Shown piece after piece: positions 1-64,000 of a stretch of DNA of 64,000 bases; position 1 is the stretch's first letter; each line of letters opens with the position of its first letter. The notes below the pieces were generated by a model, which made no database searches, was not told where the DNA came from, and saw only the letters and a list, made by a program, of their open reading frames with translations. The stretch spans positions 6,990,983 to 7,054,982 of the forward strand of contig NC_087077.1 of the NCBI RefSeq assembly GCF_026151205.1, read 5' to 3'. The translations under genes were made by a program, and so were the position numbers. The DNA comes from Bolinopsis microptera. Lineage: Eukaryota > Ctenophora > Tentaculata > Lobata > Bolinopsidae.

Positions 1-605
1 CATAAAAATAAACTTGCTCGGATTTTAAAAATTTTTGTACCATTGTTTTCTAGAGACTGTGAGAATTTTCACAATACCAAATTTGTCATACCTTTTTGAA
101 AAGATCAGTGAGTTTCGCCTAGGTGCCATATTTGATGGTGCGCGGCTTTTGGAGCAAAATTTGCTGTAAAAGTCGCGTAATTTGACCAAATTTGACCAAA
201 TTCGTTGATTTTTGTCGTATTATTTGGATATATCTTCAGTTCCTTGAATGAGATCATTCTGAAAATTTGCGACGACCTTCCAATAGGGCTTTCACAACTG
301 TCCGAAAAATTTGGTGGATATCGGAGTTGATATAGTGATCAAAATGGGGCAAAATACGCTGCTTTTAGCTGTAACATAATGTCTGATGGTTGGATATGCT
401 TTAAACTTTTCGGACACTTTCCTTGTAAGTCTATGAGTAAGCTTACCAATTTTTGTTGCAATCAGAGGTCGGGAAGGATACTTAATATCTATTTGTTTGA
501 AGAAAATTGTGCTGGCCGAAATTAGCGCTAAAAAACCATCCTACAGTCGGCACGCGCGGCTCACTGTCGATGGCGCACTACCTACATATACACAGCCTTC
601 CGAAT
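1..605. other. Unassigned AT-rich sequence
   Basis: I see no convincing gene. Short open frames here have no recognisable domain. The stretch leads directly into a dispersed repeat at 606-681 and is likely older transposon-derived DNA, but I could not find its ends. Confidence 0.3.
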
Positions 606-681
606 GTAGGTACGGATTTCAGAAAACCGAAAATACATTTTCGGCTCTTAATGATCAAGTTAGCATGAAACATGAACAATA
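606..681 (+). repeat. Dispersed repeat, copy A
   Basis: This segment is clearly related to 9282-9356. Both contain an AAAACCGAAAA motif, then TTTTCGGCTC, then AATGATCA, and both end with ATGAAACATGAA. The two copies lie about 8.7 kb apart with unrelated flanks, so this is an interspersed repeat and not a tandem one. The AAAACCGAAAA and TTTTCGG parts can pair as a short hairpin. The family is not recognised. Confidence 0.6.
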
Positions 682-1422
682 GTGGTTTCCAGAAAAACTT
701 TAAACTTTGAAAATTTTTGAAAGGGAGGCTTCACATAGCCATGTGCCTACGCGTACTGCGTGACGCGCTTGTTTCACAAGTAGGATAGGCACATACAGAT
801 CAGCACACATAAGATGGTACGTGTGCGCGCGCGCAGTGCTGACAATTGCGTCGTACTTAACTCCGTGTGCACGTACATCGTGTGCGATTATTTATACTTA
901 TTGAAGGCTATAAATGCCTCTTGTTTATTTTAATTTGGTATTGTTCACTTTTAGACGATAAAATACAGGAATTGCGGTATAATAATACGAATAATTAAGA
1001 TTGTACGATCAAAATACATCACGAAACAGTATCAACTACCTCGCTACTTATCAACTTATACTATGTACTATGCGACAAAGATACACAAAGCAATATTTAT
1101 ATACTTATAGAATAAACGAAACACAGTATTCAGTATTTACTAGTACTACCCCGCTACTAGTAGTAGTACTACAACTTAATGCGACAAAGGTCAAAGATAT
1201 TGTATAAAATATAACTAAATAAACAATACGGTGCCCATGCCTGAGCTTTATAAAACTGGAAACACTTCTCAGATTAATTATTTTGCTTCTCAAAAACAAT
1301 TACAAACTAACAATTTTCGACGTTAAACAGCTACATTAAACATTAACATTACACTTCACAATCCGAAAGAAAGGGGCTCGTCGCTGCAGGCCTGACTTTG
1401 ACTTGATCCTGAAAAAGTACAT
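682..1422. other. No gene seen
   Basis: The left half is unusually GC-rich, with alternating purine-pyrimidine such as GTGTGCGCGCGCGC near 820. The right half is AT-rich. No coding potential or repeat family is recognised. Confidence 0.3.
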
Positions 1423-2016
1423 GTCATTTAGGTACCGCGACAATTGTGAATTGACCCCTCGACAATTGACCCCCTATGTAATTACACTGGGGTCAATTGT
1501 CGCGAAATCTAGGGTTTAGTACGACAATTGGCCCCCCGAAAATTGACCCACCGACAATTGACCCCCTACCTATGTAATTAAACTAGGGTCAATTGTCGCG
1601 AAATCTAGGACTTAGTACGACAATTGACCCCCATGTAATTACACTGGGTCAATTAATCGGGTTAGGGTCATGGTCAGGGTCAGAGTCAGTGGTCAGGGTC
1701 AGGGTCAGGGTCAGGGTCAGGGTCAGGGTCAGGGTTAGGCCTAGGGTTAGGGTTAGGGTCCTGGGTCAGGGTCAGGGTCAGGGTCAGGGTCAGGGTCAGG
1801 GTCAGGGTCAGGGTCAGGGTCAGGGTCAGGGTCAAGGTCAGGGTCCTGGATCAGGGTCAGGGTCAGGGTCAGGGTCAGGGTCAGGGTCAGGGTCAGGGTC
1901 AGGGTCAGGGTCAGGGTCAGGGTCAGGGTCAGGGTCAGGGTCAGGGTTAATTGTATCAAATTATATTGTCGGGGGGTTAATTGTCGGGGGGTAAATTGTC
2001 GCCCACCCGTCATTTA
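1423..2016. mobile_element. 578-bp non-autonomous DNA transposon with 8-bp TSD, filled with TCAGGG repeats
   Basis: The direct repeat GTCATTTA occurs at 1423-1430 and 2009-2016 and encloses 1431-2008. The left end begins GGTACCGCGACAATTG. The reverse complement of the right end begins GGGTGGGCGACAATTT. Both continue with repeated CGACAATT and runs of C, forming imperfect terminal inverted repeats with internal sub-repeats. There is no transposase, so this is a MITE-like copy mobilised in trans. An 8-bp TSD with ends starting GG fits Mutator/Phantom-like, Merlin-like or hAT-like elements. The first is favoured only by analogy with the other elements in the window. Confidence 0.75.
1660..1947 (+). 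repeat. (TCAGGG)n hexamer array with interspersed TTAGGG
   Basis: Some 40 or more units of TCAGGG fill the middle of the 1431-2008 element. A few TTAGGG units, the usual metazoan telomere repeat, lie around 1733-1760 beside GGTCCTGG variants. Because the array sits inside an element with TIRs and a TSD, it is not a chromosome end. It reads as repetitive peptides in every frame, and these are not genes. Confidence 0.9.
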
Positions 2017-2399
2017 ATGTAATTACATAATACAATATAATACATAATTTGGTTATGTAGACAGCATGAGAGTAGGCCTGGCCATCTCGAAGTGATAATA
2101 ATACATAATACAATGTAAATGTTGCTGTTACAAAATGTATAGCTAACATAAGCGAGCGTTCATGTATGACGTCAGCGACCGAGGGAAAAGGGTATTTGGA
2201 AATGCTGACGGTTGCTGACAGGAGGGGGAGGTATGAGCCTTGTTAACGTCAACAAAAATACGTGAATTCAAATCAATTTTATTAGCAATAAAACGTCACT
2301 AATTTCCTTAAAATTAGTACTCTAACTGAACTCTGGTGACCAACTGCTTAAATCAGTCACACACTAATTTTCCCTGCCTCATGCCTACTACTGGAAACT

Positions 2400-3620
2400 G
2401 TATCTCCAGACAAGTGTCAGACGTTACTATGCATTGGTTGCTCTTCAAAAAGGTTAGCAAAAAGATAAAGAGTGCGACCCTGATAAACTTTTGGGAGAGA
2501 TTCATCGACGACATATTTGGAGTGTGGATGGGGACAGCGGGACAATTTACAATGTTTGTCGAATTGTTGAACAAACTGGCTAAATCAAACTGGCAGAACC
2601 ATATAGAATCAAGGTTATCTTTTTAGACCTTACCTTGAGCTTGGACTCAGAAAATCAGATCTGGTACAAGCTATTTAGAAAGGAAACAGATGCTAGGAAC
2701 TACTTGAGATCAGATACATATGTAGTTTCCAACCCCACCATGTGTAGAGGACCTGGGCGAACTAAAGGAGGATCTTGCCAGATGCGGACACAACAACAAC
2801 GGTGACAAACTAGAAGAAATCGAGCCGAAAGCAATACAGAGGTCTATTGAGAACCCAGGAAATCCAACCAGAGACACTGAGGATAAGACACAACAGAGCC
2901 TCGTATTTTCCGTACAACACTCTTGATAACATTAGTCTTACAAAGTTGGTTAAGAACTTAATCTGGTCATTAAGCTACTAGGTTAATGTTATGTGGGGAT
3001 GTACGGATAGTATTTGCCACTAGGAAACACCCTTCAATCGGTAATACACTAGAAAAGAATCGACAACTGGGACAACTGGAAACCCTTGATGTAGGACAAT
3101 TACAGAGGTGTAATGGACCTAGCTGCAAAATTTGCCCCGTCCTCTTTGACAAGGACTCAAAAGATCATGGGGGGGGGGGGGGGGGGGCCAATGACTACCA
3201 ATAGAGACTTTTGGGGACTAATGGGGACTAAAAATCATGGGGACTAGAGGTCAACTCGTTGACGTAATTCACCATTTGTCCCCATAAGTCCCCAGAATTT
3301 TTGACAGTTATTTATGGTTTTCAAGTTAGTTTAATAACGATACGATCGAGATGTTTTGTCCAAGATAAGAGTAGGATAAATCTAAATGGGGACTAATGGA
3401 GACTTTTGGGGACTAAAAATCATCTAAATGGGGACTAATGGAGACTTTTGGGGACTAAAAATCATGGGGACTCTGGGTAAAATCGTTGACGTAATTCCCC
3501 AAGTCCCCAAAAGTAGTCATTGGCCCCCCCCCCCCCCCCCGATCATGGTCAACAACATAGAACTGGTGCTAGACGGAACTCTAAAATGCAAGGACAAGCA
3601 TGTTATCTACCTTATTGGTC
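2400..3620 (+). pseudogene. Penelope-like retroelement, decayed copy 1 (RT to start of GIY-YIG)
   Basis: Several short frames line up in order as a Penelope-like polyprotein. Around 2490-2530 lies an RT motif-C segment reading WERFIDDIFGVWMG (Y/F-x-DD type). After a frameshift near 2620 comes LDLTLSLDSENQIWYKLFRK, and about 3010-3140 gives ATRKHPSIGNTL followed by RCNGPSCKICPVLF, the cysteine-rich linker of the family. After a nested MITE (3171-3540), 3545-3615 gives NNIELVLDGTLKCKDKHVIY, the entry to the GIY-YIG endonuclease. The rest of the endonuclease and the N-terminal RT motifs are missing. Frameshifts and stops make it non-functional. Penelope-like elements normally encode RT plus GIY-YIG in a single protein of roughly 700-800 residues. 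Confidence 0.75.
3163..3548. mobile_element. 370-bp MITE with G17/C17 termini and 8-bp TSD, nested in the Penelope copy
   Basis: GATCATGG occurs at 3163-3170 and 3541-3548. Between them, 3171-3540 starts with 17 G and ends with 17 C. Directly inside, CCAATGACTAC at the left is mirrored by GTAGTCATTGG at the right, giving a TIR of about 28 bp. The interior consists of repeated GGGGACT-type motifs, for example GAGACTTTTGGGGACTAA, and has no coding content. The element separates the cysteine-rich linker from the GIY-YIG part of the Penelope copy, so it inserted after that copy. The equal length of both homopolymer ends supports the chosen TSD. Confidence 0.82.
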
Positions 3621-3739
3621 ATAATTATCACGGACATTACTTTCACACTGAAGACCTCAGCGTGAATTATTATGTCCGTGAAAATAATGTCTGTGGTATT
3701 AAGGTCCGTGAATAATAAAGTCCGATAATTATTTCCATT
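3617..3739. mobile_element. Possible foldback element, about 120 bp
   Basis: The GIY-YIG reading frame of Penelope copy 1 is lost at about 3617. ATAATTATCACGGACATTA at the left faces GTCCGATAATTAT at the right, and CACGGACATTA faces ATTATGTCCGTG inside. The segment can therefore fold on itself. No clear TSD is visible, so it could also be a local palindrome. Confidence 0.4.
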
Positions 3740-3985
3740 AATTTTAGTGTGCGTCCCACATAGGCGTAGATATGTCTGTAGCCGATTACTATATTAGCTA
3801 ATTAGTATACTAGGACAAATATAATCACTCCTCAGTCACATTCTAGAGTTCAGAAAAAGAGTAAAAAACTGAATATTATAAACTGGAGTTATTTCAATTT
3901 TAAAGAAGACATTTTGGCTAGTATCCCGAACCGAGATATTATATGTGCAATTTTTTTCATGGAAGCCTTTTTACTTAGTATCCAC

Positions 3986-4050
3986 TACAGGCACGTAGCC
4001 AGGATTTTTCTTTGGGGGGCCCTTTGCGAGCGGAGCGAGCCGACCCGTTC
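3986..4050 (+). mobile_element. Solitary hAT-like transposon end
   Basis: The sequence begins CAGGCACGTAGCCAGGATTT, continues to a G6 run, then GAGCGGAGCGAGCCGA. That combination is common at the ends of hAT-type elements of aquatic invertebrates, as I recall it. The matching inverted end is not visible nearby, so this is a remnant or a truncated copy. Confidence 0.4.
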
Positions 4051-4262
4051 AATCCAGCTGCACAACAAAATTTGTTGTTTTCTTGATTTTTTATGTATGG
4101 TGTAAAACAGTGTAGAGAAGTGTACGATCGAAGAATATTTCCAGATTTAAACATGTAACAATTGTTGTTTAAATGCTACCTGAAGCTGTTCAAATGAAAT
4201 TGAACTGGGAGAATCGAGAAGATTACAAGTCACAGCTACGTACAACAATCAGGGTCAGGAAT

Positions 4263-5356
4263 GAAAAGGGATACGTAGATAGAGTTCCTTATAATCCCTG
4301 ACTACGACAGGGAGCTGAAGGCAGATCTGGGAGGGTCTGGGCACAATATTATATTGCTATTATATTATCATCTGCACACTTATACTTTAACTTAGCTTAA
4401 ACTAATTACAACACTACAAATCCATTACATTTATTGAGGATATGAGTATGACGTAGTTATGTCGATACGTTATTCAACTATTTATTTCTATTAGAATCTG
4501 TCTTCACTAAGTCTATTTAGAGACAATCAGAAATTTGAATCATTTATCAAGACATTATACTTATACATCACAAAACCTCCGACTTGATTTACAACTTAAC
4601 TTCACAAACACTAATCATATAATACAAACTTACTCTGTCGGTTATCATACTATAATTCAAGGCAACATTAGCGTCCGTGAATTGATCTCTGCAGGAGCCC
4701 TCCCTTACTAAAACTTGTGTCTTCATCTGCCGTATTACTTGGGAATATCGCCGGTCTCAGCTTCAAACATAAAGGTATGATATTCAATAGATGCCGCTCT
4801 GCAAACTTCACCTGAAAAGGGATAAGTAGATAGAGCTCCTTATAATCCCTGACTACGACAGGGAGCTGAAGGCAGATCTGGGAGGGTCTGGGCACAATAT
4901 TATATTGCTATATTATCATCTGCACACTTATTCTTAGTTTTAAACTAATTACAACACTACAAATCCATTACATTTATTGAGGATATGAGTATGACGTAGT
5001 TATGTCGATACGTTATTCAACTATTTATTTCTATTAGAATCTGTCTTCACTAAGTCTATTTAGAGACAATCAGAAATTTGAATCATTTATCAAGACATTA
5101 TACTTATACATCACAAAACCTCCGACTTGATTTACAACTTAACTTCACAAACACTAATCATATAATACAAACTTACTCTGTCGGTTATCATACTATAATT
5201 TAAGGCAACATTAGCGTCCGTGAATTGATCTCTGCAGGAGCCCTCCCTTACTAAAACTTGTGTCTTCATCTGCCGTATTACTTGGGAATATCGCCGGTCT
5301 CAGCTTCAAACATAAAGGTATGATATTTAATAGACGCCGCTCTGCAAACGTCACCT
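4263..5356. repeat. Two-copy tandem duplication, 551-bp unit
   Basis: The block from 4263 (GAAAAGGGATACGTAGATAG) to 4813 is repeated at 4814-5356 with only scattered differences: short indels near 4360/4900 and a few substitutions such as ACGTAG to AAGTAG. The near identity indicates a recent duplication. The unit is AT-rich and no coding frame is conserved between the copies beyond what identity forces. Confidence 0.9.
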
Positions 5357-6670
5357 TATCACCTACCTGAAACAGATTTTAAGATAAGCAACTAAATAAA
5401 GATTCGTTGAGATTCTGAGTTTCTGCCCTGACGGCTAACCAAATAAAATTTGGTTTAAGATATTTACCTTCTTTCAGATTTCTTTTTTAGACTGAACTAA
5501 ACTTTAAACGATAACCTCTGAATGATCTGAACAACTAACTTTAAGGACATCGATCCTAAGAAATGGCCGTTTTTAAAAGCATTAAAAAATTTCAAAGGGT
5601 CTACACAATGTCAATAACGCGCGGCCGGCTGGCGCTAGATATTGTAAAAGGCTTACGATTTTTTCCTTTATTCATCAGAAAGTCAATGTGGCAGACATAA
5701 AGAGCTAAAACTCTGTCAAAGCTTCTAGATCAATCTTTCGATACTGTTTAGGCGGGAACTACAGGAGGTGCTATTTTCAGGTCCGTCTAGATCTCTGATA
5801 GGAAAAGTTAGTGGATCACTGGATCCGTCCCTGAAGTGAAACAAATGTTACTATCTTGCAAATGTTAACCATTTTATTTCGATTAGAATCGAATTTAACA
5901 TACTTAAACTTGATATGATGTAATAATGAGGTACGTGTAAAAATCAAGGGTATCCCTCGAGCCAGTTCAGCTTGTGTAGTATAACAAAATAAATAGGGAA
6001 AAATAAGGGAGAGTACCTGGTGCCATGCTGTGTCAACAGAAGCGCTGAGGATAAATTCAGTGAGCATTAGTTGGAAAGGATTGTCATCAGTTACTGTGTG
6101 AGTTAGTGTTGTGGTGGACGAAAGGATAAGCCGCTGATCAGGGATATAGGCCCCTCCTCACGAACTCTCTGCTGTGTTGGCGCAACGAGTGAGACTTTGG
6201 GGTGGTCAAAAGATGTGATGGTCCCGTCAAGTCTTGGCGAAACTCAACATAGGTCAGATAGGTAGAAAACAATGCCATTGGAAAACTCTATCCAATGCAA
6301 TAGTCACATTATAGTCATTTCTAGAAGAAGAAAAAAACCTGGTTAATGTTGTTTAATGTGAGAGAATAAGATAAAAGAGTCGACCAATTTTTGTCAGTGT
6401 AAATATTGTCAAACAGCGGGCTCCAAAATCGTCTAGGGGGAAAGAGCCCTGAATATCAGCTATCTGCCTTAGTACCTTGGCTCTAAAGTCTAAATTATGC
6501 AGCGATGACGACATAAAAAGTCGCTGTATCATGGCAAATCTTGCTTTGTCAGAACTAAAAGAAGGTTTAGGAGCAAAGTAAATATCAGACTTAAGATATG
6601 AAAGCACAGAAAGACTGAGTCAAATGTACAATTGTAGCTGCTGTCAGCTATTCTGCATCAAATAAAATAT
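5357..6670. other. No gene seen
   Basis: Unique-looking AT-rich sequence. Several open frames of 60-85 codons occur on the minus strand, but they have no recognisable motif and sit in low-complexity composition. No inverted-repeat element was identified. Confidence 0.3.
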
Positions 6671-7227
6671 TAAGGGGCCATCTACTTAGGACGTCCAGCA
6701 AAAAGGGAGGGGGAGGTGGTTTTGGAATTTCGGACAAATCCGGACAGTGATAGGGAGTGGTTTCTGAAAATCCGGACGTCCGGAAATTTTGGCAGAATTA
6801 ACGAAAAAGTCGCATTTATTTCAACTCTTTGACACTAATTACTCAGTAAGTTTAGATCCCTGTATTTTGAACGAGAAGTCGTTTCCCAGAGCAGCTCATG
6901 AGAGCTGAGACACAACTCGCATATTCTGCTACTGCCTTAAAACTTATTCCATTGGATGGCTACCTACTTAAGTACCTTAATGTAACTGTGCTAAACTTGT
7001 TCGACACTAAATGTATTATTGTCTATTCTAAGTGACTACACATTTTATTAACAATGAATTTGAGTTGTATTGGTTTTATTTGTACTCTTTAAAGTAGCTG
7101 GAAATCCGGACGTCCGGGGGAGGGGGTTTGAAAATTCGGACACACCCGGACAGGGGGAGGGGGTGCTCCCCGAGGGTGGTCTGAAAATCTGCAATTTTGA
7201 CGGACGTCCCAAGTAGATGGCCCCTAA
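6671..7227. mobile_element. 551-bp Harbinger-like MITE with TAA target duplication
   Basis: TAA at 6671-6673 and 7225-7227 encloses 6674-7224. The left TIR reads GGGGCCATCTACTTAGGACG and the inverted right end GGGGCCATCTACTTGGGACG. The shared 23-bp TIR extends to GTCC and has one mismatch. The palindrome TCCGGACGTCCGG is repeated just inside both ends, as at 6774-6786 and 7103-7118. A 3-bp TWA duplication and GG-starting TIRs fit PIF/Harbinger. A TTAA-type element is an alternative because the flanks are TTAA on the left and TAAA on the right. No transposase is present. Confidence 0.72.
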
Positions 7228-7569
7228 AGTCTAAACAAAAGTTCTCAAAACGTACACAACGAGAGAGTGTCGACCTACATGTCAATGAAACAGACTGTTT
7301 CACTGTTTGAGACAACACGTGTGTTTGCGCGCAATTCTGGAATAATCCGAGAGATGAACTGTAGCGAGTGTAACTTTAGTGTGCAGATGAGTGTGTACTT
7401 CGATGTATACTATTTCTGCACGTACAGGATCCTTTGTAAGGGGTCATTCACATATTTAGTTATCACTCACTTTGCTAACCAATACAGCAATACTGGGGTA
7501 GGTTCACTGATAGTGTTTCTCAGAGATATAGATGGCTGTAAATTATGCTAATAAATATATAAAAATAAA

Positions 7570-7850
7570 TATGGTCAAATGTGAAATGTTAAACAATGAG
7601 ATGATTTAAGAGAAGCAAATATTAGTGGACTGAAATTATAATCTGATAAAGTGCAGCTGTGAACTCAAATGTATAAAACAAACTCACAATTCGGATCGAA
7701 CAGTTTAAAATGAAACACAATAAGACAGAGTAATTGGTAAAATGTTAAACAATAAGCTGTTTTAAGACAAGAAAATATTAGTCGACTGAAATTATGATCT
7801 GATAAAGTGCAATGTGAACTCAAATGTATAAAACAACAGATCGAACAGTA
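7570..7850. repeat. Diverged tandem duplication, about 156-bp unit
   Basis: AAATGTTAAACAAT at 7584 recurs at about 7740. Both copies continue through ATTAGT(G/C)GACTGAAATTA, TCTGATAAAGTGCA and AACTCAAATGTATAAAACAA to GATCGAACAG. The second copy leads directly into the larger satellite that follows. Confidence 0.75.
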
Positions 7851-9020
7851 TACAATAGTACATTTAACAAATGTACTATTGCAAATGACAAAAGTGTAAT
7901 AAGGTAACTGGTAACAAGTCTGCTGGTTATTCAAAATTTAACATTAAAATATGTCCCGGCCCTTTGAATCATCCACCGAATGATCAACTGAATGATTGCA
8001 ACAGACAAAGAAACAAGCAAAATTTGTTAAATGGAGTGCATGATCAAAGAAGGTATATTAGCTCCCTACAAAAATCTAATCCAATGAGAAAATAAATCTA
8101 AAGTCCAATTGCAAATGACAAAAGTGTGGTAAGGTAACTGCAGGTAACAAGTCTGCTGGTTATTGAGAATTTAACATTAAAATATGTCCCGGCCCTTTGA
8201 ATCATCCGCCGAATGATCAACTGAATGATTGAAACAAACAAAGGAACAAGCAAAATTTGTTAAATGGAGTGCATGATCAAAGAAGGTATATTAGCTCCCT
8301 ACAAAAATCTAATCCAATGAAAAAATAAATCCAAAGTCCAATTGCAAATGACAAAAGTGTAGCAAGGTAACTGCAGGTAACAAGTCTGCTGGTTATTGAG
8401 AATTTAACATTAAAATATGTCCCGGCCCTTTGAATCATCCGCCGAATGATCAACCGAATGATTGCAACAGACAAAGAAACAAGCAAAATTTGTTAAATGG
8501 AGTGCATGATCAAAGAAGGTATATTAGCTCCCTACAAAAATCTAATCCAATGAGAAAATAAATCTAAAGTCCAATTGCAAATGACAAAAGTGTAGCAAGG
8601 TAACTGGTAACAAGTCTGCTGGTTATTCAAAATTTAACATTAAAATATGTCCCGGCCCTTTGAATCATCCGCCGAATGATCAACTGAATGATTGCAACAA
8701 ACAAAGGAACAAGCAAAATTTGTTAAATGGAGTGCATGATCAAAGAAGGTATATTAGCTCCCTACAAAAATCTAATCCAATGAGAAAATAAATCTAAAGT
8801 CCAATTGCAAATGACAAAAGTGTAGCAAGGTAACTGGTAACAAGTCTGCTGGTTATTGAGAATTTAACATTAAAATATGTCCCGGCCCTTTGAATCATCC
8901 GCCGAATGATCAACTGAATGATTGCAACAAACAAAGGAACAAGCAAAATTTGTTAAATGGAGTGCATGATCAAAGAAGGTATATTAGCTCTCTACAAAAA
9001 TCAAATCCAATGAGAAAATA
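7850..9020. repeat. Satellite-like tandem array, 230-233-bp unit, about five copies
   Basis: The marker CCCGGCCCTTTGAATCATCC occurs at 7955, 8188, 8421, 8651 and 8881, spaced 233, 233, 230 and 230 bp. Each unit also carries GTTAAATGGAGTGCATGATC, AAGAAGGTATATTAGCTC and TCCAATTGCAAATGACAAAA. The 3-bp length change comes from presence or absence of GCA in AACTGCAGGTAAC. The units are highly similar, so the array is young or homogenised. No protein is conserved. Confidence 0.93.
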
Positions 9021-9104
9021 TTGTTTTCCGATATTACAATCACAATCCACGGACATGACTAAAAATGACTGACACGTCCCGCGCGGCATCAGAAATATGG
9101 GAGG

Positions 9105-9206
9105 AAATCTGGCACCACGATTTGTGGTGCCAGTTTGTGGCCATGGATAGAGCCCTCTTTGCCGCCTCCGGCGGTCGCGCGCTACTGCAAGCGAGAGGGC
9201 TCTGGT
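9105..9206 (+). other. GC-rich multi-hairpin segment in a dispersed repeat
   Basis: Three nested or adjacent stems can be read. CTGGCACCAC-GATTT-GTGGTGCCAG (9109-9133) is a perfect 10-bp stem. AGAGCCCTCT (9149-9158) pairs with AGAGGGCTCT (9194-9203). GCCGCC-TCC-GGCGG (9161-9174) lies inside that second stem. The composition is far more GC-rich than its surroundings. It may be part of the repeat ending at 9356, and could derive from a SINE or a transposon end. No tRNA A/B boxes were recognised. Confidence 0.5.
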
Positions 9207-9281
9207 TAGAGCAAAAGGGAGGCCTAGGCTTTCAGAAATTGCACTACAAAGGGGAACCCTCGAGTCCAAAATCGTATAGGG

Positions 9282-9356
9282 GTAGGTGCAGACTTCGAAA
9301 ACCGAAAAAATATTTTCGGCTCATAATGATCAGGGTTGCATGAGCATGAAACATGA
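9282..9356 (+). repeat. Dispersed repeat, copy B
   Basis: Related to 606-681 by shared blocks AAAACCGAAAA, TTTTCGGCTC and ATGAAACATGAA. This copy carries a short extra segment GCATGA before the final block. Confidence 0.6.
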
Positions 9357-9559
9357 ATTGACCAGTGATTAGTTGCTGATGTGATTCATAGATTGATACA
9401 TTTCACATGAAAACTGTGTACATCTTAACTCTAAATTTTGAACATGATCTTTAAAATTCTCCGTTCGATTCGTGGATCACATTAGGGACGAGAACTTTTG
9501 CTAATCGGGATGGATCTCGTATCAAGGGACGTGAGACTTGCGTGTCGGAGGCATTGAGG

Positions 9560-10400
9560 ACATTAGTATCTCATTATATCAACATGCCTGCCTATCCTGC
9601 TTAGGTCGATCCAGATGAACTCTGGAACGAGTTTCGCGGCAGTGCTTTCCTCCATTTATCTCTAGCACTTATGAGCAAACGTAACTTATCAGGATCCAAT
9701 CCAGTATCTTGTTGTAGGATGTCCGGAAAGGTCTCATGAGGTCGTTCTCGATACTAATGGCCATTATACGATGGTTTCCAGAAAAGGAGTTGCTGAGCAG
9801 ATTGGACATTGGTCCTGTGTTAACAGGTAAAGATTTCGTTCAAAACGAAGTCTACGTCTTTTTACGGTATCTGTCACCGGTGGAATATTTCCGTAAAGAA
9901 CGGATTTAGGTGTGTGTGATTTCCACCATATGCCAAAGACCCTTTGTAGCATTCTTGTATAGACACTGTCTAGTGCTCTAGTGTCAGCCTTCTTAAGAGT
10001 TCACGTTTCTGTGCCATACAGGAGAACAGGTGCTACGCAGCTGCAGTGGCGCACTGTTGCCTATTGGCGCCCCCCTGAAAAAGTGCCCCCTCTGTTGGCG
10101 CCCCCTCCCTTTTTGGCGCACCTCCTTAAAACTGGACAAATTATATGATTTTAGAGGATACGCCAGTAAAATCTCTAAAAAATCGTGTTTCTAGAGCAAA
10201 ACGAGCAGTTTTAGTACTGTAGTTAAGTTTTTCCAAATTGTCCCACATTCAAGTGACGATTTGGCGCCCCCCTAAGATGGCAGCCCCCCACACAGTAGGA
10301 TCGGTAGGGCCCTTCAATACGCCACTGCTGGCGCGGTTCTAAAAATCTTGGTCTTGATCTTCCTAGATTGCGTCTCTGTTAGATGAAACTATGTAAGATC
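9560..10400 (-). pseudogene. Non-LTR retrotransposon fragment (C-terminal part of ORF2), decayed
   Basis: Read on the minus strand, 10375-10330 gives SRKIKTKIFRT. After a nested MITE (10044-10327) the frame gives CVAPVLLYGTET, then about 9990-9790 gives ALDSVYTRMLQRVFGIWW and LYGNIPPVTDTVKRRRLRFE. Further on, about 9600-9720 gives DKLRLLISARDKWRKAL. The order of LLYGxETW, YTRMLRR, LYGxLPP and RRLRF motifs and a terminal DRDxWR-like motif is that of the region after the RT palm in one class of non-LTR elements common in invertebrates. Stops and frameshifts are frequent. The clade is not certain. Confidence 0.65.
10044..10327. mobile_element. hAT-like MITE nested in the non-LTR fragment
   Basis: The left end CAGTGGCGCA at 10044 is mirrored by TACGCCACTG ending at 10327. 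The interior is short and rich in GGCGCCCCC-type motifs, repeated near both ends (about 10065-10125 and 10261-10295). CAGTGGCG termini are typical of hAT elements as known from other animals. A clean 8-bp TSD is not visible; only CTG abuts both ends. The reading frame of the host non-LTR fragment breaks exactly here. Confidence 0.6.
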
Positions 10401-10552
10401 CTAACTATCGAACATGCCTACCTTCTCTAAATTCATCTCTGATGGAACAGTTGCTTGAATTTGGAAAGGTCTTAACATCTTGGCACACCTGTGCATTTTA
10501 AGTTGTTGTGCCACTATAATCTATAAGTTTAAATTATTATTATTATTATAAA

Positions 10553-10690
10553 GGGTCTCAATAAGAGGTCTCGACTGCCTAGGCGTCAGACCTTGGCAGT
10601 CGGTAGTTTTCCTCTGGCCCGGGATCAGCTGACCCTAGGGACCAGAGGATAAAGGTGTAGAAACTATATGTATCTACAAAACTTTCAAGG
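10553..10690 (-). other. Hairpin-rich 3' end of the R4/Dong-like element
   Basis: Read in sense, CCTCTGGTCCCTAGGG folds back on CCCGGGCCAGAGG, and GACTGCC folds on GGCAGTC around GTCTGACGC. A third short pairing is GAGACC with GGTCTC-type sequence beside the (TAA)n tail. The segment is GC-rich compared with the AT-rich UTR before it. In R2-type elements the RT recognises a folded 3' UTR, so this is a good candidate for the RT-binding structure. That function is inferred from the family. Confidence 0.55.
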
Positions 10691-10698
10691 TTGTTTTT

Positions 10699-11250
10699 AC
10701 AAGAGACAGGGCTTGCTGCGCAAGGGAAGAAAAGCGGGAGAAACACTCACAAATTATACAAATAAATATTATAAAACATAGCAAAAAGAAATTCAAACAA
10801 TCCTACACTACTACAAATGTTTATTACATACTACAATGTGATACATGATAATTATATGCTGTATAGACAAGAAACAGGGCTTGCAGGGCAAGAGATGGAT
10901 CAAAGGGACTAGTCACAGAGTGTAATATACAGTGATTCAGCAAGAACCCATTGCTAAATCTGGCACACAAAATACCACAATCAATACAAAAATATACAAT
11001 ATTATATCAAACAATATGTTTATACAAGAATCAGGGCTTGCAGAGCAAGAGAAGAAAAATAAGAGAAAACTACCATCAACTGTATATACCGTAGTCCATC
11101 AGATAGGTAATCATTACTAATACACAAATCAGCAGGGCTAACAACAATATAAAATCCATAATAAATACTCAATCTACCCAATATACGAGTTAAAAATTGT
11201 ATAAACAAGAGACAGGGCTTGCATAGCAAGGGAAGAAAAATAAGAGGACC
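10699..11250 (-). repeat. Four tandem units of about 168 bp in the 3' UTR
   Basis: On the plus strand ACAAGA(G/A)(A/T)CAGGGCTTGC starts at 10699, 10867, 11034 and 11205 (spacing 168, 167, 171). Each is followed by GCAAG(A/G)G and an A-rich segment. GGGCTTGC and GCAAG flank a short loop in every unit, so each could form a small hairpin. Between the cores the sequence is AT-rich and diverged. Confidence 0.8.
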
Positions 11251-11333
11251 AGGTAAAAAGTGTTTATTAGAGTACCCAGTGAAAATTAAACTAAAAAAAA
11301 GAGTATTTACAGTGTATTATACACTCAAATATA

Positions 11334-13055
11334 TTATATGTCTAAGACCATCCTGAGAATCCTGGCTGATCCAAGCAGAGCTGTCTTCTGGAGATTAGAG
11401 ATGCTCAGATTGCAGTGGACTGCGTCGAGGTGTTTACGAAAGTTTATGGTGATAGTTCCTAATGCGCCTATCACCACAGGGACGATTGTGACCTTTCGTA
11501 AATTCCAGTTCTTCTTAATTTCTCTTTTCAGGTCTTGATATTTCAGAATCTTTTCTTGTTCTCTATCCAAGATCCGGGTATCTCCTGGGACTGCAACGTC
11601 AATGATGGTTGCTGCGTTGGTTACCTTGTCTACCAGGAGGAGATCCGGTCTACAGTGTTCGATAACGTGGTCCGACTGGACATGGAAGTCCCACAATATC
11701 TTGACTTGTCCGTTCTCCAGCACCTTCTCTGCCCGGTGTTCGTACCACCTTTTACTGCGTGGGAAGCCGTATTCCTTGCACAGACTCCAGTGCAATGCGG
11801 CAGCTACTTTGTCATGCCGACACTTATATTCTGTCTGTGAAAGTTTTGGGCACCCATTCAGTATGTGGTCTATTGTCTCGTAATGATTTCTGCAGAGTCT
11901 GCAGAGGGGAGAAGAGCCAGGTGTTTTGTCAATCCTGTGCTTCACGTAATTAGTCCTAAGTGCTTGGTCTTGGGCTGCTATCAACAATCCTTCTGTCTCC
12001 TTCTTCAAATCTTGTTGGGTGAGCCAGTTCCAAGAGGTTAACGGGTCTGCTGTACCCATCATCTGCCTTGGGAACTGTCCGTGCATCACTTTAGCAGTCC
12101 ATTTCTCCTTGCGGATTTCCTCGCGTTGTGTTCGGTCAATATCTTTCTCTATCTCTTCACCCAAGAGTATCTTGTCTTTGACAAAGTAGTCCTTCAGAGC
12201 AATCAGTTCTGGGTCTCTACTTCTCACCACATAAGTAGTGAGTGCATTCTCCTCTCTCTTAACGACTTCCTCTATACTATGTAGCCCACGGCCACCCAGT
12301 TGACGGCTGACGTATAACCGATCAACATCTCCTTGGGGGTGGTGAGCTCCATGTATCCTCATCAGTTTCCGGGTCTTGACATCTAAGGCTTTGGTCTCCC
12401 CAGCATTCCATGAGAGAATTCCAGCTCCATATCTTATCACAGGTACAGCCCAGGTGTTAATCGCTTGTATACTATTCCTGCCATGAAGCTGGGATTTCAA
12501 AACCTTTTTAACTCTTCTGATATAATCTTTTGTAACCAGTGCTTTCATCTCTTTGTGTAGTATATCATTAGCTTCTAGTATTCCGAGATACTTATAGCCG
12601 TCGTCCTCCAACTCATGGATCTGTTCACCTGTGGGTAGGGAGATGCCTTCAAAAACGGCTCTTGCTCCCTTCTTCACCTTCACCACGGCACATTTCTCTA
12701 GCCCAAATTCCATTTTTATGTCACTGCTGAACTCTGCTGTGGTATTAACCAGTGTGTGCATTTCGTCTTCACTCTCGGCATACAACTTGAGGTCGTCCAT
12801 ATATAGCCTATGCGACACTTTCGGTTGACCTCCTCTCTCCAGAGAGTATCCTATGTCATGCTTATTCAAAAGAATGGACAGGGGTATAAGACTAATGATA
12901 AAGTGGATAGGTGAGACTGAGTCTCCTTGGAATAGACCTCTATTAATTTTAATTCTCCCAAGGGAAACTTTACCAAGCATCAGGTTAACATACGATTGTT
13001 TGAAGGAGGCTTCAAACAGGTCTATGATGCATGAAGAGATGCCACACATGGTCAA
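11334..13055 (-). CDS. RT and restriction-like endonuclease, 5'-truncated (R4/Dong-like)
   Basis: A 573-residue open frame without internal stops; its first codon is TTG, and the true start was lost with the 5' end. Visible domains in order: RT palm with RGLFQGDSVSP (residues 39-49) and catalytic YMDD (85-88); thumb/linker; a CX2CX8HX4C finger with C385, C388, H397 and C402; then the endonuclease core with RPD (469-471), IIDVAVP (484-490) and a following KYQDL helix. This is the order in R2/R4-type elements, where one protein nicks DNA and primes reverse transcription. The RT motifs before the QGD block are missing, so this copy cannot be complete. The C-terminal half is intact, suggesting a fairly young insertion. 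R2 or NeSL membership is possible; R4/Dong is favoured by the TAA flanks. Confidence 0.85.
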   Translation of the reverse strand: MTMCGISSCIIDLFEASFKQSYVNLMLGKVSLGRIKINRGLFQGDSVSPIHFIISLIPLSILLNKHDIGYSLERGGQPKVSHRLYMDDLKLYAESEDEMHTLVNTTAEFSSDIKMEFGLEKCAVVKVKKGARAVFEGISLPTGEQIHELEDDGYKYLGILEANDILHKEMKALVTKDYIRRVKKVLKSQLHGRNSIQAINTWAVPVIRYGAGILSWNAGETKALDVKTRKLMRIHGAHHPQGDVDRLYVSRQLGGRGLHSIEEVVKREENALTTYVVRSRDPELIALKDYFVKDKILLGEEIEKDIDRTQREEIRKEKWTAKVMHGQFPRQMMGTADPLTSWNWLTQQDLKKETEGLLIAAQDQALRTNYVKHRIDKTPGSSPLCRLCRNHYETIDHILNGCPKLSQTEYKCRHDKVAAALHWSLCKEYGFPRSKRWYEHRAEKVLENGQVKILWDFHVQSDHVIEHCRPDLLLVDKVTNAATIIDVAVPGDTRILDREQEKILKYQDLKREIKKNWNLRKVTIVPVVIGALGTITINFRKHLDAVHCNLSISNLQKTALLGSARILRMVLDI

Positions 13056-13093
13056 ACATGGTCAAACAATTATTATTATTATTATTATTATCT

Positions 13094-13718
13094 CAGCAGT
13101 AAGTCCAGAGAAAAAATCGAATCGTTAGTGTTTGAACTACACTTTAAGAAAATATTTTCTGATCCATTTCTAGATAAGGTCAATGATCTGGTATTAGTAC
13201 CAGCATATTCATTCTTCATTCTTCAGTAGAATTTTGCTATTGTACAATGTATAAGCTTAGTATTCCTATCACTACCTGATGTAAGGCTTTTAAAGATATT
13301 GATGCCATGTTAAAGAAGATATCGGATCATCAATGTGAACTTACCTTAGTTCGTGTATTTATGGCAGGTAATATTGTGATGGGTAAAAATAATGACGGTA
13401 AAAATATTGCGGATTTTCCGAAAAACCGCCAAATTTAACCACAATTTTTTTTGTTGATTTACGAATAAAACCACCTAAGGTATACAATACGATTAGGACT
13501 TAATTAAGACTTAGCTCAGAAGATATTATGGTCTCTTCAAAAAGAAACAGGGAGAAGCTCTTGTCTTAAAATTTTTATTGTGTTATCAAATCCAGGCGAG
13601 GGAAGTGTTGCAAAATTTTATTTATGATCAAAAAAATCAAAAATAGGCTATCTGGATGAAATTAACCAACTTCAGAGCTTTTAAACTATGTTTCCAATTA
13701 AGAAACCATGGGTATTCC
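13094..13718. other. No gene seen
   Basis: AT-rich sequence between the LINE and a split reading frame. Runs resembling polypyrimidine tracts followed by AG occur (about 13205-13225), but no exon can be supported. Confidence 0.3.
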
Positions 13719-13832
13719 ATGAAATGTGTTTAGAAAAGGGCTGGCTTTCCGTGATGATGATATCATAGCTTTTCTCCGAGAGAGATACTTGGAGGAATTC
13801 AGCAAAGAGGAGAAGATTTTGAGCTTTGAGCA

Positions 13833-14769
13833 CGTTGAGCGGGGGGAATGCAACGTCAATTAATGTCAGTATTCCATAAAAACCCCAAACTGACATTGAC
13901 ATTAATTGACATTAATTGACATTAATTGACATTAATTGACATTAATTGACATTAATTGACATTAATTGACATTAATTGACATTAATTGACATTAATTGAC
14001 ATTAATTGACATTAATTGACATTAATTGACATTAATTGACATTACTTGACATTAATTGACATTAATTGACATTAATTGACATTAATTGACATTAATATGT
14101 CTTGAAATTTGAGATTATCATTATTCGATAAATATTCAAGATATTCACGTCTATGTAAGTTAGACCGGTTCAAAAAAACAAAATGTCCTTGAATAATTAT
14201 GAGTATGTTCTTATCTGTTGATCCTTAGGTTCAAAGACCACCAAAAAAAATTTCAGCTTCCAACTCTTCCATCTTCGGTCCCCACCGGCCACGCCCATAT
14301 TTTATTGGTTTCTTATACAGGTAAAATATCTAGAATCGGCTTCTTTAGTATGAAGGAGTAATGTTAGCTGTTTAAGATTCGTTATTCAAATATAAATGTC
14401 ATGAAGGCATTTCGTTTAATGTGGGTTTTAAGTTCTGATGATGTTGAGAACCACGCCCTTGGATGGCCACGCCCATTTAAGAAAATTAAATTTAGGGAAA
14501 CCGTATTATTTTAGTTTTATTGTTTAATGATCTGAATTTTTTCACATTTCACATTTCCATATGTGATAGTAGTGAATAAATTAATGATATAAACGTTCTA
14601 AAGTGCTAAAAATATGGTAGAACTACATAATCTCTGGTCGAAAAATATCGTGTCAATTAATGTCAGTATTCCAAAATTTTGCAAAACTGACATTGACATT
14701 AATTGACATTAATTGACATTAATTGACATTAATTGACATTAATTGACGTTGCATTCCCCCCCGTTGAGC
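13833..14769. mobile_element. 921-bp MITE with G6 termini and 8-bp TSD inside a reading frame
   Basis: CGTTGAGC at 13833-13840 and 14762-14769 encloses 13841-14761. The left end GGGGGGAATGCAACGTCAAT is mirrored by the right end ATTGACGTTGCATTCCCCCC. The TIR extends further into TTAATGTCA. Arrays of TTGACATTAA lie inside both ends, about 20 units on the left and five on the right. The module GTCAATTAATGTCAGTATTCC followed by AAACTGACATTGACATTA occurs just inside the left TIR and again at about 14652-14700 in the same orientation. The central 550 bp have no coding content. The element is non-autonomous. Confidence 0.88.
13890..14095 (+). repeat. (TTGACATTAA)n decamer array
   Basis: About 20 perfect or nearly perfect 10-bp units; one unit near 14044 reads TTACTTGACA. 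A shorter array of the same decamer lies at about 14690-14745 near the opposite end of the same element. Confidence 0.93.
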
Positions 14770-15144
14770 AGGAGGGAGAGGAATCACTAGTAACTTATAT
14801 CCAGCAGTGTTGCAATCATGGTGAATTATCTTTCTCTGGTTTTAGGGAGAACTCGATCATTGAGTTGTTTGGAACTTTATTGCAGGACTCAGAGATCTAC
14901 TGTTATTGCTACAAAGTGGATGCTTCATCAATCAGAAGCAGATCCCTGTTCTGAGATACTTAAGCGTGCAGAATGGGAATCAGAAATGTTCACATTCAAG
15001 AAAGAGCTAAACAGCTCTGCTGACACCCAAGAAGCTAATGAATCCCCATTGATAAGGAAAATGACATCTTCATCAGAAGAATTATGCTCCCAAGGTTACA
15101 AGAATACACAACATCTGAAAGTTAAGAATGTGTTTCATTTTTAG

Positions 15145-17049
15145 ACAATAGTTAAACAGTACATGTTCTTAGAAAAATAGATTATTATAGTGCTTTCAAC
15201 TGAAGCTACAACATCAGATCTCGGAAAATATTCCCCTTATTTATTTAATCGTTTTTTAATTCTTATTTTTCTCTTCCTTCCTCATGTCATTTTTCTAGAC
15301 ATATTCTTGATGAGGTGTGCAGATGATGTTGGTGTAATTATTATTTTATTGTTTAATTTGATTTGATTTGATTTAATTGGGTCGACAATCATTGCTATTA
15401 TTTATAAATTATTTATCTAATGGAATAATTACATCATTAATATCTGGTATGGTTTATGCTTGCTGCTTTGATATTGCAATAATATTCATTATTTATTTTC
15501 AAATTATTAGTTTTTTAGTGAGATGATCGATTTACAATACTTTTATCGTGAACTGTGATAATGTTTAATCAATTTGAATGATAACATGGAATAATTACAC
15601 TATTAACATTTAACATCTGGTATCCGGTTACTGCTTTGATATTGATTTACATTATTAGATGCTTACTGTTTAGTGAGACGATTGATTTACAGTGCTGTTG
15701 TATTGTGAATTGCATTGATCATTGTCTTACTTTTCCTTCCGACTATCTACCCAGCCAAGAGGCAACATGTAGCTGTGGTGGTTGCGAAATCACACTATAG
15801 ACTTAATGCTACACTAGGTAACAGCCCTCCTATAGCCCTCTAACAGCCAACACTTAGTTGTATTTTGTTATCGGCTATTAGCCGGTTAATATTCTATCGG
15901 CATTGTACCTATTTGCGGTAAAGTTATAATATTGATTACTATGTCACAATCATGCTCATTATCAACAAATTAACTCAACTTGCTCCAGTCATCCTGCCCA
16001 TCTAATTGTAAAACCTTATATGAGGGTAATTACATAGATTTATATTTAGGTGTCAGGAATCTCAGTGAAAGACAATAACTTTATGTACTACGTTGTGTTT
16101 TTTGTGTCCAAGTTTGCCTTAAAAATAAAAGTAAAAAATCTTAAACATAGATTTATATATAGATTTAAACATAGATTTATATTCAGGTGTCAGGAATCTC
16201 AGTGAAAGACAATAACTTAATGTACTACGTTGTGTTTTTTATCTCTAATTTTGCCTTAAACTCTTAAACATAAAAGTTTTAGTGTTTAGGCATGTGCAGA
16301 ATCGCACTATTTGCAAAATATTACTGCACCCACACGTTGCCTTTGGCCTGGTTTAATTAGACAAAGTCGATCGTAAATTATTTCCCCTGGAGGTATTTTC
16401 GTCAGCAAGAATAAATCTTAGGCTAAAATCAGTCAATAAAAATGTTTACTTTAATTTTTACTTGATGTTGATCGTTTATGAGTATTCAATGACAGATTAT
16501 ATGTAAAATTTCACATTGTCAAATCATTTTTCCTGTAACCATCCCCTTGCAAACATTATGATGCCTTCTTTGTAGACCATATTACGTCACATAATATATT
16601 TTGCTTAGTGTATTTTTATTGAATTCTTTAATATTATTATTATGTATTTAAATTACAGAATTGTTTATTCCTTGTATTAACGTATTAACCTCTCTCCTCT
16701 TCAGATAGGAACAATGATAGAAATGATTGAAAATATCCCCAAATATTATCTGGTAGGATAGCATCTTTTTGTCATTGTGTATTTTGAATTTCGATATCTG
16801 TCCAGACATGTAGGTATTGCCGACCTTAAAGATGAAATAGTGGCTACCTGCAAAAAATACTTAACTGAAGGATCTTGCTTAGGTATTATCTATTGTGACT
16901 GTAATTTATGATAAGTTGTCCTCTTTACACAATTCTCAATGGATATCTGCGAACCACTTTATGATCTTTGATACTTTGTTTCTTTACCATAAAATTATCA
17001 GACCTTCAGACCTTTCATTCATTATTCATTAGCACTGTTATTCATTAGC
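15145..17049. other. No gene seen; one diverged duplication
   Basis: AT-rich unique-looking sequence. A segment around 16040-16130 (GGTGTCAGGAATCTCAGTG, then TACTACGTTGTGTTTTTT) recurs at about 16175-16265, a two-copy tandem duplication with a 130-140-bp period. No coding signal is recognised. Confidence 0.4.
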
Positions 17050-17141
17050 ATTCTGAAGAAGCTATTTTCATAAACTAGAAACATGACATACTTAAAAGAG
17101 CAAGTCATGTTTCCAGTTTATGAAAATAGTTTCTTCAGAAT
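17050..17141. other. Long hairpin, 38-nt arms with 16-nt loop
   Basis: The left arm 17050-17087 starts ATTCTGAAGAAGCTATTTTC and ends GAAACATGAC. The right arm 17104-17141 is its reverse complement with only two differences, one of which would be a G-U pair in the plus-strand transcript. The loop is ATACTTAAAAGAGCAA. Such a stem-loop could be a microRNA-like precursor, a small foldback transposon, or a chance-surviving inverted duplication. No TSD is obvious. Confidence 0.75.
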
Positions 17142-17614
17142 AGAACACTAAAACGATAACATCAACACGATTAAACTAACTAATACACCATAAAACTAAT
17201 CACGCACAATATCCTCACTACACGTTTTACATGGCTCACGCGAAGACCAGGCTGTTCTCCAAAACCAGGTGAGTGACACAGGCCACAAGTCTCACCTAAT
17301 TGTGTAATGACTTCTACACACCTCACACACCGTCTTATAAACCTTGCCGCTAAGTGGGGGAGTAGCGTGGTTAACTCTCTCACATTTCTAACTCACATTC
17401 TCTCCCCTCTGTTATGATAATTCCTACTCCTAATTCCCTGCACTCCATTGTGCTCTTTCTGAAAGGATGAGCAGGGGAGAAGGTGGTGTTGGGCTCTAAT
17501 TAGGGGAACTGTGCCCTCCAGTGTGGGGAATTGTAACCCCAATGTGTCTATAAACTGTGTTACAGTGAAATTGTTGTTTGGTAGACTTTCTTAACCTTCA
17601 CACGTAAGCACTAA
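17142..17614. other. No gene seen
   Basis: A moderately GC-rich stretch with many CTCAC/GTGAG motifs around 17220-17420. An open frame of 67 codons on the minus strand has no recognisable motif. Confidence 0.3.
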
Positions 17615-17830
17615 GCAGTTACCTCTTTCTTTGGCCGTTTATATTATATTATAATATGTACCAGAGCAGTTTACCTTTTTCTTAGGCCGTTTATATATTA
17701 TAATGATATGTACCAGGGCAGTTTACCTTTTTCTCTGACCGTTCTTATATATAATAATTTGTACCAGAACAGTTTTCCTCTTTCTTTGGCCGATTATATT
17801 ATATATAATATATAATATGTACCAAAGAAG
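17615..17830 (+). repeat. Tandem repeat, 51-52-bp unit, four copies
   Basis: (G/A)CAGTT(T)ACCTCTTTCTTTGG-type blocks start at about 17615, 17666, 17718 and 17769. Each is followed by CCG(T/A)T, an AT-only stretch and ATGTACCA. The AT-only part varies in length between copies. Confidence 0.75.
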
Positions 17831-20800
17831 TTTCTTTGGCTGTTTTCTCTTTTCGAGCACAGTCACCAAGCCACCGCTAGCTATTCAGATTCAGCTTCTT
17901 CGTACAGCGTGTACTCTGTTCGTTGCTATCGGTTATTATTGTTTATAAAATATCTTTCAGTTGATTTACCTACTTGGAAACATGGATAGTGAATCTTAAC
18001 GTGAATTGTGAAATGGCTGCAAATAATAGTGAAGAAAACAAAACATGAACGATACACTGTAAGAAATAACGAAACTATTGCAGATAGTATTTTTATTATT
18101 TCAATAAATAGCTGATTCATAATTTTGGTATCACCATTGGTTTGACTTGAAGTCGTGTGGTCGTTTGAATCGAAAACTTATGGAAACTTGATTGAAAACT
18201 TGATTATAGAATAAAATATGCTTGGGCACAAACAATGGTTAGTAGTTATTTAAAATTAGATTACCAAGTTTGCTTTTAATTTTAATTGGTATAGCTGAAC
18301 ATTATGTAATTTCAATTTTAGTGATGCAGTTAGGGTTAGGCCAGGGCTAGGCATTGCAATTATTACACACTGAAACTCTCATCGTATATTAAATAATACC
18401 CCAAAACATCTGCACCATGAAAAATATTAGCTCACAGTTTTAGTCAATTACTTGTCACTTTAAGTATGCAATAGTCATTCTGTTTTTGGGCAACTTGGTA
18501 ATTCGTCAAAAAACTCTTGGTGTTTATCTAATATCTAGGCCACAACACAAAGATCACCTGATCCCATCAGGCACTCTCCAAGTATAAGTCTTTTATCTGT
18601 CTCTATATTCTTCATCTCCGAATGTGCTTCACGTGGGCCTCAGGTGTGTTACATTACCAAGGTTTCTGTTTTTGTTCCCAGACTTGGAGAATTATTTTTT
18701 ACTTAAGTGCGTAGCTCGATAATTTTACCTTCCAAAGTTGTGGTATACAGTCTACACGATAGTGTAACATCGCACCTCGATAAAGACCGGTAATAAATTT
18801 GCCTAACGAAGTATTTCTTTCTAAACCACATTTTACAAATTAATAAATGTTTTGTTGGCTGAAGCCTTTTATTAAACAGTGAGCTCAAAACTCGGCTTAT
18901 CTTGATAATACTTTGAATGGTGATGATTCAACCATTGCTCAGACCGACACACGTTTTTTTATATCTCGTTGAATCTGCAATGCCTTATGCCTAGTTATCT
19001 TTCATCATGTTTGACTCACTGTTATTGTGACGAGCGTAAGCTGACGTTTGATATGAAATGGAGCAGTCAGTAATGATGCAGACGGTGCTCATTGATATTA
19101 GATCATAGCACACAAACCCGGTGAACTTGCACGGCAAGACAAGGATTTCTAACTTTCGCCAAACTCACTGGTTGAGGTATTGTAGGTGTAAATTGGGCTT
19201 TCAATAGATTTTTTTCAACGGTTAATATAACCGTAGACACATGGCTTTAGTCAATATCCGGTATAAGATACCCTCATGGCTTTATTCAATATCCGGTATA
19301 AATATCCTCCCAGGCACTCTGGGATGGGAATAAATACGCATAGATTTAGACAGCTCATTAATGGGCAAATTATACAGTCAATGCTGGCTAAATTGAAAGA
19401 TGAATTACAGCTATTCTATTGCTAATAAGCAAGGTGACAGGCTGACTGTGTGGGATAATCTCGCACTAAAACACCCACACATTTAGACCAACCTTGACCA
19501 AATTTAAACGAGATCTTTTTAATTCGCCTCCACCATTAGGTTTGGTATGGTATAATCGTCTAAGAGTGTATAAAATATGGCCAGCCCAAGCCGCTTCTTA
19601 TGGCTTTATTACACTTCAAGGTCGTGTATTCCCCTTTAGATATACGTCTTCTTTTGTTTCCTCCCATTTAACGGCAGAAAAATCCCTTTCAAATAAGTTG
19701 AATACCTACACAATTTATAAGCAGTGCAAATTGGCTGACTTCAAGGAGTGTTCCTGTATGTCTAATTCTCAGCATTAGATCGGCCGGGAGGAAATGGTTA
19801 TTATAGGTTACCCTCCGGGAGTAGCGGGAGGGAAGTTCACCACATATATTACATATGGAGCTCAGGGTTAACAGAAATACATGCTATTCACCGGGGGAGA
19901 ACCTTTTCTTTAGTCTCTCGCTCGGGTGTGTACAATGGCTACTTTAGAGAGCCACACATGCTCCTGTCACTCTGTTGAAGATGTGCTATCACTGTTTTAC
20001 TTGTACCATTGCTCAATGTTTTGTTATTGTTCAGAATGGTTTGGAGTTATTGAAGTTATTGTAACTAGCAATTCATGAACATCAGTTACTGGGAAGGTGG
20101 AGAAATGCGAGTAAATGAAGGAGTATATTGTTTAGTTACGCATTATTTATTTAGTTTGGCCAACAGCCAAGGAAGACGCCTGCTGATTCCTTGCTTAGAA
20201 AAATATTATTATTTTTTTCCCGTTTTTCTGTGGCCAATTTGCAGTACAAATTTTCACCAAGCCGAATCTGTGAAGTGCACAATCAAATTCTCCATTAATT
20301 TTTCTTTGATAGTTGCAACAATAAGTCTAAGTATTAGAGTTTTAACTAAAGCAGAATCTTTGAAGTTGAAGTGCAGGTGTTTTTTTCACGGATTCTCATT
20401 AAATCAACTCATCTATTTTCCTCAAATGACGCTAATACATCTTTAAGATTTTCATTTAATGGTCTAAGGGATAGTTTCTCCTGTAATCGTTTAGAAGGGT
20501 GACATCCTGCAGTCGGACTCTGTAGAAATGGAGAAATAGAGAGTGGTGCATATTTAGATTTCAAGGAACTGCTAGTTGATTGGTGTATAGCAATCGATTC
20601 AAAATACCATGTTTTACCACCTGCGATTAATTGATATTGATGTTCTTAAACCAAGCTTTCAGCCATAAAAGGAATTATCACACGTCGTTTATCAACGCTC
20701 GGCGTCACAAAAAAATCTGATGTTCTCTCTTGAGGCTTTGTTACTTTTTGTTTTTGATTGGATTGTCCTCGGTATCGGTGTCTGCAAATTGCAATTGATC

Positions 20801-22766
20801 TCACCAACCTTACATTTTCACGATTTTAAATCTGTGGACGGATTGTGCTTTCGATTCTAAATGGCCAGAGCTTGAACTAATTCACACAGTGATCATATAT
20901 TGTACCACTCCAAGGATATCTGGCACAGAACTAGAGATCTTTGGATTCGTGACTTGAATATGAGTGAGACAAAGCATGTTTAACCCACAGTCTGTTTGAG
21001 GTTTAAATTTAACACTCAATATAGCGGAGCAGGTGTGTTGTTAAAAGGTAGACTTCTGAGAGCACTATTATTCTACAGAACCACATCAACAGGCAGCTGG
21101 CTGCTGGCTCCTGGTAGTTGCATGGCTTCTTTCCAACTAAACTGGTATTATGTTTTTATTTTTCTGCACATATCTCTGCAGCAAATAATACAACTTCACT
21201 CGGAAGTGCCGTGCCGACGTTTCTGTTACCTAGATAAACCTTGAAGGGCTTCGATAAGTTAGCAGCCTTTTTACCTTTTTACCTTGCTCGCTGCTCAGAA
21301 TTTTGGTCCAATTTTATCATAGAGCCTAACGACATAATCGTACCTATCTCTTCTTGACTTTTACCTTATTGCATTGGGAGATTTCACGCTCATCGCGGTC
21401 CATGACCGACAAACAGTTCTTTTAAAAAATTCGCAATATCAGCTGCAGACGTCTATTTTAAGGCTTAAAGCGGGTATTGTCCGTCGGTATATAATGCAGA
21501 ACTCGCTATACTTGTAGGGGATGTTATCGGGCCCATATTATAGTGAGGGTTACAGTCGTGTATCTTCTTACAAATTTCTACCTTGACAACTTTAACTGGT
21601 GGAGATGTGATCGTAAAATCTTAGTGATGTACCCTTCGATGCGATTAGCAGCAAAGTGTAAATTGGATTGGATGATATTATGATTGTTACCTCCTGTAAT
21701 CTTATGTCTTGATATCACCTGCGCTATTACCCTCCCTTCCATCTAATTGCCAGATCTCTTATTTAATGTACATTTAATGTTGAATCAACAGACAACCTAA
21801 TGAGTGAGTGTTTTTTCCTAAAACGACTGAAGTGCGACCAAACGTTTGCGGAGTAAATAACCGTAATATTCGTCACACTCACCGTCATCACGGTGCTGCT
21901 CTGGGGTTGTGTATCATATATTGTGTGTTCCCTTGGTCATTTCATGTTTAATTCATGTTTTTTTTAAAATCAAGATTTGTGACGAAGAAAAAGTTGCATT
22001 TTGCGTTTTGTATCTAGCGAGATCTCGGTAACTGTGCGGTTATTCTCAATTATTGTGATAAATCTAGAAAACCTGCTTAATTCAACCCTACTTTTGGCCT
22101 GGTAATTGTTCTAATGTGATGTAGTATAATGTCTATCTAATTACGCAATTAGTGGAATCCTATTAATCTTATCCTTCCTCAGTCACTCTGAGTCTGGCAT
22201 GTTACATAGCATACATGAGCGGGGCACAACACAAGATACTCAGTTATATTTCGGATTTAGAGGAATTAGTCTTGTCTGCTGCATCTAATTACATATAATT
22301 ATTTAATTGGAATCCTAGGGGCTGTCAAGTGACTTCTTTGTGATCTCAGGGACTTTACTTCGTAGTAATCTGTCATTCTTAACAATCTGTGACGTTTTAG
22401 TTTTACTAGAATTCTTACATTCGAAATTGGAACCTTTGTAAAAAACGACTCCGAAATTATTTCAACTGATCGTGTTATGAACAAGACCGGTGCGGTTGTG
22501 GAGGGCACGACCAGCTTTCATCAGTTTTTGGGCTCTGGCCCAGGTATGCAAGCAATAATTCCATAAAATCCACATTTATAGCAATTTGTTAGGCATCCAG
22601 CACAAGATTCTAGAACGGCATTTTATGGTTTTGTCAATCTAATAATGAGAATAAAATTCGCTTTTTTGGCTGCCGTCGCTTGATTTAGTTGACCCACTCC
22701 AAATATTGTAAATGCATCGTATTGAATTAATAATATTCATCATAATTTTAACTATATATACATGTA

Positions 22767-22823
22767 TCATAAGATAATATCTTATGATATGTATATCATA
22801 AGATATTATCTTATGATATGTAT
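22767..22823. repeat. Tandem palindromes CATAAGATA/TATCTTATG
   Basis: ATCATAAGATAATATCTTATGA-like palindromes occur twice in about 57 bp, separated by TATGTAT. The segment could extrude as a cruciform. It is AT-rich, so chance origin cannot be excluded, but the double occurrence is notable. Confidence 0.6.
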
Positions 22824-23445
22824 TTAAATTATTCATCATTCTGTCCTCTACAAATGATGGTTGCCCCTCTCTTGCTCTCATGTCCTCAGTAAAATATGCA
22901 CAAAAAGTCCGAAAGGTATGAAGATCTGGAAAACTTAATCAATCGAGTATCCAGCATGATTCGCATTCCCCTTTTTACAGATTATATGGAAATGTCATTA
23001 TGGCTTCATCGACTGAATAACCATACGGTCGATACTGAGTCCAAGAGTACAACTCTACAGACAACTTGCAGGACTTAAAAGGAAAAGTTGAATATAATTG
23101 CAATCCATATCTTTACACAATCCACACAGTATTCAGCCGTTTTTATTCTCTAAACTTAAAGACTACAAAATAACGCTATATGAAACAGTAAGACCTCTCG
23201 GAGAGTTAGAATTAACCCAAATATCAGGGACACGAATGCCTACTCCAGGATTTAAGAAACTAAACTTTCAACACTGAAAACATTCAGAGTAAGACCTCTC
23301 TTTACCGTGCCTCTCTATACCTACCGGATATCTCGATATACCGGGCCTCTTCTTCTAGTGTGATTTCAGTGCTCACATCGCATTTAGTAATGTGATTAGT
23401 ACCTTAATATTATTATCGAGCTGTATTCCATCGCTGTACGACACA

Positions 23446-23496
23446 ATACGTGCATAATACAAATACGTGCATAATACAAATACGTGCATAATGAGA
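23446..23496 (+). repeat. 17-bp tandem repeat, three copies
   Basis: ATACGTGCATAATACAA is repeated at 23446, 23463 and 23480, the last copy diverging after CATAAT. Confidence 0.8.
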
Positions 23497-24627
23497 ATAC
23501 TAGGAATGTTAGGAATAGCTGGAATACTAGGAATTGTGATCATGTGAACCGCTCTACAATCTACACCAGTGTAGTTATATAAACTGTGCTATTTTCCTTC
23601 CCCCCGAGGAGCCCGGTATAGAGAGGTTTAACTGTATATTATATATATTATATTATATTCAAAACAACAGTACTGAGTATCAGTAACTCACTACTGAGTC
23701 ACTACTGAGTTAACGTGTTTGAGAAAGTGAGACAATAATTCACGCTGTACTTAGGGCTACCTTTTAAAGTTTAGCGCCTTTCTATGTCTTCACATGAATG
23801 TTTTCCATGATTCACCCTAGGGTTAGCCTTGTGTGCCCCGCTTAATCGTTCTGTACGGGTCGCTTCTTCAAACGGTCCCCGTCCCGTCGAATCTATGTGC
23901 ACTAATTTTGGATTTGGGCACATTTCTAAGTTTTTTGGCCAAGCCTTAATAATTAGTGCGGTAGACTTGACTAGTGACTACTCATTCTGAACTCCGGTTT
24001 GTGACAGTCTTTTAAGTTACTTCAACTTGTTGTGTAAGTCAGAGATTAACCATTTAGTTCACCGCTCGGTCTACGACCTGGTCTAATATTAGAATATTGA
24101 TAGACAGTTTTTGGGTTTTCCAAATAGTTTCTGATTATTCTGATTTGCGACAAATGATATTGCACTGTTAGGATAAACGACGTTTCAAAGTAACAACTTC
24201 TTATTCATGCTGACAAAATTGGTAAATATGTGAGAAAACTGTCTCATAAAATTTATTAATCAAAAATGGCTAAACGACAACAAATTGTTCAAATACTCGA
24301 CTAAAATTAGAATCAAAATCTATATATATACACCACTACTCGATCTGCTATTCAATAAACTTAAAACATCCACTAAGTCTAAACAGCAAGTACGTGATTG
24401 TGATCGTGTGATGGAATGACATGTACAGTGATAACAGATGATAAGATGTAAGTGATAACAGATGATAAGGTAAAAGATACAATACATGTGAGATGGTGTA
24501 TACACAATGTGAGTGAAATTATAGTGAGTGGTTACTGATTGTGAGCGAGATGTGAAAAAACATTAAAAATTACTACTGCTAGAAAACTGAAACTGTATGC
24601 AATAAAAAGGGAATGAAACTAAAATAT

Positions 24628-26091
24628 CTAAAATTCTTCAGTACTAGCTATGATAAAACGTTTAATAGTATCCAGTTCTTCTCTCTTGTTAATTGTAGGG
24701 TTCAGATTAATAATAAACATCGCTTCGAAAATCTTTCTTCTGACAGTATTGGGCTCAATTCTTAAAATATCTACTTCTAAACTGGGATTTAACCCCTTAT
24801 GACAGCTCGAATAATGTATGGCAAAAGCTTGACTAACATTAGAAGGGGTAGCAGGGTAGGTAGCGTAACGTAAGTGTTCTCCTACACGAGCATGTACTTT
24901 CCTACTGGTTTCTCCAACGTACAGCTGGTCACATAATTTACACTTAATCTTATATACAACATTCTTCACTTCACAATCTTTATTACAAACTATCAAAGGA
25001 CAAATTTTACATGAATTAATACTGCACACACGTTTATCATACGGTCTGTTACTACATAAAATATTTCTCAATTTCGAAGTAGGTTTAAAGTTTACTTTAA
25101 TAGGTAAATTGTTCTGCTTTACATAATTTCTAATCTTATTGCTAGTACTGTCCGAAATAAAATCTAAATTAAGAACTGTCCTGGAATCATCCTCAACACT
25201 CTGACGCCTGTTAGAATTACTACTGTTACAATAACGTCTTGGGTTCTGGTACCCGTTTTTCTGTAATAGATCATCAAGGAGTCTGAGAGAGTGCTCCTTT
25301 TCCGCTGGGCCAGATGAGATACGGCAAGCCTCGCTATATAGGTTCTTCACTGTATTAATCTTAACAGACTCAGGATGACAAGAGTTGTTGTGCAGGGTAA
25401 TATCCTTTTGTTGCGGCTTGCGGTACAATCTGCTGGTTAATTTACCGTTTGGCTCGATCCGGACCTCAGTGTTCAGGAAGGGGATAAAATCGTCCTGTTG
25501 TTCTGGAAAGTCGACCTCCCACTTCAACTTTTTGTCCGGATCTTGGTCTGCAATCTGTTGAACCAGAGCAAGGGCTTCTTCTTTCGTCTCTGCAGTACTG
25601 GCAGCATCATCTATGTAGCGTTTGTAGAAGTTCGATAAGTATACCGATAGGTAGTGTCGATCGGTGTAGATAGAGTTCTTCTCGAACTTGTACACTCTAA
25701 TGATGGCACAGAAGGGCCCTGGCCTCAAACCCATGAACAGACCATCCTGCTGTAGCCAGAGAGTCCTGTTAAAAACAAAGAAAGAGTTGGTAAGGATGTG
25801 TAGTAGGATCTCATGAATGTCTGTCAGGCTGAGTCCCATCAGGTCCAAACTGTCTCGGTGCTCTGTAGCTAGCTCAATGACATCGTCTATACAGCCCTGT
25901 ACGTTTATGTTAGTGTATAAAGCTGAAATATCCGCGGCAAAGAACTTTCTCCTGGCAAGCTGTTCCTGAGAGATCTGGCGGAGCATCTCTATGTGCTGGA
26001 TTAAATTACTCAGGTGACTAGGCACCTCATTAAGGAGAGGTTTAAGAATGGTCGTCACTAGCCAACTGAGTCTCTCTGTAGGTGAGTCCAC
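24628..26091 (-). CDS. Penelope-like retroelement RT plus GIY-YIG endonuclease, 5'-truncated
   Basis: A 487-residue frame without stops; the first codon used is GTG, and coding similarity (LISCVDSPTERL) continues a few codons upstream to a stop near 26115. RT motifs: A at FFAADISALYTNI (catalytic D54), B at GLFMGLRPGPFCA (117-129), C at YIDD (159-162). A cysteine cluster (C356, C361, C364, C369, C373) precedes the GIY-YIG domain, with VVYKIKC (378-384), YVGETSRK (391-398), H406 and a later FEAMFIINLNP containing the expected E and N. The protein would copy element RNA and nick target DNA. The N-terminal domain and first RT motifs are missing relative to full-length relatives. The frame is otherwise intact, so the insertion is young or conserved. 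Neighbouring DNA has no related gene. Confidence 0.9.
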   Translation of the reverse strand: MDSPTERLSWLVTTILKPLLNEVPSHLSNLIQHIEMLRQISQEQLARRKFFAADISALYTNINVQGCIDDVIELATEHRDSLDLMGLSLTDIHEILLHILTNSFFVFNRTLWLQQDGLFMGLRPGPFCAIIRVYKFEKNSIYTDRHYLSVYLSNFYKRYIDDAASTAETKEEALALVQQIADQDPDKKLKWEVDFPEQQDDFIPFLNTEVRIEPNGKLTSRLYRKPQQKDITLHNNSCHPESVKINTVKNLYSEACRISSGPAEKEHSLRLLDDLLQKNGYQNPRRYCNSSNSNRRQSVEDDSRTVLNLDFISDSTSNKIRNYVKQNNLPIKVNFKPTSKLRNILCSNRPYDKRVCSINSCKICPLIVCNKDCEVKNVVYKIKCKLCDQLYVGETSRKVHARVGEHLRYATYPATPSNVSQAFAIHYSSCHKGLNPSLEVDILRIEPNTVRRKIFEAMFIINLNPTINKREELDTIKRFIIASTEEF

Positions 26092-26119
26092 GCAGCTGAT
26101 TAGAATATTGATTTATTTA

Positions 26120-29060
26120 CTATTGACCGTCAAGTCTGAAGGAAATAGTAATTAAGCTTGCTCCATTTTTAACCTTTTGTTACCTTGGCTGTAATTCCTT
26201 TCATTAATTCTTCACTCCTTCCATCGTTAACCGATAGCTCTTGTAACTGACAACAATGTAGGCCAAATTAAAACTGATAAAATCAATCTCTCCCTTTCTC
26301 TCTCTTTTTCTTACAACAAATCAAGTCCGGCGGCCACGAGTTGTTGGCTGAGCTCTTGTTAAATGTTATTTGGCATATTTACACCGTAACTGACACGTTT
26401 TGTAACATCTCTTTTGACCGATCGGTAGCAAATTTTTAAACCTTCTTCCGTCTCTTTAAAGGATGGGATATTTCATTTACTAATTAATTAGCGGATTGAA
26501 AATTCACATTCTGTTATTATTTTCTCCCTGACATCCCGACAACATGCAGATCATTATGTGTATTATCATTACCCCTCTTTTTCCTCACTTTACTCCTCCA
26601 CTTTACTCCTCTCTTGCTTCTCACTACTACCCATTTGCCATCCTCCTGTCAATCTGTTCCCTTAAACAAGGATAATCACCAGAACATGTGACATGACTGA
26701 TCACCCATTTGCCTGTCTGGCTGCTCTCTACGTCACCCATTCTTGAGATCTGCTGCACTGTGTGGCATGCTGAACTGAGTTCTACTGCCGTTGTAACTTC
26801 TTGGTTGTTTTATTGTTTAATATATGATTGTGGTGGAGGTTGTACTTTGCTAGGAAATAACTAATCTAATAATTTGTGGCTCATATTTCCAATCAAAGTC
26901 TTAAATTAAGTTAATTTCTGGATTTAAATGAGCTTGCTAGAGTTATTATAGAGGATCAGAGAAAACGTTCTTTAGAATAAGATTATTTAATCATACATCA
27001 TGTATTTTTATAATTGCTGCTCTTTACACTAATTAAAATGAACGGATCTCTTTGTTCTGCTACACTCTAATAAATTAAGTCATTTGCCAATGTAATTATA
27101 TATTCTGAAATGCGATTCCTTTAATTAACAAGATCCTTTCCTTTTATCTGTGACTCAGAGGGGATAATATCATTACAGGTCAATATCATTACTATTTGGG
27201 GTCATACCTACTTTTGTTAGAGCTTGGTGGCTGGATTGATAAGCTAGGTTTTTATTATCCAATCTTTTGCTGTTTTCAATTATCTTAAGCTAGCGTGATG
27301 TAAATATCTAATCAAAAATTGTGACCAACCGTTGGAGAATAATATTTACTATTTTAGATTTAAATAATATTCCATATTTTTCGAAACCCCTCACCATCTT
27401 ACTATACAATTTCTCTTTCCGGTACAAGCTGCAGAGTTCCCCGAGTTGACCTCTATAATCTATTTGCCTATGACAATATCGCACTTAACTCGCACTTAGC
27501 AAGAAATTTGACTATGAAAAGTATGTGGCAGCTTTCGGCAATTTGGCTATCGAAAAGGTTGTTATAACACCAAGAATTCTTGGTCAAAGTGCTGATAGGC
27601 ATTTCCACGGGTCGAAGTTTACAATTTGGGAATATAATGCCGAGTCAGAGAGTCCTAGTGTGTCGGACAGTGCGACGGTTCCCACCTAGAGCACACTTCC
27701 CTCCCTCATTACTCACACTTTCATCGGGGTGGCTCCACGCTGCAACTCGTGCTGCAGGTAGGATCTATGCAACTTCTCCTTCCATGCAACTTTTAGCTAC
27801 GCGCAGTGACGTTTGTCACACCAGGAAATTCGTACAACAACCTAACCTTCTGGGTGATGTTGACAGATGGATCTGACTTGGTCGTGTCACAGTTGTTATA
27901 ACAGTGTAAAACTACTGGTTCCTCTGCCTCCACCCCGGCTCTCTGGCTTTATGGTTACCCTCACCAGTCACCACCACCTGGGTAGCTGTTTCAGGGTTAC
28001 TACCTGTGTGGTTTCAACATGACGTTCTGTTCACAGTCTCGTGAGATTTTAGTGTGTGAGTCTCTAATGTTTCTAAAAGAGGTAACGGGGGCGACCAGTT
28101 TAAAATGTAACTAGATTATCATGCCCCGTTGTAACTTCTAGACTAGCATTTGTCAAACTACTCATTTATTCAATTCCTTTCGAGCTTTTGGAGGGTGTAT
28201 GAGCGGCGACATGCCCTGTTCGCCTTACTCCTTTACTCTCTAGAGTTTTCTTTACTGAAGATGAGTACCTAATTGTGCGAAATTGTTCAAAATTCCTCTC
28301 GCGTCTACATAAAGACATAAATTTTTTGAAATCAAAGAGCAGTTTGTGCATTTTAAGGTTTTCTTCTTCCTTTGCTTCATACTGTTTAATATTTCCTGTT
28401 CTTGTTATTTTCTTTTCAACACATAATCTCCCGGGTATTCCACAGAACAAAACTTAAGCTGATGTAATATTATATTTCTATTATATAAAGTCGCTGTTCG
28501 TGGGTGATCTAAAAGACGCTATGATATAAAAGTAAGTTTTCTCCACTTCCTTTAGTTCACACTTTTACTTGCCCAGTTTTCTTTCTTTTCGACAAATTGA
28601 AAGTTTCCTGATATTACCCGGAAAACTTAAGTTTACTAACACTATTTTTTACGTTATAGAAGTATAACACTTTAGAAGGCACTACGATATTCATATTTTA
28701 TAACCCTACTAGGAAGGCGTGAGCCATTTAAATACTGAAACACTTTCCGGTTATTTAAATGTCAAACTTAAGTAACCGTCCAATCGTGGCCATTCTTACG
28801 CTGTTTAACAAAATCCGTCTAAAATATGATACCATTTGAAATATCAAAATAGTCTACATTTTATTCAGTTTTAATACTTGCATTTTCAACACTACTTGAG
28901 CTATGCAATCTGGGCGACAAGCTTGAAAAGTTAAAATTGACTGAAGGGCGTTCCCCCTCAGTATAGCAACACCTCGCTATATTTATTCAGGGTACTTTAA
29001 AATCATTTTATTTATTATAGAATGCATTTTGAATAAAATAAATTTTTCGAGAAAAAGTTG
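26120..29060. other. No gene seen
   Basis: AT-rich sequence with no repeat family identified. An open frame at 27580-27876 (98 codons, plus strand, rich in R, S and L) has no domain that I recognise. Pyrimidine-rich runs occur at about 26280-26310 and 26570-26620. Confidence 0.3.
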
Positions 29061-29061
29061 C

Positions 29062-29888
29062 GTTTAAATCGGGGGGGGGGGGGGGGGGGGGGGGGGGGGA
29101 GGGGGGGTGCAGGTACTTTTTTGATGGAACATATATGCTGACTTTTCGAAATTTCTGAAAATAACCACCCACCCACCTCCTTCACGAATGGAATAACAAA
29201 AAAGTACCACGGTACTTTTCGAAATTTTCCCGAATGACCCCCCACCCCCTCCTTTATTTTTCAAAAAATTCCTGTTCATCAGCAAAAGTCCACGGCTTAT
29301 CATGCTCCTTCTACAAACTGCGTTATGTTGTGCTTAGTGTGCCCACAATACCACTGGAAGTACAACATGGCGCAGCACTTTTCCACCAATCATGGTGACC
29401 ACGAGCTCCCAGAGGACTATGCCCTGGAAAAGGCAGAGGAGGAGTGGGTAAAAAAAACTAAAATTTTAGATTTTATATGTATTTTGTTATGTTGACTATT
29501 TACTATTATGAATTATTTTAGATTTTGTATATTGACACGAATTTTTCAATTTATTCTTCAGCAGGATTCTATGTTGATTTTTTGAAATTATGCATCTATA
29601 TTAGAGGACAAAAAAAGTTGAAGCAAATTATCTCATAGGTAAATCCTGTGTATCATTTATTTTTGATAATTCACCATAGCATAAGTTGGTTGCAAATTCT
29701 AACATTTTGGTAATGAAAAAGTACCATGTACTTTTATAATCATGTTTTGGGGTACCCCTTCTTTTTTTTGGGACAAAAAAAGTACCATTATATACTTTTC
29801 GAAAATTTCAAAAAACACCCACCCACCCCTCGGGTACTTTTAGGGTTATGTTCCATCAAAAAAGTACCTGCTCCCCCCACGTTTAAAT
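29062..29888. mobile_element. 811-bp element with G-tract ends and 8-9-bp TSD
   Basis: (C)GTTTAAAT at 29061-29069 and 29880-29888 flanks the element. The left end is C, 29 G, A, 7 G, then TGCAGGTACTTTTTTGATGG. The reverse complement of the right end is GTGGGGGGAG followed by CAGGTACTTTTTTGATGGAA. The TIR beyond the G tract is 24 bp or more and perfect. Internally, GGTACTTTT and AAAAGTACC motifs recur in both orientations. A short zinc-finger-like coding segment (29271-29495) is carried inside. The unequal terminal bases and very different G-tract lengths suggest slippage after insertion. Confidence 0.82.
29271..29495 (+). CDS. Zinc-finger-like coding fragment inside the G-ended element
   Basis: A plus-strand frame open through this interval reads CLVCPQYHWKYNMAQHFSTN followed by HGDHELPEDYALEKAEEEW. 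The spacing CX2CX10HX4H (C at 29331 and 29340; H residues near 29373 and 29388) is that of C2H2/BED-type fingers. A possible splice donor (TGG/GTAAAA) lies right after EEEW, at about 29447. BED or C2H2 fingers are common at the N-terminus of DNA transposases, so this may be a remnant of the autonomous parent. It could also be a captured host exon. No transposase core follows. Confidence 0.45.
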   Translation, partial: PVHQQKSTAYHAPSTNCVMLCLVCPQYHWKYNMAQHFSTNHGDHELPEDYALEKAEEEWVKKTKILDFICILLC

Positions 29889-30299
29889 TAGAAAGATCCT
29901 ATATATTTTGTAAAAGAACCCCCAACTTCAACTTGAACATGGTCCTGCAACTACCATCCACCGCGGATTTATCTAAGGATAGATTTGTGCTGTAATCTGA
30001 CCATAAAACTAAAATTTAAATCGCTGCATATTCATAAGATCTGTTCACTGTTCAGTTCCTAACACCCCATACTGATTCGCTCTCATCTCAGATAATTTCG
30101 CCCCTCCCAGACCGCAATGCTCAACCTGCTTCCGGCCATTATCGGCTATCAGTTCTAAACTCCCAGACCTTGTGTGCACAGAGAGATTATTGTTGCTCTC
30201 AAGCCGTAGCAGCAGTTGAGAGTATACGTGTATATTATATTATAAGCTCTCTCCAGATGCTTTATTATTATCTAATTGCTGTCCGTATTTCCTTATGCA
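29889..30299. other. No gene seen
   Basis: Unique-looking sequence between the G-ended element and the CACGTG array. Nothing recognisable. Confidence 0.3.
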
Positions 30300-30560
30300 C
30301 TCCCACCAATCACAGAGCATTAATACGCCCACGTGCATTCCTTCCACCAACCACAGAGCATTAACACGCCCACGTGCACTTCCCACACCAATCACAGAGC
30401 ATTAACACGCCCACGTGCACTCCTCCCACCAATCACAGAGCATTAACACGCCCACGTGCACTTCCCACATCAATCACAGAGCATTAACACGCCCACGTGC
30501 ACTCCTTCCACCAATCACAGAGCATTAATACGCCCACGTGCACTTCTTTCACCAATCAGT
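30300..30560 (+). repeat. 41-bp tandem array, each unit with an E-box and a CCAAT-like motif
   Basis: CACGTG occurs at 30330, 30371, 30412, 30453, 30494 and 30535, spaced exactly 41 bp. Each unit reads roughly CCAATCACAGAGCATTAACA followed by CGCCCACGTGCA. CACGTG is the palindromic core bound by Myc/USF/MITF-type bHLH factors and CCAAT by NF-Y. Just downstream are CCAATCAG and, inverted, ATTGG (about 30592). Whether the array is regulatory is inference; it may be a plain minisatellite whose unit contains these motifs. Confidence 0.85.
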
Positions 30561-30904
30561 GAGGAGGGTCCGATCACATGAGGATCATGATTGGTCCTGT
30601 GTGTTGAAGTGGTGTTTGCATCCTCGCTTTCCCAGCTTTCTCGCCTAGTGAGTCTGCTGCTAGCCACGCCAGATCCAGAAAAAGAGCGGTGTCTATTATT
30701 GCTGTGACCAATGGAGGATGGATGTGGGATGTGTGGCTAATCGTCAGGTGGGAAGAGTAGTTACACGTTGTTATTCATCCTCCTCCTCGTCCAGCCTCCT
30801 CTAATTTATAATCACATTCAGTGTGTGACTTTGTGTGCTTGTGTGCCTGGTTTGATCCTTCTGTTTTTAGAGATTGATTTGATTAGTGTGTAACGGCGAC
30901 TTGC

Positions 30905-31092
30905 GCTGCTTTGTTGAGCACCACTTTGTTGAGCACCACTTTGTTGAGCACCACTTTGTTGAGCGCCACTTTGTTGAGTGCCACTTTGTTGAGCACCACT
31001 TTGTTGAGCGCCACTTTGTTGAGCGCCACTTTGTTGAGCGCCACTTTGTTGAGCACCACTTTGTTGAGTGCCACTTTGTTCAGCTCCACTGT
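30905..31092 (+). repeat. 15-bp minisatellite, about 12 copies
   Basis: Units of TTGAGC(A/G)CCACTTTG, with TTGAGTGCC and terminal TTCAGCTCC variants. Because 15 is a multiple of 3, the array is open in several frames as pentapeptide repeats (FVEHH on plus, LNKVA/LNKVV on minus). No real gene context supports translation. Confidence 0.92.
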
Positions 31093-33429
31093 CTATCTGG
31101 TGTTAACTATTAGTAAACCTGTAGTGGAAATCTAGGGTTCCTTTATCTTGTTGAAATACAGCAGTTTTAAAAAATCTGGGTTTCTAAATATATAATACTC
31201 CAGAGTACACTTAAACAGTTAAACCTTACAAGCGTTGTCAGTGGAAATAAAGATGTGTTAGCTAGATAAAAATAGTCGACAAATCCTGTTTGCGTTTGGA
31301 ATTCGCCATAAATTTATTAAACTGGAATAATGAATATTATGCTTTAAGGTATAACTTTTCCTTCGACGCTTAACTTCAGCATGTGATATTAGAGTGTCAA
31401 AATAATCAGGCCATTTAAATTAGGCTTGCAGCTCTCTTAGTATTGTTGTTTTCTATTTATATCCGAACTGCAATGAGAACTTCGGATCCAGTTTTAATTG
31501 CTTATAATCATTACATATTGACATATTATTAGCAATTCAACATACGGCCTGACACTTTTCAAACATATTCCATTTTAAATCCCATAGAAAATGGACAAGC
31601 TGAAATACTGAAATAAAAGCCTGTATCCACTTGAACGTAATTCCCTTAGCTTTTTCTTTCTAGATGTGCCGATATTATGGAATGCAATACCCTGTTAACT
31701 AGGAATGCTCTGCTTCAGCCGGGTTATTATCACTAGTCACTACTAGGTATTTAAAGTTCCAGGTCACTATCAAAAATCAAGCCACTAATGACACGAGTCG
31801 ACCACTATTTCAACATCATATTTGGAATTTTTCCGGAAACATCTGAAGGTAGCCGGACCACTTTCGTTGATGGGAAATACCATGCTCTAACTTGCTCTAT
31901 CTTGCTCTAACTTGCAGTTGATTGGATAATACTTTCATCGTTGTGGTCAGTTGAGATTTAGTATGCGGATATTATGTTCTTTTGAAGAAATAAGTTCCGC
32001 CTTTTGAACACTTGCAATTATCAACCTGACACAAACAGAGTGGAGTGCTTGTAACTAATTAATGCATCGTGTTTAGAGCGAATTAAAAATATTTCCGTAA
32101 AACAAAGGTTTATTTGTGGAGTAATAAGGATATTTACCTGAGTACTAGAGGACTGGCACCACATGTACCATGGTGAGTGCTGGGCTCACAACACAAATGT
32201 AATATCCGGCTCGATCAAATGTTTTACAGTACCTGGACCTGGCTTTCCTCGGGTAATAACCCTTCTCAGTCACTGATGAAGTGCTGATAGGAACTTGGTA
32301 TTTTACATGCTTTAATTCTTGGACGTTTTGACATCATGCTACAAGACATTTTGAACTATATTGTGAACTATATTCTCATAAAGTATCCATACAGCGTTTA
32401 GTCGTTGCTTTATCATTAGCTTTCAAACAGTATCAAGATTCTTTTAACTATTACAGTATTACAGTGAACCCAGATCTAAGCTCGCCGCTCGAACCATTCT
32501 TTTATCTGCTAGAAAGTATCAAGATTCTTTAATCTATAAGAAAGTATCAAGATGGGTGTGCACCATTCTCTTATCCAGACTAGTATCTTTTAGTAATTAT
32601 ACAGATTCCAGACAGAAACACGTGCTGGGAAAGCCAGATTGGCAGATTTACTACCGATCTCTCAAAGTAAAGAGTTAGATAGCTCCCTTTCCTTTAGATT
32701 AGAATCATCTATTGTTGTCAGAAAAACAGCTTTCTATAAACCGTTGTAAAGCGCTATTGTTCCCGTTCTTTAAGAAGGCTTTACTCCGCGATTTTAAAAT
32801 AGGGATAATGCCTATTAAGCTTTGAATCACCACTAGATTCAGCGTATGACATAGTGACGATCATTAGCCTGGGATCCTTCTTTCTTTTTATTCTATCGAG
32901 TGTTCATTCTATAAAACCTGTTGATCTTTTGTGACATTTTATTTCTGCCTGTGCTCACAAGATACCGTCCTTTTAATCTGAGCTAATAATAGCCCGTCAA
33001 TGAATGGGTCAAACATAGCATAATATAGCTCCTCCATCTTTAAAAACAGCAGTCTGAATACATCATTGAATAGATCACATGATATTATAGCGCTTTGATT
33101 ATGTTTGATTACACGAACCCTGATTAATGGTTCATTAATAGAGCTTTATCCGTGATTGTTGGGGGCCGTGCACAGTACCTGCTTGCAAATTGGCTGCTAG
33201 GTAACACACATGTGGGACACGGAGCACTGCTAGGTTGTCTCGTGTAATAACACTCACGCTGCTATCGGAACACTCTCGGAACCAGCAAATAGCCATGAAT
33301 ATTGAATTATGGAAGGCGTTTAAAGAGCAGTGGGCGTAAGAGCTACGATTATCAAGTTTGCTCTGTGGCACGAGTTTTGTTGAGAGTTGCTCGCGCCTAC
33401 CACCACGTCTGCAACGATTGGGCGACAAT
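31093..33429. other. No gene seen
   Basis: AT-rich sequence without recognisable coding regions. AGTATCAAGATTCTTT recurs near 32430, 32515 and 32540, a weak local repetition. Confidence 0.3.
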
Positions 33430-33742
33430 CGACATCTGTCCGACAGCGACATCTGTCCGACAGCCGAATTAGGGATTGCGGACAGATGTCGCTGTCGGAC
33501 AGGATTCGTTTTTGGCGATATCTGTCCGAATTTCGGATCATATTGTAATTTCGGTTCACATTCGTATTTCACAAGCTCACGGGTAATCTCGTGACGTTGC
33601 TCCCATTGTTCTAATGCTGATGTGATCCATTGAGAACTGATCCATCGATACGTGATTGACTAGTTGAGGACAGGAGCGTGCTAGCCGTACACTAACTGAG
33701 TCGGACAGATGTCGCTGTCGGACAGATGTTGCTGTCGGACAG
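33430..33742. mobile_element. Foldback structure built from CTGTCCGACAGCGACAT repeats
   Basis: CGACATCTGTCCGACAGCGA and its continuation (33430-33464) are mirrored immediately by GACAGATGTCGCTGTCGGAC (33481-33500). They are mirrored again at 33700-33742 by a triplicated TCGGACAGATGTCGCTG unit. Even the unit contains the near-palindrome CTGTCCGACAG. Such nested inverted arms resemble foldback transposons. No TSD could be assigned. Confidence 0.55.
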
Positions 33743-33755
33743 GAGTCGTGTTACC

Positions 33756-33822
33756 CCTGCCACCACGCCTGCCACCACGCCTGCCACCATTCCTGCCACC
33801 ATTCCTGCCACTACGACTGACA
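33756..33822 (+). repeat. 12-bp tandem repeat (CCTGCCACCACG/ATT)n
   Basis: About five units of CCTGCCACCACG and CCTGCCACCATT, directly after the foldback arms. A related CCTACCACCACGTCTGC lies at 33394, on the other side of the foldback structure and in the same orientation. Confidence 0.8.
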
Positions 33823-36042
33823 CCGCAATTTGTAGCCACTGACATCCCTTCAAAATATGTTTTTCACATCCTTTCACATTATATAATATCATGTTTATTG
33901 TTCGTGTACATTTGTGGCTAAATTTCTGCGGTCCTGAATTGTTTGAATTCCTTCACACCGTTCCTTCTCCCTTTCTCCAACTCAAATTACATTTGTGGCC
34001 AGAAAATTAAATTTTGACAGCTTCACCACTAGATCTTAGTAAATTTGAAAATGTAAGTTTTGCAGGCTGAACGGGTTTTCAGTTCCCTGGCTCCCTGGCC
34101 CTGGTTTCTTTGACTTAATGTTTAAAAATTCCTGTCTTTTCTCGATGTTGTGTGCTCAGGAGTCAGGGTGTTTGTTTGGTCTGCTAATGATCGTGATGCA
34201 CTCAGCGCTCTCTAAAAGCTGCAGCAGACGGGGTTTGGATTTAACTGGAAGGATATTGAAATTGACCAGCCATTGAAGATGAAATCTTGATCTCCAGCTA
34301 ATTGAATAATTCTGAGAACTTGCTTGATCGTCCCATTCTAAAGTTATTGACCCAGCTTATCGTTACATAATGAGACGCGAGAATAGATTATTGAGTAGAT
34401 ATTGTAGACTCATAACTATATTTGTAAATAACCGCGCAGCCGATAGTTGGGCATTCTCGGCCACAATGATCTAGTAGCATTATGTTTCATATGACAATAT
34501 GATAGAATCGAGTGTTGAATCGAATAAGATAATAGCCCGTGACGTCACATATCTGATGCACCAGACTTACATCTTCTTCTAAGTTCGTAAAATTCTATTG
34601 TTTGCAAATAGCAAATAATCCAGAATGATCCCTATCACGGCATGTCCCTCATTTCTCTTGTGCAAATACCTACATATAATATGATGATAGTTAGCTTTGC
34701 GGTAACATCCACTGCACTCTGTTATTTCTACCGTGATCGATTGACGGATTGGCTCTGAACTTGCCAGCTTGTGCACGATCATGGGTGAAAGAAGCTATAC
34801 AAATTTCTGAATGCCAACTCTCAGATACTACGAGATGTGTCCAGTTTTGTACTGACCGAAATTTTGTCTTATGCTCTAAGTATTAGTGTGCATGTCTGAG
34901 GCCCATATCATTCATAACTTCATGAGAATCAATGTTACAGGCTAGCTTCTATAATGCTTGTGATGCTATCAATTACACGCCACACGTACCGTGAGTTTTA
35001 AAATCTTCATCAGTGATGTCTCTTGTGTTAAACTGTGTGCGAGTTGCTTTTCTTGTCCCTCTCTTTAGTTTATAACAGTTTACACTTTACAAGATTTAAT
35101 ACTTTCCGTACTTGGTGTATTTTTGGATATTCTAGAGAGGGGTGACCTGTTGAATCTGTGATCTAACTTCTAGCACCTCGGCCTCCTTTACTATTCGTAA
35201 TGAGGCAGCCTTTACTTTTCTGGCTTTCTAAAAATTGTGTTTCTTTGAGTTTTTTTGTATCATCGCTTCAATGGTACAACTTGAATGCGTCTAAGTTTAT
35301 TTCACTTCAATCTTGACATCAATTTGCATTATATTATATTTATTAAAATATATTGGTAGTCGGCTGATCCTTACCCTCGCATAATATATCTTAAAAGATC
35401 CGCCGCTAAAGTTTATAATTGGTTGATTAGTTGTCGACATGCTAGATTACAGACGCTAGTTGTCTGTGATCATTATGCCCAACTGCAGATCATTTGCTTT
35501 CCTGGTGTCGGGCCATTTTTTGAGAACTTTATGGGATTCTTCTTACAGTTTATGTGTTTAAACTGTCCCATTATGCCGTTTACAGGCCTAGTGACAATTG
35601 TCATGTATAAATATAATGACCCTATCAGAGTATCAGATTGTAACCTGTGTAAAGGTAGCGAACCTGACCAGTGAGCTCGTCTTGACTCTCGCGGATACAA
35701 CTTTCTAACTTCGTAGTTAAGGATGGCCTGCCGTTATAACTTTATAACTTTGTAGTAAAAGAAAGTTACTTGCCGTTTTTGGTAAGAAGCAAAATGCTCT
35801 CTTTTTGAGTTATTGAGACTTGTCTGCATGCAGATTGGTTAAAACGAGGCTTATGTAATGTTGTAATTGTTTGTAGCTTTGTAGACGATGCTTGTCTTGT
35901 GCTGGTATGCTTGTTAGTATCAGCATTTACTAGAGAGCTCTGTAAATATACAAATATAAACCGTCCATCAACAATTTTGAACGTCATTGAACTATACTGT
36001 GTTCGTGTTTGGCCACAATTGCGAATTATTGCAATTTTCGTT
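33823..36042. other. No gene seen
   Basis: No recognisable coding region. A single TGACGTCA (CRE-like palindrome) at about 34539 is noted without further support. Open frames of 65-85 codons have no domain signature. Confidence 0.3.
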
Positions 36043-36803
36043 ATCTAAAAGGGCTGGACGATTAAGGGGGCCCCCGATTATTAGGGGTCAGATCATATGA
36101 CGTATAATTAGTGATGTGACGTATAATTAGTGATGTGATCCACCAGCTATGATCTACAGAACATGTGAACTCTACCCTATATCTAGCCCAGTTTAATTTC
36201 CGAACAAGGATTCCCGGATCGGGACTGAGAAAGCTGTAAATGAGTTCCCGTCACAAGTGTGAGTGAAGTGAGGGGTGTCAGAGGGCATATGCGGATGTGA
36301 TACGCTGTCGACATATGGTAATGCGGACACCGCAGGGGATTGTTCTGTAGACACTAATGCTGTCGGTTTGACAAGACATAAGCCCCGGCACAATCTCCAA
36401 AAGCGTAGCAAGGATTCTCACCGTACGTAAGAATGCGATACTATTGTCTTTCATCTTCCAGTATATATACCTAAGAACACTTGATCGGCTAACTCCCCTC
36501 GCCTGCCTATGGCACGTACGTCTCACATCCCTTGATACGAGAACCCTCTTTAGCAAGAGCTCCCGTCCCTTATGTGATCTACGAGTCGAGCAGTCAGATC
36601 ATGTTCACTTCTTAATGTACGGCTATGATTTACAGAATTGACATGTGATTTGTGAACTCTACCCTATATCTAGCTCATTTCTGGGTCAATTAAATTCTAC
36701 TGATGGATCACATCACTAATTATACGTCACATCACTAATTATACGTCATATGAATTGACTCCTAATAATCGGGGGCCCCCCTTTGTCGGCCTCCCATCTA
36801 AAA
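36043..36803. mobile_element. 745-bp element with long TIRs and 8-bp TSD
   Basis: ATCTAAAA at 36043-36050 and 36796-36803 (followed by G in both) flanks 36051-36795. The left end starts GGGCTGGACGATTAAGGGGG; the inverted right end starts GGGAGGCCGACAAAGGGGGG. Both continue with CCCCCGATTATTAGG, then two copies of GACGTATAATTAGTGATGT, then GATCCA, so the TIR is about 80 bp with subterminal direct repeats. Further in, GCTATGAT(C/T)TACAGAA and GTGAACTCTACCCTATATCT occur near both ends but in direct, not inverted, orientation (36146-36190 and 36622-36676). No transposase is present. Long TIRs and an 8-9-bp TSD suggest a Mutator-like element. Confidence 0.85.
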
Positions 36804-46710
<9,907 letters not shown>

Positions 46711-46744
46711 GCTCACATATGAAATTAAAATTTCAGATGTGAGC
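46711..46744. other. Short palindrome, 15-bp stem
   Basis: GCTCACATATGAAAT pairs with ATTTCAGATGTGAGC around a TAAA loop, with one mismatch. Isolated; function unknown. Confidence 0.7.
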
Positions 46745-47799
46745 AAAATACGCTTTCCATGGACTTATCGTTTCCATAGTGGTGCTACCCAGTACCCACT
46801 CCACGACCAACCAATTGCAATCCATAGCTTAGATTTTGCTGCCAGAAAACTTTCCGAGCAGAAGTTCCATTTCATCGCTTGCTGGTGACCTGGTGAAGTG
46901 TGAACATTATTGCTGATTCCCATGACTTCCCATCTCCAGGATGGAGTTTTTTTCTTCACTCTCCGCGATATTTATTGTGTATTTTCCAACTACAGCTCTA
47001 GACTTGTCAGCGTGTTACTTTCTCGCTGTTGCACTGTAGCAGTGTAGAGTGACATTTACACTATGTTAGTCTCGTACAATGCCCGTGACGTTATCAGAGT
47101 TAGCTTAGGTTTATCGCTCTACTGTTCTTTTTTTTTCTTACTCAGTTCAGTTACTGATTTTTTACTAAAACTAGAACGTTAAAGTTTAAACTTAAAAGGA
47201 ACTAATTCAGGTAGCTTTATCAAAACGCTAGTCACCCTAACTTTAACCCTTGATCTAAAGCGTTAGTCCATCGACTGTTCTCTGTTACAGTAAAATTAAC
47301 CCTTGAAGAGTAGCTGAGGTAATCACTGCACATCAGCAAATTTAAACCATGTACCGTCATACCACGTGTACAATAAACACACAGCAGTATAATTACCGTA
47401 TACCAGCAACTGTACCAGAGCTGCCTCCCACTAGTAAGTAGTAGTCGGTTCACCCTGGATCAAAGACACATGATCCTTACTGAGAGAGGATTGGTAATTA
47501 CATCTAATGACCCTGACCACTGTATATTATATACTAACAATAGTACTTTCACTACTTACAATGCTATTCTCGTTTGTGATTAGGGCAAGAGTAAGAGATC
47601 GCCCCATCCATACAGTTTCACGATTTGATACTGGACTTGCCACGGGGTTAGTCGCTGCTAATTTTAGATAAACGGCAAACAGGAGTTTTTTTTCGTTTGT
47701 TTACGTTTGATAGCAATATTTTGAATGCATTCTGAAATCATTGCTAAATCATTGCTCGAAGTCCCCTAACGTTAATAATATCATCTTAATCACAAAGCT

Positions 47800-48222
47800 T
47801 ACTCAGTGCTCACTTTTATTACAGTATCTTAATAGAAACTGTAGAGTGCGTGCCACTATTATATCTGAAAAATACACGGCTCACCCAATGCTCACCTTTC
47901 ATACTGTATCTCTATAGAAACTGTAGAGCGCGTGCCACTATTATATCTGAAAAATACACAGCTCACTCAGTGCTCACCTTTCTTACAGTATCTTTATAGA
48001 AACTGTAGAGTGCGTGCCACTAATATATCTGAAAAATACACAGCTCAACCAATGCTCACCTTTCTTACAGTATCTTTATAGAAACTGTAGAGCGCGTGCC
48101 ACTATTATATCTGAAAAATACACAGCTCAACCAATGCTCACCTTTCTTACAGTATCTTTATAGAAACTGTAGAGCGCGTGCCACTATTATATCTGAAAAA
48201 TACACGGCTCACTCAGTGCTCA
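47800..48222 (+). repeat. 82-bp minisatellite, about five copies
   Basis: GTAGAG(T/C)GCGTGCCACTA occurs at 47841, 47923, 48005, 48087 and 48169, spaced exactly 82 bp. Each unit also has ATATCTGAAAAATACAC(A/G)GC, TGCTCACCTTTC and CTATAGAAACT-type blocks. Positions within the unit alternate between CTCAGTGCT and CCAATGCT. Confidence 0.94.
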
Positions 48223-50365
48223 CAGCAGCTCGTGCTGCTCACAGCGTGCCCCATCAGCTCACTGCTATAATGTATTCTATTCTCATTATGCCTTGTAGGA
48301 GATAATCATTGTGGTTAGTCCCGGGCATGTGTTGCAGAGGCAGTGTCTTCAAGTAACAGTACCTTGTGTCTGGTGAGCGCGGCAGGAGGGCGGGGTTCTT
48401 GGAACCCTCCATCCAGTCTAATCGTTGTGTACCAAGAGTGGGTGGAGGTTCTGATAGTAGTTGCACGCATTACCGGGATGCTTCAGAGCACTACTGTAGT
48501 GTGTTGGTGGGGATCGCAGACTTTAATTGCTGGATGGTTGTGCCTGGTATTTTGGCAATTAGTGATCCTTGCAATTCATTATTTTGAGGAGCTCTTTGTT
48601 GTTGAACCTGGACAATCTTTAGTCTCGTGTTTTTCTTTCCCTTTTTCGGGTAATGATTGTAACTTTAAGCGTGTTTAGCTGCGCTATTTTCTGCTTTCTT
48701 AACTTTCCTACCGGTGATCGAGCCTTTCATACCGGTAAATCGTAGTTCAACTGTATCAGAGTTTGCTACCATAGCTCCGCTCTAACTGATATTCCAACTC
48801 CTCGTCCGGCCTTCTCTTACAACTAAACATCAGAGTTACCAGACTGCTAGATGTTAATATAAGGTCTAAGAGTTACCAGACGTTACTAAGGTCCGAGGAC
48901 CACCTCCAGTAACCTCCGGCTCCATATTATTATCCCATAATGTCATCACCTCATCCAGTTCAACAACTATTTCAGGAGTGTTTTCTCGGAGACTGTTCCT
49001 TATAACCTTAGTACCTGGATCCCAATTAATGACACGGAGAACTTTAAAGGTCTTAACAACCTTTAACAGAGGCCCCTTTCATCAGCTATTATTTCACTGC
49101 TGCAAACATCTACTGGTATGTTAGCAATGCGTGAGTTAAGTATTGCTAATTGAAGAGTTAAGCATCATGCGGTTTGGTATCATGCGGTTGGAATGAAGGC
49201 AACCTCGTCGAAAGTAATTAGTAGTTTAGTGCTCATGAAGATGTCTATTGTCTCTCCAGAGTTGCCGTGAACAGACGACCCAATGACACCCAATCTTTGT
49301 GTACACTGATCACAATCAACAAAATACCTGCTTGTTTAGTTGTCAGTACCTTTTTGAAAATGTTTGTATTTTTGATGAGGCTGAAACATCCACTATCATT
49401 ATAACTTATTAGGAGTTGAAACAATAAAAGGTCCTCATTGCAGATTAGTCTTCCTTTCAAGCAGTAGAGTAGGATAAAGAGAGGACCGTTTCCCTCTCCC
49501 TGCAGATCCACCCCTCCCAGGCAGTCTTTATGCAGAAACTTCTGATCACGTGGTTACACTTGTCAATACACGCGATTGTATTCAACCAACTCTCACTCTC
49601 CATTTACAGATTTACAGCTCGAATAATCTAGTTTCCTCCTCAAAACACGTCACGTGATCCTTGTCACGTGTTATAAATTTCCTCCGCAAGCATTTCACTG
49701 ATTGGTAGAGAATCTTTCTTTCCACTGCGAGTGTGTACGTTAGCTACTTACTTACTGTCAGTTTTGTCTCGCTGCTTAACACAAGTACATTCTCCAAGTT
49801 CTCTTCCCTGATGATTGGTGTTGGATAATATAAATACTGACGTTTATAGCTAATGACTAGACTATTAGCCATTCAGTAATATCGCCCTCTCATATCACCT
49901 CTGATATTACTTCATAATCAATAATATCACGTACATAATCAGTAATAATATTACTATTATGGCATGGTGTATTTACGCACCGTAATTTGCTTTCTGTATT
50001 TAACCTTCATACTCCGTTACCATCGTTACCTCTGTGTTGGTATCACATGCAAATGTCATCATTCGTGTAGTAGTAGTGAATCTAGTGGTACTGATATATT
50101 TTCACAAGAGTATTATACCCAACATTGACCGGCGAACTGATAGCTACTTCAGAAGCAATGAAACTACAATCTTCTAGATAAAATGAGTCATAGTACTTTC
50201 AGCCGGAGCCATCATAAGTGACATAAATCTAAAAGGTAGTATGGTTAGTTTCTAAATATAAACTCAAACTCTGAAAAGGAAACTGCCGTGAAATATGAAA
50301 CATCAATAAAAGGACCAATTATTTAAAAAAATAATTTATGGAAAGCCCCTCAGGCAAAATAAAAA
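48223..50365. other. No gene recognised
   Basis: A moderately GC-rich patch at 48340-48640 has overlapping open frames of 111 and 73 codons without domain matches known to me. The rest is AT-rich and contains a small E-box cluster (49547-49670). Confidence 0.3.
49547..49670. promoter_or_regulatory. Cluster of three CACGTG E-boxes
   Basis: CACGTG at 49547, 49651 and 49665. The middle one reads GTCACGTGATC, close to the GTCACGTGAC motif bound by MITF/TFE factors. An inverted CCAAT (ATTGG) follows at about 49701 and another at 49816, just before TAATATAAATA. This could be a promoter-like arrangement, but no exon is recognised downstream. Confidence 0.3.
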
Positions 50366-51091
50366 TCAATTATGCAATAAAGGAATCTTAAAAGGGTTTG
50401 TACTATTCATTCCTGAGGGGCGGAGGGAATTTAAGGCATGTATATATCGGTGCTCCTTAACATCTAAACTACTAGGACTTGAATTTTCTAGGATACACAC
50501 TGAAACACTATTGTTAAAATTTTCCTTCTGAGTCAGTCCATGCTCTATATGGAGGTGGAGTCCTACGCAGTTTGAGTCATCATCCGTGTCAACCTTTTGC
50601 CCACTGATGATCTTGTAGAATGCTCTTCTGTGTTCGCCAAACCTTACCCGTAGCATTCTGGTGGATTTGCCTACGTATGGTTTCTCACACAGTTTACATC
50701 TGATCAAATATATGATGTTGTAAGTGATGCATGTACCTGGTGCTGGTTTTACCCGTTTCCCATTGATGCTGATTTGTGTAGCACTATCAATAGACTCACA
50801 CGTTGCACAGTTCTTCTTTCTACACGGCCTTGTTTGACCATGCTTATTCCCCAGAGCTATTTCTTTCACCTTAACCAACCGGCTTTTGAGGTTGCTTCCT
50901 GTTTTCTTGACAAATTGGAAGAACTTTTTGCCATTCTTCTTTTCTTCAAGGGTGTTACTCTGTTGTTTTGAGTCACTCAGGTTACAAAAACTTCTGGTCT
51001 TCTTTAAGTTCTCCTCATACTTTTTCACTGTGGTGACAATGTCAGAGTCACTTCCGTAGGTTGAGACAACCCTTATTGGTAGGATCTCTGA
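50366..51091 (-). pseudogene. Penelope-like retroelement, C-terminal linker plus GIY-YIG (copy 3)
   Basis: The frame is open from about 51091 (SEILPIRVVSTYGSDSDIV) and continues for 220 residues from the methionine at 51028. A cysteine-rich linker RPCRKKNCATCES is followed by the GIY-YIG domain: NIIYLIRCKLC, YVGKSTRMLRVRFGEH, and a distal VKEHRYIHALNSLRP with the conserved acidic residue. The RT is entirely missing and a stop lies just upstream, so this is a 5'-truncated copy. It belongs to a different Penelope lineage from the 24.6-26.1 kb copy, judging by the linker and distal motifs. It cannot be autonomous. Confidence 0.85.
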
Positions 51092-51284
51092 TATATTTTA
51101 TAAGGGGGTCGACGGTCGTGGCAGTCCTGATATATAATGCAGTGTAATGATTGTCCGAATTCTCATGAGGGGTATTTAACGTGTGTTATCTGAGCTCTCA
51201 TTGATCGGGGATCTGTTATTCAGGGATCAGGAATCTGCTGGTGCCTGCTTTGACCGGAGGAGACCTTCTGTCTTTTGTACCATC

Positions 51285-51688
51285 AGAGCATCAGTGGTAG
51301 CAATATGTGCGGTTGTTGGTAGCTGACAGACGCTGTACCATCAGTGGTAGCAATATGTGCGGTTGTTGGTAGCTGACAGACGCTGTACCATCAGTGGTAG
51401 CAATATGTGCGGTTGTTGTTAGCTGACAGACGCTGTACCATCAGTGCTAGCAATATGTGCGGTTGTTGTTAGCTGACAGACGCTGTACCATCAGTGCTAG
51501 CAATATGTGCGGTTGTTGGTAGCTGACAGACGCTGTACCATCAGTGGTAGCAATATGTGCGGTTGTTGGTAGCTGACAGACGCTGTACCATCAGTGCTAG
51601 CAATATGTGCGGTTGTTGGTAGCTGACAGACGCTGTACCATCAGTGCTAGCAATATGTGCGGTTGTTGGTAGCTGACAGACGCTGTCT
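51285..51688 (+). repeat. 50-bp minisatellite, about eight copies
   Basis: GTACCATCAGTG starts at 51335, 51385, 51435, 51485, 51535, 51585 and 51635, spaced exactly 50 bp, after a first partial unit. The unit also has TAGCAATATGTGCGGTTGTT and AGCTGACAGACGCT. Variants are limited to GTGGTAG/GTGCTAG and TTGGTAG/TTGTTAG, so the array is highly homogeneous. Confidence 0.96.
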
Positions 51689-53980
<2,292 letters not shown>

Positions 53981-53986
53981 GTTCTG

Positions 53987-54084
53987 TAGTGCGACACGTA
54001 CCTTAGTGCGAAAACCTCCAAGATCGTCACTGTCGCACTACAGTACCTGGACTGTTATAGTGCGACACGAACTGAAGTGCGACA
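53987..54084. repeat. Cluster of TAGTGCGACA motifs beside the MULE remnant
   Basis: TAGTGCGACA at 53987 and 54058, TAGTGCGAAA at 54004, AAGTGCGACA at 54075, and the inverted TGTCGCACTA at 54031. Clustered short repeats in both orientations next to a transposase fragment look like subterminal transposase-binding repeats. The opposite element end was not found. Confidence 0.55.
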
Positions 54085-54530
54085 AAGAGTTCTCTGCGTT
54101 GGACTCCGGGACCAGGTCGTGTTGCTGCAGCTTCCTCCAGAGGGCTTGCTTGTGGTGGAAGAAGCATCCTTTCTTGGTAGTAGTGGGCCAGGTCGTCTCC
54201 ACAGCGTTGACCAGGGCTCTCTCGTAGTCACTCATGACAGATTCAGGGCTGACTCCGAAGGCAGAGAGCTCATCCAGGAGGGCTTCGTAATTCGTAATGG
54301 GCTTGCGTCTTTCCGGGGAGTAAGCCGAATGCGAGGGGAATTCTCCAGCCGTCAGGATACAGTCCGTGGACAGTCACCAACTGTGTCGTCGTAGGTCTTG
54401 TCGTCGCGCTTCTTATCCAGGCAGTAGCGGTATCCGTCGTGGATAAACTTTCTTGAACCAGAAGTACGTCCAGGAATGAAGGTGACTGTGGAGGACATGT
54501 TGTTCGATGCTTCGGTAGAATCATCGTGAC
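54085..54530 (-). pseudogene. FLYWCH/MULE-type transposase, internally deleted and frameshifted
   Basis: In minus-strand order: STVTFIPGRTSGSRKFIHDG then YRYCLDKKRDKTYDD (54500-54395), which matches the first half of a FLYWCH zinc finger; then TVHGLYPDGWRIPLAFGLLP and GKTQAHYE; then LLDELSAFGVSPESVMSDYE, RALVNAVETTWP and KKGCFFHHKQALWRKLQ. The second half is the MULE DDE catalytic region, with the VMSDYE(R)A and GCxFHxxQA motifs typical of the family. The second half of FLYWCH and the first catalytic segment are missing. A 7-bp tandem duplication (TTCGTAA twice, 54284-54297) shifts the frame between HYE and LLDEL. The C-terminus runs into the TAGTGCGACA cluster. A TATATAA motif lies about 10 bp upstream of the first ATG. 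Confidence 0.8.
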
Positions 54531-54539
54531 CTTATATAT

Positions 54540-56035
54540 GGCCCAAGCATATGAACTTGTTGTCCCAATCAGAGATATGTCTTTATACGATGCGTGCGAT
54601 AGGAATTAGTATCATCTGCTGCTTACGACTGACTCAGTGGATCACTTCGACATACTTGGCTTGTTGTTGAAAACTTGTTGTAGCACTGTGTATTTTAGTT
54701 ACATTTAACTTTTTTCTTTGTCGGTTGATTTATCAATTTATAACTTTATAAACAGCTTGAGGAGCTTTGTTTGCACAGAGGTACAGGTATTTCACGTAAA
54801 CAGCTGCTAGATCACGATCATCCAGCTTGGTATTTGGATAATCAATAAATTGACCTGAGATTTTGCGGCTCACTGTCAAAAGAACACTTCACAGCTTTTG
54901 TCTTATCTGGGAACAATTACGCTACTGATAAGCTGATAATATTATGATTTTCCATCGTTGCTTGACAAAACCATCGCTCACAATTTCCTTTCCTCTGAAC
55001 ACAACATGAACCGATAAAAGATAATTGTGCAATTATTCTAAAGGTTTTGGTTAATTGTCTACATGCATAACTCTGCGACTTCCGGTTACATTGTCACTTG
55101 ATAGGCTTTCTTTTATTCATGATGCTGCTTTCGTTCTGCAGTCTGTAAGCTTAGAGCTGTGACGTTAAATCTCGAATACATATTATACGAATTATACTGT
55201 TTAACATATTTCCTTTTAAACTGTCAGAAAATAATATTATGCTTTTCGTTTCATATTTTATACTTCTGCGGAATAATATTTGCGGTTGTAGTTATGTTTT
55301 CGTATTTTTAATGATCCATTGATAAATCCGAGTTTTTCGACAAGTGAAAGCATGTGGCTGTAGCTGTTAACGGTCCACCGAGTTGTTTGTTTATCATTTG
55401 CTCTGGTTTCATATGCATGTCTTGTGTAAACAAAAACAAAGCGCCAGTGAAATACTGTTAAAACACAGATCTTGACTGGAATTGGAGAAACTTATCCCGC
55501 ATGAAATCATTTATGCGACATGAGCAGTGTCAAATCAGGTCCAGATTCTTAACAATTCTTAACAGAGTCAAATCAGGTCAAGTTTGAACAGTTTCTTCAC
55601 AATTCTTAACAATTAATGGCATGAACTTTACAAGCATCTTGTTAAGTGCACTATGTGAAAGCGAGCACTTCTCTCTTGTCCAGGACAAGCTTCCTCGAGA
55701 ATGGTTGCATAAGATTTAATTGACTGCTATTGTGATATTCTTATGAATGAAGGATATTTTGTTCTGCTGAACATTTTGCTATTGTTGTTGTTGCTATTTT
55801 TCCGCAGTATGTTTCTCCAGAACCCATAATGTAACACTGCTAACTATGCGACTATAAACGTATAAAGGATCCTGGTTGGAAGACCAGCAACTGTCAAGTG
55901 TGAAGAACCTTACTCCAGACTTATAGTGCAGCAAGTAGCTACTCATTTGATAATTTACGCGCCTGGAAAGGAATTCAGACAAATGATCCCCTTCATACAG
56001 TTCACACTATATCAAAGTATTCAGACCTCATCTAA
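54540..56035. other. No gene seen
   Basis: AT-rich sequence without recognisable features. CTTAACAATT and GTCAAATCAGGTC recur within 55530-55610, a small local duplication. Confidence 0.3.
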
Positions 56036-56385
56036 GCGTTACATATTGAGAGCAATAGGGGCGTTACATATTGAGATAGAGGAATAGGGGCGTTACATAT
56101 TGAGATAGAGGAATAGAGGCGTTACATATTGAGATAGAAGGATAGGGGCGTTACATATTGAGATAGAGGAGCAGGGGCGTTACATATTGAGAGCAATAGG
56201 GGCGTTACATATTGAGATAGAGGAATAGAGGCGTTACATATTGAGATAGAGGAATAGGGGCGTTACATATTGAGAAAGAAGGATAGGGGCGTTACATATT
56301 GAGATAGAGGAATAGAGGCGTTACATATTGAGATAGAGGAATAGGGGCGTTACATATTGAGAAAGAAGGATAGGGGCGTTACCCG
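56036..56385 (+). repeat. 29-bp minisatellite with 25-bp variants, about 12 copies
   Basis: Units of GCGTTACATATTGAGATAGA followed by GGAATAGGG, starting at 56036, 56061, 56090 and 56119 and onward. Copies with GAGAGCAATAGGG are 4 bp shorter. The order of variants partly repeats (long-range duplication of several units). Confidence 0.93.
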
Positions 56386-59300
56386 CCACTGCATCCTGCT
56401 ACTCACGTTACTCTGATGCTGTGAGAGAAGCGGTCTGGAGAGGGACGGAGTGAGGGAGTGTGAGGACGGGTGTTTTGTTTTTATACGAACATCAGACCAA
56501 ACACATCTAGGTGTTACAGGGAGGCGTTACATAGACCGCAGGAAAAAAGACCTGTCCTTGCTATCGTAGTGCACTATCCTTGCTACTCAGATATTGTGGG
56601 GGTGAAGGAGGGGTACAGTGAGCAAGTGTAGCTGCTACTAGTGGGGTGGAGTGGGGAGGGGGCGAGATGTGTGCAGTGAGCAGGATTGAAATAGGACGGT
56701 CTCTGTACTGGACCACAGCTGGGCGTCCCCCGCCACACTACTTACGTGGTGCACTGTTGATGCTACTAGTGTGGGACTAGTGCACTGCCCATGCTACTCT
56801 GATCACTCTCCAATTACACATGTCTTGGTCAGAGCACGTGTGAGTCACGCGATCAGCTCAAAGTTGCTCATATTCATAATATGAGTCATATTGTGTACAG
56901 GAAGAGCAAGCAATTGTTTGCTTGTATTTCACAACTACTGAGGCGTTCTTTTTCATAATATTACGATTTATTTGAATATTATGCATCTATCTTGTTGTGT
57001 ACAGCATGATTTTAGCGTTGTTACCTTGACTATCGATATGTTATCATCAGTGTGATAATTGAGGGTAAGCTCTTGTTTTTCATGCGGCTTTATTTTAATG
57101 TTCATGAGGGAAGAAAGGACCGGTCACGGTGCGGTGGTTTGTGGTTAAGCGACTGAGTTTGTTGAGTTTGGTGCAGTATTATATTGTATGGATTAAGAAG
57201 AGGGAGGGAAGGAGACAAGACGGAGGTGAGTCAGGTGCAGATGAGACTGATGAATTAAGGTGTTGAAGAATGCTTTTGTTTTCATGCGGAATATTTTTTA
57301 TTATTTTTCACAATGTGTGTGCGAGGGAACAAAGGAAGAGTGGAGCAGGTGAGACTTGAGAGACGGAGTTAGCTGCAAAATATTATGAAGAGAAGAATGA
57401 GGGAAAGAAAAGAGTCTGAGATGGGCCAGAGTGGGGTGAGCCAGATGAGAAGAGACTTATGGAGCTTCGAGAAGTGAGGGAGTGAGGGAGTGAGGGGCAG
57501 AGTATTACAGTAGTGAGCAGGTGTAGCGGTTTAGAGTGAGGTGGAGTACTGTTGTTTATTGAGCAGGTGGGTAACGAGGTTACCACGTGTCCTACACGGA
57601 TAGTCCGGCTAATGAGGAGCTCCAGATCTTATTACTAGTGAGAGTTATTATCCTGGAGCTGGTAGTTTCTGCCACACACACACACTCGTTACCATGGTAA
57701 CATGACACGCCACAACGTGCACCAAGTGTTCTACTCCCCCTCGTTGCCAGGTAGCCATCTCGCTCTGCCACCTCATTACATTAACCTGCTGCTGCTACCC
57801 AAACTAACTCACCACCCGCATCTTAATTTAGTTTTTCTCTCCAGCAGTTGATGAGCTTTACATTGTAATTTAGTTGACGATGTGCTTGGTCTGATGAGCT
57901 GTATGTTAACTGTTCAGTTTGTTATTTAACCTTGGTTTACAGAAAGGTTAATTTGCGTTAGTCCAGGAATCCTGTACTGGTAGATCCAGGTTTGTTGTTT
58001 ACTTATTATCAAGTCGTTATTCCCATAATATTTTAGTTAAACCTAATGACACGTAGCTAGTTTAGTTATTTATCAACTCAGTGTTATTTCTAGCTCTGAG
58101 CTAGAGCTGTTTGTGGTACCAATTTAGGCTTTAATTGTCAGTTTTAATGATATAATTAATACCTTATATCGATAATTGATATAAGAGATTGAGTTTATCA
58201 TTAAAACTTCAAAACTGATTGGTTATCTTGATATTGAAACTTCTCGACCAATGATAATCCACGCTTGTCGCTTATTTACTAATGGCATTCCTCCACGGCC
58301 AAGTTACACTTTCATAGTAGATGCTATCTAATTTCATTTGAACTACTGATTGGTAGCACTGATATCAGGCTCCCTCGTGAGACTATAAAATCAAGTACTT
58401 CTTATAATAATTACTCTATTATTACTTTAATATCTACGTCCAGTCTCTAGAAAGCAGTTTTATTCTTATCGTAAAATATCGTGTTATTTCAATTTGTTAT
58501 AACACAATATTTATACCAAAAATTGGTATAAAAGATAAATACCAATTTTTGTAAATTTTTGTCAGTCACGTTCATATTTTTAAGCCTTCCGATTTAATTA
58601 TTACGCCCAATTTTTGCAATAAAAGAGATAGTTATTAATGTTTAGCTAACACCTGTGACCTGGTACGAACAGCGACCTAGTTCAAGCTAGACGGTACCTG
58701 GTGCGTTAGGTTATTATATATTTTTAATTAAGTTTTTAATTGAACTATTAAGTTTCTAATTAAACTATAATTGGTGCTATCTGAACAGGTGGGGCAGATC
58801 ACATAAATATTATTTCTAAAACAATAAGTCTCATTATTCCCTATTTTGCGGTGATACGTTGCACTAAACCTTCTCTCCCTTTATCGGTATCCACTGAACA
58901 CATACACATCAAAAGGCCCTTCTTTTTTACACACTAGTACATAGTCTATCAGGCCACTTTTAAAAGAGCTGACGTATAATTTCAGATAGACCTCCTTATT
59001 TTTGTAACCGGATAAGTAACTCTATCCATTTATCATGTCAAACTGCTTTGATAAGACTTGCTTGCAACACAGGCCCCAGATAAGACTAGAATACCCGTCG
59101 TTATATATTCCCACCTGTTACGTGTATTGTATTGCTTAAGTTTCTGCGCAGAATTGGCGGCTCTCAGAGAGTTTCCTAGTAGCATCTGAGTGTAGACTTG
59201 GTGAGGAGCTTCGCTACTTGAATAGATAGCAGAGCAAGGAAGCTAGTTACCATACACCTCTATACCCCACTCTCTTGGCAAACTACCAACGTAATGTTCA

Positions 59301-62300
59301 ATTGTATTCACTTAGTGGGGCCGTGTAAAGATATTCTTTACGGGGAATTGTTGCCCAGTTTGGCACCTTTAGAAGCGGCCTTATTCGGTCCCTTTTGTGT
59401 GGTCTTTCTGTACGAACTAACTGCTAAACGTTTATGATAAATTTGTAAAATGTAGATGTATTCTGCAGAAGTGACTGCAGGAGGAGACATGACCGTTTTG
59501 TATACAATTCAGACCATTAGCTAAGATATTTCGCCCAATCTCGACTATTTTTCGAACAATTTGTTAAATTATCTCCGTTCTCCTGAGAAAAGCGGCAGTA
59601 CAGCCCGTATGTACGAGTAATCACCTGAATTTCATGTGACGAAATATAATTCGATGTTTTAAACATTTTTAAAATTTTGGTGTTTTTACAATTCTTTTAA
59701 ACATACCTCCCATACCGGTCTATAAACTCGTGACATTCCTCTCCGGATTATTTGCGGTTCAGTTGATTCCACACGGATTAGTTGCGCTTCCTGACCTTTT
59801 GTTACTCTGTGACAATGCTCTGTGACAATATCCAATTAAAAGACACTCAACTTTAATTGAGACTGTTAATTTTATTGTTCTTTTCCATTAATCTCGTTGG
59901 ATAATTTTCCCTACCTTTCCCATGTCACTTACCAGGCAAGATCGCATTCCATGATTCAGACTGCAGGCTGTATTGTTCCAGCTTGCCGAGACTGTCCTAC
60001 AATAATTGGAGAATAATACAGGGTTAATATGTGCTAGCCACAACTAAACTCAACTCACAGGGCATTATTCACTCCGCTTTACTGACAACGGTTATTCTGT
60101 CTTGTGTCATTACTTTAGACGTGATATGCAATTCACACTGGTTATTTTTTTGTTTTCGCGAATAAGGCTTGCCTTTTTATCAGATCTCTTTTGTCTTCTT
60201 GAAGGGAGAATTGTTCTTGTGGTCAATCCTGCCGCTGAAAGAATTACCTTTCATTAGCTAAGGATTGGCTTTTGTGTCGGCTCAAACCCTCTCTAAAGAT
60301 TGTTTAACTTAACCTATTGTGTCGATATCATGGTAAGATTTGGTGTTATTCTCTAGAAATAAAAAACAGATACTTCTAGTGTCTGATTTCTCTCTATGCC
60401 ACGAACCGTTCCTGTCTTCTCTACTCAGTTATTTCTGAAATGTATTGTTTTACTGTTACCTATTGTTACTGTAACCTAATGTAAACTATTGTTCCGATAT
60501 CATAGTAAGATTTGGTTACATTTTCAAGAAATAAAAATCAGACAGTACTTCTTTCTTTCTGACATTTGTCTCCAGACCACGTACAGTCCCTGTCACTTCA
60601 CTGCTCATAGCGAATAGTTACCTGAAATGTATACCTCAGCTTAGTTAGTTAAGGTATTGTGTTACTTACCCACTCGTTACAGTGTAACATTTAATTAGTC
60701 TCCATTGTTGCGAGCTGCTGTTTTCCCATTCGCTTTTGTAAAACATCCCGTGTGTTACCTCACGCGAAACTCTACCTCTCTCGTAACTTATAGCTTTATA
60801 GTACATGCCTTCCTCGCATAATATAATAATATACATCAAGTTTCTTTTCTCTATTTCTCGTTTTTATACGCTATATTATTTGTCTTATCTGTGTAACGTG
60901 CAGTGTGACCACTGTACGTGCTTGTGACCAGTGACCAGTATGTTGTAATGTTGTATATTCGCGTAACTCGGGCGATGCTATACTACGTCAGCACGCTGGT
61001 TAGGGACGCCCTGTTTGGAGCGCCTGTAGGGCACGACAGATCCGCAGGTAGCTTGTAATCTTGCACATGATCAATCGTATATTGTCTTCTGTGAGGTGGG
61101 ATGGTGTGCTTCTTGCGTTTCTTGTGCTTATTGTGCTTCTCCGGTGTTCTATTGGTGATCTGAGCTCTTTTCTTATTTTTTTATACACCAGCTTATTCAG
61201 GATTCTTACGTCATCCCAACGGAAATTATTTTAATACATGATATCGAATAATAGAAATAAAATATCTAAGATACCGCTAACAGTATTAAATCTTCGTTAA
61301 AAGACTGCGTTTAACAACAAACATCGATATCTCATGTTGTTCGTTGATAAATGATGTTAATAAAATATCATCATTTAAAGTTGTGATATCATAGGTCTAT
61401 AATAACCCGTGTAAGGCACCCAGTCAACCTAAGCAGGAGTAAGTAGACAAGTTAATGTACCTAGATTAAAGAAGTTGTTAGAGTAGACTAATCTAGACCT
61501 CTGTAGTATTTTAATGCCAATCTATAGCGTATCTCGAACCACCATAGTCCCAGGAACCACCTCAAAGAGTTGTAAAAGTAGATAAATAAAAATACCAATG
61601 ATTTGTAATTTTTACTACTAAAACATCTCTATTCAAGATGGTATGAGCAAATTCGCGTGCCATAATGTGACCGTTTCAGTCATTTCCACCCCTTGTTCAA
61701 TCGTTGAGTGCCTCCCTCATGAGCAACAAATTTTTAAAGTTTATTTGTGGGACGCCTGGAGAAAATATGTAGCTATAATATCTACTATCTAGCTATTTAT
61801 ATGCTATTTATATTTTACGTTCAGTTTTACAACTCTTCGGGGTAGTTCCCGAAACATTGGACAACACATTCCTGCATAGAAACTCTTATATTTAAAAGTT
61901 TAAATGGCAAATTCATAATGCCCTAACTATCATGTTACGTTTTATTTTGTTAATCACAATGTATGTAGTAATTGTGTACGACCTATAATGTCGTGTACTT
62001 TTGTGTATTATATGGCTTACATGTTAGGTATATTCTTTACATTATTATGAGCATAATGTAACATTGCTATATCAATTACTTTGTGTCGCAGTTTACTATA
62101 TTTGTCATAGCCACCGTTTAGTTTTACATCATCCATTGGGTGGTTTGCTATATATTTGTTATCGTGGTTATAGCAACCGTATCATGGGTATAGCAACCGT
62201 ATCGTGGTTTTTACACGCCCTCTCTTATAGCTCCACTACTTCCAAGATTACGTGTGTAGTTCCTGGTCGTATGCTTTAGAATGATTCATTAATTAGACTG

Positions 62301-62744
62301 TCGTCTACTAGCTATGATAATGTCATGAGGCGAGAGATGTTCAATGTTCATTTGTTTGGTATCTACACCAGTAGGTACAAAATGTTAACTTCACTAATTA
62401 TGCGCATATACTTCACTAATTATGCGCATATCATATACAATATCATTACGTTGATCCAGGTAGCTTATTTCTCCGGCATAATATATCTCGCTTGGTGTGG
62501 AGATACCTGCTAATCACAATGCCATGTACACCATTCTTAAGAATCACGATAATTATCGTTATTTACAGCCTCCTCCTCCCTCACTCCTCCTCCTCCCTCC
62601 TCCGCCTTGCCTTTACTGAAATGTTAGCAATTATGCCAGTAAACGTCAAAGCTAAGTACAGTAATGCGATTCTGTACGAGTCTAAATGCTTTATTGCATT
62701 AATATCCGTGCCTGTTTTGTTTAGTCAGCCTCTACACAGCTTAC
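56386..62744. other. No gene seen; purine-rich and diverged-duplicate segments
   Basis: 56390-57560 is GC-richer, with purine-rich blocks such as GAGGGAGTGAGGGAGTGAGG (57475). 60310-60440 and 60484-60600 are diverged copies sharing GATATCAT(G/A)GTAAGATTTGG and AGAAATAAAAA. GGTATAGCAACCGTATC occurs twice near 62170-62205, and CTTCACTAATTATGCGCATA twice near 62390-62430. None of this is coding to my eye. Confidence 0.35.
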
Positions 62745-63140
62745 ATAGCTTCTAGCGTTTAAACATAGCATCGGGATTGTAGGCTTGTCACATAGCTTCT
62801 AGAGTTTAAACATAGCATCGGGATTGTGAGCTTGTCACAGTGCTTCCAGCGTTTAAACATAGCATCGGGATTGTGGGCTTGTCACACTGCTTCTAGCGTT
62901 TAAACATAGCATCGGGATTGTGGGCTTGTCACACTGCTTCTAGAGTTTAAACATAGCATCGGGATTGTGGGCTTGTCAGATTGCTTCTAGCGTTTAAACA
63001 TAGCATCGGGATTGTGGGCTTGTCACACTGCTTCTAGCGTTTAAACATAGCATCGGGATTGTGGGCTTGTCACACTGCTTCTAGCGTTTAAACATAGCAT
63101 CGGGATTGTGAGCTTGTCACAGTGCTTCCAGCGTTTAAAC
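62745..63140 (+). repeat. 47-bp minisatellite, about eight copies, 280 bp upstream of NCX
   Basis: Units with GTTTAAACATAGCATCGGGA, TTGTG(G/A)GCTTGTCAC and GCTTCTAGC. AAACATAGCA occurs at 62761, 62808 and 62855 (47-bp spacing), and the pattern continues to about 63140. Copies differ at TAGCG/TAGAG/CAGCG and at CACACTG/CACAGTG/CAGATTG. Confidence 0.95.
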
Positions 63141-63422
63141 ATTATTATTATCCGCTGTTCATCACGTCAAACGATTCATTCGATTATTTAGAAGCTTTTT
63201 TAGAATTACGTTTTAGACGTTTGGTAAAGGTGATAGTGCGGAATCAAAATAATTGAGGCTCGGAAATTGATATGATTTGAACATCACGACTGATATTTTA
63301 TTAATTTATGATGACAATCTCATGATCTAACCATGACTACTTCAGTTTTTAGTTGCGATGCAAAGTTAAGAGACAGACACTGATCTCAAAGGAACTCGGC
63401 TCAAGAACAGCAGCTCGCCAAG
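63141..63422 (+). other. Region directly upstream of the NCX start codon
   Basis: An AT-rich stretch, then a GC-richer 60 bp before the ATG. An in-frame TGA at 63381-63383 lies 13 codons before the ATG, so unless splicing intervenes the frame cannot extend further 5'. No convincing TATA box is visible. AACAGCAG just before the ATG could be read as a 3' splice site, so a 5' UTR intron is possible. Confidence 0.4.
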
Positions 63423-64000
63423 ATGGCAGACAACACTAGCTATGTGGACCTTTTCAAGGGGAGCGCCATGATCCTCCCCCTCTTTGAGGCATCTGAGTCA
63501 CAATGGAACAGATATGGGCGTGCCATTGCCTATCTTTTAGGGCTGAGTTACATGTTTCTTGGAGTGAACATTATCGCTGACGTTTTCATGGCTGCAATCG
63601 AGGTTATCACATCTAAAACGAAGCAAATCAAAATAGCAACGGCCAATGCTAACGGTGACAATGGTGACGACACCGCCAACCAAGGCCCCCATTTCGATAC
63701 AATTGAAGTAAAGATTTGGAACGATACAGTCAGCAATCTAACACTCATGGCACTGGGTTCCTCTGCCCCGGAAATCCTGCTCAGTATCATTGAAATAGTG
63801 GGTAACGGGTTTGAACCTGGTGAGCTTGGTCCCGGTACAATCGTTGGATCCGCCAGTTTTAACCTCCTCGTCATTACTGCCATCTGTATTTACGTTATCC
63901 CCGACGGTGAATCAAGGAGAATCAAGGAGATCAACGTGTTCGCGTGCACCTCGTTCTTCGCCGTGTTCGCCTACATCTGGTTGTATCTGGTCATTGAGGT
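63423..64000 (+). CDS. Na+/Ca2+ exchanger (SLC8/NCX family), N-terminal part, runs off the window
   Basis: An open frame from ATG 63423 (context CCAAGATGG, purine at -3 and G at +4) continues without a stop to the right edge, 192 complete codons. It encodes the first membrane segments of an NCX: a hydrophilic N-terminus (MADNTSYVDL), a transmembrane segment at residues 33-52 (GRAIAYLLG to LGVNIIAD), and a loop with an acidic NGDNGDD stretch (residues 77-83). The alpha-1 repeat follows: WNDTVSNLTLMALGSSAPEI (residues 99-118), then GPGTIVGSASFNLL (136-149) with the ion-binding SSAPE and GSxxFN signatures, and VIPDGESRRIKE. The exchanger extrudes one Ca2+ for three Na+ at the plasma membrane. 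No cleavable signal peptide precedes the first membrane segment, unlike vertebrate NCX. The large Ca2+-binding loop and alpha-2 repeat lie beyond the window. Confidence 0.95.
   Translation, partial: MADNTSYVDLFKGSAMILPLFEASESQWNRYGRAIAYLLGLSYMFLGVNIIADVFMAAIEVITSKTKQIKIATANANGDNGDDTANQGPHFDTIEVKIWNDTVSNLTLMALGSSAPEILLSIIEIVGNGFEPGELGPGTIVGSASFNLLVITAICIYVIPDGESRRIKEINVFACTSFFAVFAYIWLYLVIE

Follow-up and report, generated by a model that had tools for sequence, protein, structure and literature searches.

The window analysed here, a stretch of 64,000 nucleotides from the ctenophore Bolinopsis microptera, contains five elements (E1 to E5) and the remnant of a MULE transposase (Table 1). Each element has a G-rich start, a C-rich end and a perfect flanking repeat of 8 or 9 bp, as read by eye and with scripts, and each is a member of its own separate repeat family in the 264.65-Mb genome. 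We read these as five different families of non-autonomous cut-and-paste DNA transposons, each present in the window as a single copy (probability about 0.75). A preliminary description had already reported five elements with G-rich starts, C-rich ends and 8-9-bp target site duplications (TSDs); direct reading and script checks showed these to be real, with two bounds shifted by 1 bp. E4 ends at 29879, not 29880, and the extra C before its G run was confirmed, while E5 starts at 36052, not 36051, because the end of its family is GGCTG. The MULE remnant that had been noted at 54 kb is likewise real (PF10551, E = 4.9e-6, 27.3 bits versus a cut-off of 27.6). It shows no link to the ends of any of the five elements, and the adjoining frame (54270-54605) has no Pfam match.

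Table 1. Positions of the five elements, their TSDs and the MULE remnant in the window.
Feature	Positions	Strand	Remarks
E1 left TSD GTCATTTA (8 bp)	1423..1430		read directly
E1, 578-bp non-autonomous element	1431..2008	+	ends GGTACCG-CGACAATT and GGGTGGG-CGACAATT
E1 right TSD GTCATTTA (8 bp)	2009..2016		read directly
E2 left TSD GATCATGG (8 bp)	3163..3170		read directly; empty site in L005
E2, 370-bp MITE	3171..3540	+	long G run then (C)CAATGACTAC, both ends
E2 right TSD GATCATGG (8 bp)	3541..3548		read directly; L005 comparison
E3 left TSD CGTTGAGC (8 bp)	13833..13840		read directly
E3, 921-bp MITE	13841..14761	+	GGGGGGAATGCAACGTCAATTAATGTCA at both ends; 10-bp ATTGACATTA subterminal arrays
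E3 right TSD CGTTGAGC (8 bp)	14762..14769		read directly
E4 left TSD CGTTTAAAT (9 bp)	29061..29069		read directly; family copies
E4, 810-bp non-autonomous element	29070..29879	+	(C)G-run then TGCAGGTACTTTTTTGATGGAAC at left; inverted at right
E4 right TSD CGTTTAAAT (9 bp)	29880..29888		read directly; family copies
E5 left TSD ATCTAAAAG (9 bp)	36043..36051		read directly; family copies
E5, 744-bp non-autonomous MULE	36052..36795	+	ends GGCTG... and GGGAGGC-CGACAAAGG; 19-bp subterminal repeats
E5 right TSD ATCTAAAAG (9 bp)	36796..36804		read directly; family copies
MULE transposase remnant	54038..54373	-	PF10551 match just below gathering score

Pairwise BLAST comparison of the five elements at E-values up to 1 returned nothing beyond homopolymer-G stretches and matches no longer than 13 bp, in line with the earlier remark that the terminal inverted repeats (TIRs) are unrelated beyond the G run. 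The remark may fail for E1 and E5, because both have CGACAA at positions 8-13, a motif that every one of their four ends carries in the family form. This sharing is weak evidence: a hand calculation (4^-6 at 15 offsets for each of 10 family pairs) gives about 0.04. The left end of the E5 copy in the window is mutated relative to the CGACAA form. E1 and E2 are both carried by one larger repeat and are therefore not independent insertions in the window. A whole-window scan for TIRs with TSDs recovered E1 and E3 and missed the outer ends of E2, E4 and E5, in our reading because of low-complexity filters and unequal outer motifs.

The parentage of E5 is the clearest. Both of its ends are present at three other loci (L080, L081 and L082), where they bracket MULE transposase frames with PF10551 E-values of 4.8e-9, 2e-8 and 1.1e-8, respectively. 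The frame spans 198 codons in L080 and 341 codons in L081, and is split over two frames in L082. TSDs of 8, 8, 9 and 9 bp in L080, L081, L082 and the window copy (4/4 read) are within the 8-11-bp range of MULEs, and the ends are asymmetric, with one of each kind in the four copies read. MULE matches were found within 4 kb of five of the 39 listed E5-family places (four distinct matches; 0.10 expected). Given the MULE frames enclosed by its own ends and the TSDs of 8-9 bp, E5 almost certainly descends from a MULE. Its parent was probably of the FLYWCH (Phantom-like) type, as judged from relatives only: FLYWCH (above cut-off) and MULE domains occur together in L084 and L085, and the L085 protein is 66% identical over 185 aa to that of L081. 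At the DNA level, the matches of these two relatives to E5 are confined to pieces of 27-40 bp, and neither has the E5 end motif. The N-terminal fragment of L082 gave no FLYWCH match above cut-off.

The related locus L005 represents the empty site of E2, with a single copy of GATCATGG. TSDs of 8-9 bp, within the MULE range of 8-11 bp, were found in 18 of the 21 E2 copies that lie outside the host repeat (a script found 14 and reading by eye four more), and the longest exact repeat in 420 pairings of left and right flanks from different copies was 6 bp. A 22-letter pattern for the E2 end has 118 exact matches in the genome, and a pattern for E2 ends with altered inner sequence gave a single place, an uninformative result. 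Among the 100 ends listed of these 118, we detected 33 convergent pairs within 15 kb, 12 of them longer than 1.1 kb. One long pair (C3:20490622-20494356, 3.7 kb) encloses a MULE match about midway, where 0.017 would be expected under uniform placement; this is known from coordinates only. From this one enclosing pair, we consider E2 probably derived from a MULE, although the C3 pair may be an E2 copy into which a MULE has inserted rather than the E2 parent. The other 11 of the 12 long pairs among the ends listed enclose no MULE match, and none lies within 4 kb of the 39 listed E2 body copies.

E1 and E3 are plausibly MULE-like by architecture, with no transposase linked to either. Internally, E1 has a (GGGTCA)n core as well as subterminal repeats of 15 bp. 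Its TSD is 8 bp in two independent insertions, the window copy (GTCATTTA) and C6:7551818 (TTTTTACG), again within the 8-11 bp of MULEs, and its ends are asymmetric: all 15 convergent pairs with listed letters, some of them copies of one host repeat, combine the two kinds. In E3 the 10-bp subterminal arrays comprise 3 to 20 units, differing between copies, and the TSD is 8 bp or slightly more, within the MULE range, in 29 of 29 parsed copies (30 loci, window copy included); the longest exact repeat was 5 bp in 812 pairings of flanks from different copies. A 28-letter E3 end pattern has 383 exact matches in the genome, and one for E3 ends with altered inner sequence gave two places, again uninformative. 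The E3 end forms include GGGGGGA. Neither MULE nor Merlin matches were detected inside eight long E1 pairs (among 100 ends listed of 499) or 12 long E3 pairs (among 100 listed of 383), or within 4 kb of 39 listed E1 places. We lean towards derivation from a MULE for E1, and give E3 the same somewhat better than even standing.

For E4, derivation from a MULE is tentative, at slightly less than even odds. Among 10 copies, five have exact TSDs (9, 8, 7, 7 and 6 bp), one has a 7-bp TSD with a mismatch and four have none; in the flank-swapped control, none of 90 pairings had a repeat of at least 6 bp, and one had a repeat of 7 bp if a mismatch was allowed. Neither a MULE nor a Merlin match was found within 4 kb of 22 E4 places, and it may be that none of the copies seen is autonomous. 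Three loci were considered as autonomous E4 copies and rejected, as no transposase was recognised by eye in any of them: L069 (5.8 kb) has no TSD, L070 (3.9 kb) has what we read as an RT-type ORF inside an E4 copy, and L071 (2.3 kb) has a frame that, like one frame of the window copy, lacks a Pfam match at an E-value of 1.

TSD length across copies thus agrees with the earlier description for E2, E3 and E5 (about 8-9 bp) and for E1 (8 bp in two insertions), but not for E4, where it varies from 6 to 9 bp. The search for autonomous copies with the same ends, which that description had proposed, yielded the MULE frames of L080-L082 for E5 and, by coordinates, the one pair for E2; no intact full-length autonomous copy was found for any of the five families among the copies seen, and none was linked to E1, E3 or E4. 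Its suggestion of Mutator/Phantom-like MITE families therefore holds for E5, likely for E2 and plausibly, by architecture, for E1 and E3.

We propose that the terminal recognition sequence is specific to each family and that autonomous relatives within the family most likely supplied the transposase in trans. Other MULE families would be the probable source of E2 and a possible source of E1 and E3. The common outline would then be the usual trace of MULEs, whose terminal bases are rich in G/C and whose insertion cut is staggered by 8-9 bp, and the inner TIR would vary from family to family as reported for MULEs. In most of the arthropod MULEs of one study, the terminal three bases of the TIR include highly conserved G/C, and several types with distinct TIRs and transposases can occur in one genome (PMC13359780); the hosts differ from ours, and the word MITE is absent from the main text of that paper. 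The Muta families of Aedes aegypti are MULEs of the Phantom group with 8-9-bp TSDs in all 14 families, and their non-autonomous derivatives have TIRs and subterminal regions in common, those of Muta1 varying in repeat number (PMC5225508). The 15-bp arrays of E1 and the 10-bp arrays of E3, variable in number, correspond to this anatomy; the differences are the host, the E4 TSDs of 6-9 bp and the long terminal G runs of E2 and E4, for which the part of that paper considered here reports no Muta counterpart. The Tm1 Mutator/Foldback elements of root-knot nematodes have unequal 7-bp outer motifs, composite repeat-rich TIRs, MITE-like members, TSDs of 8-10 bp in 45 of 53 elements and FLYWCH/MULE transposase relatives (PMC3169594). 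E1 and E5 resemble them in having unequal 7-bp outer motifs followed by a common inner motif, as do E1 and E3 in their subterminal arrays; the motif sequences differ, and E1 has no linked transposase. A term-based literature search recognised no treatment of MITEs with long terminal G runs in titles or abstracts, which is no proof of absence.

The terminal G argues against hAT elements, which usually start with CA. Membership of one superfamily, as suggested earlier, is not established, as MULEs (88 PF10551 matches) and Merlin elements (58 PF12762 matches, 18 of them open over 295 codons or more without an internal stop) coexist in the genome. Families from at least two superfamilies could have converged on one outline, with E5 and perhaps E2 being MULEs and the others Merlin or another superfamily with GG starts and 8-9-bp TSDs; we consider this unlikely. 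Merlin, related to IS1595/IS1016, is described as having conserved 5'-GG ends and TSDs of 8-9 bp (PMC8101967), and one Merlin element in this genome (L079) starts with GGCAGTTTACAAG and has the 8-bp TSD GAATATCC. Because Merlin here shows the same outline, terminal Gs with 8-9-bp TSDs cannot name the superfamily: E1, E2, E3 and E5 fit the Merlin description, which is not diagnostic, and E4, whose G run is preceded by a C and whose TSDs measure 6-9 bp, departs from the common outline. Against this convergence, no Merlin match lies within 4 kb of the 39 E1, 39 E2 and 22 E4 places listed, or inside the long E1, E2 and E3 pairs among the ends listed, and a single one of 39 listed E5-family places is 3.2 kb from a Merlin match (0.07 expected). 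Merlin as the common parent was rejected, since none of the eight loci checked of 58 (L072-L079) has the E1-E5 end motifs; most of these do not show their Merlin ends, and a clear TIR with TSD was seen in L079 alone.

That a single transposase accepts very different TIRs and moves several families, reading little beyond the terminal G tract, would fit the fact that in the window all five have in common only G-rich ends and 8-9-bp TSDs, as well as the long, variable G runs of both E2 and E4. The transposase-coding copies found count against it, as they bear the ends of their own family (L080-L082 for E5, the C3 pair for E2). The 118 E2 and 383 E3 exact matches show conserved inner TIRs, which a rule based on the G tract only would not keep; the asymmetric end pairing of E1 and E5 and the differing TSD length of E4 also speak against it, and we regard it as very improbable. 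Equally improbable is a lineage comprising E4, and perhaps E2 and E3, with an expandable poly-G tract as its terminal recognition element, whose transposase would read tract and target with no fixed TIR and whose TSD would drift (7-9 bp) as the tract slips. Although reading a single window by eye can turn up G runs beside chance repeats, family copies, the empty site and the flank-swapped controls refute chance, to which we assign a negligible probability.

Under separate families moved by their own relatives, the pattern is ordinary: one family is MULE-derived, membership of this well-known class is probable or possible for the other four, and distinct TIRs with G/C-rich terminal bases and TSDs of 8-9 bp have already been published for MULEs. 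E1 to E5 represent new families of a kind already known. Of the five, E5 is tied to a transposase, and the others are additions to the repeat catalogue. Where MULE and Merlin elements coexist, as in this ctenophore, terminal G runs with 8-9-bp TSDs are insufficient to assign a MITE to a superfamily.

Direct reading confirmed, in each of the five elements (E1 to E5, short non-autonomous DNA transposon copies), the G-rich start, the C-rich end and the perfect flanking repeat of the preliminary description, so that the observation itself is sound. We shifted the boundary of E5 by one base because its family ends in GGCTG, and its target-site duplication (TSD) in the window is therefore 9 bp. Comparison of the five with each other at E-values up to 1 yielded homopolymer G and otherwise no match longer than 13 bp. 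E1 and E5 both carry CGACAA after unequal 7-bp outer motifs. Subterminal repeats are 15 bp in E1 (type CGACAATTGACCC) and 19 bp in E5, while E3 carries arrays of 10-bp units that differ in size by copy (left, 3 to 20 units; right, 3 to 9; 30 loci). The opposite ends of convergent E1 pairs are one GGTACCG and one GGGTGGG (15 of 15 pairs with letters listed, several copies of one host repeat included).

Elements in the window, with boundaries and flanking repeats read directly
Element	Position	Flanking repeat
E1	1431-2008	GTCATTTA
E2	3171-3540	GATCATGG
E3	13841-14761	CGTTGAGC
E4	29070-29879	CGTTTAAAT
E5	36052-36795	ATCTAAAAG

The window corresponds to C6:6990983-7054982, and each element has its own repeat family in the genome (264.65 Mb, 232 contigs). 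A first look gave 499, 219, 391, 26 and 570 candidates for E1 to E5, respectively, of which up to 40 per family were scored; many E5 matches are accounted for by a related family covering only part of the element. The exact end pattern was found at 499 places for E1 (109 for the pattern read backwards), 118 for E2 and 383 for E3 (0 for both controls). Body identity was 98-100% across the 40 scored E3 copies. At C4:1501589-1502394 lies a tandem array of E1-like sequence with a period of ~91 bp, which may be a satellite that arose from the end of a transposon.

E2 G runs range from 0 to 48 (median 17; 58 ends, 30 loci). When only the 19 fully parsed copies not carried by the host repeat are counted, the median is 16, and 17 of these copies have at least five G at both ends. 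The final seven letters of E3 are GGGGGGA at 29 of 59 ends, GGGGGTG at 20 and GGGGGGG at 10. The length of the long G runs is very variable in E2 (L009-L038) and E4 copies, which may reflect slippage or homopolymer assembly error.

The proposed TSD length of 8-9 bp held for most E2 copies, for the E5 copies read and, as at least 8 bp, for E3, but not for E4. All 29 parsed E3 copies (30 loci including the window copy, L049 dropped) had an exact repeat of at least 8 bp (23 of 8, four of 9, one of 10 and one of 11), against at most 5 bp among 812 swapped-flank pairs. For E2, nine of 30 loci (L009-L017, window copy included) were excluded because they lie in the same host repeat as the window copy; a script found 8-9-bp TSDs at 14 of the other 21, and the longest repeat among 420 swapped pairs was 6 bp. 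By eye, 8 bp were also read at L020, L021 (two extra bases), L035 and L038, seven of eight positions match at L023, and L022 and L037 have no TSD. E5 TSDs are 8 bp at L080 and L081 and 9 bp at L082. E1 represents a single insertion at L001-L008 and C10:12401865 and an independent one at C6:7551818 (TSD TTTTTACG); two C9 copies were without a captured right end. Among ten E4 copies, exact repeats were 9 (window), 8, 7, 7 and 6 bp, one further copy had a 7-bp repeat with one mismatch and four had none, which places E4 outside the 8-9-bp rule; 90 swapped pairs gave no exact repeat of at least 6 bp and one of 7 bp with a mismatch allowed. Three E4 copies (L071 and those on C11 and C7) can also be parsed as C-G(n)...C(n)-G flanked by repeats of 7 bp. 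The E4 copy L070 contains an open 906-codon reverse transcriptase-type frame, read by eye, which is a nested retroelement.

An empty site was found for E2. Locus L005 aligns to window positions 2098-3170 and then 3541-3918 with an overlap of exactly 8 bp; it is the unoccupied E2 target and has GATCATGG once. This alignment also revealed a larger dispersed repeat, one copy of which spans window ~727-5900 and houses both E1 and E2; the two therefore arrived with it and not by separate insertions in the window. Other copies of the repeat lie at L002-L008 and L010-L017, mostly 96-99% identical outside E1. The repeat contains direct repeats of ~550 bp (4262-4813 and 4813-5356), and part of it may be a Penelope-type reverse transcriptase, which it seems to resemble. 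Elsewhere in the window, long ORFs at 24628-26112 (-) and 50366-51097 (-) look similar, judged by eye, to Penelope-like RT plus GIY-YIG and had no Pfam match at E 0.001; a 575-codon ORF at 11334-13061 (-) with an RVT_1 match (E 3.4e-11) is probably a LINE reverse transcriptase fragment.

Genome-wide, we detected 88 matches to the MULE transposase domain (PF10551) and 58 to Merlin (PF12762). Five of the 39 E5-family places listed have a MULE match no more than 4 kb away (four distinct matches; 0.10 expected), and a further place has a Merlin match at a distance of 3.2 kb (0.07 expected). At L080, L081 and L082, the unequal E5 ends GGCTGCACGACAAAGG and GGGAGGCCGACAAAGG, within their TSDs, enclose MULE frames of 198 codons, 341 codons and two overlapping frames, respectively. 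MULE-coding copies with E5 ends exist, and no intact autonomous copy was identified among the three. Over 185 aa, the L081 frame shares 66% identity with that of L085; the frames of L084 and L085, where no E5 end motifs were found, each hold FLYWCH plus MULE, the domain set described for Phantom transposases (PMC3169594).

For E2, 12 of 33 convergent end pairs among the ends listed exceed 1.1 kb. In one of them, C3:20490622-20494356, a MULE match lies near the middle (0.017 expected if placement were uniform; coordinates only), though this may be a MULE nested inside an E2 copy; the other 11 enclose no MULE match, nor is there one near any of the 39 body copies listed. No transposase match was found inside the long pairs among the first 100 ends listed for E1 (eight pairs) and E3 (12 pairs), and no MULE or Merlin match within 4 kb of 22 E4 places. 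A single transposase for all five elements is unsupported.

For MULEs, the published range is 8-11 bp for TSDs and 14 to 500 bp for TIRs (PMC6446971, which assigns Muta to the Phantom group), and in an arthropod set most MULEs have conserved G/C in the first three TIR bases (PMC13359780). Like Aedes MULEs, with variable subterminal repeats and 8-9-bp TSDs (PMC5225508), E3 combines copy-specific arrays with TSDs of at least 8 bp; the unequal 7-bp outer motifs of E1 and E5 recall those of Tm1, which also has repeat-rich TIRs (PMC3169594). The common look would therefore be expected if all five were MULEs. Merlin elements also have 5'-GG and 8-9-bp TSDs (PMC8101967), as does L079 in this genome (start GGCAGTTTACAAG, 8-bp TSD GAATATCC), so the look is not diagnostic. 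The earlier Mutator/Phantom interpretation is partly right: it holds for E5 and, tentatively, E2. Of the 58 Merlin matches, 18 have a frame that stays open over 295 codons or more, and several groups score identically, which makes recent Merlin activity likely.

We propose that a DDE transposase of each family would bind its own TIR and subterminal repeats, cut at the terminal G/C bases and insert with an 8-9-bp stagger, and that internally deleted copies would be mobilised in trans. The five families are new and their kind already known; superfamily assignment requires a transposase with the same ends, which E5 has and E2 tentatively has.
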